NCBI GenBank assembly: GCA_017443465.1
Contig: JAFRXO010000032.1
Span: 186,001 to 250,000 of the forward strand
Reading direction: 5' to 3'
Source of the DNA: Bacteroidales bacterium
GTDB taxonomy: Bacteria > Bacteroidota > Bacteroidia > Bacteroidales > UBA932
DNA length: 64,000 nucleotides
In this document: positions 1-64,000 of the stretch, one piece after another
How positions within the stretch are numbered: the stretch's first letter is position 1
Layout of the letters: the number at the start of each line of letters is the position of its first letter
The notes under the pieces: model-generated
Told to the model about the DNA's origin: nothing
Databases searched by the model: none
What the model saw: the letters and a program-made list of their open reading frames with translations, nothing else
Made by a program: the position numbers and the translations under genes

Positions 1-1
1 C

Positions 2-619
2 CGTTGCGGTTCGGACTCTGACTGCAATCCTTCTTCCGCCGCCGGTATCCTTGGAACCATCATCGGTTTCAGTGGCATTCCGGATTACTGGAAACAGCCT
101 GTATATGAGGTTGAGGACAGGAATTTCGCTTACACTGACATCTCCATCAACAAGGCCACCCAATACTCTTTCAACCAGGCTCTCAAGGTCATCGAGAGAG
201 GCGGTGGAAAGATTGGAAATGACGAAGTGACCATTAAGCTGCAGAAGCCGGAGGCTGTACGTTTCGAGGAGAGTTTTGCCGGTCATTATCCGAAAAACAA
301 ATATTCTCTTGGAAGGTCTATCTATCTGGTTGACAAGATTGATTTCGAGGGTAACGGAATTGTGCTGAAGTACCATTTCTACAAAGACAGTAGCTACAAG
401 GAGCATGGATATGAAGCCCAGGTCGCAGTGTACCTTGACGGAGAACTCAGTGCCGTTGTCTCGAATCCTTCTTCCGGGATGGGGGCATCTGCGGAACTTT
501 ACTGGAAATATAATCTTAAAGAGGGACCGCATACTCTCACATTCAAATTCCTGAATAAGGAAGACGGAATCACCATTGTTCTCGACAACTATCTGGTTTA
601 CACTGGCAAAGAGAAATGA
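2..619 (+). CDS. ADP-ribosylglycohydrolase family protein, C-terminal part (5' end outside window)
   Basis: The frame is open from the first bases and ends in TGA at 617-619; the GTG at 227 is internal. The first residues carry a GSDSDCNPSS stretch, which matches the Asp-Ser-Asp metal-binding motif near the C-terminus of the ADP-ribosylglycohydrolase fold, where it helps hold the two Mg2+ ions. After about 75 residues of the end of that helical domain comes a beta-rich tail of about 130 residues that resembles a small carbohydrate-binding or jelly-roll domain. Bacteroidales secrete large versions of this family of unknown substrate. The stop overlaps the ATG of the GH31 gene (ATGA), so the two are translationally coupled. 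The substrate could be a nucleoside or glycoside rather than ADP-ribosyl protein. Confidence 0.75.
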   Translation, partial: RCGSDSDCNPSSAAGILGTIIGFSGIPDYWKQPVYEVEDRNFAYTDISINKATQYSFNQALKVIERGGGKIGNDEVTIKLQKPEAVRFEESFAGHYPKNKYSLGRSIYLVDKIDFEGNGIVLKYHFYKDSSYKEHGYEAQVAVYLDGELSAVVSNPSSGMGASAELYWKYNLKEGPHTLTFKFLNKEDGITIVLDNYLVYTGKEK

Positions 620-3021
620 AGAAGCTTTCGGTCCTGGTAGCGCTCCTTTCCTTGCTGTCCCTTTCCGCCATAGGCGCGGAAAGGGACTTCCCTATGCCTG
701 GCGGAAAGAAGGCAAGGATTACGGTCTGTTCTGACAATATATTCAGAGTGAGGATATTCCAGGGTAATTCTCCACAAGAGTCGCTCATGGAAAGGTATGG
801 AATAGTCAAGTCAGACTGGACGCCTGTAGAGGCAGCCATATCTTCAAAGGGAAAGGACATCTCCGTATCCTCCGGGAGTTATATCCTGAAACTGGACGGC
901 AGGACCGGGAGGTTCTCCGCCCAGAAAAAAGACGGCACTGCCGTCATCGGACGCCTGGAGTATCTTGACAGCCGCAGTCCCCTTGCCGGGCGTGTCGCCG
1001 AAGCGATAGACAAAGAATTCAGCGACCTCAAGGTCAGCCGCAACAGCGGGATCATAGGCGATACAGCCAAGCGCCCGGACTTATCATCATATGATGACGG
1101 AGAGAAACCCGAATCCGGTATGATTTCATTGTCCCTGCGTGACGGGGAAAGGCTCTACGGCGGAGGCAATACCAGCCGTTCCCACATCCAGCACCGGGGC
1201 GAGATCCTCCGCATGTGGTCGACTTACCAGCACACCGAGAGCCCTTATCCCTTCATGCTGAGCACCGGAGGATGGGCGATTTACAACAACACTACCACCG
1301 AGCAGTACTTCGATGCAGGGGCCGTCAGCCCTGACACTTTCAACATCTACGACACCTCCCCCGAGGCGGATTTCTATCTCATGTTCGGGGACGGGATCCC
1401 TTCACTTCTGGATGCTTACACACAGGTAACCGGACGCCCTTACCTGCTTCCCCGCTGGGCATATGGCTTGTGCTTCGGGCCTAATATGCTTGAAGACCAG
1501 TTCGATATCATGCGCGATGCGGCTATGATGCGGGAAATGGGTTTCCCATGCGACCTGTTGTGGCTGGAGCCCCAGTGGATGGCCAAGCGTTACGATTTCT
1601 CTACATCCAAGACATGGAATTTCGACAAGTTCTCTCCGGAACCATACTGGAGACATGACGATTTTCCCAAGTCTGAGCACAACCAGCTGTTCATAGGCAG
1701 GCTTCACGCAATGGGATATCATCTCGGGCTCTGGCTCTGTCTGGAATATGATCCTTCTATCACTGAGGAGGATGAGATTGCCCAGAGAGAAGGCAAGAAG
1801 ACCAGCGGAGAGGAGCATTGGTGTGACCACCTCCTCAATTTCGTCGATTTCGGAGTGGACGGATTCAAACTCGATCCTGCGCGTACGATCGATGAACATC
1901 CCGGGATGGTTTACCACAACAACCGGGGCGACCGCCAGATGCACAACCTGAACCAGATATTGATCCTCAAACAGGTGTCCTCGTCGTTCGCTGCCCACAC
2001 CGGGAGGCGTGCCTGGCTTCACTATTGCGGCGGCTGGTCCGGTTCCCAGCAATGGGGTGCAATGACAAGCGGGGACAACGGCGGAACGATCGTCGCCCTG
2101 TTCGATCAGCTGAATATGGGCCTCAGCGGCTTCATGAATTCTTCATGTGACGTGATGTCGGCCCCGAGGGATATCCAGGCCCAGAGCCTTCATTTCGGCA
2201 CATTCCTGCCATGGATGCAGATCAACAGCTGGTTCTCGATGCACCAGCCGTTCTATTTCGGAGGCGAAATGCGCAAGACATATCTCGGATATGCCAAGCT
2301 GCGTGCCGCCCTTCTGCCTTATATCTATTCCTCAGCTCTTGAGGGAGCCCAGACCGGGATGCCCATAGTACGCGCTCTCCCACTGGAATTTCCGGATGAC
2401 AGGAAGGCGGATGACCTTACTACCGAGTTCATGTTCGGCCCTTCCCTCCTGGTCGGGGCATTCAGCAATGAGATCTACCTTCCGGAAGGCCAGTGGACAG
2501 ACTATTGGACAGGAGAGAAACTCGAAGGCGGAAGGAAGATCACACATACTTATCCCTCGGACAAGGCCGGACTGCTCTTCGTCAGGGGCGGAGCGATACT
2601 TCCTCTCTGCCCTGCCGGACAGGACGGGTCCAGGGGCTCCGTAATCGATGGGAAACAGCCTCAGTCCAGCTATGACACGCTGACTGTCAAGATCTTCCCA
2701 TATGGAAAGAGTTCATATGTCCTAAGGGAAGACGACGGCACCTCATTCGCATATAAAGACGGTGCATGGGCTTCTACGACAATGCGATGCGAGCAGGTCG
2801 CCGGCAGGGTCTCATTCAGCGTCGATCCTGTCAAGGGAACATATGAAGGCATGAGCCCGGTCCGCACTTATCATCTAAGGTTCGCCGTTGACAGCAAGCC
2901 GTCGGCCGTGACAATTAACGGGTCCGGTACAGATGAATGGACATATGGCCAGGACGGATTCCTGAATGTGGATGTGCCTGATCATGATGTGACATCCTCC
3001 CTGGAGGTCAGACTGAATTAA
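616..3021 (+). CDS. Secreted glycoside hydrolase family 31 (alpha-glucosidase/alpha-xylosidase type)
   Basis: 801 residues with a cleavable signal peptide (basic MKK start, Leu-rich core, Ala-Ile-Gly-Ala before Glu22). It has the GH31 layout: an N-terminal beta domain, a TIM barrel, and C-terminal beta domains. In the barrel, the DGFKLDPA stretch places Asp420 as the likely nucleophile, and SGDN at 485-488 places Asp487 as the likely acid/base. MPIVRALPLEFPDD further on is a family hallmark. The nucleophile region lacks the usual WxDxNE form, so substrate specificity (alpha-glucoside, alpha-xyloside or other) cannot be read off. The start overlaps the upstream ADP-ribosylglycohydrolase stop and a transporter follows after 1 base, which suggests a small sugar-use operon. 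Confidence 0.9.
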   Translation: MKKLSVLVALLSLLSLSAIGAERDFPMPGGKKARITVCSDNIFRVRIFQGNSPQESLMERYGIVKSDWTPVEAAISSKGKDISVSSGSYILKLDGRTGRFSAQKKDGTAVIGRLEYLDSRSPLAGRVAEAIDKEFSDLKVSRNSGIIGDTAKRPDLSSYDDGEKPESGMISLSLRDGERLYGGGNTSRSHIQHRGEILRMWSTYQHTESPYPFMLSTGGWAIYNNTTTEQYFDAGAVSPDTFNIYDTSPEADFYLMFGDGIPSLLDAYTQVTGRPYLLPRWAYGLCFGPNMLEDQFDIMRDAAMMREMGFPCDLLWLEPQWMAKRYDFSTSKTWNFDKFSPEPYWRHDDFPKSEHNQLFIGRLHAMGYHLGLWLCLEYDPSITEEDEIAQREGKKTSGEEHWCDHLLNFVDFGVDGFKLDPARTIDEHPGMVYHNNRGDRQMHNLNQILILKQVSSSFAAHTGRRAWLHYCGGWSGSQQWGAMTSGDNGGTIVALFDQLNMGLSGFMNSSCDVMSAPRDIQAQSLHFGTFLPWMQINSWFSMHQPFYFGGEMRKTYLGYAKLRAALLPYIYSSALEGAQTGMPIVRALPLEFPDDRKADDLTTEFMFGPSLLVGAFSNEIYLPEGQWTDYWTGEKLEGGRKITHTYPSDKAGLLFVRGGAILPLCPAGQDGSRGSVIDGKQPQSSYDTLTVKIFPYGKSSYVLREDDGTSFAYKDGAWASTTMRCEQVAGRVSFSVDPVKGTYEGMSPVRTYHLRFAVDSKPSAVTINGSGTDEWTYGQDGFLNVDVPDHDVTSSLEVRLN

Positions 3022-3022
3022 T

Positions 3023-4360
3023 ATGGCGGGTTCTGCGCAGCTGGTCATAGCCGCCCTCGTCGGGCTCGGATTGTTGCTGGTCTTGATTATAAAGTTCAAG
3101 GTCCAGGCGGTAGTCTCTATCCTGTTGGGAGCGATTGTGATCGGTCTGCTCGCCGGAATGCCTTTCAGCGAGATAGTTTCCTCTGTCAATCAGGGAATCG
3201 GAGAGACTCTCAAAGGAATTGCGCTTCTGGTCGGCCTGGGCTCCATGTTCGGGGCGATCCTGGAGGTCTCAGGAGGAGCACAGAGCCTGGCAGCGATGGC
3301 AATGGGATATGGGGAAAGGAAGGCTGCATGGGCCCTCGGCCTCACCGGCCTTATCGTAGCCATTCCGGTTTTCTTTGATGCCGGGCTGATTATCCTTATC
3401 CCCCTGGCCTTTTCGATGGCCCGGCGCTCCGGTAATTCCAGCCTGACATATGTCATCCCATTGCTGGCCGGACTTGCCGTAGGCCATGCATTTATTCCGC
3501 CTACCCCGGGTCCGGTGCTGGTGGCGGGGATGCTCGGAGTCGAACTCGGCTGGGTAATCCTTGTCGGAGTCTTCTGCGGGGCTGCGGCTCTGGTCGTGGC
3601 AGGACCGATATGGGGCAGGGTCTGCGGCAGGAAATACTATGTCTCTCCCCCGCCGGCCCTCTCCGGATCTGCGGATGTAGATGACTCGAAACTGCCTCCT
3701 CTCTGGGTTGTCATATGCATAATACTCATCCCTCTGCTCCTCATAGTCCTGAACTCGGTCGCAAAGGTCGTTCCGGCGATGGAAGGAGCCCGTCCGATTC
3801 TTTCATTCCTTGGGGAACCATTTGTCGCCCTGATCATTGCGACTGTCTTCGCAATGATCGTCCTGGGCTACTCCCGTGGTTATGGAAAGGCAGAACTGGA
3901 AAAGGTGATGACCAAGTCGCTGGAGCCTGCCGGATTGATCCTGCTTGTCACAGCCGCCGGCGGGGTGCTCCGCTATATCCTTCAGAATTCCGGACTGGGA
4001 ACAGTCATCGGCGATGCCGTCTCATCGGCATCCCTGCCGATAGTGATAGTTGCATTCGTGATAGCTGCAGCCATCAGGATTTCCATTGGTTCTGCCACAG
4101 TTGCCATGACAATGGCTGCCGGAATTGTATCCGCCATGCCCGAAATCCAGGCCCTATCCCCAATCTATCTGGCATGTGTGACTGCTGCGATCGCTGGTGG
4201 GGCGACAGTCTGCTCCCATTTCAATGATTCCGGATTCTGGCTTGTAAAGTCCTTGATGGGCCTTGACGAAACGACTACCCTCAAGACCTGGACAATAATG
4301 GAAACCCTCGTCGGCGTGACGGGGTTCCTGGTCGCTTTACTGATTTCCTGCTTTGCCTGA
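3023..4360 (+). CDS. GntP-family gluconate/sugar acid:H+ symporter
   Basis: 445 residues, almost entirely hydrophobic, with about 12 predicted membrane spans. The N-terminal pattern (a long hydrophobic opening, then a GIGETLKGIALLVGLGSMFG stretch, then an AIPVFFDAG loop) is typical of the GntP family, which imports gluconate and related sugar acids with protons. It begins 1 base after the GH31 stop, so it probably imports a product of the upstream enzymes, perhaps a sugar acid. It ends 4 bases from the convergent ffh stop, with no clear terminator between them. The family is secure; the substrate is inferred. Confidence 0.88.
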   Translation: MAGSAQLVIAALVGLGLLLVLIIKFKVQAVVSILLGAIVIGLLAGMPFSEIVSSVNQGIGETLKGIALLVGLGSMFGAILEVSGGAQSLAAMAMGYGERKAAWALGLTGLIVAIPVFFDAGLIILIPLAFSMARRSGNSSLTYVIPLLAGLAVGHAFIPPTPGPVLVAGMLGVELGWVILVGVFCGAAALVVAGPIWGRVCGRKYYVSPPPALSGSADVDDSKLPPLWVVICIILIPLLLIVLNSVAKVVPAMEGARPILSFLGEPFVALIIATVFAMIVLGYSRGYGKAELEKVMTKSLEPAGLILLVTAAGGVLRYILQNSGLGTVIGDAVSSASLPIVIVAFVIAAAIRISIGSATVAMTMAAGIVSAMPEIQALSPIYLACVTAAIAGGATVCSHFNDSGFWLVKSLMGLDETTTLKTWTIMETLVGVTGFLVALLISCFA

Positions 4361-4364
4361 GGCT

Positions 4365-5690
4365 TTACGGCCTGCGCATATGTTTCATCTTCTCGCGGAG
4401 GCTTCCGTCCGCTACGCCCTTCATTATCTTGCGCGTAGATTCAAACTGCTTGAGAAGACGGTTGACCTCAGCTATTGTCGTGCCTGATCCGTCGGCGATG
4501 CGTTTGCGGCGGCTGCCGTTGATGAGTTCAGGCTTTTCCCTTTCAAGAGGAGTCATGGACATTATCATGGCTTCGATTCCCTTGAATGAGTCATTGTCTA
4601 TGTCGACGTTTTTGAGGGCTTTTCCCACTCCTGGGATCATCCCTGCGAGGTCCTTGATGTCGCCCATCTTCTTCACCTGCTGGATCTGCTTGTAGAAATC
4701 CATGAGAGTGAACTGGTTGCGGGCGAATTTCTTCTTCAGTTCACGGGCCTCTTTCTCATCGAACTGTTCCTGGGCCTTCTCGACGAGGGAGACGACGTCA
4801 CCCATTCCCAGGATCCTGTCGGCGATGCGGTCAGGATGGAAGACATCGAGGGCCTCGAGTTTTTCTCCGGAAGAAATGTACTTGATGGGCTTCCCGGTAA
4901 CTGCCTTGATGGAGAGGGCTGCACCACCTCTGGTGTCACCGTCCATCTTGGTGAGGACCACTCCGTCGAAATCCAGCCTGTCATTGAATGCCTTGGCGGT
5001 CTCGACTGCATCCTGTCCGGTCATTGCATCGACTACGAAAAGGGTCTCGGTCGGCTGGACGGCGGAGTGCATGGCTGAGATCTCGTCCATCAGCTCCTGA
5101 TCCACTGCAAGACGTCCTGCGGTGTCTATGATCACTACCGGGATGCCTTCGCTCTTAGCTTTTGCGATAGCGTTCCTGGCAATCCTGACATTGTCAGTTA
5201 CACCTTCTTCAGTGTAAACCGGAACACCGGCCTGGGATCCAAGTACCTGCAACTGCTCTATAGCGGCGGGCCTGAAAGTGTCGCAGGCAGCGAGAAGCAC
5301 CTGCATTCCCCTCTTGCTCTTTATGTTGGCTGCCAGCTTGGCGGCGAATGTGGTCTTTCCAGAACCGTTCAGACCTGCGACGAGAACTATCCCCGGCTTC
5401 CCCTTGATGTTGATGTCCGTAGAGGAACTGCCCATGAATTCGGCCAGTTTGTCGTGGACGATCTTGACCATCATCTGCTGCGGTTTCACCGCAGTGAGGA
5501 CATTCTGGCCCAAGGCTTCCTGCTTCACGTTGTCGCAGAACTCCTTGGCAACCTTGTAGCTTACGTCGGCATCCAGAAGGGCCCGGCGGATGTCCTTGAT
5601 GGTTTCGGCGACATTGATCTCGGTGATCCTGCCTTCGCCTTTAAGTATTTTAAACGACCTTTCCAGCCGTTCGGTCAGGTTCTCAAACAT
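4365..5690 (-). CDS. ffh: Signal recognition particle GTPase Ffh
   Basis: 441 residues with the full Ffh layout: an N helical bundle (1-100), a G domain with Walker A GLNGSGKTT at 106-114, DTAGRL and TKMDGDTRGG motifs, and a Met-rich M domain at the C-terminus with the MGDIKDLAGMIPG stretch. It binds SRP RNA and signal sequences and delivers nascent membrane and secreted proteins to FtsY. The start codon lies inside a CATATG. A Bacteroidota-type -7 box sits about 23 bases upstream, inside a strong inverted repeat. The gene stands alone between two convergent or independent units. Confidence 0.98.
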   Translation of the reverse strand: MFENLTERLERSFKILKGEGRITEINVAETIKDIRRALLDADVSYKVAKEFCDNVKQEALGQNVLTAVKPQQMMVKIVHDKLAEFMGSSSTDINIKGKPGIVLVAGLNGSGKTTFAAKLAANIKSKRGMQVLLAACDTFRPAAIEQLQVLGSQAGVPVYTEEGVTDNVRIARNAIAKAKSEGIPVVIIDTAGRLAVDQELMDEISAMHSAVQPTETLFVVDAMTGQDAVETAKAFNDRLDFDGVVLTKMDGDTRGGAALSIKAVTGKPIKYISSGEKLEALDVFHPDRIADRILGMGDVVSLVEKAQEQFDEKEARELKKKFARNQFTLMDFYKQIQQVKKMGDIKDLAGMIPGVGKALKNVDIDNDSFKGIEAMIMSMTPLEREKPELINGSRRKRIADGSGTTIAEVNRLLKQFESTRKIMKGVADGSLREKMKHMRRP

Positions 5691-5705
5691 ATGCTCCTAA
5701 AATAA

Positions 5706-5747
5706 TTGCCTGCAAAGTTAAGCATTTCTGCCGAACTTTGCAGGCAA
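5706..5747. terminator. 14-bp perfect inverted repeat: likely terminator of the DUF4876 operon overlapping the ffh promoter
   Basis: Arms 5706-5719 and 5734-5747 are exact reverse complements with a 14-base loop. It lies 36 bases past the stop of the DUF4876 gene and 16 bases upstream of the ffh start, both on the minus strand. Read on the minus strand it is a strong hairpin followed by TTATTTT, so a terminator is likely. The same arm also contains the ffh -7 box. Confidence 0.6.
5713..5720 (-). promoter_or_regulatory. Promoter -7 box for ffh
   Basis: On the minus strand this reads TAACTTTG, which fits the Bacteroidota -7 consensus TAnnTTTG. It lies 22 bases upstream of the ffh ATG and within one arm of the 14-bp inverted repeat. 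Confidence 0.5.
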
Positions 5748-5782
5748 CCTTGAAACTAAACTAAAACTAAAGAAATGGTCTT

Positions 5783-7225
5783 TTACTTAATGGATGGCTT
5801 TGAGTCTTTCTGGAAGTCGTTGGTGGAGTTGTTGGTATCGGCCAGCTTGCCTGCGGTGTTGATGCGGCGGACGCTCTTGCCAAGCCTGTCGGGATCGTCG
5901 TCAATCTTGCCGCAGCCGGTCCATCCTGCATCGACGCTGGGGTTGAATGCGAGAGTTCCGAGATACTGCTCCACGGCGCAGTTTACTCCGTCCAGTACCC
6001 ATGTGTTGGGCATAAGGAGGAAGCCGAGATTGGAGAAGTCCCTGGGCTTGCCGAGTGGCTCACCGTTCATGATGAAGGTCCTTTCGCCTTTCCATATGTA
6101 CTCATTGAGGATCGTGTCCAGATTGACTCCGTATGGGAGTGACAGGATGGCGTAGCTTTCATACCCGCGTCCATGGAGAATGGTTATCGTAAAGGATGAT
6201 TTGACCCATGCGACGAGATTGGGCACGTCGGCATTGTCGGTGTCTGGGTATATGTCGTTCTCATCGTAGAACTCGAAGTCTGCCTTGCTGAGGTTGACGG
6301 CACCTGGATTGTCTTTGGAATAATCCAGGGCTGCGATGGCGAGGACGATGGATTTGCCGGGTTCGATTGCGACATCGCGTCCCTTGCCGGGAACCATGTA
6401 GATTGAAGAGAGGGCGACGCTGTCAGGGGTCTCAGGATATTTCCAATATGCTCCTGTGGAAGCTACGTTTGAAGAAAGTGCGGAGAGACCGATTATGAGG
6501 CTGTCTGCATAGACTGTCTCGTCGCAGTTGTTGGTGATCTTGATGTATTGGTCGCCTGAGGTGCTCCCGTCTCCGTCAGGGATGGCCGTGCCTGTGAAGA
6601 AGACTTCTTCGATGACGAGCTGCCCTTTCTCGACGAGGTTCGCGCTCTGCTCTATGGTGAAGGTTTCGAGGGTCTGGTCGTCGGTTGTCAGGACGCTGAA
6701 GGTGGCGGTACGGGAAGAACCGCTTGCGTTGGTGTCGTAGGAAACCGTAATGGTGTTGCCTTCCTGTGCGGTTACGCGTGCCCAGTCGCTGTCGCAGGCA
6801 ATCTTGTAGGTGTATCCTTCAGGAGCCTCGAAAGTGACGGTCCCCGCTGTCCTGTTGTACTTCTTGATGGTTGCTTCGGGATCCGAAGGAACTGCAGGAC
6901 GTGCCTGGACGAGGGTTACATTTGCGATCTTGTCGTCGGCAGTGACGGTAATCTGTGCGCTTCTTCCGGCAGCATCGGTGTAGGGCTCGACCGTGACTGT
7001 GACAGTGCCGTTATCCTGGCCAGAGGTAGGAGTGACCGTGTACCAGGTCTGGTTGTCGGTGGTAATGGTCCATGCAGAGTTGGAATTTACGTTGAAAGTG
7101 TAGGTTCCGCCGGCAGCATCAGCCTCGAGGGAGGCGTTGCCGATCTCAAGTTTGGTTTCAGGGTCGTTGTTGCAGGCGGTAAGGGTAACTGCAGCAAGAG
7201 TCAAGAGATAAAAGATTTTTTTCAT
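5783..7225 (-). CDS. BACON-domain lipoprotein with DUF4876-like C-terminal domain
   Basis: 480 residues with a lipoprotein signal (Leu-Thr-Ala-Cys, Cys18). Two BACON-type beta-sandwich repeats follow (about 25-110 and 115-200; both have the S-W-I/W-A-R then GNTITV or GTVTVTV pattern). A C-terminal domain of about 280 residues resembles DUF4876: 'GQLVIEEVFFTG' start, 'QYIKITNN' strand, and an ending on a GCGKIDDDPDR stretch. The C-terminal domain is related in layout to lamin-tail-like surface domains. It is the last gene of the seven-gene operon, 30 bases after the barrel gene. It is probably exposed on the outer membrane as a partner of the TonB receptor. The family assignment is from memory; the ligand is unknown. 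Confidence 0.75.
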   Translation of the reverse strand: MKKIFYLLTLAAVTLTACNNDPETKLEIGNASLEADAAGGTYTFNVNSNSAWTITTDNQTWYTVTPTSGQDNGTVTVTVEPYTDAAGRSAQITVTADDKIANVTLVQARPAVPSDPEATIKKYNRTAGTVTFEAPEGYTYKIACDSDWARVTAQEGNTITVSYDTNASGSSRTATFSVLTTDDQTLETFTIEQSANLVEKGQLVIEEVFFTGTAIPDGDGSTSGDQYIKITNNCDETVYADSLIIGLSALSSNVASTGAYWKYPETPDSVALSSIYMVPGKGRDVAIEPGKSIVLAIAALDYSKDNPGAVNLSKADFEFYDENDIYPDTDNADVPNLVAWVKSSFTITILHGRGYESYAILSLPYGVNLDTILNEYIWKGERTFIMNGEPLGKPRDFSNLGFLLMPNTWVLDGVNCAVEQYLGTLAFNPSVDAGWTGCGKIDDDPDRLGKSVRRINTAGKLADTNNSTNDFQKDSKPSIK

Positions 7226-7255
7226 GGTTTTTATGTATTTAGTTGATCATATGAT

Positions 7256-8743
7256 TCAGAATTCAAGTCCCAGGGCTGAACACAGGCAGTCCGTCCCGTT
7301 TCCGGAACCGAAGAAAAGCCTGCGGTAAGACATGGAGAGGTAACATATGCCGTATTTGATCCTGGCGTTCAGGCCGGCGCTCAGGCAGTTGTCTGTGAAA
7401 GCGGCATGTATTCTGCCGTAGTGCGCCGCGATGAGCTCCTGGGTGAAGTCGGACGGAATGTCCAGGCTGCCACCGAGATTTACCTTGTAGAGGGCTTCCG
7501 CTCCGATGTAATATGCCAGTTTCCCGATGGAGGAGCGGTATGACGTCCCTGCTCCGGCTTCGGCATATGCGAAGTCCATCTTGCGCTCCGGGTAGACATA
7601 TCCGGAACTGAAGCTGTAAGCTGATGCCGATGGATTCAGTGCAAGCGTGCCTTTTTCACGGGGGAACTCTATTACGGATTCAATGGATCCGCTGAGGATG
7701 TCGGCCGTGTACATTTCTACATCCAGCAAGCTTCCGAAATCGCTTCCGCTCTTGCTGTCCAGGAGCGGCTCGATACCCTGGCGGTGTTCGTAGCCGGCTT
7801 TCAGGAGGGTGTTGTGACGGACCCGTCCCTTGGTGTTCCTCAGGGAGGTGAAGATGCCGGCGTTCAGCGTATTCAGTTCGCACAGGACAGCATTGTTGAG
7901 GATGGGAAGGCGCCTTTTAAGTGACAGGGAGGCAAGCGATAGGGCGCTGCTCCATCCGTCAGCTCTATCTGCAGGACGCATCGAGAGTGCCGCAGACCAT
8001 CCGAAGCCTTTGTAATAGGTCCTGTAGAAGTTTTCACTTCCTTCGAACCTGGGATAATGTGCGCCGAGACCAAGGAACTGGAATTCGTTGGTGTTGGCTC
8101 CCTTCTTGTTGTAGAAAGTGAGCGCCTGGTTCTGGTAGTATTTGCGGAAACTTGCAGAAAGGTCCAGCAGATAGGACTTTACTGGATAGCCGGCAGAGGC
8201 GCTTACCTTCAGGTCAGAAGTGATGTTGCGGGGGCGCGGGTCGAAGTCCCTGTACTCATGCAGGGCCCTGTACTGCGCTCCTCCTCCCAGGACGAATTTC
8301 CCGGCATGCGTCGCGTAATAGCCGTTGAAAGAGTACTGCTCGCTCTGGAGGTCGCATTCAAGCGAATCAGCCATTACATATGGATATAGTATGCTGAAGT
8401 CGGAGGTGGAATTCCATATGACGTCCCTCTTTACTCCCCTGCTGTACCTGGCGCCTCCCCTTGCTGCGGAACCGTTCCCGAAGCGTACATATGTGCCGTA
8501 GTTGAAGAAGCCTTCAAGCTTCCCGTTCCCTTCCTGGGGCAGGAATGCTGAATCCTCACGCCTGAGGTCCACTCCCACCGATGCGTCATTCCAGGAAGTT
8601 GCGAAGCGGCTCAGGAATGCGGTCGGAGACACCTGGTCTTCAGCGTCATGGACCAGGGTGTTGAATGGAAGCCAGTGCTGGGCGGAGGCTGCAAGACCGT
8701 TCAGCATGAAGACTATGGCGAGTATGTGACGGAATCCTTTCAT
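7256..8743 (-). CDS. Outer-membrane beta-barrel protein (DUF6850-like)
   Basis: 495 residues with a signal peptide ending in SAQ at about 20-22. The rest is alternating hydrophobic/aromatic strands rich in Tyr, Ser and Gly, ending in LGLEF with a C-terminal Phe as expected for a Bam-assembled barrel. Size and setting match the DUF6850 barrel proteins that accompany DUF4876 lipoproteins in Bacteroidota (from memory). Its start overlaps the stop of the small lipoprotein gene (ATGA). A transport or anchoring role with the neighbouring TonB receptor is inferred from the operon; no catalytic motif is visible. Confidence 0.7.
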   Translation of the reverse strand: MKGFRHILAIVFMLNGLAASAQHWLPFNTLVHDAEDQVSPTAFLSRFATSWNDASVGVDLRREDSAFLPQEGNGKLEGFFNYGTYVRFGNGSAARGGARYSRGVKRDVIWNSTSDFSILYPYVMADSLECDLQSEQYSFNGYYATHAGKFVLGGGAQYRALHEYRDFDPRPRNITSDLKVSASAGYPVKSYLLDLSASFRKYYQNQALTFYNKKGANTNEFQFLGLGAHYPRFEGSENFYRTYYKGFGWSAALSMRPADRADGWSSALSLASLSLKRRLPILNNAVLCELNTLNAGIFTSLRNTKGRVRHNTLLKAGYEHRQGIEPLLDSKSGSDFGSLLDVEMYTADILSGSIESVIEFPREKGTLALNPSASAYSFSSGYVYPERKMDFAYAEAGAGTSYRSSIGKLAYYIGAEALYKVNLGGSLDIPSDFTQELIAAHYGRIHAAFTDNCLSAGLNARIKYGICYLSMSYRRLFFGSGNGTDCLCSALGLEF

Positions 8744-9144
8744 TCAAGCACAATCAGTTCCAGTCTGACGTCCGCGCTGTCTTCCAGAAGCATTACGGCT
8801 TTGTCAGGGGAATTGTAAGCCACGAAACGCACTTTCTTTTCTACCAGGCCGCTTTCTCCCACAATACGGGCGACGCCATCGAATGCAATGGTATATACTC
8901 CTTTCCGTACCCTGAGCGGGCCGCCATGGTTGTTTACGAATACAGGGAAATCGTATTTCTGCATGGTGTTAACATTCCTCAGGAAATTGCCCGGGAGGCT
9001 GTTGTCGACAGTCATCTGCATGATGTCGGTCCCGTCAGGCATGACGGCGGTGAGGGAAAGAGAACAGAACACGTCCGTTTCCACCTGTTTAACGCAGGAA
9101 GAAAGCAGCATCGCGGACAACAATATGCAGAGGACCTTTCTCAT
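8740..9144 (-). CDS. Small lipoprotein of the TonB/ABC operon, unknown function
   Basis: 134 residues with a lipobox LSSC (Cys17). The mature part is beta-rich without a motif I recognise. It overlaps both neighbours by 4 bases (ATGA), so it is coupled between the TonB receptor and the barrel gene. By position it is probably a periplasmic or surface accessory of the receptor. Confidence 0.65.
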   Translation of the reverse strand: MRKVLCILLSAMLLSSCVKQVETDVFCSLSLTAVMPDGTDIMQMTVDNSLPGNFLRNVNTMQKYDFPVFVNNHGGPLRVRKGVYTIAFDGVARIVGESGLVEKKVRFVAYNSPDKAVMLLEDSADVRLELIVLE

Positions 9145-11858
9145 ATCCTGAAATCCAGTTCCATTCCGAAGTACGGCTGGACGCTGCGGCGTACCGTGGC
9201 ACCGTAGGAATTCTTGTAGTCCGGGTGTACATCGAAAATCTTGTTCACGAAAAGCGAGAAGGTGCCTTTGTCGCGGTAAACCTTCTTGCTGACCTTGAAG
9301 TTTACGTTCATCCCGAAGGGGACTTTGTCGTAAACATATGCAGTAGGAGTCAATGTCCTCTTCAGTAGCGACTTGATGCCGTCGGCTGCGTCTGTGGAAG
9401 TGTACTCGTGCCGCACCAGTTCCTTATCTATGTAGGCAACGGGCATCTCATCCTCCCCTTCCGACCTGCTGCCGGTGAACCATGTGCACTGGAGGGATGT
9501 CGAGAAGATCAGGCCAAGCCTGGGCACCTGGGTGTCAAACATGAAGTTGGTGTTGAAGCTCTCGTAGAGCCGGCCGTCGTTGTGGTCGTATATACCTATG
9601 TACGGGTAGGGCTTCCCGGCTATCTGCTGGGAAGGACGTTCGTATTCCGCTATGCTGTTGGTATAGACGGTTCTGAAATATGCTCCATTTATGTAGATCC
9701 TGGTGTTGATGCTTTCAATACGCTTCGTGCCTAGGGTGAACTCGACTCCCTGCTTCATGGAGCGGCTCCCGTTCGAGGTTATGCCATATGCTGTCAGGAG
9801 AGTGTCCGCGACGGATGGAAGTCCTTCTAGTGCAGGAGGTCCCGTGAGAGTGCTCTTGTCGATCGCCGTCGCGTCGTATTTCCTGTAGATGACAGAGGTG
9901 TACTCCGAGGAATTGCGGAATCCCGAGCGCATGTCTTCGTGGAACCAGTCGATCGAGAAAGTGAATCCGTTCCAGGAAGCATCGAAACCGACCTCTCCCT
10001 TGAAGTTCCTCGCTGCATCGATACCGTAGTTGGTAGGATCTATCTTGTAAACGTAGAAATTGACCCGGCGGAGTTCCTCCTCATTAGGCCAGTAGTTCAG
10101 TTGTATGCAGTCACCGTAGACGGGCATCGGATAGAGCTGGTCCATTGTCGGGAACATAGTGTGCCATCCGGCTCCGGTGTAGAATCCCATGTCAAGCATA
10201 TGCCCGGCGAGTACGGTCTTAGGCAGGTTGAGGCGGATATTAGCCCTCGGGTCAACATAGGGCCTGAAATTCACTTTGTACTCTTTCCCCGCTCCGAACA
10301 TTGTCTCCACCCTGGCCCCGAGCATCCATTCGAGTTTGAATTTCCCAAGCCCATGTTCTGAATTAGCTTCTGCGAATGCGGAGAGATTATTCGTTCCGGG
10401 AATCACATTATAGGGTCTCGGGCGGGTCCCCATAGAGGTTGACAACGGGCGCTCGGTGTCGTAAATCGATCCTTTGCCCAGGTTCTTCGAGTAATTCCAT
10501 TCCAACCCGCTTTTGAATTTCAGATTCCCTTTACGGAAATTGGCCACTGCATCTGCGAAGAGGTAAACAGGCCTTCCATCGACTTTCAGCGTGGCGTCAT
10601 AGCGGGCCGGAACCTTCACGCCGTCATGGGCCCCTTCATCCAGGGATGTCGAAAGCGGCAGCTGTGAGGACAGCACTACGTGCTTCCACCTGTCAATGAG
10701 GTCTTTTTCATATGTGGCCGATCCCATCAGGGCAAGTGAACGGAAGAAAGAGCTTTCCCGTTTTGAAGAGAGAGTCCAGTCGGCTCCCAGGGCAATCCTG
10801 TTGTAGGTGGACCTGTAGGTTTCGATAGGACCGTATCCCTCGGCTGAATCGATGTCCGAATCGGATTTCTCATTGTCGAAAGAACCGGTGTAATCGAGGC
10901 TCAGGTTCAGGACTTTCCGCATCTGCGGAGCTGAGTTCCATTCTTTACCGGCCCGGATGCTCCCTGTCAGCCTCTTGTAATTCTGTCGTGGATTGCGGGG
11001 GTCTGACCTTGAATCCAGGAAGTTGACACTGGCATTCAGGGTGGTTTTGTTTAGTCCCCCGGTTTCCCATCCTTTCCCCGCATAGAGCAGTTTGGAACTC
11101 ATGTCCGATTTGAACCTGCCGCGGAGTTCGCTTCCTCCTTTCTTCCTGGTAATCTTGAAAAGTCCGCTGGTGAGCTCGCCGTATTCGACTGAGGCAATGC
11201 CGCGGATAACATCCACTGATTCAATATCTTCCGTGCTTAGGGTGCGCATGTCTGTCCCACGGTTGACATATTCGCTTCCAAGTGCTGACCAGGCTGGGGT
11301 GGACTGCAGGTTCGCCTCGTTCGAGACCGGCTTTCCGTCAATCAGGAAACGCGTTCCCATGGCTGATGTCATGTAGTTGGAACTGGATCCTGCGGAGCGC
11401 AGGTCCACAATCTGGGGACTGGCGAACTGGGGATCGATGGCCCTTCCCCCCGGAAGGAGTTCCAGAAGGTCTGCAACGCTTGAAGGCTGGATATGGGCTA
11501 TGGCTTCTTCACCTATCCGGGATACTGACGTACGTCCACGGTCCTCGGTGGCTGTAATAACTACTTCATTGAGAGCCAGGATGTCATCTTGAAGCCAGAC
11601 TGTCATGGACTGCCTTAGCGGAGTCTTTACAGTCTTGAAACCTATGCAACTGACCGTTGCTTCATCTCCCGGTCTGGCTTTGATGGAAAATTGTCCAAGT
11701 GAATCCGACACCGCCCAGGCATTTCCGGAGACTATCGCTGCTCCCGGAACAGATTTCCCGGAAGAGGCGGAAATGACTTTGCCTGACAACTTTTCCTGTG
11801 CTGCGGCAGTTGCGGTCGCCAGCAAAGATAGGATTATGAATAATGCGGCTTTTCTCAA
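9141..11858 (-). CDS. TonB-dependent receptor with N-terminal carboxypeptidase-regulatory-like domain
   Basis: 905 residues. A signal peptide ends near AAAQ (residue 20), a CarboxypepD_reg-like domain (about 22-95, LSGKVISASSG start) follows, then a plug domain (ALNEVVITATE, LLELLPGG) and a 22-strand-type barrel to the C-terminus. It would take up a large or scarce ligand across the outer membrane using TonB energy. Unlike SusC proteins it has no SusD partner next to it; a small lipoprotein, a barrel and a BACON/DUF4876 protein follow instead, and an ABC exporter-type pair precedes it. That points to a metal complex, haem-like or cofactor ligand rather than a glycan, but the ligand is not visible in the sequence. 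Confidence 0.9.
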   Translation of the reverse strand: MRKAALFIILSLLATATAAAQEKLSGKVISASSGKSVPGAAIVSGNAWAVSDSLGQFSIKARPGDEATVSCIGFKTVKTPLRQSMTVWLQDDILALNEVVITATEDRGRTSVSRIGEEAIAHIQPSSVADLLELLPGGRAIDPQFASPQIVDLRSAGSSSNYMTSAMGTRFLIDGKPVSNEANLQSTPAWSALGSEYVNRGTDMRTLSTEDIESVDVIRGIASVEYGELTSGLFKITRKKGGSELRGRFKSDMSSKLLYAGKGWETGGLNKTTLNASVNFLDSRSDPRNPRQNYKRLTGSIRAGKEWNSAPQMRKVLNLSLDYTGSFDNEKSDSDIDSAEGYGPIETYRSTYNRIALGADWTLSSKRESSFFRSLALMGSATYEKDLIDRWKHVVLSSQLPLSTSLDEGAHDGVKVPARYDATLKVDGRPVYLFADAVANFRKGNLKFKSGLEWNYSKNLGKGSIYDTERPLSTSMGTRPRPYNVIPGTNNLSAFAEANSEHGLGKFKLEWMLGARVETMFGAGKEYKVNFRPYVDPRANIRLNLPKTVLAGHMLDMGFYTGAGWHTMFPTMDQLYPMPVYGDCIQLNYWPNEEELRRVNFYVYKIDPTNYGIDAARNFKGEVGFDASWNGFTFSIDWFHEDMRSGFRNSSEYTSVIYRKYDATAIDKSTLTGPPALEGLPSVADTLLTAYGITSNGSRSMKQGVEFTLGTKRIESINTRIYINGAYFRTVYTNSIAEYERPSQQIAGKPYPYIGIYDHNDGRLYESFNTNFMFDTQVPRLGLIFSTSLQCTWFTGSRSEGEDEMPVAYIDKELVRHEYTSTDAADGIKSLLKRTLTPTAYVYDKVPFGMNVNFKVSKKVYRDKGTFSLFVNKIFDVHPDYKNSYGATVRRSVQPYFGMELDFRI

Positions 11859-11914
11859 TCTTTGCTAGATTTAATGCAAAGTTGGGGAAAGCCGCATTGT
11901 CACACAATCGCCAA

Positions 11915-13054
11915 TTATTGGTATTGGGAAGCCTTTTTCTTACGAATTGTAAGTATTATCCCGGCAAGGATGATCAGGTCTGCGAGGAGCCCTTTCAATG
12001 AAAGGTCCTGTATGCGCGGTTTGACATATCCATCATCAGAGGAAACGAAGCGGATCCTGCACGGGAAGATATATTCACACAGATTCACCTCATCTTCAAG
12101 GGGATATGCCCTGTCCATAGAGTCTACCGTGGAGAAGTCCGAACTGTCCAGTGCATAGAATTTTTCCCCGTCATCGTCGGAGACCTTGACTGTGTAGTGG
12201 AACAGGTCCCCTACTACCAGCAAATTGTCTTTTACCGGATCGAAGATTACATCTGTTGCCACTACCGAACCGTCGGGTCTGAGCATATGCATCCTGTCGT
12301 CCCGGTCTATAAGGTAACCGAGTGTAGCGTGATTCTTGAACTCAGTGATAATCAAATGCTTGATTCCGAGTCCCGAGGCTTGTGGGAAACTGCGGGCGGT
12401 CATTTTGCCGTCCACCTGTTTAACCTGGAAAAGCTGGTCTTTGCTGTCGGTTACCAGATAGCCTTCGTCGTATTCCTTTCGGTGGGAGGGATTGCCTGCA
12501 AGCAACTTTGCCGGGTGGACGAATCCGCAGGATGAAAGCTGGGAGGCAAGATCGGCAGTCTTGTCTTCAAGCATCTTGTTAGAGGCCATGTTCCAGACCT
12601 TTATCCCATCCTTGCGTATTACCAGGGCATCTTCTGGATCCTGAAGTTCCATCCTTACTGGAACGGACTCCATGAGAAGATAGACCGGAGGGTTCCTTTT
12701 GGCTACTTCACGGGGCCTTGAGGTCATTACCAGCGAATTGTCCTCTGCCTCTTTGTAGGTAATGGCACGTCCGTCCAGTGAATCCGGGAATTCTCCCCTG
12801 GAGTGGAGAAGAGATGCGTAGAAGAATGGCTGAACCTCATCGCCATAGACATTCCCTTCCCGATCGATGAAGCGGAGGGATTTCTTTGCTCCTTCTTCAC
12901 GGTCCAGATAGGTGAAGTCATGTACTACCGGACTGTACAGGGTAAATGGAGGAGAGTATGACTTGAGAGTTGCCAGATTGTAAAGCCAGGGCACGAGCCA
13001 CAGAATCAGGACTGCGGCTGAAAGGCCCAGGAATATGCGTCCTGCAGTTTTCAT
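11915..13054 (-). CDS. DUF4857-like membrane-anchored protein of the ABC/TonB operon
   Basis: The start is set at the ATG at 13054-13052, giving 379 residues: an upstream open extension exists but the permease stop lies 1 base before this ATG. An N-terminal membrane span (about 6-25), a long extracytoplasmic region with YSPVVHDF near its start and beta-propeller-like segments, and a second span near the C-terminus (LLADLIILAGIIL) before a basic tail. The N-terminal pattern matches DUF4857 as I recall it, a Bacteroidota family found with ABC permeases. It probably works with the permease pair upstream, for example as a periplasmic domain of the exporter. Confidence 0.65.
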   Translation of the reverse strand: MKTAGRIFLGLSAAVLILWLVPWLYNLATLKSYSPPFTLYSPVVHDFTYLDREEGAKKSLRFIDREGNVYGDEVQPFFYASLLHSRGEFPDSLDGRAITYKEAEDNSLVMTSRPREVAKRNPPVYLLMESVPVRMELQDPEDALVIRKDGIKVWNMASNKMLEDKTADLASQLSSCGFVHPAKLLAGNPSHRKEYDEGYLVTDSKDQLFQVKQVDGKMTARSFPQASGLGIKHLIITEFKNHATLGYLIDRDDRMHMLRPDGSVVATDVIFDPVKDNLLVVGDLFHYTVKVSDDDGEKFYALDSSDFSTVDSMDRAYPLEDEVNLCEYIFPCRIRFVSSDDGYVKPRIQDLSLKGLLADLIILAGIILTIRKKKASQYQ

Positions 13055-13055
13055 A

Positions 13056-13727
13056 TTAATCCTGTAAACCTTCTTTAAAACGGCTGACGCCGCAGTAGAT
13101 GAGCAACTGAATACCAAGCACATAGATTACCAGCCACGGAAGGAAACCATTGTAGGCCTCCGGGACCGGAGAAAGGAAGAGAAGGTACATCACCCCGAGA
13201 GTGACTGCGAGGATGAACACTCCACGTTTCCACGTTGGCTCCAGTAGTGCCGAAGCAGTGAAAAGGTAGGCAGCAAGGCCGGCGAGGTACCACACCATGG
13301 CGGTGCGCATCACCCTGCCCGCCAGTTCCGCAACAAGCCATTTCCGCAGGAAAAGGGTGAGAATGGCCGCCTGCAGGGAGCATATGGCTAAAAAGGCAAT
13401 GATTCCATATGCATACATCATGAAAATCATCTTCCCCTGGGGGTACGGGAGGTGCAGGGTGAGTTTGAGGCGTTTGCGGGTTATCTCCGGGAAGAACTGG
13501 AACACGGCCAAAAGGCATCCCACGGCTACGGGGAGGTAACGGAGCGACTCTATGAGCACCGTGTCTTTCATTATAAGGGTTGACCACAGAACGTCAGCCC
13601 CCTGGAGTTCCACTATCTTCGAGAGGTTCAGTATCGTGTAGGCGGTAAGGACTGTCAGGACCACCAGGGCGCCCAGTAGGAAGCCGCGGGTCTTGATCCA
13701 CTCTTTGTAGATTATCATTTTGTCCAT
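13056..13727 (-). CDS. ABC-2-type transporter permease subunit
   Basis: 223 residues with six predicted membrane spans and no signal peptide: spans near 17-35, 60-78, 102-122, 140-160, 168-185 and 192-212. This is the size and layout of a small ABC-2 permease. Its ATG overlaps the stop of the ATPase gene by 1 base, so the two form a complex. The next gene starts after 1 base. The substrate is unknown. Confidence 0.75.
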   Translation of the reverse strand: MDKMIIYKEWIKTRGFLLGALVVLTVLTAYTILNLSKIVELQGADVLWSTLIMKDTVLIESLRYLPVAVGCLLAVFQFFPEITRKRLKLTLHLPYPQGKMIFMMYAYGIIAFLAICSLQAAILTLFLRKWLVAELAGRVMRTAMVWYLAGLAAYLFTASALLEPTWKRGVFILAVTLGVMYLLFLSPVPEAYNGFLPWLVIYVLGIQLLIYCGVSRFKEGLQD

Positions 13728-14446
13728 CAGTACTTTCCAGTTAAATCAATGAATATGTCTTCAAGTGAGAGTCCTGGATAACGTGCCATCAGGGATTCGG
13801 TCTTCTCCTGTACGAGGATGTTGCCGTAATCCATAATTATGCACTCGTCCACTATCTTTTCCAGGTCCTGGATAATGTGCGAAGTGAGGAATACGGTCTT
13901 CCCTCCCTCGCGGGCATAATCACGAAGGTATTCGCAGAACAGGCGCCTGTAGCCCGGATCCAGTCCGAGTGAGAAATCATCCAGGACAAGCAGGTCAGCA
14001 TTCTGGGCCAGGATCAACCCCAGGGCGACTTGGGATCGCTGTCCGTTTGACATTCTGGAAATCTTCTGCCCCGGGGCCACCTTCAGCTTGTCCATCAGGT
14101 CGTAATAGGCTTCGCGGTTCCATCCCGGGTAGAAAGCGGAGTAATACCGCTCTATCTGCTCGATAGACATATAGGAGAACTGTACATGCCCCTCCAGCAG
14201 AAGGGCTATGCGCGCCCTCGTGGCAGGTGAGATCCTTTGGACATCTTCTCCGAAGATGGTACAGTCCCCTGACTTGGGTTTCAGGTATCCCATCAGGATG
14301 TTGATCGTGGTCGTCTTACCCGTTCCGTTCTTCCCGAGCAGGCCGACGATGCTGCCTTTCATGACATCGAAATTCAGATCCTCATAGATCTTCCTTTTCC
14401 CGTAATAATGGGTCAGGTGTTTGCAACTTATTACTGTCTCGCTCAT
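13727..14446 (-). CDS. ABC transporter ATP-binding protein with Asp in place of the catalytic Glu
   Basis: 239 residues of a single nucleotide-binding domain. Walker A is GKNGTGKTT at 38-46, the signature is MSNGQ at 132-136 (a variant of LSGGQ), Walker B is LLVLDD at 152-157, the D-loop is GLD at 161-163, and a switch His lies in LTSHIIQDLEK. The residue after the Walker B Asp is Asp157 where nearly all ABC ATPases have Glu, so ATP hydrolysis may be slow or differently timed. It is the first gene of the seven-gene operon. A -7 box ends 5 bases upstream of the ATG. Confidence 0.9.
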   Translation of the reverse strand: MSETVISCKHLTHYYGKRKIYEDLNFDVMKGSIVGLLGKNGTGKTTTINILMGYLKPKSGDCTIFGEDVQRISPATRARIALLLEGHVQFSYMSIEQIERYYSAFYPGWNREAYYDLMDKLKVAPGQKISRMSNGQRSQVALGLILAQNADLLVLDDFSLGLDPGYRRLFCEYLRDYAREGGKTVFLTSHIIQDLEKIVDECIIMDYGNILVQEKTESLMARYPGLSLEDIFIDLTGKY

Positions 14447-14451
14447 GTGTG

Positions 14452-14459
14452 CAAAGATA
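14452..14459 (-). promoter_or_regulatory. Promoter -7 box for the seven-gene ABC/TonB operon
   Basis: On the minus strand TATCTTTG, an exact fit to TAnnTTTG. The ATG of the ABC ATPase begins 5 bases downstream, so the transcript is predicted to be leaderless or nearly so. Confidence 0.6.
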
Positions 14460-14496
14460 ATTCTTCCCTCTTAATCCTTAATTCACTAAAAGTAGT

Positions 14497-14504
14497 TACC
14501 TTTG
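14497..14504 (+). promoter_or_regulatory. Promoter -7 box for the secreted propeller-like gene at 14521
   Basis: Reads TACCTTTG, fitting TAnnTTTG, 16 bases before the ATG. It is divergent from the ABC/TonB operon promoter, with 37 bases between the two boxes, so one regulator could cover both. Confidence 0.55.
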
Positions 14505-14520
14505 TGGAAAACCATATAGT

Positions 14521-15384
14521 ATGAAAAAGACACTTGTAGCCATCCTCATCTCATGTCTTGCTTTTTCTGCAGCTGCTCAGACATTTGAAAAACTTTACAC
14601 GGAAGAAGTTATCGGTGACCGTAAACACTGCCAGGGCGCTACCGGCATAGGTAACGTGATTTTCCAGTTCTACGACGGTGCTCCGGCTATCGACATATAT
14701 GACCTTTCGACCGGTAAGGCGCTTGGAAGCGTTGCCCTCGAGGGAAAGAAGACATATCACTGTAACAATGCGGTCGTCTCATCGACCTACTACAGGCAGG
14801 GAGATGAATTCCCCCTGATCTATGTCAGCCAGGAAAACAAGGTCGAGCATCTCATCCTGGTGTTCAGGATCACCCGTGACAAGAACGGGACCTTTGCGGC
14901 CGATGTGGTCCAGAAAATAATCCTTCCCGCTCCCATCGAGATGGGACTATACTATCCCAATGTAGTGATGGATATAGATGCAGGTGAACTCATTATAACC
15001 GGATTCTCATGGGAGAGCTGGAACAAACCCACAAGGGGGAATTCCCTCCAGTTCGTCAAGTTCAAGACTCCTTCTGCCGCCAGTTCGCAGGTCACTCTTT
15101 CGACCGCGGACATCCTGGACAGGTGGACGGACGAATTCCTTCTCGCGACCCAGGGCGCAGCCATCAAAGGCGGAATGCTCTACCAGGTGTACGGCGGCCC
15201 CCCGACCCAGTTCATATGCTGCTATAACCTTGCTACAAAGAATCTGGTATGGAAATATGACCTTATCGAGTCCGGAGTTCCGAACGAGCCTGAAGGACTC
15301 TTCATCATCGGAGATACGATATATGTAGTCGATGTGTTGAAGAATGTCTATTCACTGCCTTTTGACATGCATCGCGCGGATTGA
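14521..15384 (+). CDS. Secreted propeller-like protein, paralogue of the gene at 18210
   Basis: 287 residues with a signal peptide ending in AAAQ (about 20). The body is a series of beta strands with Tyr/Trp-rich repeats such as GAPAIDIYDLSTGK, typical of WD/NHL-like propellers, but no named family is clear. It aligns with the 326-residue protein at 18210-19190 over its whole length: FPLIYVS against FPMLYIS, and YDLIESGVPNEPEG against YDLVESVPQEPED. The Bacteroidota promoter is 16 bases upstream. Its last 33 bases overlap the 3' end of the convergent P-type ATPase gene. Function is unknown; a binding role outside the cytoplasm is likely. Confidence 0.75.
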   Translation: MKKTLVAILISCLAFSAAAQTFEKLYTEEVIGDRKHCQGATGIGNVIFQFYDGAPAIDIYDLSTGKALGSVALEGKKTYHCNNAVVSSTYYRQGDEFPLIYVSQENKVEHLILVFRITRDKNGTFAADVVQKIILPAPIEMGLYYPNVVMDIDAGELIITGFSWESWNKPTRGNSLQFVKFKTPSAASSQVTLSTADILDRWTDEFLLATQGAAIKGGMLYQVYGGPPTQFICCYNLATKNLVWKYDLIESGVPNEPEGLFIIGDTIYVVDVLKNVYSLPFDMHRAD

Positions 15385-17256
15385 GTTAAGCACACAGAGA
15401 ATAAGTACTCCCACATCTGCGAATATCGCCAGCCACATGTTGGCTATTCCCAGTGCACCCAGGACCAGGCAGGCTACTTTGATGCCTATGGCGAAGATGA
15501 TGTTCTGCCATACGATGCCGAGGGTGTAGCGGGCTATCCTGATGGCTTTCGGAATCTTCAGGGGATCGTCATCCATAAGCACTATGTCCGCAGCCTCTAT
15601 CGCTGCGTCGCTTCCCATCGCGCCCATGGCTATCCCGATGTCGGCGCGCATCAGTACCGGGGCATCGTTGATTCCATCGCCTACGAATGCCAGTTTACTC
15701 TTATCCTGCTGATTTTCAAGTAGTTCTTCTACTATTCTTACCTTGTCGGCAGGCATAAGTTCACTATAAACCCTGTCAATGTGAAGGCGGGAGGCAACCT
15801 GTTCCGCCACTGGTTCTGCGTCTCCGGTCAGCATGACCGTGCTGTTTATACCCGCTTCTTTAAGTGCATGTATGGCTTCTTCCGAATGAGGCTTTTCCAC
15901 ATCTCCCATGACTATATGGCCGGCATATTTGCCGTCGATAGCCATATGGATTATCGTCCCGGCGCTGTGGCAGTGGCAAGGTTCTATCCCACGTTCCCGC
16001 ATAAGCTTTTCATTACCGACAGCCACGGCCTTTCCGTCTATCACCGCTGTGACTCCTTCACCGCTTATCTCGCGGATATCCTTCACCCTTGAATGGTCGA
16101 TTTCTTTGCAATATGCCTTGCGGAGGCTTTTGCTTATCGGGTGTGAGGAAGAGCATTCGGCAAGTGCCGCGATTTCGATGAGGTAAGCCCTTTCTTCTTC
16201 GTTCCTGTTTTCGTCGTCTTCATGGTCGTGTATGCCGTTGACTTCGAAAACACCGAGTGTAAGCGTCCCTGTCTTGTCCATGACCACAGTCTTCACCTTC
16301 GAGAGGACCTCCATCAGGTTAGCTCCCTTTACCAGGATCCCTTCACGGCTGGCACCTCCTATTCCAGCGAAGAATGTCAGGGGAATACTTACGACAAGGG
16401 CGCATGGGCAACTGATAACCAGGAATACCAGCGCCCTGTAGATCCATATGTCCCATTGAGGCGGCATTCCGGTAATCAGGCGCACGAGTGCGGGAATCAA
16501 GGCGAGGGCAAGTGCGGAATAGCAGACTATCGGGGTGTAAACCCGGGCGAATTTCGCGATAAAGTCCTCTGATGCAGCCTTGTGGCTTGCGGAGTCTTCC
16601 ACCAGTTCCAGTATCTTGGAAACGGTGGACTCCCCGAACTCCTTGGTGGTCCGGACGCGAAGCTCACCGGTCATATTGATACATCCGCTGACGATCTCTT
16701 CCCCCGGATTGATCTCACGCGGCTGGGATTCTCCTGTAAGGGCTGCGGTGTTGAGGGTGGAGCATCCTTCGATAACCGTTCCGTCGATTGGAACCCTCTC
16801 CCCCGGCATGACTATTATTTCCGTCCCGATTCCGACTTCTTCAGGATCAGTCCTGACTATCTTCCCTTCCTTCTCTATGTTGGCGTAGTCCGGGCGGATA
16901 TCCATCAACTCACTGATACTCTGACGGCTTCGCCCGACCGCATAGCTCTGGAAGAATTCTCCGATCTGGTAGAACAGCATTACTGCGATAGCCTCGAGAT
17001 AGTCTCCCGAGCGTTCGTATATGGCCAGGGCGAAGGCTCCGAAAGTGGCCAGCGTCATCAGGAAGTTTTCGTCGAAGACCCTTCCGTTCCGGATTCCTTT
17101 AAATGCCTTGAGGATAATGTCGTAACCTATCAGGAGGTAAACGGCGAGGAAACATGCCAGCCTGGGCCATCCTTCAACCTTCAGAACGGCCAGAAGTCCG
17201 GTACATGCAGCTGCGATGAGGATGCGTGAGAGCATCCTGCGCTGTTTTCTGCTCAT
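15352..17256 (-). CDS. Heavy-metal-exporting P1B-type ATPase (Zn/Cd type)
   Basis: 634 residues with the P1B layout. The membrane metal site is CPC at Cys283-Pro284-Cys285, the actuator TGES is at 174-177, the phosphorylated Asp is Asp327 in DKTGT, and an HP motif (SSSHPIS) and GDGINDAP follow. The context around CPC (SCPCALVVSIPLTFFAGIGG) resembles the zinc/cadmium subgroup, which pumps these ions out of the cytoplasm. There is no N-terminal HMA domain; instead a separate 71-residue HMA protein lies 2 bases upstream. A Fur-family regulator precedes both, which supports metal-responsive control. Confidence 0.92.
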   Translation of the reverse strand: MSRKQRRMLSRILIAAACTGLLAVLKVEGWPRLACFLAVYLLIGYDIILKAFKGIRNGRVFDENFLMTLATFGAFALAIYERSGDYLEAIAVMLFYQIGEFFQSYAVGRSRQSISELMDIRPDYANIEKEGKIVRTDPEEVGIGTEIIVMPGERVPIDGTVIEGCSTLNTAALTGESQPREINPGEEIVSGCINMTGELRVRTTKEFGESTVSKILELVEDSASHKAASEDFIAKFARVYTPIVCYSALALALIPALVRLITGMPPQWDIWIYRALVFLVISCPCALVVSIPLTFFAGIGGASREGILVKGANLMEVLSKVKTVVMDKTGTLTLGVFEVNGIHDHEDDENRNEEERAYLIEIAALAECSSSHPISKSLRKAYCKEIDHSRVKDIREISGEGVTAVIDGKAVAVGNEKLMRERGIEPCHCHSAGTIIHMAIDGKYAGHIVMGDVEKPHSEEAIHALKEAGINSTVMLTGDAEPVAEQVASRLHIDRVYSELMPADKVRIVEELLENQQDKSKLAFVGDGINDAPVLMRADIGIAMGAMGSDAAIEAADIVLMDDDPLKIPKAIRIARYTLGIVWQNIIFAIGIKVACLVLGALGIANMWLAIFADVGVLILCVLNSIRAMHVKRQ

Positions 17257-17258
17257 GG

Positions 17259-17474
17259 CTAGAGGATTTCGAAGTCAGATTCCACTTTTTTAGCAGTACG
17301 GAGGACATCTTCCATAACCTTGTCGCAGTCGGCTCCTTCCTCGAATTCAATCTTCATTTTCTGGGTCATGAAAGAGATGACGGCCTCTTTGACTCCATCT
17401 ACTTTGTTTACTGCTTCTTCAACGAGATTGGCGCAATTGGCGCAATCCACTTCGATCTTGTAGGTCTTTTTCAT
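17259..17474 (-). CDS. Heavy-metal-associated (HMA) domain metallochaperone
   Basis: 71 residues, a single ferredoxin-like HMA fold with the metal-binding Cys pair in CANC (Cys11 and Cys14). It would carry the metal to the P1B ATPase, whose gene starts 2 bases downstream. This is the N-terminal domain usually fused to the pump, encoded here as its own protein. The start codon lies in a CATATG. A promoter and a 7-1-7 palindrome lie upstream. Confidence 0.9.
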   Translation of the reverse strand: MKKTYKIEVDCANCANLVEEAVNKVDGVKEAVISFMTQKMKIEFEEGADCDKVMEDVLRTAKKVESDFEIL

Positions 17475-17502
17475 ATGCTTGCATTTTTAATATTTCTGCA
17501 GG

Positions 17503-17510
17503 CAAATGTA
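17503..17510 (-). promoter_or_regulatory. Promoter -7 box for the HMA/P1B ATPase unit
   Basis: On the minus strand TACATTTG, fitting TAnnTTTG, 28 bases upstream of the HMA start. The palindrome at 17523-17537 covers the expected -33 region. Confidence 0.55.
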
Positions 17511-17522
17511 GGCATATCTTCC

Positions 17523-17537
17523 TGCAACCCGGTTGCA
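17523..17537. promoter_or_regulatory. Candidate Fur-family operator, 7-1-7 palindrome
   Basis: TGCAACCCGGTTGCA is a perfect inverted repeat of 7 bases around one central base. Fur, Zur and PerR boxes have this 7-1-7 form. It lies between the Fur-family regulator gene and the HMA gene and would overlap the -33 region of the HMA promoter, where a bound regulator blocks transcription. The link is inferred from spacing and symmetry. Confidence 0.5.
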
Positions 17538-17570
17538 AATGCAGATGGCTGCCTGCAGACTGTCATCCGG

Positions 17571-17987
17571 TCATTTCCTGCTGCACTCAGGACATATGCC
17601 ATGCAGGACGAAATTAGTGGATGTGACTTCATAACCCTGTGGAACAGATATTTCCGGTACGGGTATTTCGCTCAGGCAGAATGTGCGCCGGCACACTTCA
17701 CAGTAAAAATGAATATGCTGGTCATCGTCATGTCCGTCCTCGCTGTGGCAGAGTTCATAGCGTACGCTTCCGCTGCCGTCATCAATCACGTGGACCAGGT
17801 GATGGTCTTTGAACAGGCTTAGTGTGCGGAATATCCCTGACTTGTCGATTGAGACGATCTTTTCTTCCAATTCTGAAAGGGATACAGGCTGGCTGGCCTC
17901 TGAGAGGGCTTCGGCCACAATGATGCGGTTCGGCGTGGATTTAACCCCATGCCGCTGAAACAACGAGTCACATTCCTGCCTGTCCAT
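17571..17987 (-). CDS. Fur-family metal-responsive transcription regulator
   Basis: 138 residues with an N-terminal winged helix (recognition helix around SGIFRTLSLF) and a C-terminal dimer domain. The dimer domain has HIHFYC (His91, His93), CEVC (Cys96, Cys99) and CPEC (Cys132, Cys135), the two Cys pairs that form the structural zinc site of Fur-family proteins. A Zur-like role is plausible because the downstream genes make a Zn/Cd-type exporter and HMA chaperone, but iron or peroxide sensing cannot be excluded. Unusually, repression of an exporter by Fur-type logic would need metal release rather than metal binding. Start in a CATATG. Confidence 0.88.
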   Translation of the reverse strand: MDRQECDSLFQRHGVKSTPNRIIVAEALSEASQPVSLSELEEKIVSIDKSGIFRTLSLFKDHHLVHVIDDGSGSVRYELCHSEDGHDDDQHIHFYCEVCRRTFCLSEIPVPEISVPQGYEVTSTNFVLHGICPECSRK

Positions 17988-18007
17988 ATGCTATCATGTT
18001 ATAGGAA

Positions 18008-18015
18008 CAAAGATA
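18008..18015 (-). promoter_or_regulatory. Promoter -7 box for the Fur-family gene
   Basis: On the minus strand TATCTTTG, an exact fit to TAnnTTTG, 20 bases upstream of the regulator ATG. Confidence 0.55.
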
Positions 18016-18064
18016 ACTCTTTTCCTTTAACTATGAACTTGGCTGGGATGGATAATGGTCGGCA

Positions 18065-18083
18065 GCGCTCACTCAGTGAGCGC
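18065..18083. repeat. 8-bp inverted repeat next to the tRNA-Ala terminator
   Basis: GCGCTCAC and GTGAGCGC around a TCA loop. It abuts the 18-bp inverted repeat at 18084. On the minus strand it follows the tRNA terminator as a second hairpin. Confidence 0.5.
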
Positions 18084-18137
18084 ATGCTCCACTAAAAAAG
18101 GATCAGCTTTATAGCCGACCCTTTTTTAGTGGAGCAT
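18084..18137 (-). terminator. 18-bp perfect inverted repeat that includes the tRNA-Ala 3' end; likely terminator
   Basis: Arms 18084-18101 and 18120-18137 are exact reverse complements with an 18-base loop. The right arm contains the last 8 bases of the tRNA-Ala (its acceptor 3' strand). On the minus strand the hairpin ends in six T residues within the stem, so it may be a terminator; it could also compete with acceptor-stem folding in the precursor. Confidence 0.55.
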
Positions 18138-18202
18138 AGGGGATTCGAACCCCTGACCTATAGATTGCGAACCTATCGCTCTACCAACTGAGCTAATACC
18201 CC
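18130..18202 (-). tRNA. tRNA-Ala (anticodon CGC)
   Basis: 73 bases on the minus strand fold as a cloverleaf: 7-bp acceptor stem, D arm GCTC/GAGC, anticodon loop TTCGCAA giving CGC, and T arm with GGTTCGAATCC. The acceptor stem has G3:U70, the alanine identity pair, with discriminator A73. It reads GCG. CCA is not encoded. A -7 box TATATTTG lies 11 bases upstream. Confidence 0.93.
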
Positions 18203-18209
18203 GATTGGA

Positions 18210-19190
18210 CTACAAATATAATAATTTTTTTTTGTCGCGCGGTAGCGAGATCCTGTATATGCACGGGACGGCAGGTTTGCCGACATTCGCGTTGAGGTAA
18301 ATATAACCTTTGCGAAGCACCAGGTCTTCGGGTTCTTGCGGGACGCTTTCCACCAGGTCATATCTCGCGCATATCTTCCCGGAATCTGTGTCGTAGATCC
18401 GCATATGGGCCGGCCGTCCATCGTTGCCCATATCCTTGCCGACCCCGAAGCAGTAGTAGATCTTCCCGTCATCCATACATCCGGCCTGGGTGAACCAGAC
18501 CTCGAATGGGAATATTACCTGGTCCAGGACGTCATCCACCCCCAGCACTACCCTCTTCCCCTCAGAGAGTGACGGTATCCTGAATTTAGTAGCAATGTAT
18601 TCATTCTCAGACGGATCCCTTGTGACGCTGGCTATTGTCCTTTTCTTTGCGGAGAAAACCCACAGGAATCCCCTTTTCCTGTCGACCAGCCAGCTCGGTG
18701 CCCCGAATATCCTGGCATATCCTTTCTCATCCCACTTCGAGACATCCAGCACTATAGTCTGTACTAGCTCTGAACTGAAGGACTTGCCTCTGCGTTTTAT
18801 GCTTTCTACGAAACAGGACCACTCCAGGTCGCTCCCGACCTTGCCGTTCGAGATATACAGCATCGGGAAAGACCCTCCGGGAGCCTTCTCTACGCCGAAT
18901 TCTACATTATTGACATGATTGTCCTTCCCTGACGACACGAGGTCGAATCCCCCGATCGGTTCCGAGGAGGCCGTTCGGAAATTGTACACGTTGCAATGCC
19001 CGCCGTCCTGAAAGGAGAAAACGTATTTTCCGCTCATTTCCAGGCCCTGGCTGGCCCTGGTGTGCTTCTCTTTCCGGAGGAAAACGGTGCATTCGAAGTC
19101 TTTCTCGAAGTCGACATATGCCTGGGCATATGCTGACACCGGAGCGGCGAGGATGGAAATCGCGCAGAAGAGTCTGGTCAGCCTTTGCAT
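18210..19190 (-). CDS. Secreted propeller-like protein, paralogue of the gene at 14521
   Basis: 326 residues with a signal peptide (ending near AYAQ, about 24) and a beta-rich body. It shares the layout of the 287-residue protein at 14521, including a FPMLYIS segment, a SSELVQTIVL strand and a YDLVESVPQEPED turn near the C-terminus. No enzyme motif is seen. Its start overlaps the end of the 109-residue gene by 13 bases, making it the last gene of the symporter operon. Its stop lies 7 bases from the tRNA-Ala, and the tRNA promoter sits within its last codons. Confidence 0.72.
   Translation of the reverse strand: MQRLTRLFCAISILAAPVSAYAQAYVDFEKDFECTVFLRKEKHTRASQGLEMSGKYVFSFQDGGHCNVYNFRTASSEPIGGFDLVSSGKDNHVNNVEFGVEKAPGGSFPMLYISNGKVGSDLEWSCFVESIKRRGKSFSSELVQTIVLDVSKWDEKGYARIFGAPSWLVDRKRGFLWVFSAKKRTIASVTRDPSENEYIATKFRIPSLSEGKRVVLGVDDVLDQVIFPFEVWFTQAGCMDDGKIYYCFGVGKDMGNDGRPAHMRIYDTDSGKICARYDLVESVPQEPEDLVLRKGYIYLNANVGKPAVPCIYRISLPRDKKKLLYL
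18213..18220 (-). promoter_or_regulatory. Promoter -7 box for tRNA-Ala
   Basis: On the minus strand TATATTTG, fitting TAnnTTTG, 11 bases upstream of the tRNA. It lies inside the final codons of the protein gene that ends at 18210. Confidence 0.55.
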
Positions 19191-19507
19191 GCGATATGCA
19201 GGTTCAGGAACATCTCTCCCCCTTCGATGCTGACGGCCAGGCGCAGGTAATTCCCGAAGTTGGGCTGTACTTTGATAATATGCAGGCCTGTTCCGCTGAA
19301 ACTGACCGGGGAACTGCCGTCATCCGACCAGTTGACTCCGTCCTGCGAGAGCTGGACTTGTCCGGTAAAGACCGGGCTCCCTTCGATCTTCTCGACCATA
19401 ATGAAGAATATAGCCTCATCCGCCCAACCAGCTTCATATGGATGAGTCTCGAATTTGCCTTTGAAGAATTTCTTTACTTCAAGGTGTGAATCATTGAACA
19501 TTTTCAT
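19178..19507 (-). CDS. Small protein of the symporter operon, unknown function
   Basis: 109 residues without a signal peptide. It is beta-rich with a VQLSQDGVNWSDDG stretch like those in jelly-roll or F5/8-type carbohydrate-binding folds. It follows the 317-residue gene by 11 bases and overlaps the next gene by 13. The tight packing in a transporter operon suggests a substrate-linked role, but I do not recognise the family. Confidence 0.6.
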   Translation of the reverse strand: MKMFNDSHLEVKKFFKGKFETHPYEAGWADEAIFFIMVEKIEGSPVFTGQVQLSQDGVNWSDDGSSPVSFSGTGLHIIKVQPNFGNYLRLAVSIEGGEMFLNLHIACKG

Positions 19508-19518
19508 GGCCTGATCTC

Positions 19519-20472
19519 CTATTCTTGTGAAACGACTACTGAATCGACGTAGAGGAACACCCTGCGGTTAGCGTCAGTGCTCACCCAGAAGACCGGGTTG
19601 ATCAGGTTGTCAATCCTCCTGTATGGATCTACAGTGTCGATCTTGATATTGCGCATATCCCAGATCCTGTCCTGACACTGGAACTCGACATAGTGACGGT
19701 CAAGGGTGTCGACCTTCATGCGCATGTACTGCCAGTTCAGTTTGCAGTCGGTTTCATTGTAAATCAGTTTCTGGTGGCCGTCAGGAAGGTCTTTGTATCC
19801 GTCATGGTCACCATTGGGATACCGGCGTCCGAACCACCAGTGGTCCACACCTTTCTTGCACCAGTCCCCTTCCAGTCCATATGCCCATTCTTTGTCGGTG
19901 ACACCTTCAGTGGAATGGATGTATTGCCATTTCTGCATCATTTTTCCGTCAACTGCGTTGAGATAGCGCATCCCGGTGAAAAAACGGTTGCCACGGTTCT
20001 GCGTGTCAAAGCCCATTCCGAAATCTCGGATGGAATTCTCATGAAGGCCTGGCTGCGGGCGGTCTCCACCATCGACCTTATCCTGCTCGGCGGTATAGGA
20101 AAACCAGCATTCGATCTGCAGGAAGCGGCTTTCGGGACGCAGGAAGGAAAGTCTCTTGATTGCGTGTCCCATGCTGCCTTCAGCCGGTTTTTCAGTATAT
20201 GGGTTTGCTACAGGCCTGGTGGAGAGTTTCAGGCTGAAGGTGCCGGACATGGCGCCATGTGTCCCAGGATAACGGTATGTGGCAGAGCTAAGCATAACCG
20301 GGGGCCACTGGTCTTTGTTAACTAGAGTTTTGGGGACATCGAAGTCCGGATACTCTGTAAAGTTTGGCATGAGAGTCATCCATCCGTTGAATCCGGTATT
20401 GAATACGTCGTAACAGAGGACGTATTTCAGCGGATTGAAACGGCTGCGCAAAAGGATTTCATCTACACTCAT
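19519..20472 (-). CDS. Conserved protein of the symporter operon, unknown function
   Basis: 317 residues with no signal peptide. Many Trp, Tyr and Phe and a run of amphipathic strands suggest a concanavalin-like or other beta-sandwich fold that could bind sugar, and the middle has an RYPNGDHDGYKDLPDG loop. It overlaps the sodium symporter stop by 4 bases (ATGA). It may be a DUF6772-type protein, but that is from memory. An enzyme acting on the imported substrate is possible; no catalytic motif stands out. Confidence 0.6.
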   Translation of the reverse strand: MSVDEILLRSRFNPLKYVLCYDVFNTGFNGWMTLMPNFTEYPDFDVPKTLVNKDQWPPVMLSSATYRYPGTHGAMSGTFSLKLSTRPVANPYTEKPAEGSMGHAIKRLSFLRPESRFLQIECWFSYTAEQDKVDGGDRPQPGLHENSIRDFGMGFDTQNRGNRFFTGMRYLNAVDGKMMQKWQYIHSTEGVTDKEWAYGLEGDWCKKGVDHWWFGRRYPNGDHDGYKDLPDGHQKLIYNETDCKLNWQYMRMKVDTLDRHYVEFQCQDRIWDMRNIKIDTVDPYRRIDNLINPVFWVSTDANRRVFLYVDSVVVSQE

Positions 20473-22241
20473 TTCTCTTTGTGTTTCTCAAACAAACGAT
20501 AGATAATATATGAAAGTGTCATTACTGCGATCGCAGCAATGAACCATATGACTATTGATTTTACATGCAATGCCTTGCTGTTTCCGGTGAGCAGCAGGCC
20601 TGTCAGGAGCAGTGCGATCGTCGAGAGGGTTATGCAGAAACAGCTGACAGCCATATGTGAATAGGCCTTCGTGGCTTTCTTGACTTCCGGGCCGGGCAGC
20701 TTGTCTGCATCCGGATCTTTGTAGTCCTGCATGGCCTGGAATCCGGGATCGCCTCTTTTGGTAAGGAGTTCCATCGCTGCAAGGATCGTGACCGGGAGGA
20801 TGAGGCCTGAGATGGAATCAACCAATGATGGGTTCATCACTTCCGCCGGAATGGCCAATTTGGCGGAGATGCCTATTACCCAGGTGGCTATCATGGCCCA
20901 GATCAATTGGTTCCCTGTGAGCTTCCTGGAGAACAGCCCCCATATAGACGGTATGTAGAGCGGACACATCACCATGGTAAGGAGGGTGACGACGACTTTC
21001 TCCGCTCCTCCGGCGAACGGGACGAGCATGGACAGGATAATGATGGAAACGCCGAACGCGATGGTGAAAAGGCGCCCTACCTTTATCTTCTGTTTTTCAT
21101 CAGCGTCGCGGTTCTTCTTCCGATGCCCCCAGATTTCATATGTGTAAACGTTGGAATAGACGTTCAGGATGCCTGAGACATTGCTTAGGGTCGCGGAGAG
21201 CATGGCAGCGAGCATCATGCCCAACATCCCGTCCATAAGGACGAGCTTGCTCATGTTGACATATGCATGTTCTCCGTTGTAGTTCATCGTGGCCGGGTCG
21301 AGTCCCAAGGCGAGTCCGGGTTCAAGGACTCGGTAGGCCATCGTAGGCAGGTACCATACAAGCGGGGTAAGGATGTAAAGCACACCTATGAGATAGGTGC
21401 TTTTCCGGGCGTCTCTCGTGGTCGGAACGCTGATATAGCGCTGCACGAAGGGCCAGTCTCCCCCGATCATCGCGACATTGAGGAACATCCAGAGAACCAG
21501 CCAGATCCATGTATATGTAGGCGATGTGCCGGAGAAGAAGCCCGGGATGTCCGATGCCCTGGATATGAATTCGCCTACACCTCCTACGGCATTAAGCGAC
21601 AGCGGGATCATGAAAATGACTACCGCGATCAGAACTCCGAACTGGACGACATCTGTCATCAGGACTGCCAGGAAGCCGCCGAGCACTGTATAAAGCAGGG
21701 TTACAGATCCGAGGATGAAAAGGGCCCACCATATGCTCAGGTATCCCTCCGGAGAATCTCCCGCGAATCCTGTGGATGCGAAAATGCTTCCCTCCGGCAT
21801 TTTGACCAATGCGCAGACTATGACAGCTACGGCATACAGGGCCGTTGCGGTGTGGACGGCCCGGGCGATTATCCCGGAAATGGTGTAGAAACTGACGGAA
21901 TTGTGACCGAAGCGTACCGTAAGGAATTCTCCTGGAGACTTGATACGCAGTTCCCTCCATTTGGCGGATATGAAGCGTGCTACTATGAATGAAGCTATTC
22001 CCAGGCAGATTGCGACCACCACCGCCACAATCCCGGACTTGTAGGCTACGCCTCCCCATATGACGAAGGTGCCGGCTGAAAAAATAGTCATATAAGAGGA
22101 AACACCTGAAAGCCACCATGATGAATTGCGCCCTGCAATAAACATATCTTCGGAGCTCCTGATCTTGCGCGACATTATCATGCTCACGGCGATCAGACCC
22201 ATGAAATATGCGATGATGACTATGAAATCCAGAATTCCCAT
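20469..22241 (-). CDS. Sodium:solute symporter (SSS family)
   Basis: 590 residues with about 13-14 predicted membrane spans and the SSS (SLC5-like) pattern: MGLIAVSMIMSRK start, a GRNSSWWLSG loop and SAGTFVIWGG in the first core helix. It imports a sugar, sialic acid or other organic solute with Na+. Three unknown soluble or secreted genes follow in the same operon, suggesting a dedicated pathway. A -7 box lies 22 bases upstream and faces the nitroreductase promoter. The substrate is not determinable here. Confidence 0.9.
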   Translation of the reverse strand: MGILDFIVIIAYFMGLIAVSMIMSRKIRSSEDMFIAGRNSSWWLSGVSSYMTIFSAGTFVIWGGVAYKSGIVAVVVAICLGIASFIVARFISAKWRELRIKSPGEFLTVRFGHNSVSFYTISGIIARAVHTATALYAVAVIVCALVKMPEGSIFASTGFAGDSPEGYLSIWWALFILGSVTLLYTVLGGFLAVLMTDVVQFGVLIAVVIFMIPLSLNAVGGVGEFISRASDIPGFFSGTSPTYTWIWLVLWMFLNVAMIGGDWPFVQRYISVPTTRDARKSTYLIGVLYILTPLVWYLPTMAYRVLEPGLALGLDPATMNYNGEHAYVNMSKLVLMDGMLGMMLAAMLSATLSNVSGILNVYSNVYTYEIWGHRKKNRDADEKQKIKVGRLFTIAFGVSIIILSMLVPFAGGAEKVVVTLLTMVMCPLYIPSIWGLFSRKLTGNQLIWAMIATWVIGISAKLAIPAEVMNPSLVDSISGLILPVTILAAMELLTKRGDPGFQAMQDYKDPDADKLPGPEVKKATKAYSHMAVSCFCITLSTIALLLTGLLLTGNSKALHVKSIVIWFIAAIAVMTLSYIIYRLFEKHKEK

Positions 22242-22263
22242 CAGAAATCATATGTGGTCTTAA

Positions 22264-22271
22264 CAAAGATA
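22264..22271 (-). promoter_or_regulatory. Promoter -7 box for the sodium:solute symporter operon
   Basis: On the minus strand TATCTTTG, fitting TAnnTTTG, 22 bases upstream of the symporter ATG. It is divergent from the nitroreductase promoter with only 11 bases between the boxes. Confidence 0.55.
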
Positions 22272-22282
22272 CTCAAAAATAC

Positions 22283-22290
22283 TATTTTTG
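22283..22290 (+). promoter_or_regulatory. Promoter -7 box for the nitroreductase gene
   Basis: TATTTTTG, fitting TAnnTTTG, 18 bases before the ATG at 22309. Confidence 0.55.
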
Positions 22291-22308
22291 CATATCAAAT
22301 ACATTCAT

Positions 22309-22836
22309 ATGATGAATCAGACTATCCAGGATATGCTTCAGAGGCGGAGCGTGCGCAGCTTCCGCCCGGACATGGTCCCAGAAGAGACCATAAATGAAAT
22401 AATCGGCGCAGGACTCTTTGCCGCCAGTGGAAAGAACAGGCAATCGACCAAGATCATCGCCGTTACCAACAAGAAACTCCGCGACAAGCTTTCCGAGAGC
22501 AACAGGCAGATCGGAGGCTGGGACGAGGGATTCGATCCGTTTTACGGGGCTCCGGTGGTGCTTATCGTCATTTCCGATGCCACCAATCCCAACAGGGTCT
22601 ATGATGGTTCACTGGTGATGGGGAACCTGATGCTTGCCGCTTACTCCCTTGGGGTAGGCAGTTGCTGGATCCACAGGGCAAAACAGGAATTCGAACAGGA
22701 AGAGTACAGGAAACTCCTGTCCGACCTTGGGATCGAAGGCGAATGGGAAGGCATAGGTCATTGTGTGCTGGGATATGCCGACGGTGAACCCAAGGACCTC
22801 CCCAGGAAACCCGACCGCGTCTATTGGGTGAAATAG
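22309..22836 (+). CDS. Nitroreductase family protein
   Basis: 175 residues starting at the ATG at 22309, inside a CATATG; a second ATG follows directly at 22312. It has the nitroreductase fold: MLQRRSVRSF (FMN phosphate binding) near the start, a GLFAASGKNRQ region, and a C-terminal GHCVLGYADGEP segment. These FMN enzymes reduce nitro groups, quinones or flavins with NAD(P)H. It sits alone, divergent from the symporter operon, and ends 6 bases from the convergent DUF4625 gene. Substrate unknown. Confidence 0.9.
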   Translation: MMNQTIQDMLQRRSVRSFRPDMVPEETINEIIGAGLFAASGKNRQSTKIIAVTNKKLRDKLSESNRQIGGWDEGFDPFYGAPVVLIVISDATNPNRVYDGSLVMGNLMLAAYSLGVGSCWIHRAKQEFEQEEYRKLLSDLGIEGEWEGIGHCVLGYADGEPKDLPRKPDRVYWVK

Positions 22837-22842
22837 CCTGTA

Positions 22843-23277
22843 TTAGTTTCTCAGGATTATATCCCGGGCGAGCTGGGCTTCATTGCCGGCCGCATCGGTG
22901 CAGTAAACCATGAGGTGGTACTCCCCCTCGGACACTCCTTCGGGAATGACTATGTCTCTGTGGCTGATGTGGATACTCTTGTTTCCGCTGATGTCAAATT
23001 CTTTGTGGAAACTGAAATCAACGGTCCCGGCTGATTTGCTGTGATGGTGATGGTCTGCATTGCTGTGGACCTCCAGTTTATAGGATCCGAGCATCACGTC
23101 ATCGGAAAGGTCCATATCCAGGAGGACTCCGGCAGGATCCCCTATTTTGAGTCCCTGGTCGTGTGCAGGGGCGCTGAGGGTGATGACAGGTTTAGTTGTG
23201 TCGCCGTCATCCTTGCTGCATGAGAAAGCGATGAAAGCAACCGGAATGAGCGCGAGAATTAATATCGTCTTTTTCAT
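22843..23277 (-). CDS. DUF4625-like lipoprotein with a His-rich metal-binding stretch
   Basis: 144 residues with a lipobox FSC (Cys20). The mature part is a beta-sandwich of the DUF4625 type (KPVITLSAPA start; a tail on EYHLMVYCTDAAGNEA) with a run HHHH at about 75-80. It overlaps the upstream TonB receptor stop by 4 bases, so it is an operon partner. The His stretch points to a surface or periplasmic metal-binding protein, probably for Zn or a similar ion. Confidence 0.78.
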   Translation of the reverse strand: MKKTILILALIPVAFIAFSCSKDDGDTTKPVITLSAPAHDQGLKIGDPAGVLLDMDLSDDVMLGSYKLEVHSNADHHHHSKSAGTVDFSFHKEFDISGNKSIHISHRDIVIPEGVSEGEYHLMVYCTDAAGNEAQLARDIILRN

Positions 23278-25409
23278 TTTATTGTTTTTCTGAATGTTAT
23301 GCTGAAGTTTCTGCCGGGTTCGGGAATCTCCACCTTACGGTAGAAACTCAGATGGTTGTAATATTTGGTATTCAATAGATTACGGATAGACAGGGATACT
23401 TCTGTCCCAATCCTCGGGAAAGAAATGTGGCCTCCTAGATGTAAGAGGTTCGCTCCGGGGGTGATGTCTTCGTTATGTGCAATCCTTTTCTGGGTAGCTA
23501 TGCTCTGTAGTTCAGCTTCTGCACCCCATCTCTCCCCTTCCCATGCGAGGATATTGCGCATTGTGGGTGGCGGAGAGAAACTCAAGGCGGTGTGCGTTGT
23601 CTCGTTATATGTGTTTACATAGTCTCCTGAAAAGTTGTATTTCAGGTGTTTCCATATGCTCACATGCAATTCGACCTCTCCTCCCCAGAAGCGGGCAGCA
23701 GTGCCGGTGTAGCGGTAGATCTGGCCTGAATGAGGCAATGGAGACCATTTGCCTGTCGGATCCAGGAAGATGTAGTTCCCGTACCATGAGAAGAACGGGG
23801 ATAACTCCAGTTCAACTCGTCCCCATTTCATGTCTGCAAGGGCATCCAGCTGCCAACCCCGTTCCGAGTCCAGATCTGGATCTCCTTGCTCGTGGCGGAA
23901 GGTGCCGTGATGGACTCCGTTTATTGACAGCTCATTGGCCCCTGGAAGATGGAAGCTCCGCCCTATGTTCAGTTTGAAGAGATGCTTCCCGACAGGATTC
24001 CAGACGAGTCCAGCTGAACCTGAAAAGTCCCCGAAGTGACGGTTTGCGGTGGCACTTACAAGACTGTATTTCCCCGCCTCTTCCGTGCTGTAGCCCTGCC
24101 GGACCAGGTACTCCATGAGATTAGGGTCGGTGTGTTCCTTGATATCGATGTTCCCCCAGTCGTATCTCAGCCCTCCGGTCACAGACAGCCTCGGATTGGG
24201 TTTCCACGTCCCAAGCCAGAATGCTCCTGCCGTCTGCCTTCTGTACTTTGGCAGCAGGAAAGAGTAGCCCCCGACGCTGTTCCATTGGAGTTGTGCGCTG
24301 ACCCCGATGCTCTCTTCGAGGACGGCCGAGTGGAAGTGTCTCAGCCTGAGTGTTCCTGAACCTGTGTGGAGGATAAAGGAAAGCTCTTTGTCCGGATCCT
24401 TTGAAGGGATTTCCTGGCTCGGATAATGGGTGTGGAAGGCGCTCCACTCTTCCCGGTGGTTGAACTGATACCCAAAGTCACCCGTCAAAATGTTGTTGTC
24501 CCAGGTGTACTGGTGTCCGGAGGAGATCTTGATGTGGTCAACCCAGGAGTAAGGCAGTTCTATGTTGTAGGAAGATCCGTCGTCATTCAGGCGGGATGCA
24601 TCCGGAATGCCATGGGCTCCAGGGAAGAAACCGGATTTCTGGTAAGCATTACTGAAAGAAATGGTCGCCTTGTATCTTCCGTTCCGGTACGAGGCGTAGA
24701 TACTTTCATCCCGTTCGAAGCCGGCTGTATTCTTCATTTTCCGCCCCTCGAGGGGCACGAGTACTGACATATAGACTACTGTGTCAGTCGGGATATGCAG
24801 GTCGCCGAAATGGAGCTCCGTGTACCGTGCCTGGACCATCCATTTATCAGAAGCATATCCAAGCATCAGTGATGCACCCAGCGATCCGTTTACGCTTTTT
24901 CCCGTCAGGACAGCCTCACCGTAAATCCCTTTCGCTGAGGGGAATTCAGGTTTGTGGATTTCAATAACTCCTCCCATTGCATCGCTTCCGTACAGGAGAG
25001 ATGCAGGTCCCTTCACCACCTCTATTGAGCTGATGTTGTACGAGTCTATTTCCAGGCCATGGTCTGCTCCCCACTGTTGCCCCTCTTGCTTGATTCCGTT
25101 TTCGGTTACGGCAATCCTCGAGAAGCCTTGGCCTCGGATCATCGGTTTTGAAAAACTTGATCCTATGTCCATGGACTGCACGCCGGGTATGTTTTCAAGT
25201 GTCTGGACTATGTTGCCGGAAAGATGCCTGTCCAGGAAATCCTTTTCCAGGATTTCACTGGCCGTGGCATTGCGTTTCAGCTGAGACTGCCTGTATGAAT
25301 CCGACACTACTGAATGCTGCAGAGTGTCGTTGACGGTCTTCTCCTGTGCTCCGAGACTTGAAGCCAGACATACGGCGGCGATGCATATGGACAAATGTCT
25401 GATTTGCAT
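23274..25409 (-). CDS. TonB-dependent metal-type receptor
   Basis: 711 residues. A signal peptide ends near LGAQ (about 21). The mature protein starts directly with a plug domain (ASEILEKDFLDRHLSGNIVQ, then a GSDAMGGVIEI strand) and has no CarboxypepD domain. A barrel follows and ends on a NYLNTKYY-like strand and a C-terminal Ile-Lys. The closest known types are cation or siderophore receptors. Its neighbours (a His/Cys-rich small protein and a His-rich lipoprotein) favour zinc or copper. It is probably co-transcribed with both. Confidence 0.88.
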   Translation of the reverse strand: MQIRHLSICIAAVCLASSLGAQEKTVNDTLQHSVVSDSYRQSQLKRNATASEILEKDFLDRHLSGNIVQTLENIPGVQSMDIGSSFSKPMIRGQGFSRIAVTENGIKQEGQQWGADHGLEIDSYNISSIEVVKGPASLLYGSDAMGGVIEIHKPEFPSAKGIYGEAVLTGKSVNGSLGASLMLGYASDKWMVQARYTELHFGDLHIPTDTVVYMSVLVPLEGRKMKNTAGFERDESIYASYRNGRYKATISFSNAYQKSGFFPGAHGIPDASRLNDDGSSYNIELPYSWVDHIKISSGHQYTWDNNILTGDFGYQFNHREEWSAFHTHYPSQEIPSKDPDKELSFILHTGSGTLRLRHFHSAVLEESIGVSAQLQWNSVGGYSFLLPKYRRQTAGAFWLGTWKPNPRLSVTGGLRYDWGNIDIKEHTDPNLMEYLVRQGYSTEEAGKYSLVSATANRHFGDFSGSAGLVWNPVGKHLFKLNIGRSFHLPGANELSINGVHHGTFRHEQGDPDLDSERGWQLDALADMKWGRVELELSPFFSWYGNYIFLDPTGKWSPLPHSGQIYRYTGTAARFWGGEVELHVSIWKHLKYNFSGDYVNTYNETTHTALSFSPPPTMRNILAWEGERWGAEAELQSIATQKRIAHNEDITPGANLLHLGGHISFPRIGTEVSLSIRNLLNTKYYNHLSFYRKVEIPEPGRNFSITFRKTIK

Positions 25410-25450
25410 GCACTTATTATTGCCTTATATGTCCTTATGCCAGTATGTTA

Positions 25451-25810
25451 TTATGCCATTGAGGACGAAGGCGGAGCGCGTGGTGTCTGAGAGATGACGG
25501 TTCTGTCCGTCATGGGAGGCAACTGCTGCACAAATATATTGCTGAAAGCATCCGTTCTCTGAATGAAAGTGGTTTTCTGGCAGAGGAACGGTACAGTCAG
25601 GATATGGCAGATAAGACAGTTGTCCCCAGCATGGGTCTCGCTGGAAAAATGGGCGGGATGCTTCAGGTGATGGCTGCATTCATAGCAGGAATCCCCGTTC
25701 TGAACAGAATCGTGATGTATGTGGAAAGTCCTTACAGACAGCGAAAACAACCACACGGCAAGCATTAATATGCCTGCTGCGGACCGTGTGCTTTGTCTTA
25801 GGGACAACAT
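25451..25810 (-). CDS. Small His/Cys-rich protein ahead of the metal TonB receptor
   Basis: 119 residues from the ATG at 25810-25808 (in a CATATG). An N-terminal hydrophobic segment (AGILMLAVWLFSLSV) is followed by a metal-rich region: HIHHD, CYECSHHL and CLICHIL. The Cys and His spacing suggests metal binding, perhaps as a membrane-anchored metal chaperone or sensor. The start lies 6 bases after a TATATTTG -7 box, so the transcript is predicted leaderless. The gene heads the TonB/DUF4625 unit. Confidence 0.65.
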   Translation of the reverse strand: MLSLRQSTRSAAGILMLAVWLFSLSVRTFHIHHDSVQNGDSCYECSHHLKHPAHFSSETHAGDNCLICHILTVPFLCQKTTFIQRTDAFSNIFVQQLPPMTDRTVISQTPRAPPSSSMA

Positions 25811-25816
25811 ATGTTG

Positions 25817-25824
25817 CAAATATA
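25817..25824 (-). promoter_or_regulatory. Promoter -7 box for the His/Cys-rich protein and metal TonB unit
   Basis: On the minus strand TATATTTG, fitting TAnnTTTG, with 6 bases to the ATG. A leaderless transcript is likely. Confidence 0.55.
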
Positions 25825-25856
25825 ATCTAACCCTGTCGGATTATCAAAACCGATGC

Positions 25857-27374
25857 TTATCCCTGATGTGCGGGACGGAGCAGGTCTAGGACTACTTTGA
25901 CCGGGTTGAAGGTCTCAAGGGGCACTTCGACGAATTTGGTGTTCCAGTCGCTCATCGCCCCGTTCCAAAGACCTGGGAGCTCAAGTGCTTTCAGTTCCCT
26001 GCCCTGGTAGCTCTTGGAGGATATGAATCCGGCATCTTCGTCGATGTAATCCAGGAGATTGAATTTCTCTCCCTTGTAGTTGCGCAGGCAACATACTATG
26101 TCAACCGGATTGAAGTGCGTGGCCCTTGCCATTGCCGACATGGATCCTTCGTTGTCTTTGTCGATCTGGACGCTCTCGAGTATCTGGAGGGATGTAGCCT
26201 CGTCTTTCCCTGCTATGATGAATGGACCGCCCCCGGGTTCTCCCTGGTTCCGGACCATTCCGCATATGCGGATCGGGCGGTTGAGTTTTGCACGGAGCAT
26301 GGCCACCCTTTCCGCAGGACGGGTTGTAAGCGGCATCTGGACGCAGAGTTCCGAGTCGAAGAAGCTCTCGATCTCGTCGCAAAGGACGTGGCAGCTCTCG
26401 GAACGCGGATCCGTTTGGGCATCAAGTCTTTCAAGATATGAGAAAATACGGTCGCGGAGCATGAGACACTCTCCGAGAAGGACCTTCTTCCAATATGCCG
26501 TAACGGGCAGCAGCCTCTGGTTGGACACGTTGTCTATATTCTTGATCGAAACAAGTTCCGCATCGACCTTGTTCAGGTTGTGGATCAGTGCCCCGTGCCC
26601 TCCCGGGCGGAAGAGCAGGGAGCCGTCATCTGTACGGAAAGGCTTGTCTTTCAGGTCTGCGGCTATCGTGTCTGTGGATTTTTCCTGATATGTGAAATTG
26701 ACGTTGAAGCGCACATTCCATTTCTTTTCATATGCTTCCTTCACCCTTTCAAGTTCTTTCTCGAAGAGCTCCCGGTGCTCGGGTGAAATAGTCACCACAA
26801 GGTTTGCGGTACCGTCCGGATTACGCATGTACTCCTGGGCTTCAACCAGATGCTCGGCAAATGCGGTTCGCGTTTCTCCATCTTCATATCTATGGAACAT
26901 GATTACTCCTTTGGGCTTGCTGCCGTAGCCCAGTCCCTTGTCAGTGAGGACTTTGCTAGCCACATCAATACGACCTTCCGGCGTGTTGGTTTCCTTAGGG
27001 AAAATATCTTCCGACCAGAATGCGAACTTTTTTATATTCTTTGCAAGAGTGTCAGCCGGTGAACCAGGGGCGGCATCGTGTCCTGACTCCATCTCTGAGA
27101 GTGCGGCGAAGATGTCCTTGAACATTCTCGATGCGGCACCGGAGGCTGGTACGAATTTACATTTTGTAACTCCTGTGGAATTATCATAATATGCTGCAGC
27201 CTTGTCGGACATCTCCTTTGAGAGGACCGATATCCCCCTTTCCGGCGTGGCCGGACCTACGATCGCCATCCAGGGAAAGCCTTTTTTAAAGCGTGCGAGC
27301 TGGGCTTCTGCGGTGCGGACGTCAGATCCCCTGGCGACAATCTGCCTGATGTCATTCTGATTGAATATTCCCAT
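25857..27374 (-). CDS. DUF4301 family protein
   Basis: 505 residues, soluble, without signal peptide. Conserved stretches include KFVPASGAASRMFKD near the N-terminus and GGPFIIAGKDE in the middle, which fit DUF4301, a Bacteroidota family of unknown role; the first stretch resembles a nucleotide- or sugar-phosphate-binding loop. It follows pdxB by 26 bases and is the last gene of the recF operon. Function not assigned. Confidence 0.75.
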   Translation of the reverse strand: MGIFNQNDIRQIVARGSDVRTAEAQLARFKKGFPWMAIVGPATPERGISVLSKEMSDKAAAYYDNSTGVTKCKFVPASGAASRMFKDIFAALSEMESGHDAAPGSPADTLAKNIKKFAFWSEDIFPKETNTPEGRIDVASKVLTDKGLGYGSKPKGVIMFHRYEDGETRTAFAEHLVEAQEYMRNPDGTANLVVTISPEHRELFEKELERVKEAYEKKWNVRFNVNFTYQEKSTDTIAADLKDKPFRTDDGSLLFRPGGHGALIHNLNKVDAELVSIKNIDNVSNQRLLPVTAYWKKVLLGECLMLRDRIFSYLERLDAQTDPRSESCHVLCDEIESFFDSELCVQMPLTTRPAERVAMLRAKLNRPIRICGMVRNQGEPGGGPFIIAGKDEATSLQILESVQIDKDNEGSMSAMARATHFNPVDIVCCLRNYKGEKFNLLDYIDEDAGFISSKSYQGRELKALELPGLWNGAMSDWNTKFVEVPLETFNPVKVVLDLLRPAHQG

Positions 27375-27400
27375 GGTTCAAGAATTTATGTTATTAATTA

Positions 27401-28480
27401 TCATGTCGTATAGAATTCTCCCCGTAATTGGTAATTGTTCCGGAGGCTTTCGAATTCATCCGGTGCCATCCGGAGGCGGATATCATCGGTGAAAATCGGG
27501 TAATTGTATTGCAGCAAGGCTGCCACTTCCCCTTGGTTTTTGTCCCTCAGGTCCAGTTGCTGGGCCTTCAGCTCAGGTATCGTGATTTGCGGAAAGAATT
27601 CGTACAGAGGCTCTAAGCTATAGAAACGGGCGACCGCCCGAACCGCCATAGATGTGGCGTTCAGTTTTCCCTGGTAGGAATATCCTGCAATGTGAGGAGT
27701 GGCTATGTCTGCAAGTTCGAGCAGTTCTCTGTCGATGTTGGGTTCATGAGACCAGGTGTCTATGATCAGGGGACCCAGTTTGCCGGCTGCATCCTTGAGG
27801 GCGTTTTCGTCCACTATTTCTCCCCTGGATGTATTGATAAAGAATGCTCCGGGCTTGATTTTCATGAAGAAATCCCTCCCTGCCATGCTTCTTGTCGTCT
27901 CATCCAGAGGGACATGGAGGGTCACTATGTCAGCTTCCTCCAGCAGTTCGTCCAGGCTGACGAATCCGTAGGAGCCTTCTTGCTTCTCGCGTGGCGGGTC
28001 GTATAGCAGGACCCTGAAACCAAGGCTCATGGCCACACTGGCCACTTTACTCCCTACATTCCCTGCGCCTATTATTCCTATTGTCTTGTCCTTCAGGCTT
28101 ATGCTTTTACGGGATGCAGTCCCGTAGAGGGCTGAAAAAACGTAATTCATCACGGCCCCGGAATTGCACCCGGCCGCATTGCGTATGTCGATCCCGTTTT
28201 CACGGCACCACTGGGTGTCTATGTTGTCTTCTCCGATAGTGGCCGCGGCAATGAGCCGGACATCGGATCCCTCAAGCAGTTCCCTTGTGCACTTGGTCCT
28301 GGTAGTGGTGACCAGGACATCGGCATCCGCACAGTCCTCCCTGCATATGCGGGTACCTGGAATATAGCGGACCGAGGCATATGGTTCGAAGACTCCGTTC
28401 AAGAAAGGTATCTCGGAGTCGGCTACGATCCTCAGCCTGTCGCCCTGTGCTGCCATATAGTCCTCCGGTGCCATTATCAT
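27401..28480 (-). CDS. pdxB: 4-phosphoerythronate dehydrogenase PdxB
   Basis: 359 residues of a D-2-hydroxyacid dehydrogenase. The NAD motif IGIIGAGNVG lies at about 133-142, a catalytic Arg is in NTSRGEIVD, a Glu is in the following segment, and a C-terminal DUF3410-like tail (QITIPELK to the end) is typical of PdxB. It oxidises 4-phosphoerythronate in vitamin B6 synthesis. The ATG at 28480 overlaps the dciA stop (ATGA); a second in-frame ATG two codons later is possible. It lies between dciA and DUF4301 in one operon. Confidence 0.88.
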   Translation of the reverse strand: MIMAPEDYMAAQGDRLRIVADSEIPFLNGVFEPYASVRYIPGTRICREDCADADVLVTTTRTKCTRELLEGSDVRLIAAATIGEDNIDTQWCRENGIDIRNAAGCNSGAVMNYVFSALYGTASRKSISLKDKTIGIIGAGNVGSKVASVAMSLGFRVLLYDPPREKQEGSYGFVSLDELLEEADIVTLHVPLDETTRSMAGRDFFMKIKPGAFFINTSRGEIVDENALKDAAGKLGPLIIDTWSHEPNIDRELLELADIATPHIAGYSYQGKLNATSMAVRAVARFYSLEPLYEFFPQITIPELKAQQLDLRDKNQGEVAALLQYNYPIFTDDIRLRMAPDEFESLRNNYQLRGEFYTT

Positions 28481-28878
28481 TTCAGGATTATGTTCTTGAC
28501 GGGATTGTCATTTCCGGAGAAGAGCGGATCTGCCGACAGGATAGAATTGATTTTTCCGGCAAGTTCTGCGCGCTGGAACCAGAGCTGGCTGCGTACCATC
28601 GAAGAAGTCAGGGTAATGTACAGTGTGCCGGAGCGGAAGAACTTCCTCAGTGTAAACGGCCCTGCTCCTGATGCGGAGTCCCAGGCTTCATATATCCTGT
28701 GAGTGTCCAGTCCGCGGGATATCTTCATGTCTTTTACATATGCTTCCATTATGGAAGACATGTCGAGGGGCGATTTCCGCTTCATCCTGAAGAACAGGTT
28801 GTTCTTCGGCCTGGCGCTGAATGAAGCCTGCGCGGTCTTGACTTTTTCGAGGTATTCCTTGTCGTACTCCATTGTCAT
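28477..28878 (-). CDS. dciA: DciA family protein (DUF721), helicase loader
   Basis: 133 residues of the DUF721/DciA type, a KH-like domain in the C-terminal half (FRSGTLYITLTSSMVRSQL). DciA loads the replicative helicase in bacteria lacking DnaC. It overlaps recF by 4 bases, an arrangement seen widely for this family. No signal or membrane segments. Confidence 0.85.
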   Translation of the reverse strand: MTMEYDKEYLEKVKTAQASFSARPKNNLFFRMKRKSPLDMSSIMEAYVKDMKISRGLDTHRIYEAWDSASGAGPFTLRKFFRSGTLYITLTSSMVRSQLWFQRAELAGKINSILSADPLFSGNDNPVKNIILK

Positions 28879-29972
28879 CCCTGAGTGTAGGTTCCCGCCG
28901 AAGCTACGAAGAATGCACAGTCGCTTGTGATGCTGCTGACCACGTTCTGCATGCGGACTTTGTTGCTGTCCGTGATGAAAATCTGGCCGAAATCATTCCC
29001 CGCAACCATCTGGAGCAGGTTCCTTACCCGCTCCATGTCCAGTTTGTCGAAGACATCATCCAGGATGAGCATAGGAGGGAATCCATAGTTGCTCCGCATT
29101 ACGAAATACTGGGAAAACTTCAGCGACACGAGGAAGGATTTCTGCTGGCCCTGTGAGCCGTTCCGGCGTATCGGATGCCCGTCCATCAGGAATTCGAAAT
29201 CGTCTCTCTGGACGCCTGCAGTAGTGTAGCCCAGGATGGCATCACGTTCCCTGCATACTTTAAGCGTTTCTTCAAGTGATGCAGTGGAAAGGTCTGATTT
29301 GTACTGGATAGAAACTTCTTCTCCCCCGCCTGAGAGCAATCGGTATTGCTCCTGGACGATAGGAGCCATGTCTTCTACCAGCCTCTTCCTTCCCTCGTGT
29401 ACCTTCGCGGCCGCGGAGGACATTTTCTGGTCATATGTAGACAGGAGCGCCTCGTCCCAGTTCCTGTCCTTGAGAAGGCGGTTTCGCTGGAGAAGGAGTC
29501 GGGTGTACTGCTGGAGGGCGGCAAGGTATTCCGGATCCATCTGGGACAGGACGGAATTGGCAAAGCGCCGACGTTCCTCTCCTGACTCGCTTACCATGGA
29601 AATATCCATCGGAGAGACAGTTACGACCGGAAGCAGGCCTATGTGCGATGACACCTTGGAATATATTTTGTCATCCCTGCGGACTTTCTTTGTCCCGTTT
29701 GACGAGGTCTGGATCACTATTTTGGACGTCGAGCCGTTCTCCATGCCGTAAATCCCGCTTATGGAGAACATGTCTTTCCCATAGCGGAAGTTGTAGCGGT
29801 CTGACGGGGAAAATGCGCTCTTGGTCATCGACAGGTAATAGACAGCATCAAGAAGGTTGGTCTTCCCTTCCCCGTTGTTCCCGGAAATGCAGTTTACGTT
29901 GGGAGAAAATTCCAGTTCCTGGAACTCGATGTTCCGGAAATCCTGGACCATTATTTTCTTGAGTCTTGGCAT
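28875..29972 (-). CDS. recF: DNA repair and replication protein RecF
   Basis: 365 residues. It has Walker A GNNGEGKTN at 31-39, the RecF opening DFRNIEFQELEF, a middle GSQGQQKSF signature and a Walker B-like PPMLILDDVFDKLD. RecF loads RecA at single-strand gaps. It is first in the operon recF-dciA-pdxB-DUF4301, with a -7 box 20 bases upstream. Confidence 0.95.
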   Translation of the reverse strand: MPRLKKIMVQDFRNIEFQELEFSPNVNCISGNNGEGKTNLLDAVYYLSMTKSAFSPSDRYNFRYGKDMFSISGIYGMENGSTSKIVIQTSSNGTKKVRRDDKIYSKVSSHIGLLPVVTVSPMDISMVSESGEERRRFANSVLSQMDPEYLAALQQYTRLLLQRNRLLKDRNWDEALLSTYDQKMSSAAAKVHEGRKRLVEDMAPIVQEQYRLLSGGGEEVSIQYKSDLSTASLEETLKVCRERDAILGYTTAGVQRDDFEFLMDGHPIRRNGSQGQQKSFLVSLKFSQYFVMRSNYGFPPMLILDDVFDKLDMERVRNLLQMVAGNDFGQIFITDSNKVRMQNVVSSITSDCAFFVASAGTYTQG

Positions 29973-29992
29973 GCTGTCTGGTCTGTATCATG

Positions 29993-30000
29993 CAAAGATA
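29993..30000 (-). promoter_or_regulatory. Promoter -7 box for the recF operon
   Basis: On the minus strand TATCTTTG, fitting TAnnTTTG, 20 bases upstream of the recF start and divergent from the TPR-protein promoter. Confidence 0.55.
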
Positions 30001-30046
30001 CCAAATTTAACTATAATAAATAATTGCTCGAATCAGTAAAAATTTA

Positions 30047-30054
30047 TATTTTTG
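30047..30054 (+). promoter_or_regulatory. Promoter -7 box for the TPR protein at 30106
   Basis: TATTTTTG, fitting TAnnTTTG, 51 bases before the ATG at 30106. The leader of about 45 bases is longer than for most genes here. Confidence 0.55.
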
Positions 30055-30105
30055 CAGTCCTCTATACAAAAGAGGTCCTGATAACGAATAACAAACAAGA
30101 AACAT

Positions 30106-30807
30106 ATGGCAAACGAAAAAGAAAGAAAAGCCCAGGAAGCTAGAGACGCTGAAAGGCAGGAGAAAGTTGCAGAGCAGGTTTCCAAGACCGACGAATTCCT
30201 GAAAGAGCATTCCAAACTCATATATGGCTGCCTTATAGCGCTGTTGCTCATCGGACTGGGCATCGTAGCATGGCAGAAATTCATCCTCCAGCCCAAGAAG
30301 GCGGAAGGAATGGCCCAGATGTATCCTGCAGAGGCTTCTTACAGGGCTCAGGAGTATGACCTCGCCCTCAACGGTGACGGGAATGTCCTTGGCTTCAAGC
30401 AGATCATTGACGAGTACGGCAGCAAGGCCGGAGAGAGCGTGTATTTCTACGCCGGAATGTGCAACCTCGAGCTCGGAAACTATGACGAGGCCATCGCCAT
30501 GTTCAAGAAATACAAAGGAAAGGAGTCCATCCTTGCTGCACGCAGTCTCGGTTGCATCGGCGACGCCTATGTAGGACTTGAGAAATACAGCGAAGCCCTT
30601 TCATGGTATGACAAAGCCGCTGCCAGGGCCAACAATCCTTTCGCGGCTTCCTATCTGCTCAAGGCAGGCGTCGTCTGCGAGGAGATGGGTGACAATGCAA
30701 AGGCTCTCGATTATTACAAGAAGATCAAGGACCAGTATCCTCAGTCTATCGAAGGCTACGATATCGACAAGTACATCTCCAGGATCGAGACCCTGATGTC
30801 CAAATAA
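30106..30807 (+). CDS. Membrane-anchored tetratricopeptide repeat protein
   Basis: 233 residues: a charged cytoplasmic start, one membrane span (about 39-60), then three or four TPR-like helices (such as GNYDEAIAMFKKYKG and EKYSEALSWYDKAA). This layout resembles YfgM/ancillary SecYEG chaperones. It would act in the periplasm on secretion or envelope assembly. YebC follows 13 bases downstream and they are probably co-transcribed. Start in a CATATG. Confidence 0.82.
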   Translation: MANEKERKAQEARDAERQEKVAEQVSKTDEFLKEHSKLIYGCLIALLLIGLGIVAWQKFILQPKKAEGMAQMYPAEASYRAQEYDLALNGDGNVLGFKQIIDEYGSKAGESVYFYAGMCNLELGNYDEAIAMFKKYKGKESILAARSLGCIGDAYVGLEKYSEALSWYDKAAARANNPFAASYLLKAGVVCEEMGDNAKALDYYKKIKDQYPQSIEGYDIDKYISRIETLMSK

Positions 30808-30820
30808 TAACTGAAGCACT

Positions 30821-31582
30821 ATGGGAAGAGCCTTTGAATTCCGCAAAGAGAGGAAGTTGAAGAGATGGGGGCATATGGCCCGCATCTTCACGAAGCTTGG
30901 TAAGGAAATTACCGTGGCGGTCAAGCAGGGAGGCCCCGATGTTGTCGGCAACCCCAGGCTCCGCGCACTCATCGCCGAGGCCAAGAATGAGAGCATGCCC
31001 AAGGAAAACATCGAGCGTGCCATCAAGAAGGCTACCGACAAGGATCAGGGAGACTTCGCTGAAGTGACATATGAAGGCTACGGCCCCTTCGGTATCGCCT
31101 ACCTCGTTGAGACTGCGACCGATAACACTACCAGGACCGTGGCTAATGTCCGCAGCTATTTCACCAAGTGCGGCGGCACCCTCGGCAAGAACGGAAGCGT
31201 CAGTTTCATGTTCGACCACAAGTGCATCTTCCGTATCAAAGAGGATCCGGCAAACCCGATCGACCTTGAGGAGCTCGAGCTCGAACTCATTGACTTCGGT
31301 GCAGATGAGGTCTTCCGTGAGACCGATGTCGACCAGGATGACAACGAGACCAGCGAGATCGTCATATATGGAGCATATGAGTCATATGGCGATATCCAGA
31401 AATTCATCGAAGACAAGAACTTCGAGATGATTTCCGGTGGTTTCGAGAGGATTCCTACAGTGGATCTCAAGGATGTCACCCCCGAGCAGCGTGAGACTCT
31501 TGACAAGTTGACAGACCTCCTGGAGGATGATGACGATGTCACTCACGTTTACTCCACCCTCAAACCTTTGTCAGAAGAATAG
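30821..31582 (+). CDS. yebC: YebC/PmpR-family regulator or translation factor
   Basis: 253 residues with the YebC three-domain layout: the FTKLGKEITVAVKQGG stretch near the N-terminus, the NPRLRALIAEAKNESMPKEN region, and the acidic C-terminal domain. It belongs to the DUF28/YebC family, proposed as DNA-binding regulators and, for the related group, as ribosome-associated factors that relieve stalling. It sits between the TPR protein and GDPD genes. Confidence 0.92.
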   Translation: MGRAFEFRKERKLKRWGHMARIFTKLGKEITVAVKQGGPDVVGNPRLRALIAEAKNESMPKENIERAIKKATDKDQGDFAEVTYEGYGPFGIAYLVETATDNTTRTVANVRSYFTKCGGTLGKNGSVSFMFDHKCIFRIKEDPANPIDLEELELELIDFGADEVFRETDVDQDDNETSEIVIYGAYESYGDIQKFIEDKNFEMISGGFERIPTVDLKDVTPEQRETLDKLTDLLEDDDDVTHVYSTLKPLSEE

Positions 31583-31589
31583 TTTTACC

Positions 31590-32540
31590 GTGAATAACAT
31601 TTTTACAAAAGTTGCGCTTGTCCTGTCCTTTGTGGCAGGACTTGCTTTTCCACAGGATGCCCTCGCCAGGAAGTCCGCAAACAGGGCAGAACGAATCGTT
31701 TCCGAAATCCACAACCCCGATTCCAAGTATGTTGTTGTAGTCTCTCACAGGGGCGACTGGAGGAACTATCCCGAGAATTCCATCCCGGCTATAGAGTCCG
31801 TGATCCGAATGGGCGTGGATGTGATGGAACTTGACCTCATGAAGACCAAGGACGGTGTCCTGGTTCTCAGCCATGACAAGACTCTTGACCGCTGTACGAA
31901 CGGAAAAGGCCCAGTCAGCGATTATACCCTTGCCGAGATCAAGAAGCTTCGCCTGAAGAGGGCGCATGGGGTCGCTACCGACAGTCTCCGGATGCCGACT
32001 CTCGAGGAGGCTCTCGCTGTCTGCAAGGACCGTATTGTGGTCAACGTGGACAAGGGTTTCGAGTATTATGACGATGTACTTGCTATCACTGAGAAACTCG
32101 GCGTTACTGACCAGATCCTCATAAAAGGCAAGCGTCCTGTCGATTTCGTCGCGGAAAAGTTTGCACCGTATCCCCGCAATATGATGTATATGCCTATCAT
32201 AGACATCCAGAGCGCGGCTGGGAAACAGCTTTTCAACCAGTATCTATCAACTGGTACCGTTCCTCTGGCATATGAGGTGTGCTGGTCTAAATACGGTCCT
32301 GAGGTTAAGGATTGCTTTGACAAGATAATCTCCCAGGGATCAAAGCTTTGGGTCAATACGATCTGGGGCAGCCTCTGCGGTTATCTGGACGATGACAAGG
32401 CTCGTGCTGAGGGGGTCGACAAGATTTATGACCAGGTCCTTTCTTATGGGACCACCATGATCCAGACTGACCGTCCGGAGCAGCTTATCCGGTACCTCCA
32501 CAAGAGGCATCGCCACTACAAATTCGGCAGCAGCAAATAA
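31590..32540 (+). CDS. Secreted glycerophosphodiester phosphodiesterase family protein
   Basis: The start is GTG at 31590, 7 bases after the yebC stop, giving 316 residues; starting there leaves an N-terminal signal peptide (KVALVLSFVAGLAF). Motifs of the GDPD fold are clear: SHRGDWRNYPENS, the MELDLMKTKDGVLVLSHD metal site, and the C-terminal TDRPEQLI. It hydrolyses glycerophosphodiesters in the periplasm. A longer upstream ORF is ruled out because it would overlap yebC. Confidence 0.88.
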   Translation: MNNIFTKVALVLSFVAGLAFPQDALARKSANRAERIVSEIHNPDSKYVVVVSHRGDWRNYPENSIPAIESVIRMGVDVMELDLMKTKDGVLVLSHDKTLDRCTNGKGPVSDYTLAEIKKLRLKRAHGVATDSLRMPTLEEALAVCKDRIVVNVDKGFEYYDDVLAITEKLGVTDQILIKGKRPVDFVAEKFAPYPRNMMYMPIIDIQSAAGKQLFNQYLSTGTVPLAYEVCWSKYGPEVKDCFDKIISQGSKLWVNTIWGSLCGYLDDDKARAEGVDKIYDQVLSYGTTMIQTDRPEQLIRYLHKRHRHYKFGSSK

Positions 32541-32545
32541 TTACT

Positions 32546-32756
32546 GCCTCCCCTGCCACGGGGTCGGACGAGCCGATTTGGAGCAGTCAGGTTCCTGGCA
32601 GGACGAGAGAGCCGGTGTCCCGCGACGGCGTTTGTCTGAGGGGCGTTATACGCCGACAGGCGGATAAAAACCCCGAGTTAGCCGTCGAACCGGCGCATTG
32701 AAGTCATGCCCTGACTGCGACATATGAGGCGAAGCCAATCCCCTGGCAGGGAGGGC
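32546..32756. ncRNA. Structured RNA candidate of about 210 bases (6S RNA-like rod)
   Basis: This stretch lies between two convergent stops and has no ORF. It can fold into a long rod: a closing stem of 13 bases (32546-32558 with 32744-32756, one mismatch, one wobble), GGGG/CCCC next, then GCAGTCAGG (32583-32591) with CCTGACTGC (32710-32718), GCCGGT (32611-32616) with ACCGGC (32689-32694), GACGGC (32624-32629) with GCCGTC (32681-32686), and a tip hairpin around 32641-32660. Small side hairpins flank it. Length and the single-rod form fit 6S RNA. No RNase P, tmRNA or riboswitch box was recognised, no promoter was found, and the strand is not settled. Confidence 0.5.
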
Positions 32757-32763
32757 ATCATCT

Positions 32764-34605
32764 TTATTTCAGTGGTTTCAGCGAAACGGAGAAGATATTA
32801 TTGTCTTTAAGGGAAGGTACAGTGTAATGGAGGCGGAGGAAGTTGATCCCTTCGTTCTGGCCCTCAAAACTGTTCGCCGGTGTAGCAGGAACCAGTTCTG
32901 CCTTGAATGGCAGTTTGGAGCGGATTTTCATCTCCAGCCTCTCCCCTCCCTTTGCGGTAAGGATCAGCTTTGAGCCCTTCCTGATGAATGACTGCGCTTC
33001 CGTAGTCATATTCCAGACCATATCCACTTCTCTGTCAGAAGTTGAAAGGCAATCCTCTACCAGGATTCCCTTTCCCTTCAGAGCGACCTTGCGGAGAAGG
33101 GATTTCATCATCCCGGGATATTCTGCGGATATTTCCGAGGATGCCGACATCCCGCTTTCATCCTCTGTGATGACACACTGTGCGTTGATATCCTGGTAAG
33201 CTCCTTCCGGATAAGTGGTGCTGTGGGCGAAGTTATTGTATTTGGTCAGTTTAAGCCAGCGGTCAGATCCCTGATTCATGTCGAAAAGACCGATGCCGTG
33301 CACCTGCACGGAACCGTAGTCGTCGCTGCCGAGGTCCAGTGACCAGCGGATTCCCTTATATTCATAATAGAAAGAGCCCACATCCATATGCCCGTGTGGA
33401 TTGTTGACCTTGCCGGATTTGAATCCCAGATAGGCGTCATCAGGTCCCCATCCGCTGCGTATCACGCATATGTCATTTTTTCCGTGTCCGGCATAATAAT
33501 GGACTGCTGGCTCCTGAGGGCTTGCGAGGTCCACTGAGGGCGCTTCACCTGTGCCTGCACCCCAGATAAGCATAAAGGGCACCAGACGGTTTTTGATGGT
33601 CTTTACGTATGATCCGGTCTCGTCGAATTTCTCGAAAAGAGGCTTTTGCATATAGTACATGCGGGGATCCGGGCGTACCTTGTTGAACCACATTACCGCA
33701 GGTTCGAGATAGATGCGGGTGCTGTTGTCAGAATAGCCGAAGGTCTGGAGAGACGGTGTGATGAGCTGCTGGGAATAGTTCCCTGATTCGATGAAGCCCG
33801 GGACTTCCAGGTATTTGTCAATGGATTCCCTGCCGTAAAACTTCCACATCGCATCCAGGAAGAGGATATTGTACTGTGTTCCGAATGCCCAGTAGCCGAA
33901 TCCTTCCCGGAAACAGCCTTCAGGCGGGTAGCCGGCATTCATCGGGATGAACATTTTCTCGCGGCTCCGTTCCAGGATAGCCTGCGCCTGTGCCGGTGCT
34001 TCGTCCAGCATCGCGATAGCCGCAACCGCCATGCCTCCGTTGCACACCTGACCCCAATTGCTTGTCAGGGAGAACCGTGCGGCATATGCGGGGTCAAGGG
34101 CCGGTGTGAGAGCTTTGTCAATGAGGGCTTTGCGTATCGTTTCCTTGGATTTTTCCGGAAGCACGTAATAGAGCCAGTCGTAACCGATGGCAAATGCCGT
34201 GGCCATCTCCGCCACATCCAGGAAGTGGGAAGGATTCCAATCGATGAAGCCGGCGGCGTGAAGCATTTCTTTCTCAGCTCTTTGCATATATTTGACATTG
34301 CCCGAGGTGCGCCATCCATAACTCAGGAACAATACCCTGCGCAGCACTTCACATGAGACCGCGTGCATCCTGGGACCGACAATTACTCTTTCCTCCGGTT
34401 CAAGTCCGCATATGACTTCGCACTCTTCCAATATCCTTGAGTGCATTTTCAGCCACAGAGGATCCGAGTTAATATTCTTCATCATGGCCTTTTCTTCTCC
34501 TGCCCGGAGGAAAAGTCTCGGATGCTGCATGTCAGGTTCTGCAGACGCACTGAAAATGCAGGAAATTAGGATGAATAATGTTATGACCGGCTTGAACATA
34601 TGCAT
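32764..34605 (-). CDS. Secreted heparinase II/III-like polysaccharide lyase
   Basis: 613 residues with a signal peptide (FILISCIFSASA). An alpha/alpha-toroid N-terminal part (WNPSHFLDVAEMATAFAIGYDW, then SNWGQVCNGG) leads to a C-terminal beta-sandwich with NPHGHMDVGSFYYEY, the metal/His region of heparinase II/III enzymes. These lyases cleave uronic-acid-containing polysaccharides by beta-elimination. The gene lies after a zinc dehydrogenase and FAD oxidoreductase, whose stop it overlaps by 1 base (TAATG), so it is coupled in that locus. The substrate (alginate, glycosaminoglycan or other) cannot be told. Two in-frame ATGs (34605, 34599) are possible starts; the second is in a CATATG. Confidence 0.85.
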   Translation of the reverse strand: MHMFKPVITLFILISCIFSASAEPDMQHPRLFLRAGEEKAMMKNINSDPLWLKMHSRILEECEVICGLEPEERVIVGPRMHAVSCEVLRRVLFLSYGWRTSGNVKYMQRAEKEMLHAAGFIDWNPSHFLDVAEMATAFAIGYDWLYYVLPEKSKETIRKALIDKALTPALDPAYAARFSLTSNWGQVCNGGMAVAAIAMLDEAPAQAQAILERSREKMFIPMNAGYPPEGCFREGFGYWAFGTQYNILFLDAMWKFYGRESIDKYLEVPGFIESGNYSQQLITPSLQTFGYSDNSTRIYLEPAVMWFNKVRPDPRMYYMQKPLFEKFDETGSYVKTIKNRLVPFMLIWGAGTGEAPSVDLASPQEPAVHYYAGHGKNDICVIRSGWGPDDAYLGFKSGKVNNPHGHMDVGSFYYEYKGIRWSLDLGSDDYGSVQVHGIGLFDMNQGSDRWLKLTKYNNFAHSTTYPEGAYQDINAQCVITEDESGMSASSEISAEYPGMMKSLLRKVALKGKGILVEDCLSTSDREVDMVWNMTTEAQSFIRKGSKLILTAKGGERLEMKIRSKLPFKAELVPATPANSFEGQNEGINFLRLHYTVPSLKDNNIFSVSLKPLK

Positions 34606-35639
34606 TATTCCGTTAAATCGATGATTACCTTCAATGAGGACATGCGGTTGGCGTCGATGAAATTGTACGCGTCGTCGAACTGTTCAAAGGGGAAACGATT
34701 GGTAATAAGCGGATTAAGGTTGATCTTTCCGGAAGAGATTGCATTTATGGCTTCCTGATAATCTTCATGGCGGTACATCAGGGTGCCCACCAGCGTAAGC
34801 TCATGCTCGCCAAGATAGTACATGCTGAGAGCCGGATCCTTTTCAAAAACAGCGATAACGACTATGGTGCTGCCCTTTTCAATGGTTTGCATCAGTGAGC
34901 GGATGGAACTCTCTACTCCGGCTACCTCGAATCCCACCTGGAACCCTTCTTCGCCGAAAACATCCTTCACGCCTTCTTCCAAAGGGGTCTGGAGTACATT
35001 GAGAGTGTGTTCTATGCCGCACTTGCGTGCAATGTCTAGCCTCTGGTCGCTGATGTCCGTAATAAGGACTTTGGCTGCTCCCCTGTAAAGTGCAAATTGC
35101 GCTACCAGGTTGCCGATTGTCCCGGCTCCTGAGACGACGACATTCTTTCCTTTAAGATCTCCGGCCCTTTTAGTGGAATGTGCCCCGACAGCGGAAGGCT
35201 CCACCATTGCCCCGAAATCAAGTGACATCCCGTCCGGCAGCTTCACGACTCGGTCATCATCGACTACGAAGAAATCGCGTGCGGCCCCATCTGCATGGAA
35301 TGCCTGTACTCGGAGGTTCTCGCAGACATTGTATTGGCCTCTCTTGCATGGATTACATGAACCGCAGACCAGCTGGGGGCGGGCCGTAACGGCATCGCCA
35401 GGGCGGCATACCGTCACCGCGGATCCTACTGCCGTGACGATAGCCGAATATTCATGTCCCTGTACGACAGGATATATGGTGGACGGATGTTTTCCATGGT
35501 AGGAATGGATTTCACTCCCACAGATACCTATCCTCTTGATATTCAGCAGGACCTCATGTGGGGCAAGGTTTTCTGCTGAAGGAGCAGGGACTTCCCGGAA
35601 TTCAATCTGGCCGGGTGCCATCAATACAGCTTGTCTCAT
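34605..35639 (-). CDS. Zinc-binding alcohol/sugar dehydrogenase (MDR family)
   Basis: 344 residues of the medium-chain dehydrogenase type. Cys38 is in GICGSEIHSYHG, GHE is at about 62-64, and four Cys follow in VCGSCNPCKRGQYNVC for structural zinc. A Rossmann GAGTIGNLVAQ region binds NAD(P). It probably oxidises a sugar, uronate or polyol released by the neighbouring lyase and oxidoreductase. Start in a CATATG; the stop overlaps the lyase gene by 1 base. Confidence 0.9.
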   Translation of the reverse strand: MRQAVLMAPGQIEFREVPAPSAENLAPHEVLLNIKRIGICGSEIHSYHGKHPSTIYPVVQGHEYSAIVTAVGSAVTVCRPGDAVTARPQLVCGSCNPCKRGQYNVCENLRVQAFHADGAARDFFVVDDDRVVKLPDGMSLDFGAMVEPSAVGAHSTKRAGDLKGKNVVVSGAGTIGNLVAQFALYRGAAKVLITDISDQRLDIARKCGIEHTLNVLQTPLEEGVKDVFGEEGFQVGFEVAGVESSIRSLMQTIEKGSTIVVIAVFEKDPALSMYYLGEHELTLVGTLMYRHEDYQEAINAISSGKINLNPLITNRFPFEQFDDAYNFIDANRMSSLKVIIDLTE

Positions 35640-35679
35640 ATGCTTGAATGTTGTTTTTATCTGTATGACTTATGTTGTT

Positions 35680-37485
35680 TCAGCAATTTTCGCTTCTTTC
35701 AGCGGTGGTGTCTATGAGGGTATAAGTCTGCAGGTAGGGCTTGCCGGGGTCTCCTGCTCCCTTTGTCATCAAGGCTTTCAATTCATCGAAATGCCCGGGA
35801 TAGATGTCACCGGGAAGGCATGAATTGCGGCGGCATACGTCAGCAGCCATACCGATTACTTCCCCTTCCATGGCGCAAGTCCGCATTACACGTACAGTGC
35901 CTAGGGCGAGATGGCTTACGCTGATATCCCTTCCTGCCATGAACATGTTGTCTATGTCTCTGTTATACAGACATCTGTACGGTATTGGATAATAATCCAG
36001 AGGGGTCAGCCTTCCCCGGCTGAGCCACGGGTCCTTGAAGCGTGCTGCATTGTCCGGATCCGGTTCATGGTCATCTATATACCACGAAGTGGACACACAT
36101 CCGTCGGGATATTCCACGAAATTGCGAAGGTCGTTTTCCGTGAGTACATGGGCGCCGAAAAGGCGGCGGCTTTCCCGTTTGCCGGCATAGTATGAAAGCC
36201 AGGCGAATTCTTCGTTTGCAACTTCATCCCTGAACCGTGAATGATTCTTGAGATAGGACCAGTTGGAATATGCCACATACATTCCGTAATCACGGATTTT
36301 CTCCGCCTCCGAAATCATGTCATCGCGCATTCCGACTTCCCAGTACCATTGGCCCCGGCGGGCGTTCTGGGCGGTCTGCTCATCTATCGGGAGGCCCCAG
36401 TCTATATCAGGGAAAGCAACCGGGGCTTCCCTGGTCTCGCTGTACCATTGTATAGAGGCTCCTAGAGTGATTCCGTCGGCACTTTCCGGGGCGGATGGCT
36501 CTCCATATACGGACCTGGCTTCCCTCCCCATCGCCCATGATGCTCCCGCGAGGACTCCGAGCGTTGCGTCACCCGTACAATCTGCGAAAAGACTGCCTTC
36601 TATACGGATCTCCCTGTAATCATCGACATTCGTCGCAATGACCGAACTGATAAGCCTGTCGCCGTTTTTTTCGACCGCGGTGACACGGTAGCCTATGAAC
36701 ATAGTAATGTTATCTTCGGCTTTTATCGCCTCATATTTTTTCTCATCTTCATATATTTCGGCAGGCCGGGCATTGCCTTTCCTCGCCGGGCCGAATTCAT
36801 TGAGCAGATAGCCCAGAGAAGGGAATTTCCCGATATTCAGCCGTCCTCCGAGTCCTACCCTGACTTCCGAAGAATTATTGCCTCCGAAGACCTTCCTGTC
36901 CTGTACGATGGCTACCTTGTTCCCAAGCCGGGCGGCGCTGATTGCAGCACACATTCCGGCAACGCCTCCGCCTACTACTACAAAATCATATCTTCCTTTG
37001 AATTCAGGCTTCGGAGGAAGGTCCAGCAAGGATTTTCTCAATATGTCAATATCCCCGGGTTGTCCTTCAGCTGCCGTTAGCAGGACTGCATCAAAACGTG
37101 CATCGAATCCATCGAGATCATGCACCGTAAGACGATGATACCCATCTTTCATGTTGACTATCCCTCCGCTCTGCCAATGCCATTCAGGACTTCCGCTGCC
37201 AAAAACCGTCTCAACGGCTTGGCCGTCAAAAAGGAGCATAAACTTACCGGGACCGGGACGGTCTGTCCACCATGATGTCCAGTTTTTTGTGCGTACCCAG
37301 ACATGATAATCTGCAGTCGTTTCTACCTTGAAACCGGTGAAGGCATCCTGGACAGGCTTACCCAGTCCGTGCGCGAGCAATTCGGAGGATTTCATGACCT
37401 CCATGAACTGGGGATCGGATATCCATCCGCCCTTGGACTCGAACATCGAGCCTGGCAGAAGTATTGAGTTCTTCCTATCCGTCAT
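35680..37485 (-). CDS. FAD-dependent oxidoreductase with N-terminal beta domain
   Basis: 601 residues. The first about 165 residues are a beta-rich domain (WTSWWTDRPGPGKFML, GSGSPEWHWQSG) like a carbohydrate-binding jelly roll. A FAD_oxidored domain follows, with VVVGGGVAGMCAA at about 170-182 for dinucleotide binding and NNSSEVRVGLGGR after it. No signal peptide is visible although its neighbours act outside the cell. Together with the dehydrogenase and heparinase-like lyase it forms a locus that may oxidise and cleave an unusual glycan. Function is inferred. Confidence 0.82.
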   Translation of the reverse strand: MTDRKNSILLPGSMFESKGGWISDPQFMEVMKSSELLAHGLGKPVQDAFTGFKVETTADYHVWVRTKNWTSWWTDRPGPGKFMLLFDGQAVETVFGSGSPEWHWQSGGIVNMKDGYHRLTVHDLDGFDARFDAVLLTAAEGQPGDIDILRKSLLDLPPKPEFKGRYDFVVVGGGVAGMCAAISAARLGNKVAIVQDRKVFGGNNSSEVRVGLGGRLNIGKFPSLGYLLNEFGPARKGNARPAEIYEDEKKYEAIKAEDNITMFIGYRVTAVEKNGDRLISSVIATNVDDYREIRIEGSLFADCTGDATLGVLAGASWAMGREARSVYGEPSAPESADGITLGASIQWYSETREAPVAFPDIDWGLPIDEQTAQNARRGQWYWEVGMRDDMISEAEKIRDYGMYVAYSNWSYLKNHSRFRDEVANEEFAWLSYYAGKRESRRLFGAHVLTENDLRNFVEYPDGCVSTSWYIDDHEPDPDNAARFKDPWLSRGRLTPLDYYPIPYRCLYNRDIDNMFMAGRDISVSHLALGTVRVMRTCAMEGEVIGMAADVCRRNSCLPGDIYPGHFDELKALMTKGAGDPGKPYLQTYTLIDTTAERSENC

Positions 37486-37572
37486 TTTTACTGCTATTTC
37501 CTTGCGGAACTTTGTTTTTCAAGGTTATAAATATAATAAAATCATTTAAAATACACGCCTTACGCATCTGTG

Positions 37573-37603
37573 TTTGAGAGGAGGCTTTTTTTTTGTATAT
37601 TTG
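37573..37603 (+). promoter_or_regulatory. Promoter for the methylmalonyl-CoA decarboxylase operon
   Basis: TTTG at 37573-37576, 19 bases, then TATATTTG at 37596-37603: both the -33 and -7 elements of the Bacteroidota promoter with standard spacing. The -7 box lies 19 bases before the mmdA start. Confidence 0.7.
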
Positions 37604-37622
37604 TGCCAATAATTTTCAGAAA

Positions 37623-39185
37623 ATGAGCATTCAGCAGGAAAACATCGAAAAACTCGTCGAAAGACGTGCCCAAGCCAAACTTGGCGGCGGTGCGAAGCGT
37701 ATCGACGCACAACACGCCAAGGGGAAGCTTACAGCAAGGGAAAGGCTTGCACTTCTTCTCGACGAAGGCAGCTTTGAGGAATATGACATGTTCGTCCAGC
37801 ACCGCTGCACCAATTTCGGAATGGAGAAGTCCCACACTGACGGGGACGGTGTCGTTACCGGATGCGGTACCATTGGCGGCAGGCTGGTATATGTCTATGC
37901 ACAGGATTTCACGGTCTCCGGAGGTTCCCTCTCCAAGACCATGTCGGAGAAGATATGCAAGGTGATGGACATGGCCGCAAGGGCTGGCGCTCCATGCATA
38001 GGACTCAATGACTCCGGCGGAGCCAGGATCCAGGAAGGTATCGACGCGCTTGCCGGCTATGGCGAAATCTTCGAGCGCAATATCCTCTATTCGGGAGTCG
38101 TGCCTCAGATCAGCGGTATTTTCGGCCCGTGCGCCGGGGGTGCGGTTTACTCCCCCGCCCTGACCGACTTCACCGTAATGGTAAAGAATACATCTTACAT
38201 GTATCTCACCGGGCCTGCTGTAGTCAAGAGCGTACTGGGAGAAGAAGTCAGCCATGAGGAACTCGGAGGTGCTGCTGTTCATTCCAGCAAGAGCGGTGTC
38301 GCCGACTTTGCCGCAGAGAATGAGCAGGATGGCATCCAGACCATCAAGGAACTCCTGTCCTATCTGCCCCAGAACAACATGGAAGAAGCTCCTGTCCTCG
38401 CCACGGCTGATCCGCTTTCCCGCGTGGACGATGCTCTCAACCAGATAGTTCCAGACAATCCGAATAAGCCCTACGACATGTACAGGGTCATCTCCGGGAT
38501 TGTTGATGACGGCAAGTTCTTCGAAGTACACAAGAATTTCGCAAAGAACATCATTGTAGGATTCGCGCATATGAACGGACGCAGCGTAGGCATCGTGGCT
38601 AACCAGCCCAATGTGCTCGCCGGTTCGCTCGACATCAACGCTTCCCGCAAGGGCGCGAGGTTCGTGCGTTTCTGCGATGCCTTCAATATCCCGATTGTGA
38701 CTCTCGTGGATGTCCCGGGCTTCCTTCCCGGCACCCAGCAGGAATATGGCGCAGTCATTTCCAACGGAGCGAAACTTCTCTATGCATATGGTGAGGCTAC
38801 TGTCCCGAAAGTCACCGTCACCCTCCGCAAGGCATATGGCGGAGCCCATATAGTCATGAGCTGCAAGCAGCTTCGCGGCGACCTCAATTATGCGTGGCCT
38901 TCCGCCGAGATCGCGGTTATGGGGGCAGCCGGTGCCGTGAACGTGCTTTATGCCAAGGACCTCATTTCGATTGAGAATCCTGAGGACAAGGCTGCCATGG
39001 CCGACAAGAAGAAAGCCGAGTACGAGGAGCTGTTCAGCAATCCTTACCAGGCTGCGCAGAAAGGATATATCGATGATGTCATCGAGCCCCGCAACACCAG
39101 GTTCCGTGTCATCAGGGCACTCGAATCCCTTGCAGGCAAGAAGCAGTCACTGCCCGCCAAGAAACATGACAATCTCCCGCTGTAA
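37623..39185 (+). CDS. mmdA: Methylmalonyl-CoA decarboxylase alpha subunit (carboxyltransferase)
   Basis: 520 residues; start ATG at 37623, with a -7 box 19 bases upstream. The crotonase-like carboxyltransferase domains of acyl-CoA carboxylase beta chains are clear: [20 protein letters not shown] in the N half and [15 protein letters not shown] in the C half. With the three following genes it would form a membrane complex that decarboxylates methylmalonyl-CoA to propionyl-CoA and pumps Na+. A propionyl-CoA carboxylase role is the alternative, but the decarboxylase-type membrane subunit next door makes that less likely. Confidence 0.92.
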
Positions 39186-39189
39186 GCAT

Positions 39190-40128
39190 ATGTCAGTAAA
39201 GAAATTGTTCCTTCTGGTCCCGGCTCTGGCCGTCTCCCTTCTGGCAGGCGCCCAGAATGTTTCCGACCTCATCATATCCGAAGTGATGCCCGTTCCGGAC
39301 AGCACATCCCTGGTTGATGATTTCGGTGTCAGGAACGGATGGGTCGAGCTTTTCAATACATCGCAGGGAACGGTCAATATCGGAGGCTGCTATCTGACCG
39401 ACGACCGCAGCGACCTGCGTAAGAGCATGATTTCCACTCTGGACCGTTCGACCCGGCTCGGACCCCGCCAAAGCGTGGTGTTCTATGCCAGCGGCGACCA
39501 GAGCAATGGAACCTTCTACACTTCTTTCAAGCTTCGTCCAGGTACGACCATCTATCTGGTCAGCAATGACGGTAGGACCCTGGTCGATTCCCTTTCAGTA
39601 CCTTCGGGTATCCCTGCAGGAAAATCCATTGCCAAGTTTGCATATGACAATAAGGCTGTAGTGTTCAGCGAGTGCAAGCTTTCCGATCCTACGCCTAAGG
39701 CTTACAATGCAGGAGGCAAGGCGGAAAGCGGTGCCCAGAGGCTTGCTCGTGAGGATCCGTACGGTTTCACCCTTACCCTGGTGTCCGTTTCGGTGGTCTT
39801 CTGCGCCCTTCTCATCCTCTGGTGGCTCTTCGCTGCGATGTTCCAGTCTGCAAACAAGAAGCACCGTGCAGCCCTTACCGCCCAGAACCAGAAGAAGGCT
39901 CAGGCGCCGGCTCCCAAGGGAGACGTCAACGGGGAGATTGCAGCGGCCATAGCCATGGCCCTCGAGTCCGGTTCGGAGGACGAAGTCGCAGCTGCAATAG
40001 GCCTGGCCATGGAACAGTGGCTTTCTGACACGGTACACGACAATGAGAGTTTCGTTGTCACCATCCGTCGCGACAGCCAGTCCATGTGGAACAACAAAGC
40101 ATTGAATTTCAGGAATTATCAAAGATAA
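39190..40128 (+). CDS. OadG-type membrane subunit fused to a secreted lamin-tail-like domain
   Basis: 312 residues from the ATG at 39190 (CATATG). The N-terminal 200 residues have a signal peptide (LVPALAVSLLAGAQ), then a beta domain with NVSDLIISEVMPVPDS and GWVELFNTSQGTVNIGGCYL, the pattern of a lamin-tail domain. A membrane span (about 202-228) and a cytoplasmic tail of OadG type follow, with an AAAIAMALESG helix. OadG-type gamma/delta subunits of sodium decarboxylases normally are only 80-120 residues. It is thus a fusion that places a beta-sandwich outside the membrane. It lies second in the operon, 4 bases after mmdA. Confidence 0.82.
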   Translation: MSVKKLFLLVPALAVSLLAGAQNVSDLIISEVMPVPDSTSLVDDFGVRNGWVELFNTSQGTVNIGGCYLTDDRSDLRKSMISTLDRSTRLGPRQSVVFYASGDQSNGTFYTSFKLRPGTTIYLVSNDGRTLVDSLSVPSGIPAGKSIAKFAYDNKAVVFSECKLSDPTPKAYNAGGKAESGAQRLAREDPYGFTLTLVSVSVVFCALLILWWLFAAMFQSANKKHRAALTAQNQKKAQAPAPKGDVNGEIAAAIAMALESGSEDEVAAAIGLAMEQWLSDTVHDNESFVVTIRRDSQSMWNNKALNFRNYQR

Positions 40129-40140
40129 ATACATATAAAA

Positions 40141-40575
40141 ATGAAAACATATAAGTACAAGATCAACGGCAACGACTACGAGGTTACTGTCAATGGAATT
40201 GAAGGCAATATAGCTGATGTCACCGTGAACGGTGCTCTCTACAAGGTGGAGATGGAGAATGCTCCTGCCGCTCCTGCCGTGCAGGCCGCTCCGGCCCCCC
40301 AGCCTGTGGCAGCCGCCTCTCCGGCACCTGCTGCCGCACCTGCCACGAAACCTGCTTCCGGCGGAAAGAAAGTCGCTTCACCGCTTCCTGGTGTTATTGT
40401 GGAAGTGTCTGTGAAAGAAGGACAAAGCGTTAAGGCTGGAGACAAGGTCGCCGTTATCGAAGCCATGAAGATGGAGAACGACATATGCGCCGAGTTCGAC
40501 GGTACCGTTACTGCCATCCATGTTTCCAAGGGTGATTCAGTGCTCGAAGGCGCCGACATCGTGACCATAGCCTGA
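40141..40575 (+). CDS. mmdC: Biotin carboxyl carrier subunit of methylmalonyl-CoA decarboxylase
   Basis: 144 residues: an N-terminal beta domain (about 1-40), an Ala/Pro-rich linker (about 42-75), and a biotinyl domain with EAMKMEN, the Lys of which carries biotin. It moves CO2 from MmdA to MmdB. 12 bases after the OadG-like gene and 8 bases before mmdB. Confidence 0.95.
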   Translation: MKTYKYKINGNDYEVTVNGIEGNIADVTVNGALYKVEMENAPAAPAVQAAPAPQPVAAASPAPAAAPATKPASGGKKVASPLPGVIVEVSVKEGQSVKAGDKVAVIEAMKMENDICAEFDGTVTAIHVSKGDSVLEGADIVTIA

Positions 40576-40583
40576 GTTAGCTG

Positions 40584-41726
40584 ATGGAGCAGATTATAGA
40601 CAGCCTGCATCAGTTCTGGCAGTTCACGGGCTTTGCGAATTGCTCGTGGCAGAACTTCGTGATGATTGCGATCGGTATCGGATTCATCACGGTAGCCATC
40701 CTGAAGGAATGGGAGCCGCTGCTCCTGGTTCCGATCGGGTTCGGTATGATCATCGGAAACATTCCGATGTTCCCCGGCCTCAATATCGGAATCTATGAAG
40801 ACGGTTCCGTGCTCAACACCCTCTATCAAGGTGTGAAGCAAGGATGGTATCCCCCGCTCATTTTCCTTGGAATCGGCGCCATGACCGACTTCTCTGCGCT
40901 GATTTCCCAGCCCAGGCTCATACTCATCGGAGCTGCCGCCCAGATGGGTATCTTCGGCGCTTACCTGCTTTCCCTGGCCCTCGGTTTCCAGCCCAATGAG
41001 GCTGGTGCAATCGGAATCATCGGCGGTGCTGACGGTCCTACCGCTATCTTCTTGTCTTCTAAGCTCGCACCGGATCTCATGGGAGCCATCGCCGTGTCGG
41101 CATATTCCTATATGGCGCTCGTCCCTGTCATCCAGAGGCCTATAATGCTTGCCCTGACGACCAAGAAAGAGCGTCTTATCAAGATGCCCAAGCCGCGCCA
41201 GGTCAGCCAGAAAGAAAAGATCATCTTCCCCATCATCGGATTCCTTACCACTGCTTTCATAGTGCCTTCCGGACTCCCGCTGCTGGGTATGTTGTTCTTC
41301 GGTAACCTCTTGAAAGAGAGTGGCGTTACGAACCGTCTTGCCCGTACTGCATCCGGTCCAATGATCGATGTGGTCACTACCTTGATCGGACTTACCGTCG
41401 GCTGCTCCACCCAGGCGGACAAGTTCCTGACCGGCAATTCTGTGAAGATCTTCGGTCTTGGTCTGCTCTCATTCGTGATTGCGACCACCTGTGGAGTCCT
41501 TTTCGTCAAGACAGCCAATCTCTTCCTCAAGGAAGGTCACAAGATCAATCCCCTCATCGGAAACGCAGGAGTCTCTGCTGTTCCCGACAGTGCCAGGGTT
41601 TCAGAGGTCGTGGGATTGGAGTTCGACCGTTCCAACCACCTGCTGATGCATGCGATGGGACCGAATGTCGCAGGTGTCATCGGTTCGGCAGTTGCCGCCG
41701 GTATCCTGCTGGGATTCCTGGGTTAG
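40584..41726 (+). CDS. mmdB: Sodium-translocating decarboxylase beta subunit
   Basis: 380 residues, about 10 membrane spans. The OadB/MmdB pattern is clear: a LLVPIGFGMIIGNIP loop, GADGPTAIFLSSKL, and a C-terminal HLLMHAMGPNVAGVIG. It decarboxylates carboxybiotin and exports Na+. It completes the mmdA-oadG-mmdC-mmdB complex. The terminator lies just past its stop, inside the convergent gene's end. Confidence 0.95.
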   Translation: MEQIIDSLHQFWQFTGFANCSWQNFVMIAIGIGFITVAILKEWEPLLLVPIGFGMIIGNIPMFPGLNIGIYEDGSVLNTLYQGVKQGWYPPLIFLGIGAMTDFSALISQPRLILIGAAAQMGIFGAYLLSLALGFQPNEAGAIGIIGGADGPTAIFLSSKLAPDLMGAIAVSAYSYMALVPVIQRPIMLALTTKKERLIKMPKPRQVSQKEKIIFPIIGFLTTAFIVPSGLPLLGMLFFGNLLKESGVTNRLARTASGPMIDVVTTLIGLTVGCSTQADKFLTGNSVKIFGLGLLSFVIATTCGVLFVKTANLFLKEGHKINPLIGNAGVSAVPDSARVSEVVGLEFDRSNHLLMHAMGPNVAGVIGSAVAAGILLGFLG

Positions 41727-41756
41727 GATATTTATCCGGAAAATACAGAACCTTGA

Positions 41757-42182
41757 TTACCGCCTCTTTCCGGAGGCGGTTTTCATTGCTTCCTGCATGT
41801 TCTTGATCAGGGCCCTTGAAGTGTAGGTAGAACCTGTGACGGCATCCGGTACGTATTCCTTCAAGTCATTGACTGTCAGTCCGGTCCAGATCTCCTTGAG
41901 AATCTTGAATGCAGGTTCGAAATATTCTTCCGATTCCAGGTTCGGGAGAGCCTGTACATCCACTATGCAGTCGTTTACGATTTTAACTTCCAGAGGAGTG
42001 GGACCTGCATATCCGTAGATTTCGCGTCCTGAAGTGATTGTATTTACTATTAGGGTGTCTCCAGCCATTCTAGTGGCGGGAACTTTTCCTTTAGTTTTGA
42101 TCGTGCTTTGAGAGAGAGTGACAGCATGCGGAGCAATGAGCATAAGCAGCGCAGCGGAAATAAATATTATCTTCTTTTTCAT
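41757..42182 (-). CDS. Secreted FMN-binding domain protein
   Basis: 141 residues with a signal-like N-terminus (KKKIIFISAALLMLIAPHA). It has the FMN_bind motif near the C-terminus, DAVTGSTYTS, where a Thr may hold FMN covalently as in NqrC/RnfG. A single such domain outside the cell may shuttle electrons. It overlaps the start of the HAD phosphatase stop by 4 bases. Start in a CATATG. Confidence 0.8.
   Translation of the reverse strand: MKKKIIFISAALLMLIAPHAVTLSQSTIKTKGKVPATRMAGDTLIVNTITSGREIYGYAGPTPLEVKIVNDCIVDVQALPNLESEEYFEPAFKILKEIWTGLTVNDLKEYVPDAVTGSTYTSRALIKNMQEAMKTASGKRR
41759..41783 (+). terminator. Rho-independent terminator of the decarboxylase operon, inside the end of the convergent gene
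   Basis: ACCGCCTC (41759-41766) and GAGGCGGT (41773-41780) form a stem with a 6-base loop, followed by TTTT. It lies 32 bases past the mmdB stop. The stem is also the last codons of the FMN-binding protein gene on the other strand. Confidence 0.6.
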
Positions 42183-42865
42183 ATGTCCTTTTTCAGAAGA
42201 GCCTCCTCCAATTCTTCCACATTATGTGCCAGAATGTCCGCATCAGTCAGAGAAGATTCGGGCCTGTAGCCCCATGTAACTGAGATTGTGGCGATTCCGG
42301 CATTCTTGCCGGTGCGGATGTCGGAGGACGAATCGCCTACCATGACAGCATTCGGCTCCTTGTTCCCGGTCTGTCCTGCATATGAATTGAAGATCATCTT
42401 GACAATTGCAGGATCAGGTTTCAGAGGCATCCCTTCCTGGTTACCCATTACTGCCACCCATTTTATGTCAGGGAAGAATTTCCTGATCAGTTTTTCAGTG
42501 CCAGACTGGAACTTGTTGGAAACTACGGCCATTGCGCAACCGCTCTCCTGAAGTGTGGCAAGCAATTCTTTGATTCCCGGATATGGCTCTGTCCGGTCGT
42601 CTATATGTGCGGTATAATATGAGCTGAAGTCCGCAAGCACCTCGCTTATATATCCTTCATCCGCCCTGAGCTCTTCCGGGAGGGCTTTTGTCACCAGATT
42701 GCGTATCCCATGACCGACCATCGCCGGGTACTCGTACATTTCATGAACAGGAAGGCTCCTTATTCCCAGGGCATGGTTCACTGCATTCCCAAGGTCGGGA
42801 ATCGTGTTCAGCAGGGTCCCGTCCAGGTCAAACAACACCAGATCGTATTTAGAAGCCTTTTCCAA
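42179..42865 (-). CDS. gph: HAD-superfamily phosphatase, phosphoglycolate type
   Basis: 228 residues with FDLDGTLLNT at the N-terminus (nucleophile Asp), a SNKFQSGTEKLI motif II region and MVGDSSSDIRTGKNAG (motif IV). It fits phosphoglycolate phosphatase or a related small-molecule phosphatase. No in-frame ATG precedes the catalytic motif; TTG at 42865-42863 is the likely start. An inverted repeat, AAATTCG/CGAATTT, lies 13 bases upstream. Confidence 0.85.
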   Translation of the reverse strand: MEKASKYDLVLFDLDGTLLNTIPDLGNAVNHALGIRSLPVHEMYEYPAMVGHGIRNLVTKALPEELRADEGYISEVLADFSSYYTAHIDDRTEPYPGIKELLATLQESGCAMAVVSNKFQSGTEKLIRKFFPDIKWVAVMGNQEGMPLKPDPAIVKMIFNSYAGQTGNKEPNAVMVGDSSSDIRTGKNAGIATISVTWGYRPESSLTDADILAHNVEELEEALLKKDI

Positions 42866-42878
42866 ATGTCCTGAAGTT

Positions 42879-42896
42879 AAATTCGAGCGCGAATTT
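42879..42896. promoter_or_regulatory. 7-bp inverted repeat between the phosphatase and metH genes
   Basis: AAATTCG and CGAATTT around a 4-base centre, 13 bases upstream of the gph TTG. Placed like an operator over the gph promoter; on the minus strand one arm reads TAAATTCG with the base before it, close to TAnnTTTG. Confidence 0.4.
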
Positions 42897-42935
42897 AGAC
42901 AAAAAGAGGCATATAGTCAAATTGCAGGATTTTTT

Positions 42936-42943
42936 TAAATTTG
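42936..42943 (+). promoter_or_regulatory. Promoter -7 box for metH
   Basis: TAAATTTG, fitting TAnnTTTG, 22 bases before the ATG at 42966. Confidence 0.55.
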
Positions 42944-42965
42944 TATTCTGGATATTGTGCGCATT

Positions 42966-45900
42966 ATGGTAAGGATTGAATTCCAATCGCTTCTTGACAA
43001 CAGGATCCTGGTGCTTGACGGCGCCATGGGGACCATGATTCAGCGCTATTGTCCTGGATGTGAGAACTCTGAACTGCTAAATATAGAACATCCGGAGATA
43101 ATTTCCCGGATTCATTCCGAGTACATTGAAGCCGGAGCAGATATTATCGAATGCAATTCCTTCAGCGCCAGCAGGATCTCACAGGCGGCACATGGACTTG
43201 GCGAAAAAGCCGGATCCATGGCTTTCGAAGCGGCGAGGATAGCACGCGAAGCGGCCGATAAGGCCGGACGCAGGGTTTTCGTCGCCGGAAGCATGGGCCC
43301 GACCAACAAGTCCCTTACCCTTGCACAGGATGCCGACAATCCGTCTTTCCGCGAGTATTCGTTTGACGAAATGGCCGATTCATATGCAGGACAGATCCGG
43401 GCGCTGATAGACGGTGGAGTGGATATGATCGTGGTCGAGACCTGTTTCGATGCGCTGAACTGCAAGGCCGCCCTGTATGCCGCATCACTTCTCCGTGAAG
43501 AATACCTGAGAAAAGGGAAATACCCGGAAAGATTTGGGAATGAGCCTATTCCTGCAATAGTCTCCGTCTCAGTGTCAGACCGGAGCGGAAGGACACTTAC
43601 CGGACAGACCCTGGAGGCATTCTACACCTCCGTAAGGCACTATCCCCTGCTGGCTTTCGGACTCAACTGCTCTCTCGGAGCAGCGGCGATGTCTTCGTTG
43701 ATTGAAGATGTCTCGCGTTTCAGCGATTTGCCTCTCATATGTTTCCCGAATGCCGGCATGCCCAATGAGATGGGAGCATATGACCAGACTCCGGATCAGT
43801 TTGCCTCCGAGGTGCGTGGCCTGGCACAGCGGGGACTGCTGAATATAGCAGGCGGCTGCTGCGGCACGACTCCTTCGCATATCGCGAAGCTGGCAGAGGC
43901 GATCAAGGATCTCCCTCAGAGGAACTCATTCGGTTCACCTTCTACCGGAGAATTGGTCGCAAGCGGGCTGGAAACTGTACATATAGACCTGGAAACCAGG
44001 AACTTCACCAATATCGGAGAACGTACGAACGTAGCTGGTTCGCGTAAGTTCGCAAAGCTGATTTCCGCAGGTGATTATGAAACTGCGCTGAAGGTAGCCG
44101 CTGACCAGATCGAAAATGGAGCCCTGGTTATTGACATCAATATGGATGATGCAATGCTGGAACCCGGGAAGGAGATGGAAACATTCGTACGATATGTCCA
44201 GAATGATCCTTCCGTGGCAAAGGCTGCTCTGATGATAGATTCTTCCCGCTGGGATGCCATTCTGGCCGGCCTGAAGAATTCCCAGGGAAGATGCATAGTT
44301 AATTCCATCAGCCTGAAAGACGGGGAATCCGAGTTCCTGAAGAAAGCGGCTGAAATCCACAGGCTCGGGGCTGCGATGGTGGTTATGGCCTTCGATGAGA
44401 ATGGACAGGCAACGACATTCTCCCGAAAAACTGAAATATGTGCCCGTGCATATGGATTGCTTACCGGTATAGGCATAGCGCCTCAGGATATCATATTCGA
44501 CTGCAATGTGTTGTCTGTGGGCACCGGAATAGCAGAACATGCCGCATATGCAGTGGATTTCATTGAGTCGGTCCGCTGGATAAAGTCAAATCTCCCCGGA
44601 GCTAAGACCTCTGGAGGTGTTTCCAACCTCTCATTCGCATTCAGGGGTAACAATAAGGTCCGGCAGGCAATGCATTCCGCATTCCTTTACCATGCCATCG
44701 AAGCCGGACTGGACATGGCGATAGTCAATCCAGGTATGCTCCAGGTCTATGATGAGATTGAACCGTCCCTGCTGGCCTGCGTCGAGGATGTTATCCTGAA
44801 CAAGGATCCGGGGGCTACTGACCGGCTTATAGCCAAGGCCCAGGAGATTTCTGCCGTTGCAGATGCACCGTCTTCCCCGGATAACGCGCAGGGACTTCCC
44901 CGCCCTGGGCATATGGATTCTGACCAGAGCCTCCGGGATGCACTTGTAAGAGGTGATATGTCATCTGTGGCGGAAGATGCTCTCAGGAGCCTTGAAATCC
45001 ACGGCAGGGCCGTAGATGTGATTGAGGGGCCGCTGTTGGACGGCATGCGACAGGTGGGTGAGCTGTTCGGAAACGGAAAGATGTTTCTGCCTCAGGTGGT
45101 GAAGTCTGCCAAGGTAATGCGTACCGCCGTTGAAGCCCTGGAACCATATCTCAGGAATGAAGGAACTGAAGGGAATGGCTCCTCCGTGAGACCCAAGGTG
45201 ATCCTTGCGACCGTAAAGGGCGACATCCATGACATAGGCAAGAATATAACAGGTATCGTACTGGGCTGCAATGGTTTTGATGTGATCGATCTCGGGGTGA
45301 TGGTGGAGAAGGAAACGATCCTGGACACTGCCGTTGCCCAAGGTGCCGACATTATCGCTGTCAGCGGGCTTATCACTCCTTCCCTTTACCAGATGAAAGA
45401 ACTTTGCCGCGAGATGCGTTCCAGAGGAATGGACACACCCCTGTTCGTAGGCGGGGCTACGACTTCGGCTCTTCACACCGCCGTCAAGCTGGCTCCGTTA
45501 TATGATCACGTTTTTTACGGGGCTGATGCATCCCAGGGAGCCGTTAATGCCAAGCGTTGTATCATTGACCGGGAAGCATTTGAGGCGGAAGAGCATGCCA
45601 GGCAGGCTCAGTTAAGGGAACTCTATTTCCGCGGGGAAAATACCCGTTTTGCTGCCTCGGATGGGCCACAGAAACCTGCGCGGGATGTAGCCAGGGAGGA
45701 TTTCCTCCGGAGAGAAGAATGCACACTGGAAAACATCCCGACCCGGGAGATTCCTGTCAATGAACTGATTCCCTATTTTGACTGGAAGATGTTCCTTCTG
45801 ACCTGGGGACTGAAAGACAGTTCATCTCCTGTAGCCCGCAAGACTGTCTCTGACGGGCGTGATGCCCTTTCACGTCTTGCCGGAGAGCTCTCGGTTCGCA

Positions 45901-46517
45901 TTTCAGCCCGTTTCAGCGATGCATGTTCTGATGGTAGCGGAATTGTCTTTGACGGAATCAGGCTCCCGATGCTTCGTCAGGAAGAAGACAAGTTCATGTC
46001 CCTGTGTGATTTCGTGCCTCAGGAAGACATGGGCTTCTCCTCCCCATTCGGCATGTTCGCCATAAGCGTGAAACAATCTTCCCCACATCCGGAAGGCTGC
46101 ACATGTCCCAGCTGCCGCCCGGCTGACTACGAATCCATGATGGACCGCTCGGTCAGGGTCTGCCTGGCCGAAGCAGCTTCATCTTGGCTGGACAAGTGGA
46201 TAAGCGACCGCCTGGACCGCAGCGACTTAAAGATATGCAAGCCTGCAGCCGGATATGCCTCATGCCCGGACCATACCCTTAAACGGGACATACTCTCCCT
46301 GCTTCCGCAGGGTGAAAAGCTTGGCATATCCTTTACTGAAAGTTATGCAATGATTCCGGATGCTTCCATATGCGGTTTCATCTTCATTCACAGGAATGCA
46401 TCCTATCCGGAAATCAGACATATAAGCAATTCACAATATGACAGTTACTCGAAGGAACGCGGCTTCTCATCCCAAGATGCCGTACGGTTCCTCGGGAACC
46501 TTGTCCAAAACCGATGA
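42966..46517 (+). CDS. metH: Cobalamin-dependent methionine synthase MetH
   Basis: 1183 residues; the ATG at 42966 is chosen rather than the GTG at 42957. Domains in order: homocysteine-binding (LDGAMGTMIQ; zinc Cys in GGCCGTTP near 300), methyltetrahydrofolate (FTNIGERTNVAGS, about 340), cobalamin (GDIHDIGKNI, cobalt-ligating His755) and the reactivation domain with AdoMet (TREIPVNELIPYFDW, from about 925). It methylates homocysteine using 5-methyl-THF. A -7 box is 22 bases upstream; an aldo/keto reductase and metF follow. No cobalamin riboswitch is seen in the short leader. Confidence 0.97.
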   Translation: MVRIEFQSLLDNRILVLDGAMGTMIQRYCPGCENSELLNIEHPEIISRIHSEYIEAGADIIECNSFSASRISQAAHGLGEKAGSMAFEAARIAREAADKAGRRVFVAGSMGPTNKSLTLAQDADNPSFREYSFDEMADSYAGQIRALIDGGVDMIVVETCFDALNCKAALYAASLLREEYLRKGKYPERFGNEPIPAIVSVSVSDRSGRTLTGQTLEAFYTSVRHYPLLAFGLNCSLGAAAMSSLIEDVSRFSDLPLICFPNAGMPNEMGAYDQTPDQFASEVRGLAQRGLLNIAGGCCGTTPSHIAKLAEAIKDLPQRNSFGSPSTGELVASGLETVHIDLETRNFTNIGERTNVAGSRKFAKLISAGDYETALKVAADQIENGALVIDINMDDAMLEPGKEMETFVRYVQNDPSVAKAALMIDSSRWDAILAGLKNSQGRCIVNSISLKDGESEFLKKAAEIHRLGAAMVVMAFDENGQATTFSRKTEICARAYGLLTGIGIAPQDIIFDCNVLSVGTGIAEHAAYAVDFIESVRWIKSNLPGAKTSGGVSNLSFAFRGNNKVRQAMHSAFLYHAIEAGLDMAIVNPGMLQVYDEIEPSLLACVEDVILNKDPGATDRLIAKAQEISAVADAPSSPDNAQGLPRPGHMDSDQSLRDALVRGDMSSVAEDALRSLEIHGRAVDVIEGPLLDGMRQVGELFGNGKMFLPQVVKSAKVMRTAVEALEPYLRNEGTEGNGSSVRPKVILATVKGDIHDIGKNITGIVLGCNGFDVIDLGVMVEKETILDTAVAQGADIIAVSGLITPSLYQMKELCREMRSRGMDTPLFVGGATTSALHTAVKLAPLYDHVFYGADASQGAVNAKRCIIDREAFEAEEHARQAQLRELYFRGENTRFAASDGPQKPARDVAREDFLRREECTLENIPTREIPVNELIPYFDWKMFLLTWGLKDSSSPVARKTVSDGRDALSRLAGELSVRISARFSDACSDGSGIVFDGIRLPMLRQEEDKFMSLCDFVPQEDMGFSSPFGMFAISVKQSSPHPEGCTCPSCRPADYESMMDRSVRVCLAEAASSWLDKWISDRLDRSDLKICKPAAGYASCPDHTLKRDILSLLPQGEKLGISFTESYAMIPDASICGFIFIHRNASYPEIRHISNSQYDSYSKERGFSSQDAVRFLGNLVQNR

Positions 46518-46521
46518 TAAT

Positions 46522-47457
46522 ATGGAGAACTACAGGCTCACAGCCCCCCGTTATGAAATGATGAAATACCGCCGGTGCGGAAAAAGCGGTCTTCTCCTTT
46601 CCGAGATCGCGCTTGGATTCTGGCAGAATTTCGGCGCCGATGCAGATTATGAAGAGTGCCGGAAGATAGTGGAATATGCCTTCGACCATGGGGTGACCTA
46701 TTTCGACCTGGCCAACAACTACGGACCTCCGTGCGGAGCGGCTGAAGAAATGTTCGGCCGGATATGGCACGGGTCTCTGGAAAGCCATAGGGATGAAATC
46801 ATCATAGCGTCAAAGGCTGGCCATCATATGTGGCCGGGACCATATGGGGAATGGGGATCCCGCAAAAACCTGATTGCGTCTGTCGACCAGAGCCTGAGGC
46901 GGATGAAACTGGATTACGTCGACATATTCTATTCACATCGTCCCGACCCGGTTACACCGCTTGAAGAAACCATGCAGGCACTTGTAGATATAGTCCGTTC
47001 AGGTAAAGCTCTTTACGCCGGAATATCTAAATATCCGGTTGATATGGCGGAGAAAGCATATGCCTATCTTAGGGCGCATGATGTACCCGCCCTTGTGTAC
47101 CAGGGAAGATATAACCTGATAGACCGCGGCGTCGAGAACGGGGTGCTTGAACAGGCCGCTGCGGAAGGTGCTGGCTTCGTCGCGTTCTCCCCTCTCCATC
47201 AGGGCCTCCTGACAGGTAAATACCTGAACGGGATCCCGGCGGATGCCAGGATGCGGAAGGGAGATTCCCTCAAATTGGAGATCCTGACTGAGGAACTCCT
47301 CTCTGACCTGCGGAAGTGGCATGAAGAGGCTCTTGCCGAAGGAATCTCAGACGTACAGTATGCCCTGCGGTGGATCCTCAGAAGGCCGGAAGTTACATCA
47401 GTGATAGTCGGCGCGCGCAACCTGGAGCAGTTCAAATCATCATTAAGTGCCCTCTGA
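46522..47457 (+). CDS. Aldo/keto reductase
   Basis: 311 residues from the ATG at 46522, 4 bases after the metH stop; an upstream ATG at 46438 would overlap metH. The AKR tetrad is visible: FDLANNYGPP (Asp, Tyr), IIIASKAGHH (Lys), and DIFYSHRPDP (His). It matches the glyceraldehyde-3-phosphate/methylglyoxal reductase group (YghZ type). It lies between metH and metF and is probably co-transcribed, though no direct link to methionine synthesis is known. Confidence 0.88.
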   Translation: MENYRLTAPRYEMMKYRRCGKSGLLLSEIALGFWQNFGADADYEECRKIVEYAFDHGVTYFDLANNYGPPCGAAEEMFGRIWHGSLESHRDEIIIASKAGHHMWPGPYGEWGSRKNLIASVDQSLRRMKLDYVDIFYSHRPDPVTPLEETMQALVDIVRSGKALYAGISKYPVDMAEKAYAYLRAHDVPALVYQGRYNLIDRGVENGVLEQAAAEGAGFVAFSPLHQGLLTGKYLNGIPADARMRKGDSLKLEILTEELLSDLRKWHEEALAEGISDVQYALRWILRRPEVTSVIVGARNLEQFKSSLSAL

Positions 47458-47477
47458 CAGGAAAAAGAATCAGTATT

Positions 47478-48392
47478 ATGCATATATCAGAAATACTTAC
47501 ATCCGGCGGGCCGGCGTTCCCGTCAATTGAGATCGTCCCCCCGAAACACGGGATAAGCAAGTCAGAGCTTATTGAAAGCATCAGGCCATTCATGGAATTC
47601 TCTCCGAAGTACGTGAATGTCACTTGCCATCGTGATGAACTGGAGTTCAGGCAGGAAGCCGACGGAAGCTACTCCAGGCATATGGTCAGGAGCCGTGTAA
47701 GTCCGGTCGCGGTGTGCGCCGCTGTTATGAATCATTTTGATATAGAAGTGGTTCCGCATGTAATTTGTGCAGGCGCCTCTGTGGACAGGATCGAGAGTGA
47801 ACTGAAGGATTTCGCCTTCATGGGAGTAGAAAACCTTATGGCTCTCCGCGGCGATCCCCAGGCCGGAGAAAAGCGGTTCGTCCCGGAAAAGGACGGATAT
47901 GCCCATGCGGATGAACTGGTAGCTGCCATCAAAGGTCTGGACGCCGGATTCTGTGTAGGGGTCGGAGCCTATCCTGAAAAGCATTTCGAGGCTGCGAACC
48001 TGGAGGAAGACATAGCCAATCTGAAGCGTAAAGTCGACGCAGGGGCGGATTACATCATTACACAGATGTTTTTCGACAATTCTAAATTCTTCAATTTCGT
48101 CAGACTGTGCCGTGAAGCTGGGATCACTGTCCCCATTGTCCCGGGAATCAAGCCGCTGACTTCCACTCGCCATCTGGAACTTCTTCCACAGGCGTTCTCT
48201 ATCGATATTCCCCAGGAACTCTCCTCGCAGGTTCGTGCCGCCGGTGACGACCGGCAGGCTGTGTCACGTATAGGAACAGACTGGTGCATAGCCCAGTGCA
48301 GGGAGTTGATCTCAAGTGGGGCCCCTGCTGTCCATTTCTTTACGATGGGGAAAGCGGAGAATGTCGTGAGGGTGATAAAAAATGTTTTTTAA
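47478..48392 (+). CDS. metF: Methylenetetrahydrofolate reductase MetF
   Basis: 304 residues from the ATG at 47478, 20 bases after the aldo/keto reductase. It has the MTHFR barrel: PSIEIVPPKHG near the N-terminus, NVTCHRDE, LALRGDPQ-like NLMALRGDPQAG and a FDNSKFFNF segment. It makes the 5-methyl-THF that MetH uses, so the three-gene unit supplies methionine. Confidence 0.93.
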   Translation: MHISEILTSGGPAFPSIEIVPPKHGISKSELIESIRPFMEFSPKYVNVTCHRDELEFRQEADGSYSRHMVRSRVSPVAVCAAVMNHFDIEVVPHVICAGASVDRIESELKDFAFMGVENLMALRGDPQAGEKRFVPEKDGYAHADELVAAIKGLDAGFCVGVGAYPEKHFEAANLEEDIANLKRKVDAGADYIITQMFFDNSKFFNFVRLCREAGITVPIVPGIKPLTSTRHLELLPQAFSIDIPQELSSQVRAAGDDRQAVSRIGTDWCIAQCRELISSGAPAVHFFTMGKAENVVRVIKNVF

Positions 48393-48401
48393 AAGTTAAT
48401 C

Positions 48402-48417
48402 TTCTCATATATGAGAA
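48402..48417. promoter_or_regulatory. 16-bp perfect palindrome upstream of the V-ATPase operon
   Basis: TTCTCATATATGAGAA is its own reverse complement. It lies 10 bases past the metF stop and 42 bases before the ntpE start. AT-rich and without a T run, it suits an operator better than a terminator. The expected -7 region downstream reads TATATTCG, one base off consensus. Confidence 0.45.
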
Positions 48418-48459
48418 ATATTTATTATATTCGGGGAAATCGCATAATTATATAGCCAT

Positions 48460-49071
48460 ATGCAAGATAAATTACAGGAATTGACCGACAAGCTTTTCAA
48501 GGAAGGACTGTCAAAAGGAAAGGAAGAAGGAGAGGCTCTCCTTGCCGATGCGAAACGCCAGGCCGGAGAAATCGTGGCAGCTGCCAAGGCCAAGGCGGAG
48601 GAAATCGTTTCCGAAGCCCAGAGGCAGGCAGAAGACACCAAACGGAAGGCAGAGAGCGACATCCGCATGGCTGCTGATGAAAGCCTCCAGACCGTCCGTT
48701 CTACCATCTGTGACGCCCTTGTCGCCAAAATGTCCGCCCTGCAGGTGGACGAGGCCCTTTCTTCGGAAGAATTTGTCAAGGGGCTGATTAAGGCCGTTGC
48801 ATCCAATTTCAGTGCAGAAGATTCCAGGGACCTTGAGATGGTCCTTCCCGAGTCTTTGCAGAAAGGGCTGGAGCCATTCGTGAAGAATGAACTCGCCGGC
48901 ATGCTCGGAAAAGGGATCGACGTCTCCTTCTCCAGGAAGATCGGCGGAGGCATGCAGATCGGACCAAAGGACGGAGGTTACTATATCAGTCTGACCGACG
49001 GCACGTTCAAAGACTTGATTTCCAGCTATCTGCGTCCTGTTACCAAGAAAATCCTCTTCGATCAGCAATAG
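48460..49071 (+). CDS. ntpE: V-type ATPase subunit E
   Basis: 203 residues, a long coiled coil (about 1-75, rich in Ala, Glu, Lys) and a C-terminal globular domain (FSRKIGGGMQIGPKDGGYY), as in the peripheral stalk subunit E. First gene of the V-ATPase operon. Start in a CATATG. Confidence 0.92.
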   Translation: MQDKLQELTDKLFKEGLSKGKEEGEALLADAKRQAGEIVAAAKAKAEEIVSEAQRQAEDTKRKAESDIRMAADESLQTVRSTICDALVAKMSALQVDEALSSEEFVKGLIKAVASNFSAEDSRDLEMVLPESLQKGLEPFVKNELAGMLGKGIDVSFSRKIGGGMQIGPKDGGYYISLTDGTFKDLISSYLRPVTKKILFDQQ

Positions 49072-49076
49072 TCCTG

Positions 49077-49670
49077 ATGAACAATTACGAGTACATCATA
49101 GCCTCGCTGCCTGTCCTGGATAAGGATATGCATGCAGGAGCTTTGGATCCCGAGGGCTTGACCCAATGGATACGGAGCCAGTGCTCAGCCCAGGACAATG
49201 CCCTCATCGACAAGCTTCTTTCCGGCTTTGAAGGAAGCGGTCTGGACGAGGAATTCTATTCAGATGCGTCCAGAAGCGGCAACTCATATGTCCGGGACTG
49301 GTTTGCATATGACCTGACGATGCGCAATGCCAAGGTGCGGTGGCTTAACAAGCGCCTTGGGCGGCCGGCATCGATGGATACCCTACCTGAGCCGGAGCCT
49401 GACGCGGCCGTAGTCTCGAAGATAGACTCCGCCCTCGGGATTGAAGGTATCCTGGAGAGAGAAAGAGCCCTGGATGACCTTCTTTGGACGAAGTCTGCGG
49501 AGTTGGTTACATATGATTATTTCGATATCAATGTAGTCCTTTCCTTCCTGACCAGGCTTAACATCGTCAACCGGTGGATTGCCCTTGATGAAGAAAGCGG
49601 ACGGGAGATGTTCCGCAAGCTGGTAAAGGAGGTCCGCGGCACTTTCGGCGAAGTACATTACGAAGGATGA
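49077..49670 (+). CDS. DUF2764 family protein of the V-ATPase operon
   Basis: 197 residues, helical, soluble. It matches DUF2764, found between subunits E and A in Bacteroidota, Chlamydiae and spirochaete V-ATPase operons. It may stand in for subunit C, which has no gene here. 5 bases after ntpE. Confidence 0.82.
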   Translation: MNNYEYIIASLPVLDKDMHAGALDPEGLTQWIRSQCSAQDNALIDKLLSGFEGSGLDEEFYSDASRSGNSYVRDWFAYDLTMRNAKVRWLNKRLGRPASMDTLPEPEPDAAVVSKIDSALGIEGILERERALDDLLWTKSAELVTYDYFDINVVLSFLTRLNIVNRWIALDEESGREMFRKLVKEVRGTFGEVHYEG

Positions 49671-49695
49671 TAAAGACAAAATATATAAGAACCAT

Positions 49696-51450
49696 ATGAA
49701 AACAACCGGAAAGGTTATCGGAATCGTCTCTAACCTGGTAACGGTCCAGGTGGACGGCCCGGTGTCCGAGAATGAAATCTGTTACATCGATCTTGACGGC
49801 ACCGACCTCATGTCGGAGGTTATCAAGGTCAACGGCGACAAAGCCTCCGTGCAGGTCTATGAAAGCACTCGCGGACTCAAGAACGGTGCTAAAGTGGAGT
49901 TCGCCGGCAGGATGCTGGAGATTACCCTTGGCCCCGGCCTGCTTTCCAGTGTCTATGACGGTCTGCAGAACAATCTGGCCACTATGGACGGGGTCTTTCT
50001 CCGCAGGGGCGAATACACCCAGGCCCTGGATCCCGAGAAACTGTGGGACTTCACTCCCCTGGCTTCCGCAGGAGACAAGGTCATCGCCGCCGACTGGCTA
50101 GGTGAGGTCAAAGAGGCCTGGCTGACCCACAAGATCATGGTCCCGTTCAGCTTTAAGGGGGAATTCACAGTCAAGTCAGTTGTCCCGGAAGGCCAGTACA
50201 CTATCGGCCAGGCAATAGCTGTCCTTACTGATGAAGAGGGACAGGACGTCGAGGTTACAATGACCCAGAAATGGCCCGTGAAGATGGCTATCCGCAATTA
50301 CAGGGAGAAACCCCGTCCGGACAAAGTCATGGAGACCGGAGTCAGGTGTATCGACACCCTTAATCCTATCGCGGAAGGCGGCACCGGATTCATCCCCGGA
50401 CCTTTCGGCTGCGGAAAGACAGTGCTCCAGCATGCCATCGCACGTCAGGCTGATGCCGATGTGATCGTGATGGCAGCCTGCGGAGAACGTGCGAACGAGG
50501 TCGTTGAAATCTTCACCGAGTTTCCCGAACTGATCGACCCGCACACCGGCAGGTACCTGATGGAGCGTACGACTATAGTCTGTAACACCTCAAACATGCC
50601 TGTCGCAGCCCGAGAGGCGTCCGTCTACACCGCAATGACCATATGCGAGTACTACCGGTCGATGGGACTTAAGTGCCTCCTTCTTGCAGATTCCACTTCC
50701 CGCTGGGCACAGGCTCTCCGCGAGATGTCCAACCGTATGGAAGAGCTTCCGGGTGCCGATGCTTTCCCGGTTGACCTTTCATCTATCATCTCCAGTTTCT
50801 ATGCACGTGCCGGAAAGGTAGTCCTTAACAATGGCAGCACCGGAGCCATCACATTCATCGGGACGGTCTCCCCTGCCGGCGGAAACCTGAAGGAACCCGT
50901 CACAGAATCTACCAAGAAGGCCGCAAGGTGCTTCTATGCATTGGAGCAGAACAGGGCTGACCAGAAACGATATCCGGCCGTGAGCCCGATGGACTCATAT
51001 TCCAAATATCTGGAATATCCCGAAATCCAGGAATGGCTTGAGGAGAATGTGGAAAAAGGCTGGGTGGAGAAAGTCAGTTCCTTCAAGAGGATGATCCGCC
51101 AGGGCAAGGAAGCCAGTGACCAGATCAACATCCTGGGTGATGACGGCGTCCCCGTTTCTTACCATGAGACTTTCTGGAAAGCTGAACTGCTTGACTTTAC
51201 TTTCCTGCAGCAGGACGGATTCGATGCGATCGATGCGCTCTGCCCGTGGGAGAGACAGAGATACATGATGGACCTGGTCCTTGACATATGCGCCCGTAAG
51301 TTCGATTTCGAGGACTATGAGAAGTGCAGGAACTGGTTCAAGGAGCTTATCAACCTTATCCGCCAGATGAACTATCTGCCGTTCAAGGAAGCGGAGTTCG
51401 AAAAATTCCATGGTCAACTAGAAAACATCCTCGAGCAAAATGGCAAATAG
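49696..51450 (+). CDS. ntpA: V-type ATPase catalytic subunit A
   Basis: 584 residues. Walker A GPFGCGKT at 235-242, a catalytic Glu in ACGERANEVVE, and the A-specific inserted region. It hydrolyses or makes ATP in the soluble head. Its last 11 bases overlap the ntpB start. Start in a CATATG. Confidence 0.98.
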   Translation: MKTTGKVIGIVSNLVTVQVDGPVSENEICYIDLDGTDLMSEVIKVNGDKASVQVYESTRGLKNGAKVEFAGRMLEITLGPGLLSSVYDGLQNNLATMDGVFLRRGEYTQALDPEKLWDFTPLASAGDKVIAADWLGEVKEAWLTHKIMVPFSFKGEFTVKSVVPEGQYTIGQAIAVLTDEEGQDVEVTMTQKWPVKMAIRNYREKPRPDKVMETGVRCIDTLNPIAEGGTGFIPGPFGCGKTVLQHAIARQADADVIVMAACGERANEVVEIFTEFPELIDPHTGRYLMERTTIVCNTSNMPVAAREASVYTAMTICEYYRSMGLKCLLLADSTSRWAQALREMSNRMEELPGADAFPVDLSSIISSFYARAGKVVLNNGSTGAITFIGTVSPAGGNLKEPVTESTKKAARCFYALEQNRADQKRYPAVSPMDSYSKYLEYPEIQEWLEENVEKGWVEKVSSFKRMIRQGKEASDQINILGDDGVPVSYHETFWKAELLDFTFLQQDGFDAIDALCPWERQRYMMDLVLDICARKFDFEDYEKCRNWFKELINLIRQMNYLPFKEAEFEKFHGQLENILEQNGK

Positions 51451-52762
51451 AGTATATCAGAGAATCTACACGAAACTGGAAGCCATTACCAAGGCAACCG
51501 TTTCCGTCAGGGCGACCGGAGCTTCGAACGACGAACTTGCGGTAGTTGCCGGACGTCTCGCACAGGTAGTGCGGACAAAAGGTGACATAGTCACTTTGCA
51601 GGTTTTTTCCGGAACGGAAGGTATTCCTACCGATGCCGAGGTCATTTTCATGGGAGAGCCGCCCGTAATCAAGGTGGGAGACCAGCTTTCGGGCCGTTTC
51701 TTCAATGCATATGGGAAACCTATCGACGGCGGGCCGGAGCCCGAGGGTGAGGCACGTGAGATCGGAGGCCCTTCCGTCAACCCGTACAAGAGGCGTCAGC
51801 CGTCCCAGCTCATTCCGACCGGTATTGCAGGCATAGACCTCAATAATACAATTGTTTCCGGTCAGAAGATCCCGTTCTTCGCCGACCCGGACCAGCCTTA
51901 TAACCAGGTTATCGCCGACGTTGCCATGAGGGCAGACGTTGACAAGATCATCCTCGGAGGAATGGGACTGTCAAATGACGACTATCTCTTCTTCCGTAAG
52001 TCCTTCGAGTCTGCCGGAGCATTGGACAAGATCATATGCTTCGTCAATACTACCGAGGACCCGACTGTCGAGCGTCTCCTTATTCCGGACACAGCACTTA
52101 CCGCTGCTGAATATTTCGCAGTTGACAAGAATGAAAAGGTACTGGTCCTCCTGACCGACATGACCCTCTATTGTGATGCCCTGTCGATAGTCAGCAACCG
52201 CATGGACCAGATCCCGTCAAAGGATTCCATGCCCGGCTCTCTCTATTCTGATCTTGCGAAGATCTACGAAAAGGCCGTGCAGTTGCCATCGGGAGGTTCT
52301 ATAACCATTATCGCCGTCACTACCCTCAATGACGGGGACATCACTCACGCTATCCCGGACAACACTGGCTATATTACTGAAGGCCAGTTGTTCCTGAGGG
52401 CTGATGCAGATTCCGGAAAGGTAATCATCGATCCGTTCCGTTCGCTCTCCAGGTTGAAACAGAACGTCCAGAACAAGAAGACCCGTGAGGACCATAGCCA
52501 GATAATGAATGCCGGAGTGCGCCTGTACGCGGATGCCCAGAATGCCAAGACAAAGCTTGAGAACGGCTTTGACCTTTCGGATTACGACCACCGGTGCCTC
52601 GCATATGCCAAGGAATATGCGACGAAACTTCTGGCGATTGACGTCAACATCTCTATAGATGAGATGCTTGACACCGCCTGGTCTTTGTTCGCAAAGTATT
52701 TCTCGAAGGCGGAAACCGGTATCAAGCAAGCGCTTATTGATAAATACTGGAAAGGAAACTAG
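51440..52762 (+). CDS. ntpB: V-type ATPase subunit B
   Basis: 440 residues, similar to A but without a working P-loop. PSGGSITIIAVTTLNDGD and the acidic N-terminal barrel are typical. It pairs with A in the head. Overlaps A by 11 bases; ntpD follows by 2. Confidence 0.97.
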   Translation: MANRVYQRIYTKLEAITKATVSVRATGASNDELAVVAGRLAQVVRTKGDIVTLQVFSGTEGIPTDAEVIFMGEPPVIKVGDQLSGRFFNAYGKPIDGGPEPEGEAREIGGPSVNPYKRRQPSQLIPTGIAGIDLNNTIVSGQKIPFFADPDQPYNQVIADVAMRADVDKIILGGMGLSNDDYLFFRKSFESAGALDKIICFVNTTEDPTVERLLIPDTALTAAEYFAVDKNEKVLVLLTDMTLYCDALSIVSNRMDQIPSKDSMPGSLYSDLAKIYEKAVQLPSGGSITIIAVTTLNDGDITHAIPDNTGYITEGQLFLRADADSGKVIIDPFRSLSRLKQNVQNKKTREDHSQIMNAGVRLYADAQNAKTKLENGFDLSDYDHRCLAYAKEYATKLLAIDVNISIDEMLDTAWSLFAKYFSKAETGIKQALIDKYWKGN

Positions 52763-52764
52763 GG

Positions 52765-53373
52765 ATGCCTATCAAGTTCCAATATAACAAGACTTCGCTG
52801 AACGAGATCACCAAGCAGCTCAAAGTCCGTCTCAACGCTCTCCCAACCCTCAAGAACAAGGAGAGCGCCCTGAGGATGGAAGTGGGCCGTGCTAAGGAGC
52901 GTGCAGAGAAGCTGCTCTCCGAACTGGATGCGGCTATGGAAAAATATGATTCCATCTCCGCACTCTGGAACGAGTTCGATCCGGGACTGGTAAGGATTAC
53001 CGGCGTTGACATGGTGACTGTGAAAGTCGCCGGAGTCAAGACCCCGGAACTGCGGGAAGTTTTCTTTGAACTCCAGCCGTTCAATGCCTTCAGCAAACCT
53101 GCCTGGTATGCAGATGGAGTGGAAATCCTCAAAGACCTGTCCCGTCTTGGAATCGAATCGGAAGTAAGCCGCGAGAAAGCGCGTGTCCTGGATTGGCAGC
53201 GTAAGAAGACTACCCAGAAGGTGAACCTTTACGAAAAGGTCCAGATCCCTGGTTACCAGGAAGCTATCAGGAAGATCAAGAGATTCATGGAGGATGAGGA
53301 GAACCTGTCCAAGGCCTCATCCAAGATAGTCAAGAACCGTCATGCAGAGGAGGAGGCTCTGGAAGCGATATGA
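52765..53373 (+). CDS. ntpD: V-type ATPase subunit D
   Basis: 202 residues, mostly two long helices; NEITKQLKVRLNALPTLKNK near the N-terminus is the family mark. It is the central rotor shaft. Overlaps ntpI by 4 bases. Confidence 0.95.
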   Translation: MPIKFQYNKTSLNEITKQLKVRLNALPTLKNKESALRMEVGRAKERAEKLLSELDAAMEKYDSISALWNEFDPGLVRITGVDMVTVKVAGVKTPELREVFFELQPFNAFSKPAWYADGVEILKDLSRLGIESEVSREKARVLDWQRKKTTQKVNLYEKVQIPGYQEAIRKIKRFMEDEENLSKASSKIVKNRHAEEEALEAI

Positions 53374-55211
53374 TTGAGAAAATGAACCGCTGCTCCTTTG
53401 TCCTCCTCAGCGGAGATGAAGAGAAATTCCTGAAAGACCTCCAGGACCTGGGCATGGTCGATATCACAAGGTCGTCCAAACCGGTGGATGACAAGTCTGC
53501 CGCCCTTCTGTCCAAGGTTGATTCCATCAAGAGGGCCCTCGAATGGTTCAAAGGCTCGGACGATTCACAGGACCGGGACTTCAAGCAGATTAATGCATAT
53601 GTGATAGGAACCGTATCAGATCCGCTGAAGGAGACTGCCGATAACATTTCCATGTTGGAGGAAACTTCCGCTGCCCTTTCAGATGCATATGCTGAAAGGG
53701 AGGCCAGGCTTCATTGGGGACGCTTTGACGCCCAGGCCATTGCGGACCTGGAGAAAAACGGCCTCAAGATGCGTTTCTATACGGTCAGGGCTAAGGATTT
53801 CGATCCGGGCTGGGCTTCCCTCTATTCCCTTACCGAAGTGTCCCGGGATGCAGACAAGGTCTGGTTCGTGACCGTTTCCGATGATCCTGACTATTCATTC
53901 CCGATAGATGAAGTTCCTGCTCCTTCCGGAGACTACACAGTATCCGACCAGCAGATCGCTATCCTGGAAAAGAAGCTTCTCGATTGCAAGTGCAGGCTTC
54001 ACTCCCTCAAGAGGGACTATACCCATGTCCTGGAAAAGGATTGCAGCCAGCTTCTTTCGGAAGTAGACCGCTATCTTGCGAGCGTTGCGTCCACAAGGGC
54101 TGCCGATGGGCATTTAGTAGTGATGGAAGGATTCGTACCGCAGGATTGCGCGGAAAAGGTCCAGTCGGCCCTTGACAGGATGCCTGTAGTCTGCCTCCAG
54201 AGTGCCGCAACAGTAGAAGATAATCCCCCTATTAGCCTGAAGAACAATCGTTTCGTGAAGATGTTCGACATCCTGACCGATATGTACGGGATGCCTGCAT
54301 ATGATGAATTCGATCCTACGGCATTCATCTCCATCTTCTTCACCCTGTTTTTCGCATTCTGCATGGGTGATGCTGGTTACGGCCTGGTTATCATTCTTGC
54401 CGGACTGCTGCTCAGGAAGTCCTCTATGAGGAGCATGAGTCCCCTGATCCTGACTCTCGGAGCTGCCACCACTGTCATAGGATTCTTCTTCCATTCGTTC
54501 TTCTCCGTGGACATTTCCCAGTGGGGTTTCATCCAGAGCCTCGGCCTGAATAAGATAATGGTCCCCGGCGACAAGGTCGAGGTGCCCGGAATGGGTGCAT
54601 ATGACTGGAACATGATGCTGGCGCTGGTCTGCGGTGTGCTTCATATCGCACTGGCCCAGACAGTAAAGGCAATAGTTGCAACCCGGAACAAGGGCTTCAA
54701 GGATTCGCTCGGGGTCTGGGGATGGACTATCCTGATAGTAGGCGCCGTAGCCATCGGCGCTTTCGCTCTCGCCGGAGTAATGAACAAGGAAGCGGCCAAG
54801 ATAGCGATTATCGTCGTCGGAATCATATCCGGACTGTTCATTTTCTTCCTCAGGGACCTTCACAAGAGTCCCCTGTTCAATTTCGGGAACGGCCTCTGGG
54901 AGACCTACAACACAGCTACCGGACTTCTCTCGGATGTTCTTAGTTATCTCAGGCTTTATGCCCTCGGACTCGCAGGAAGCCTCCTTGGAGATGCCTTCAA
55001 TGACCTGGGAGTCATGGTCCGCGGTGACGGAGGCGCAGGATGGATATTCTTCTTGTTCCTGGTAATCGTCGGGCATGTCCTCAATATCGCGATGTCCGGT
55101 TTGTCTGCATTCGTCCATCCCTTGAGGCTCAATTTCCTTGAATTCTTCAAGAATGCCGGATACAGCGGGACAGGACAGAAATACAACCCCCTCAAAGAAG
55201 AGACAATTTAG
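53370..55211 (+). CDS. ntpI: V-type ATPase subunit I (a subunit)
   Basis: 613 residues: a soluble N half (about 1-310) with coiled coils, and a C half of 7-8 membrane spans (from FISIFFTLFFAFCMGDAGYG). A conserved Arg in LSYLRLYALGL faces the ring ion. It forms the stator channel. Confidence 0.96.
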   Translation: MIEKMNRCSFVLLSGDEEKFLKDLQDLGMVDITRSSKPVDDKSAALLSKVDSIKRALEWFKGSDDSQDRDFKQINAYVIGTVSDPLKETADNISMLEETSAALSDAYAEREARLHWGRFDAQAIADLEKNGLKMRFYTVRAKDFDPGWASLYSLTEVSRDADKVWFVTVSDDPDYSFPIDEVPAPSGDYTVSDQQIAILEKKLLDCKCRLHSLKRDYTHVLEKDCSQLLSEVDRYLASVASTRAADGHLVVMEGFVPQDCAEKVQSALDRMPVVCLQSAATVEDNPPISLKNNRFVKMFDILTDMYGMPAYDEFDPTAFISIFFTLFFAFCMGDAGYGLVIILAGLLLRKSSMRSMSPLILTLGAATTVIGFFFHSFFSVDISQWGFIQSLGLNKIMVPGDKVEVPGMGAYDWNMMLALVCGVLHIALAQTVKAIVATRNKGFKDSLGVWGWTILIVGAVAIGAFALAGVMNKEAAKIAIIVVGIISGLFIFFLRDLHKSPLFNFGNGLWETYNTATGLLSDVLSYLRLYALGLAGSLLGDAFNDLGVMVRGDGGAGWIFFLFLVIVGHVLNIAMSGLSAFVHPLRLNFLEFFKNAGYSGTGQKYNPLKEETI

Positions 55212-55228
55212 TATCGTAATATCTATAA

Positions 55229-55687
<459 letters not shown>

Positions 55688-55694
55688 AAAAGAA

Positions 55695-55730
55695 ATAGAG
55701 AGAGCGGCTCAAAAAGGCCGCTCTCTCTAT
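55695..55730. terminator. Terminator hairpin after the V-ATPase operon
   Basis: Arms ATAGAGAGAGCGGC (55695-55708) and GCCGCTCTCTCTAT (55717-55730) form a 14-bp stem with an 8-base loop. It lies 8 bases past the ntpK stop and on the other side serves the tRNA-Glu. Confidence 0.7.
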
Positions 55731-55758
55731 TCATCAGGCACCGTTTCCGGCACCCTTG

Positions 55759-55830
55759 TACTGGGTAGGAGAATCGAACTCCTATTGCAAGATTGAGAAT
55801 CTTGAGTACTAACCGTTATACGAACCCAGC
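55759..55830 (-). tRNA. tRNA-Glu (anticodon CTC)
   Basis: 72 bases on the minus strand. Cloverleaf with a 7-bp acceptor stem (first pair G-U), anticodon loop TTCTCAA giving CTC, and T arm GTTCGATTC. It reads GAG. CCA is not encoded. A -7 box TAATTTTG lies 10 bases upstream. Confidence 0.92.
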
Positions 55831-55840
55831 AAGTGTTCTG

Positions 55841-55848
55841 CAAAATTA
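55841..55848 (-). promoter_or_regulatory. Promoter -7 box for tRNA-Glu
   Basis: On the minus strand TAATTTTG, fitting TAnnTTTG, 10 bases upstream of the tRNA. Confidence 0.5.
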
Positions 55849-55905
55849 TGTAAAAAAAAGTATCTTTCAAATTATTTTGAGAATTCTTTAACAAATTGAT
55901 CAAAA

Positions 55906-57363
55906 ATGCCACTTATCAAGTCAATTTCCGGCATCAGGGGTACGATCGGAGGCGCACCGGGTGATGCTCTGACTCCTGTAGATATTGTCAAATTCGTATA
56001 TGCATATTGTGCATGCATGCGCGAACGGAGGCCTCATCCTGACGGTGAGAAGTATAAGGTCGTCGTGGGCAAGGATGGCAGGATTTCCGGTTCCATGGTA
56101 GAGGACCTGGTCACCGGTACGCTGGTTTCCTGCGGTGTTGATGTCGTCAAATGCGGATTCGCTTCTACCCCGACGACAGAACTTGCCGTCATACTTTCAA
56201 AGGCCGACGGCGGGATAATCATAACTGCTTCCCACAATCCCCGTCAGTGGAACGCCCTCAAGCTTTTAAATGAAGACGGAGAATTCCTGTCCGCAGCCCA
56301 GGGACAGGCCGTGCTGGATTGTGCCGAAGCCGGGAATTTCGATTTCGCTCCGGTGGATGAACTAGGTTCAGTGACAGAGCATGACTTCACGGATGAGCAC
56401 ATTGAAATGGTCCTCGGCCTGAAGGACGTGGATTGCGAAGCGATTCGCAATGCCGGTTTCAGCGTTGTGCTGGATCCGGTGAACTCAGTTGGGGCCATCA
56501 TCATGCCTCGTTTGCTGGAAAAACTTGGAGTTGCTTGTGTTACGATCAATCAGGAGGTCGACGGGAACTTCGCCCACAATCCTGAACCCCTCCCGTCGAA
56601 CCTGGTCGAACTCAGTGAATCCGTGTTGGATTATCACGCAGACCTTGGAATCAGCGTAGATCCCGACGTTGACCGCCTCGCATTCATATGTGAAGACGGC
56701 ACTCCGTTCATAGAGGAAAATACCCTCGTGTCCATAGCTGATTATCTCCTTTCCCGCGCTGCTTCCATCGCCGAGGCGGAAGGTGTTCCGCTTGAGGAAG
56801 TTACGGCTCCATATGCTCCTGTCACAGTGTCCAACCTCTCATCTTCAAGGGCCCTCAGGGATATTACTGAGAAGTGGGGCGGCACCTATTATGCATCGGC
56901 CGTGGGTGAAGTCAACGTAACGACCCTGATGCACTCCAAGAACGCCTTGTTCGGAGGAGAAGGAAACGGCGGAGTCATCTTCCCCCAGGCACATTGCGGA
57001 CGTGACGCCATGGTCGGCGTAGCTCTCTTCCTGAGCTATCTCGCAGCCCGTGCGAAGAAGATGTCGGAAATCAAGGCTTCCCTGCCCCAGTACACCATTG
57101 TCAAGAACCGTATCGACCTGAGTGACAGCTCGGTAATCGACTGGATCCTTCAGGATGTCAAGAAAGCGTATTCTTCGAAAGGCCGAATAACCGATATCGA
57201 CGGAGTCAAGATCGACTTTGATGAAGAACGCAAATGGGTGCATCTTCGCAAGTCCAACACCGAACCCATCATCCGTATTTATGCTGAGGCTCCTACCCAG
57301 GAAGCGGCGGAGGAGCTTTCCAATGAACTGCTTGGATTCGTCCATCGCATAATATCCGGATAG
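55906..57363 (+). CDS. glmM: Phosphoglucosamine mutase GlmM
   Basis: 485 residues. Motifs of the phosphohexomutase family: GIRGTIGG at the start, TASHNPRQWNALK with the phosphorylated Ser, DPDVDRLAF (metal), GGEGNGGVIF (sugar) and RKSNTEPIIRIYAEA (phosphate). It converts glucosamine-6-P to glucosamine-1-P for cell-wall precursors. A phosphomannomutase role is possible. The DUF1343 gene follows by 4 bases. Confidence 0.9.
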   Translation: MPLIKSISGIRGTIGGAPGDALTPVDIVKFVYAYCACMRERRPHPDGEKYKVVVGKDGRISGSMVEDLVTGTLVSCGVDVVKCGFASTPTTELAVILSKADGGIIITASHNPRQWNALKLLNEDGEFLSAAQGQAVLDCAEAGNFDFAPVDELGSVTEHDFTDEHIEMVLGLKDVDCEAIRNAGFSVVLDPVNSVGAIIMPRLLEKLGVACVTINQEVDGNFAHNPEPLPSNLVELSESVLDYHADLGISVDPDVDRLAFICEDGTPFIEENTLVSIADYLLSRAASIAEAEGVPLEEVTAPYAPVTVSNLSSSRALRDITEKWGGTYYASAVGEVNVTTLMHSKNALFGGEGNGGVIFPQAHCGRDAMVGVALFLSYLAARAKKMSEIKASLPQYTIVKNRIDLSDSSVIDWILQDVKKAYSSKGRITDIDGVKIDFDEERKWVHLRKSNTEPIIRIYAEAPTQEAAEELSNELLGFVHRIISG

Positions 57364-57367
57364 TCAT

Positions 57368-58438
57368 ATGTTTTCTTTCAGGACGACTCCGCTTGAGGAC
57401 CAGGTAGACAAGGCTCTCATGAGCGGTCGTGTTGGCTGTTTCTGTACCCAGAACTGCTGGGATACAGGACGCAGCCGCTATATGTACGATTTGTTCCGGG
57501 AGCGCAGGAATCTCGCAAGGGTGTTCTATCCGCGTGAGGCTGAGCTGACCCCCGGAACGAACCATATAGATTTCACGCGCGAAGACCTGGAGCCGCTCAG
57601 CGCCATAGTCGTCGAGATACAGGATGTAGGAGCCAGGTATTTCAACTACACCAAGGATGTCATTTCCCTGATGGACATCCTGGCTGACATGGGAGAATAC
57701 GCGCCAGCACTTTACATAGTTGACCATATCAATCCGGCTGGCCGTGTTGTGGAAGGTACCATGCCTGAAGGAATGCATGAGATGCACATAGCTAAAGTAG
57801 CTCACAGACACGGCCTTACTCTTGGAGAGTTATGCAATCTTTACTACTCCGGGATCCAGGCGAAGTTCCCTCTGCATGTGATCTCCTACAGGGCGTCTGA
57901 CTCCAATTCCCAGCTGATGCCGTGGACTATTGCACCCGCTTCCGACATTCCCGGACTCTTTACGTGTATGATGTATTCCGGAGGCGGCCTGTGGAACAAT
58001 ACAACGATTACTCCCGGAATCGGGACATCCAGGCCATATGAATACATCGGGGCACCTTTCATAAAGAACAGCACACTCGAGACTCCCCCCGTCCCCCAGG
58101 GAGCGATGATGCGTCCATGTACGTTTACCCCCTCTGCCGGGCGTTACAGTGACCAGCGATGCTACGGATGGCAGATAATGCTTTCACCCGGAGCCGAGTA
58201 TCACTCACTCCTCCACACCATCCAGCTTATGCGCTGGTTCATGGGCAGGTACTCCCAGTTCGAGCTCCTTCCTGAATTCTGGGCCAAGCTGGCCGATCCG
58301 GTGATTGCCGAGTATCTTTCCGGCGGAGACCTCAGCCTCATGGATGTACGCGAGCATGTGAAAATCTCCGAACAGAAATGGATCAGGAAGGCAAAACGCT
58401 TCTGCCTGTACGACGATCAGCCCTTCAGGATGAAATAA
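57368..58438 (+). CDS. DUF1343 family protein (NamZ-like), cytoplasmic form
   Basis: 356 residues with the DUF1343 pattern: EIQDVGARYFNYT, HINPAGRVVEG, GIGTSRPYEYIGAPF. Related NamZ proteins are exo-beta-N-acetylmuramidases of wall recycling. No signal peptide is present, and the family's usual EHG motif after the FxP stretch is replaced by EAE. It follows glmM by 4 bases, consistent with amino-sugar recycling inside the cell. Start in a CATATG. Confidence 0.8.
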   Translation: MFSFRTTPLEDQVDKALMSGRVGCFCTQNCWDTGRSRYMYDLFRERRNLARVFYPREAELTPGTNHIDFTREDLEPLSAIVVEIQDVGARYFNYTKDVISLMDILADMGEYAPALYIVDHINPAGRVVEGTMPEGMHEMHIAKVAHRHGLTLGELCNLYYSGIQAKFPLHVISYRASDSNSQLMPWTIAPASDIPGLFTCMMYSGGGLWNNTTITPGIGTSRPYEYIGAPFIKNSTLETPPVPQGAMMRPCTFTPSAGRYSDQRCYGWQIMLSPGAEYHSLLHTIQLMRWFMGRYSQFELLPEFWAKLADPVIAEYLSGGDLSLMDVREHVKISEQKWIRKAKRFCLYDDQPFRMK

Positions 58439-58449
58439 TTGGATTCTCT

Positions 58450-58481
58450 TTTGGTAGAAAAAAGAAAAGTTCGTATATTTG
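58450..58481 (+). promoter_or_regulatory. Promoter for the L31 gene
   Basis: TTTG at 58450-58453, 20 bases, then TATATTTG at 58474-58481, the full Bacteroidota pair. The ATG is 38 bases downstream. Confidence 0.65.
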
Positions 58482-58519
58482 TCGGCTCAAAAAGCAGAAT
58501 TAAATAATTTTATAGAATC

Positions 58520-58774
58520 ATGAAAAAAGGAATCCATCCCGAAACCTACCGTCTTGTAGCTTTCAAGGATATGTCGAACGACACAGTGTTCATCACTCGT
58601 TCCTGCGCTCCTACCAAGGAGACGTTGGAAGTTGACGGAGTTGAGTACCCGGTCGTGAAGGTCGAGATCTCCAACACCTCGCACCCCTTCTACACCGGAA
58701 AGGTAAAATTGGTGGACACCGCAGGACGTGTCGACAAGTTCTACCAGAGATACGGCAAGAGGAACGAAAAATAA
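58520..58774 (+). CDS. rpmE2: 50S ribosomal protein L31, type B
   Basis: 84 residues. KKGIHPETYRLVAFKDMS at the start and SNTSHPFYTGK in the middle are typical of L31. It lacks the CxxC zinc motif of type A, so it is the zinc-free form used under zinc limitation or as the sole L31. A terminator follows 20 bases after the stop. Confidence 0.96.
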   Translation: MKKGIHPETYRLVAFKDMSNDTVFITRSCAPTKETLEVDGVEYPVVKVEISNTSHPFYTGKVKLVDTAGRVDKFYQRYGKRNEK

Positions 58775-58794
58775 TCGGACCTCAGTTTTCTATC

Positions 58795-58821
58795 AAACCG
58801 CCTGGTGGGGCGGTTTTTTTT
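58795..58821 (+). terminator. Rho-independent terminator after L31
   Basis: AAACCGCC (58795-58802) and GGCGGTTT (58809-58816) with a 6-base loop and a run of eight T residues. Confidence 0.8.
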
Positions 58822-58832
58822 GTATATTGTCG

Positions 58833-58840
58833 TATATTTG
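58833..58840 (+). promoter_or_regulatory. Promoter -7 box for the small membrane protein and DPP IV genes
   Basis: TATATTTG, fitting TAnnTTTG, 16 bases before the first ATG at 58857. It follows the L31 terminator. Confidence 0.55.
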
Positions 58841-58856
58841 TTCTTAACAAAAACGT

Positions 58857-59270
58857 ATGCATATGCATGTCATTAAGAAACTCGGAATTATCGCAGGCCT
58901 CCTGCTCTTGATTGCCTTCGCTGTTTTTTTCTATGTAAGGTTCTATTTCGTGTTCGGCGACGGGGTGAAAGCCGGTGAACTTAATCAGTTCACACTGAAG
59001 GGAGTGGTTTTCAAGACCTATGAAGGCCGCATAATCCAGGCCGGTTTCAAGAGCGGCGCGAATGTAGGTGTAGCAGACTCGACCATAGGCTCATATGTCT
59101 TCGATTTTTCTGTCGAGAACCAGACGGTGGCCGATTCACTGATGCATTGCAGCGGGAAGCATGTGGAGGTCCATTACAAGGAGTATTTCGGAGCACTTCC
59201 CTGGCGCGGTATGCATAAACATGTAGTGGACCGCATCGTTTCGGTCAAAAACGTATCTTCTACATACTGA
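58857..59270 (+). CDS. Small membrane-anchored protein, unknown function
   Basis: 137 residues with one N-terminal span (about 10-28, LGIIAGLLLLIAFAVFFYV) and a beta-rich outer domain. Two in-frame ATGs (58857 and 58863) lie in a CATATG context and either may be used. It precedes the DPP IV gene by 5 bases. No motif recognised. Confidence 0.65.
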   Translation: MHMHVIKKLGIIAGLLLLIAFAVFFYVRFYFVFGDGVKAGELNQFTLKGVVFKTYEGRIIQAGFKSGANVGVADSTIGSYVFDFSVENQTVADSLMHCSGKHVEVHYKEYFGALPWRGMHKHVVDRIVSVKNVSSTY

Positions 59271-59275
59271 TTCCT

Positions 59276-61213
59276 ATGAAAACTGTCAAGTCCTTTTTGC
59301 TTGTCCTGCTGTTCCTTGGCGCTACGGCAGGACTTTATGCCCAGAGTGGCGTATTTGCCGTTCATCCTGCGAGCAACCCCGGAGGAAAACTGCTCAGGAT
59401 GGATGAGGTCGTCGGACCGGGAACGGTCTCTCCTCGGAGCGTGAGGGCGGACTGGGATGAAGAGAAGGATGTTCCGGTTGCCTTCAATGATGGGAAAAGC
59501 CTTTATTACACAGATACTTCCGGTAAAAGTCACCTTGTGGCGGAAAGCACCTCTGAACAGATTACATATGGCCAGACAGTCAGCCGCAACGAGTTCGGCA
59601 TATCCGGCGGAATATTCTGGTCAGATGACTACTCCCGCCTGGCGTTCTACCGTAAGGACGAATCGAAGGTTACTGATTTTCCGCTTCTTGACATAACCAC
59701 CAGGACAGGCAGTCTGGTCAGCATCAAATACCCGATGAACGGAATGTCTTCCGAGAAGATAGACCTGGGCATATATGATGTCAGCACAGGGAAGACAGTG
59801 TGGGCGGATGTGACCGATTTCAATGATGACCGTTACCTGACCAATATCTCATGGAGCCCTGATTCAAAGCATGTATTCATACAGGTCCTTGACCGCAGCC
59901 AGAAGCATTGCCGCCTGAATATGTACAGCGCCGCGGACGGGTCATATGAAAGGACTGTCCTGACTGAAGACAATGACAGGTACACCGAGCCTCTCGATCC
60001 CCTCTATTTCCTTAAGGGGACGGATTTCTTCATCTACAGGACAGATAACCGCGACGGATACAGGAATCTCTACCTATGTGATACATATGGCGGGATAAGG
60101 CGCCTGACGGCGGTGGATGCAGACGTTGAATATGTCGGGAACGACGGGAAATACGTCTATTACACTTCTGCTGAAGTCTCCCCTATCGAGAACCATCTCT
60201 TCAGGATCCCGGTGCGTACCGGACGTGGCAAAAAGGCCGGAATGCTTTCCTCCGTTACTTTCTCCACTCCTCAGAGACTGACCTGGGAGGAAGGCTGGCA
60301 TTCCGTAAGGATGAATGCGGACTATACTGAATTCTATGACTATTATTCCAGCCTGAACGTTCCAAGGGTCATATTGCGCAAGTCTGCTGACGGAAAGGTC
60401 CTTGAGACTTTGTTAGATGCAGAGGATCCATATGCCGGATACGCCCAATGTGAGGTCGATCTGGGGACTGTCAAGAGTGCAGACGGGAAATATGACAATT
60501 ATTACCGCCTCTTCAAACCTCTGGGCTTCGATCCCAATAAGAAATATCCCGTAGTCCTTTATGTTTACGGTGGGCCTCATTCCCAGATGGTTCAGAACAG
60601 GTGGCTTGGCGCAATCAGGCCTTGGGAGATGCTTATGGCACAGAGAGGTTATGTAGTATATGTCCAGGATAACAGAGGTACATCCAACCGTGGTGCGGAA
60701 TACGAGAAATGCATCCACAGGTATTGCGGACAGAATGAGATGGCGGACCAGATGGTCGGAATCGAAATGCTCAAGAGTCTCCCCTGGGTCGATTCAGAAC
60801 GCATTGCGGTCCATGGCTGGAGCTACGGTGGATTCATGACCATTTCTCTCATGACTAACTTTCCCGGTACCTTCAAGGCAGGGGTTGCAGGCGGTCCGGT
60901 AATCGACTGGAAATGGTATGAGATAATGTACGGTGAGCGCTATATGGACACTCAGGAGACCAATCCTGACGGATTTGCCAAGACCAGCCTCATACCTAAG
61001 GCAAAGGACCTTAAGGATAAGCTGCTGATCTGCCAGGGGGCCATTGACAATACAGTAGTCTGGGAGCATTCACTGAGTTTTGTCCGTGAATGCATCAAGG
61101 AAGGCGTGCAGCTGGATTACTTCCCCTATCCCTGTGCGGAGCACAATGTAATGGGAAAAGACCGTGTCCATCTTATGCAGAAGGTCACGGCCTTTATAGA
61201 GGATAATCTGTAA
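59276..61213 (+). CDS. Secreted dipeptidyl peptidase IV (S9B)
   Basis: 645 residues. A signal peptide (SFLLVLLFLGATAGLYAQ), an N-terminal propeller (about 30-380), and a C-terminal alpha/beta hydrolase with catalytic Ser in GWSYGGF, Asp in GAIDNTV and His in CAEHNVMG. It removes X-Pro dipeptides from peptides in the periplasm or outside. The length is a little short for the family (about 720). Third of a three-gene unit with L31 promoters upstream. Confidence 0.93.
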   Translation: MKTVKSFLLVLLFLGATAGLYAQSGVFAVHPASNPGGKLLRMDEVVGPGTVSPRSVRADWDEEKDVPVAFNDGKSLYYTDTSGKSHLVAESTSEQITYGQTVSRNEFGISGGIFWSDDYSRLAFYRKDESKVTDFPLLDITTRTGSLVSIKYPMNGMSSEKIDLGIYDVSTGKTVWADVTDFNDDRYLTNISWSPDSKHVFIQVLDRSQKHCRLNMYSAADGSYERTVLTEDNDRYTEPLDPLYFLKGTDFFIYRTDNRDGYRNLYLCDTYGGIRRLTAVDADVEYVGNDGKYVYYTSAEVSPIENHLFRIPVRTGRGKKAGMLSSVTFSTPQRLTWEEGWHSVRMNADYTEFYDYYSSLNVPRVILRKSADGKVLETLLDAEDPYAGYAQCEVDLGTVKSADGKYDNYYRLFKPLGFDPNKKYPVVLYVYGGPHSQMVQNRWLGAIRPWEMLMAQRGYVVYVQDNRGTSNRGAEYEKCIHRYCGQNEMADQMVGIEMLKSLPWVDSERIAVHGWSYGGFMTISLMTNFPGTFKAGVAGGPVIDWKWYEIMYGERYMDTQETNPDGFAKTSLIPKAKDLKDKLLICQGAIDNTVVWEHSLSFVRECIKEGVQLDYFPYPCAEHNVMGKDRVHLMQKVTAFIEDNL

Positions 61214-61222
61214 ATCCTGGCG

Positions 61223-61945
61223 TCAGTTCGCTCCGCCTCCGCCTAAGGCTTCGGCTGCTGATTCAGCGGCTTTCTCGGTCGCTTTTTCAGCTTTCTGCAT
61301 GGCTTTTTCTGCTGCCTGGATGTCTTTGTTGGCTTTTTCCATTGCGTCAGCTGCCTTCATTTCGGTCTTGAGCTGATCCTGGGTGTTCTTCAGGTTCTTC
61401 TCGTGGGACTTCAGGGTTTTCTTGCTTTTGCTGATTTCGGATTTCTGTTTCTGGATGGAGGAACGCTCGCTCTTGATAGTGGAGTTGCTCTGTGAAATCT
61501 GCCTCTTGAGTGGCTCAAGTGCTTGTTTGTCCTGTTTGATCTCTTTGCTCATGCGATCGATTTCGACCTGCATCTGGGAGAGCAGCTGCTTGTCGGCGCT
61601 GTCAAGTCCGCCGTCAAGGGCGAGAGCCTTCTTCTGAGACTTGAGGGCCGCTTTCTGGGCTTTAAGGGCAGATTCCTTTGCTGAGACTTTTTTCTGGGCA
61701 TCCTTCAGAGCCTGTTTGCTGGCCTTGAGGTCTTTCTGGGCGGCATTGATCTGCCTCTCACTGCTGCTGATGGCGTCTTTGCTGCTGCGGGTCTGCTGCC
61801 TTAGATCCTTCTGAGCATCCTTGACAGCTTCTTCTGCCTGGCGCACTGAATTGACTGTGGATTCTGTCTGGGCGAAAGCGCTGACAGAGATCAGCATAGC
61901 TACGACTGCCGTAGCTGCTGCGAAAAATGATCTGTTGAGTATCAT
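61223..61945 (-). CDS. Secreted coiled-coil protein
   Basis: 240 residues with a signal peptide (FFAAATAVVAMLISVSAFAQ) and then an almost unbroken coiled coil of Lys, Gln, Ser and Ala to the C-terminus, ending in a GGGG stretch. Such proteins act as envelope spacers or scaffolds. It follows the SDR gene by 15 bases and ends 9 bases from the convergent DPP IV stop. No family recognised. Confidence 0.75.
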   Translation of the reverse strand: MILNRSFFAAATAVVAMLISVSAFAQTESTVNSVRQAEEAVKDAQKDLRQQTRSSKDAISSSERQINAAQKDLKASKQALKDAQKKVSAKESALKAQKAALKSQKKALALDGGLDSADKQLLSQMQVEIDRMSKEIKQDKQALEPLKRQISQSNSTIKSERSSIQKQKSEISKSKKTLKSHEKNLKNTQDQLKTEMKAADAMEKANKDIQAAEKAMQKAEKATEKAAESAAEALGGGGAN

Positions 61946-61960
61946 ATTCTGAAGTTTTGA

Positions 61961-62782
61961 TTAGTTGTCATATAAAAGGCCTACGGCCCACAGGAGAAGT
62001 TTCGTCGGCAATAACCGTTCCAAAACGCGGATCGCGCTGTAATCCAGCCTCGGCACTACCGTGAATTTCATATGTTTTCTGCCAAGTTGGCGCTTGATTG
62101 CCCTGGCAATCCGTGATGGAGGCATTCCGTTCTGCTCATCATGCTCCATCTTTGCAATGGACTTCTGGGATTGAGCGTAATATGGCGAATCCGGACTCTG
62201 CGAGGCTGCGGTACGTTTGCGGGCAGAGGTGAAGCCCGTCTTTACGTCTCCCGGCATTACGCTGCAGCATTGTATTCCGAATCTGCGGCATTCTATCGCC
62301 AGTGCCTTCATGTACATGTCCAGAGCGGCCTTGACAGAGGAATAGTAACCCTGGTAAGGTATGGGAATGAAACCGGCCACGGATGTCACAGTAATAATCC
62401 GTCCGTGACCTTGGCTCCTGAAGAGCGGCAGGACTGCCTTGATGCAGTTGTCGGTTCCGAAGAAGTTAGTTTCGAACTGGTACCGGGCTTCTTCTGAGGA
62501 AGTATCCTCTATCGCTCCTCCTATACCGTTACCGGCACAGCATACAATCGCGTCAAGACTCCCCTTCTCCGCTTTGATTCTTCTTATGGCAGATATGATT
62601 GATGCAGAGTCGTTTATGTCTACGCAGACCGGGATTATCCCTGGCGCATCCGGACGCGGAGACCTTCCGCTCCGTGAGGCCGCATATACAGTCATTCCGT
62701 CATCGGCAAGCATGCTGCATACCGCAGCGCCAATGCCGCTGCTGCCTCCGGTTACGAGTATTGTGTTGCATATGCGTTTCAT
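61961..62782 (-). CDS. Short-chain dehydrogenase/reductase
   Basis: 273 residues from the ATG at 62782 (in a CATATG), which overlaps the acyltransferase stop (ATGA); a longer in-frame extension is thereby excluded. TGGSSGIGAA near the N-terminus binds NAD(P), and the catalytic Tyr and Lys lie in YYSSVK. It sits in the lipid cluster, so a lipid or ketoacyl reductase role is likely but unproven. Confidence 0.9.
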   Translation of the reverse strand: MKRICNTILVTGGSSGIGAAVCSMLADDGMTVYAASRSGRSPRPDAPGIIPVCVDINDSASIISAIRRIKAEKGSLDAIVCCAGNGIGGAIEDTSSEEARYQFETNFFGTDNCIKAVLPLFRSQGHGRIITVTSVAGFIPIPYQGYYSSVKAALDMYMKALAIECRRFGIQCCSVMPGDVKTGFTSARKRTAASQSPDSPYYAQSQKSIAKMEHDEQNGMPPSRIARAIKRQLGRKHMKFTVVPRLDYSAIRVLERLLPTKLLLWAVGLLYDN

Positions 62783-63684
62783 ATGACTGCGTATTTGTCG
62801 GGAAGAGGCATCTTGTAAACGGAATCCCTCAGTAGTCTCCGAAGTTCCGGTATATCCTTGCATTGAGCCTGACACTCGGGAGATATGGGCTCCCCGATCC
62901 CTATCCTGAATTCTTTTCCTCTTTTGTTGAAACACTCCCTCGGAAGGCGTAGAAGGCGCACACGCCAGTTTATCAGGCCTAGCAAGTAGTAGAAAAGGGT
63001 GTTGCCGTCGAAAAACCGGATCGGCACTACAGGAACCTTTACTTTCTGGATTATCCGGATAACGGAATCCTGCCACTCCCTGTCACGGGTACTGCGGTGC
63101 AGATTGTCATATGCTGTGACGGACTTTACTTCAGGAGTCTGTTTCCATGGCATGAGCCAGTCCTTCCAGTTCAGGTCAGAAACCGCTCCTGAGGGGAAAA
63201 ACCCCAGAGGCTTTCCTTCGTGGATCTGGCGGATCGCCTGCCTGACTCCGGATATGCTCCTTCCAGTAGGTGAAGTGGAGTCTGCATCTACCGGATTAAC
63301 CGTTATGAAACTCTCTTCCAGGGTCTTGATCCTTCCCAGGATTTCGTTCACCATTACCTTGAATCCAGGGAAACGGCTCCCGACCAAATCTATGAGTACG
63401 ATTCCGTCAGCTCCTCCGTAGGCATGGTTGCTGACAGTGATGAAAGGAGGTTCCAGTTTTTCGAGGATATCCAGCCCGGAAACCTTGTAGTTGAACTTGC
63501 ACCATTCGATCAGTTTGCGGGTAAAATCCGGCCCGTGGGAATCGAAGAACCTGTCATGCACGTAATTGAGAGTACTCAACCGGGTTGCACGGAAACAGAA
63601 GTCACAGAGGGCTTTCCCCAGTTTTCCCCTGAAAACCGGGCTCGCTGCTTCCAATTCTGCGGGTGAGAGTACGTAATGCATCAC
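62779..63684 (-). CDS. Lysophospholipid acyltransferase family protein
   Basis: 301 residues of the PlsC/hemolysin type. The acyltransferase box is SNHAYGGADG (His followed by Asp after five residues, a variation on the HX4D motif that is usual in this Bacteroidota group), and PLGFFPSGA is the phosphate-binding stretch. Membrane-associated and adding an acyl chain to a lipid; the group includes ornithine/glycine lipid enzymes. Adjacent to a CDP-alcohol phosphotransferase and an SDR, supporting a lipid role. Confidence 0.85.
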   Translation of the reverse strand: MMHYVLSPAELEAASPVFRGKLGKALCDFCFRATRLSTLNYVHDRFFDSHGPDFTRKLIEWCKFNYKVSGLDILEKLEPPFITVSNHAYGGADGIVLIDLVGSRFPGFKVMVNEILGRIKTLEESFITVNPVDADSTSPTGRSISGVRQAIRQIHEGKPLGFFPSGAVSDLNWKDWLMPWKQTPEVKSVTAYDNLHRSTRDREWQDSVIRIIQKVKVPVVPIRFFDGNTLFYYLLGLINWRVRLLRLPRECFNKRGKEFRIGIGEPISPECQAQCKDIPELRRLLRDSVYKMPLPDKYAVI

Positions 63685-63688
63685 TCTG

Positions 63689-64000
63689 CTATTTCTTTGG
63701 AGGGTCGATTTTGGCGTAATACCTCAGGTCACCGAAGAAGGAGGCCATGAACATGATGAAAAGGACTGCAGAGATAACAAGTCCGACAAGGTCAAGGGCG
63801 GTCAGGAGAAAGGTGTCAGAGCCGAGAGCCACCTGTAATGAGAATTCCCTAAGCGGCCTGATCAGGATCAATAAAGTATTTACGATAATGACGATGATCC
63901 GGAACTCCGTAGGGCCTACCCTGGCATATGTGAGCTTGAATTCGGATTTCAGGTGGGCGTTGACCGAGACATTTACAGTCATCATCAGGTACGCCGCGAA
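63689..64000 (-). CDS. CDP-alcohol phosphatidyltransferase family protein, C-terminal part (5' end outside window)
   Basis: The frame is open to the right edge (about 103 residues seen). Two or three spans and the ending RYYAKIDPP fit the C-terminus of CDP-alcohol phosphatidyltransferase-like proteins in Bacteroidales (from memory), which make phospholipids. The motif with catalytic Asp residues would lie outside the window. It precedes the acyltransferase by 4 bases. Confidence 0.6.
   Translation of the reverse strand, partial: FAAYLMMTVNVSVNAHLKSEFKLTYARVGPTEFRIIVIIVNTLLILIRPLREFSLQVALGSDTFLLTALDLVGLVISAVLFIMFMASFFGDLRYYAKIDPPKK

Follow-up and report, generated by a model that had tools for sequence, protein, structure and literature searches.

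CATATG is a hexamer that is maintained throughout the genome in a Bacteroidales clade comprising two or more species. In the genome that contains the window (the host genome) and in that of a sister species, both of them closely related, uncultured, and of rumen or gut origin, CATATG occupies roughly three- to four-fifths of the places where the encoded proteins allow it. The pattern shows that a force acting on DNA itself, and not translation, determines the state of some silent sites. We tentatively favor a clade-specific and hexamer-specific drive operating on DNA as the nature of this force, most likely in the form of biased repair or conversion.

Abundance of CATATG in the window and the genome

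The window, meaning the whole 64-kb stretch of DNA that was analyzed (positions 1..64000, G000:C76:186001-250000), carries 113 CATATG sites dispersed over its entire length without strand assignment. This exact count, equal to 1.77 per kb, compares with an expectation of 14.3 from base composition, and thus an earlier note on this DNA that estimated about 110 sites against about 15 was close to the mark. A second-order Markov model predicts 31.9 sites, or approximately twice the base-composition value, given that CAT, ATA, TAT, and ATG are common trinucleotides. Trinucleotide use therefore accounts for part of the excess. Relative to this model, CATATG has the largest z score (14) among all hexamers in the window.

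Called genes contain 97 of the 113 sites, wherein the word is read as CAT-ATG (16), xCA-TAT-Gxx (55), or xxC-ATA-TGx (26). Another 10 sites span called start codons and 6 reside outside called genes, consistent with the previous observation that CATATG occurs in all three frames, in intergenic DNA, and around starts. The site list with frames places start-codon examples at 5688..5693 (minus strand, with CAT immediately 5′ of ATG), 30103..30108 (plus strand), and 57365..57370 (plus strand), and an example outside called genes at 32721..32726 (no strand assigned). Every silently accessible position is CATATG both in metH (7 of 7; 42966..46517, plus strand; methionine synthase match) and in a glycoside-hydrolase-like gene (6 of 6; 616..3021, plus strand) that matched alpha-xylosidase and alpha-glucosidase models below their cut-offs. 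The six sites of the latter gene (1088, 1460, 2699, 2714, 2840, and 2942) are all of the xCA-TAT-Gxx type.

The whole genome contains 4230 copies in 2.65 Mb (about 1600 per Mb) versus 79 copies of the reversed word GTATAC. A 390-kb sample yielded 683 copies versus 180.3 expected from the second-order model, which places CATATG at the top of all hexamers with a z score of 37 when each site is counted once, or 53 if both strands are counted. Ranking of hexamers by codon shuffle again places it at the top (z = 52.5). Coding and non-coding DNA are alike in having a raised frequency of the word, with 16 sites versus 4.2 expected in 18.3 kb outside called genes, a 3.8-fold excess. The count of zero in short contigs is an artefact of their having been read as N.

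Filling of silent positions and conservation in a sister species

When codons were shuffled within genes of a 641-kb sample, 218 CATATG sites were expected versus the 998 observed. The corresponding observed-to-expected ratios are 4.58 for the host and 4.76 for the sister species. A shuffle that preserves the bases at codon junctions gives 320 ± 16 sites, and a ratio of 3.1 in both species. The codon-shuffled model that had been suggested as a check therefore returns far lower counts. The 998 sites represent 79% of the 1268 silently accessible coding positions in this sample. Filling is between 62 and 100% in 30 of 32 readable stretches, with L170 (0 of 10) and L179 (2 of 5) as the exceptions, and this breadth, along with the genome-wide count, speaks against a fall to background level elsewhere in the genome. 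Across 312 genes, filling is slightly over-dispersed (chi-square 361).

Comparisons of the same codons in different contexts reveal how specific this preference is. In the host genome, histidine preceding methionine is encoded by CAT in 136 of 143 instances versus 1761 of 3523 elsewhere; nCN-TAY-G is realized as CA-TAT-G in 621 of 773 instances versus 136 of 1013 where a base other than G follows; and xxN-ATH-TG is realized as C-ATA-TG in 241 of 352 instances versus 1334 of 9377 in the control. The sister species exhibits filling of 67 of 78, 338 of 450, and 133 of 212 in these three contexts. CAT directly precedes the start ATG in 96 of 501 host genes and 41 of 303 sister genes versus 22 of 1400 in other genomes (6 of 425 plus 16 of 975), where the 425-start set of other genus genomes includes the host or sister loci L233, L234, L241, and L242 and may overlap with the 975-start set, neither of which favors our main reading. 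Odds ratios computed by hand for the histidine, tyrosine, isoleucine, and start contexts are 19, 26, 13, and 15 in the host and 8, 20, 10, and 10 in the sister. Each of the three symmetric positions in the palindrome is maintained. An amino-acid pull is present in the host but weak (HM 1.53x and IC 1.51x, versus MH 1.01x and LC 1.07x). The claim that amino-acid need alone is insufficient thus agrees with the shuffles and context controls, and an explanation based on codons or amino acids was ruled out by the within-gene, pooled, and pooled junction-keeping shuffles together with these contexts.

The sister species, which was found via metH (83% amino-acid identity), has 3353 CATATG sites in 2.1 Mb versus 39 GTATAC sites. 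Of the 400 genomes sampled from the genus, the host and this one sister alone reach at least 1.60 sites per kb, and the next highest has 0.72. Genomes with intermediate values (G227, G131, G249, G178, and others) display weak or no context bias in what are small samples. Between host and sister, CATATG is the best kept of 434 hexamers tested, and fourfold-degenerate bases are retained at 75 of 84 positions inside the word versus 366 of 1004 elsewhere. The 147 shared accessible positions comprise 109 that are CATATG in both species, 12 in the host only, 9 in the sister only, and 17 in neither. Aligned DNA outside called genes is 86% identical between the two species, and fourfold sites are 53% identical. 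Sharply bounded tracts with at least 96% identity make up 65 of 445 windows of the comparison, set in a background that is mostly 75 to 92%; CATATG occurs at 2.15 per kb in the former (16 kb) versus 1.68 per kb elsewhere, a difference too small to weigh.

Gaps between sites are near Poisson (spacing CV 0.99) and exhibit no spacing rule, other than 11 head-to-tail pairs with a spacing of 6. The filled fraction is 0.77 to 0.86 at every distance to the next CATATG up to 1.2 kb, without clear interference, and filling drops to 15 of 28 for accessible positions whose nearest CATATG is more than 1.2 kb away. Densities are similar in divergent (0.92 per kb), convergent (0.79), and co-directional (0.88) gaps. 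Flanking positions carry at most 0.042 bits each, which rules out a longer hidden motif. Words with one mismatch are 1.5 to 2.4 times more common than words with two, relative to control; the one- versus two-mismatch counts for nCN-TAY-G are 82/70 versus 383/494 in the host and 69/43 versus 219/331 in the sister. When compared with the codon shuffle, one-mismatch variants in host and sister are present at 1.15 to 1.53x for the outer position, 0.48 to 0.74x for the second, and 0.87 to 1.24x for the third.

Comparison with known iterated words

The class of highly iterated palindromes (HIPs) of cyanobacteria, which includes HIP1 (GCGATCGC) and alternates, has 1000 to 2000 copies per Mb, and the alternates have a GC content of at least 75%, with TCGATCGA at 50% as one stated exception (PMC4390886). 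CATATG resembles the HIPs described there in being an extreme, top over-represented palindromic outlier, in copies per Mb, in being lineage-restricted, and in having one-mismatch forms that deviate most at the outer positions (PMC4390886). Unlike them, it is hosted by Bacteroidales rather than cyanobacteria, is AT-rich (2 of 6 bases, or 33% GC), has no cognate methyltransferase among six families searched, and does not level off near other sites (PMC4390886). Its limit is sharp at 6 bp, in contrast to HIP1, for which an extension is possible in some genomes (PMC4390886). The likeness to HIP1 proposed in the earlier note therefore stands with regard to palindromy, density, dispersal, occurrence in all frames, conservation, and lineage restriction, whereas the accompanying idea of a methylation site fares poorly in the six-family search.

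That search, in which short contigs were again read as N, covered the host (96% complete) and sister (79% complete) genomes and recovered no DNA methyltransferase in either, including an orphan enzyme of the kind that the earlier note had suggested looking for. There was no match in either genome to PF01555 or PF02086 (E up to 0.001), nor to PF02384, PF00145, or MT-A70 (E up to 0.1), the MT-A70 result being limited by the fact that this profile matched 0 of 14 control genomes as well. The only proteins matched by PF07669, in both genomes, were PrmC and a TrmN-like RNA methyltransferase. NPPY-type motifs are present in five host proteins and one sister protein among those sampled; the five from the host comprise the TrmN-like protein plus four assigned with Pfam as a Cons_hypoth95 protein, a GH31 enzyme, an aminotransferase, and a DUF4857 protein. 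The lack of a methyltransferase is not distinctive as a cause of the excess because G012 and G008, of 12 genomes, likewise have no convincing DNA methyltransferase match.

The Vsr system of Escherichia coli carries out very short patch repair, acting at methylated sites on T:G mismatches, and alters oligonucleotide abundance. It provides a parallel, as a case in which repair makes a short word over-abundant with no function at each site. CATATG differs in that several base changes are opposed, at all symmetric positions. The third base of nCN-TAT-G in the host is A in 621 cases, C in 35, T in 19, and G in 14, involving several mismatch types, and thus T:G repair alone does not fit. Vsr was not matched in host or sister and is present in 6 of 12 genomes searched. 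On these grounds, Vsr-type repair was rejected.

The DNA uptake sequences (DUS) of Neisseria and Pasteurellaceae have 9- to 10-bp cores plus a flanking consensus and are argued to spread by drive (PMC1939737). Like these words, CATATG is short, has many copies, and has mismatched forms in excess; unlike the DUS described there, it is a palindrome of 6 bp that lacks a flank (PMC1939737). A REP-like palindrome of 18 nt in Caldithrix abyssi, present as 38 exact copies that are mostly extragenic, has over-representation as a palindrome in common with CATATG (PMC5317091). The location of most window sites within genes and the lack of flank are not those of REP or BIME elements. Nor does the word behave as a restriction-modification target, being enriched rather than avoided, with no methyltransferase match in the six families.

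Explanations for the maintenance of CATATG

The favored drive would involve a trans-acting factor that recognizes precisely six base pairs of double-stranded DNA and biases which allele is kept, by an odds factor of perhaps 8 to 26 or a scaled strength of about 2 to 3.3. The most likely route would be biased resolution of mismatches or heteroduplexes during repair or recombination, akin to gene conversion, such that CATATG on one strand or allele would win over a different sequence on the other. The factor would be neither Vsr nor a methyltransferase of the six families. Such a drive would require no per-site function, which fits the near-uniformity of CATATG over genes, start codons, and spacing. 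We came to this mechanism by elimination, since the analysis yielded no candidate factor. In a small model, gain-biased change and selection-like change both outperform mere protection from loss. The margin of gain bias over selection-like change is small, 2 to 6 lnL for the transition rates assumed, and each of the three models predicts more positions without the word in either species than are seen (10–19 versus 5). Counted against drive are the variation in strength between contexts (odds 8 to 26), the slight over-dispersion among genes, the excess of only 3.8-fold outside genes (although aligned DNA there is conserved), and the lower filling far from other sites. A more specific version, for which we have somewhat less confidence, is a sequence-specific drive that needs no methyltransferase and that actively writes and keeps one hexamer at every place permitted by the proteome. 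Its agent would be a palindrome-reading factor of repair or recombination, as yet undescribed, and CATATG would then be the first HIP outside cyanobacteria to our knowledge.

The main rival is additive selection, wherein a DNA-binding or nucleoid protein of the clade recognizes CATATG and each site adds a tiny benefit (scaled strength about 3). We consider it possible, if somewhat doubtful. If weak selection acted with equal strength over the whole genome, its footprint would be nearly that of drive, with slow turnover of the word, and the weak amino-acid pull is compatible with it. In nCN-TAY-G, the higher frequency of words with one mismatch than with two hints at graded affinity, against drive. 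However, sites lack a spacing rule, clear interference, marked gene preference, or a difference with gap orientation, start-codon odds resemble those of gene interiors, and no candidate protein was identified in this analysis. It is unlikely that an orphan methyltransferase modifies CATATG and that methyl-directed mismatch repair then fixes the word as proposed for cyanobacteria by Elhai (2015; PMC4390886), even though palindromic hexamers are typical methyltransferase sites. The density is within the HIP range, but the published model of methyltransferase plus methyl-directed mismatch repair has extra sites cease to matter at about one per 1000 nt, and neighbors do not lower filling here (PMC4390886). 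The GC content also departs from that of the mostly GC-rich alternates (PMC4390886), and the search of six families found no such enzyme in host or sister.

We regard as improbable a self-DNA watermark for uptake or recombination that spreads by uptake bias in the manner of DUS or USS. The sharp tracts of high identity are a sign of recent exchange, yet one site per fragment should suffice and CATATG sites do not interfere. Moreover, known uptake words have longer cores with a weaker flanking consensus (PMC1939737), unlike the near absence of flank signal here. Passive protection, in which a bound protein or chemistry lowers mutation of CATATG with no gain bias, would yield high conservation, but it predicts 2.3 to 3.6 one-sided positions of 92 at the observed equilibrium when 13 are seen, and has the worst likelihood of the three models in all three settings. 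We judge it very improbable. We give next to no credence to an origin in codon usage, amino-acid need, or base composition, or to contamination or chimerism of the assembly: the common trinucleotides noted above lend it something, and it is refuted by the shuffles, the within-genome context controls, the start-codon control, and a separate sister record with the same pattern.

HIP1 raises the question of why some bacterial genomes keep the same palindrome thousands of times over, and one published idea is a link to methyltransferases (PMC4390886). CATATG offers a separate case in another phylum that is very sharp (79% filled in the sample) and has no DNA methyltransferase in six families. Because the sister species shares the word and hundreds of sampled genus genomes do not have it, the cause is testable, and the factor is expected among the things that host and sister share and other genus genomes lack. 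Silent sites that are independent of translation matter to studies of dN/dS and codon usage, and perhaps also to the binning of metagenome-assembled genomes. In the open-licence literature, we found no paper that describes over-representation of CATATG in Bacteroidota, which does not imply that none is in print. A scan of 90 sequences for other hyper-abundant palindromes, with 4 from host or sister set aside, gave a best z score of 5.3 (ATATAT in L029, 13 versus 3.3) among the remaining 86, which are single loci of 9 to 24 kb in which weaker cases could be missed. A simple repeat scan of the host and sister samples found no CRISPR-like arrays, and thus no spacer route to phages. As to viruses bearing the word, the 20 best-filled of 80 scored loci, among at least 120 stretches, are uninformative, being all AT-rich (28–42% GC).

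Abundance of CATATG and filling of accessible coding positions

Exact counting bears out the claim of the earlier note that CATATG is hugely over-represented across the window, where 113 copies are present. Base composition predicts 14.3 and a second-order Markov model 31.9, and CATATG ranks as the top over-represented hexamer. Nor does the level fall to background elsewhere, as the source genome (2.65 Mb in 81 contigs, 96% complete, estimated contamination 2.9%) holds 4230 copies. GTATAC, the word in reverse, has 79 copies genome-wide, is absent from the window, and lies below codon-shuffled expectation both in the source genome (11 observed versus 108 expected) and in its sister RUG14879 (4 versus 66). 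This scarcity is probably a separate avoidance. Several further TATA/GTAT words are likewise low, and GTATAC is scarce in many genomes of the genus too.

In the 641 kb of the source genome covered by 32 readable stretches, we called 504 ORFs by a simple longest-ORF rule and identified accessible positions, wherein CATATG can be present without changing the protein. CATATG fills 998 of these 1268 positions (79%). The histidine codon CAT is used in 136 of 143 cases before methionine versus 1761 of 3523 elsewhere, CA-TAT-G occupies 621/773 nCN-TAY-G contexts versus 136/1013 lacking the following G, and C-ATA-TG occupies 241/352 xxN-ATH-TG contexts versus 1334/9377 in the control. Filling in RUG14879 totals 538/740, or 73% (His-Met, 67/78; nCN-TAY-G, 338/450; xxN-ATH-TG, 133/212). 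The excess also persists under codon shuffling, the check that the earlier note had proposed: a plain shuffle yields 218 sites, and one preserving codon-junction bases, a control in which some of the signal survives, yields 320 ± 16.

Filling is near-uniform across the 312 genes with at least two accessible positions (chi-square 361). The main exception is the 6506-base contig L170 (G000:C8), which carries ordinary-looking genes (rhomboid, metallophosphatase) and has 0 of 10 accessible positions filled. Because contamination of the assembly is estimated at 2.9%, this contig may be foreign DNA or a binning contaminant, and CATATG filling could act as a contamination test for these metagenome-assembled genomes.

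The triplet CAT lies immediately 5′ of the called start ATG in 96 of 501 genes of the source genome and 41 of 303 in RUG14879, versus 6/425 and 16/975 in other genomes. Gaps between called genes contain 16 CATATG in 18.3 kb versus 4.2 expected, an excess weaker than in genes. Aligned intergenic DNA is constrained, being 86% identical between the two species versus 53% at fourfold-degenerate sites.

Distribution among relatives

Protein matches assign the source genome to uncultured rumen and gut Bacteroidales, and the nearest relative found is RUG14879, whose MetH is 83% identical. A survey covered 400 genomes from the genus, the source genome among them, sampled from a larger group; copies per genome span 12 (G164, 1.6 Mb) to 4230. 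RUG14879, with 3353 copies in 2.1 Mb, equals the source genome at 1.60 per kb, and the next highest, G227, reaches 0.72; the mid-level genomes G227, G131, and G249 may have a weak form of the bias. Observed-to-expected ratios under codon shuffling are 4.58 (998 versus 218) in the source genome and 4.76 (538 versus 113) in RUG14879, and scatter from 0 to 5 in the remaining samples, which are small and nearly all expect fewer than 10 sites. In 79 pooled loci from relatives (L002–L080, 1.39 Mb), CA-TAT-G fills 107/1019 positions versus 340/2023 in the control context, and therefore this pool has no CATATG bias. No palindrome with comparable excess was found in 86 other Bacteroidales loci. Together, these observations establish the trait as a property of a small clade and not of the genus.

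Conservation and candidate explanations

Approximately 113 kb can be aligned between the two species, and conservation was evaluated on the 94 kb whose blocks are less than 92% identical (83.6% identity). Among 434 hexamers each seen at least 80 times, CATATG has the highest conservation (Jaccard 0.697; median 0.256), and the ranks directly below belong to hexamers that overlap it. Within CATATG, nCA codons retain their fourfold-degenerate base in 75/84 cases, versus 366/1004 elsewhere and 16/37 before tyrosine lacking CATATG. Likewise, the third base is kept in 84/87 versus 270/394 TAT codons and in 22/26 versus 209/416 ATA codons. The motif boundary is sharp at six bases, with flanks contributing at most 0.042 bits per position, and hand-computed odds from the context and start-codon counts are roughly 8–26. 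The force responds to no more than the hexamer, operates in every context examined, and counters base changes of several kinds.

This force hardly depends on gene, position, or neighboring sites. Spacing is near Poisson (mean 533, CV 0.99), and the filled fraction stays at 0.77–0.86 for any next-site distance of 1.2 kb or less; farther away, 15/28 positions are filled. If a function required sites only at intervals, filling would plateau near existing sites, which is not seen. For highly iterated palindromes (HIPs) of cyanobacteria, PMC4390886 describes a methyl-directed repair model expected to level off at about one site per 1000 nt, but levelling-off at that density is absent here.

Where amino acids are conserved, 147 accessible positions can be compared: CATATG is present in both species at 109, in the source genome only at 12, in RUG14879 only at 9, and in neither at 17. 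In a small two-species model, gain-biased change fits best, a selection-like version lies 2–6 lnL units behind, and lower loss alone is worst, with all three over-predicting positions empty in both species. Words one mismatch away from CATATG show no overall depletion; at nCN-TAY-G their excess over two-mismatch words, relative to control, is 1.5-fold in the source genome and 2.4-fold in RUG14879. Under codon shuffling, outer-position variants lie above expectation and second-position variants below. To our reading, the best-fitting explanation is that mismatches or heteroduplexes would be resolved with a bias toward CATATG, with additive selection for a CATATG-binding protein close behind.

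Of 445 interspecies windows, 65 are at least 96% identical, as sharp tracts in a background mostly of 75–92%. Tracts of 96–100% identity pair source and sister sequences L214/L088, L198/L095, and L200/L098, L150 with window positions 5708–9311, and L001 with the window near 40161. These pairs lie in species that otherwise differ by roughly 10–25%. Recombination between the two species appears to occur; the sharp tracts would represent either recent interspecies recombination or chimeric assembly.

Enzyme searches and comparison with known systems

The orphan methyltransferase suggested in the earlier note did not emerge. Whole-genome profile searches (PF01555 in 16 genomes; PF02086, PF02384, PF00145, PF07669, and PF05063 in 12 each) recovered no DNA methyltransferase in the source genome or in RUG14879, which is 79% complete. 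Short contigs appeared as N in these data, the MT-A70 profile matched none of 14 control genomes, and there are methyltransferase families beyond these six. Two proteins account for the weak PF07669 matches in the source genome, PrmC and a TrmN-like protein that scores under the curated cut-off, and the matches in RUG14879 are visibly the counterparts of these two. Most of 12 compared genomes carry at least one DNA methyltransferase; G012 and G008 also lack a convincing match, and therefore this lack is not distinctive. Vsr likewise had no match in either genome.

The likeness to HIP1 proposed earlier holds in that CATATG works like the cyanobacterial HIPs. However, it departs from them in two tested features, as it is not GC-rich and the six families searched gave no cognate methyltransferase; since its host also belongs to another phylum, we do not file it in the HIP class as described. 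By the features tested, CATATG is not a DNA uptake sequence, a REP element, or an avoided restriction site. No report of its over-representation was found in the open-licence papers searched.

Within the window, an ordinary gene at 28875–29972 matches the RecF/RecN/SMC family. Ordinary genes at 49077–53373 match DUF2764 and ATP synthase subunit D, which suggests a putative V/A-type ATPase operon.
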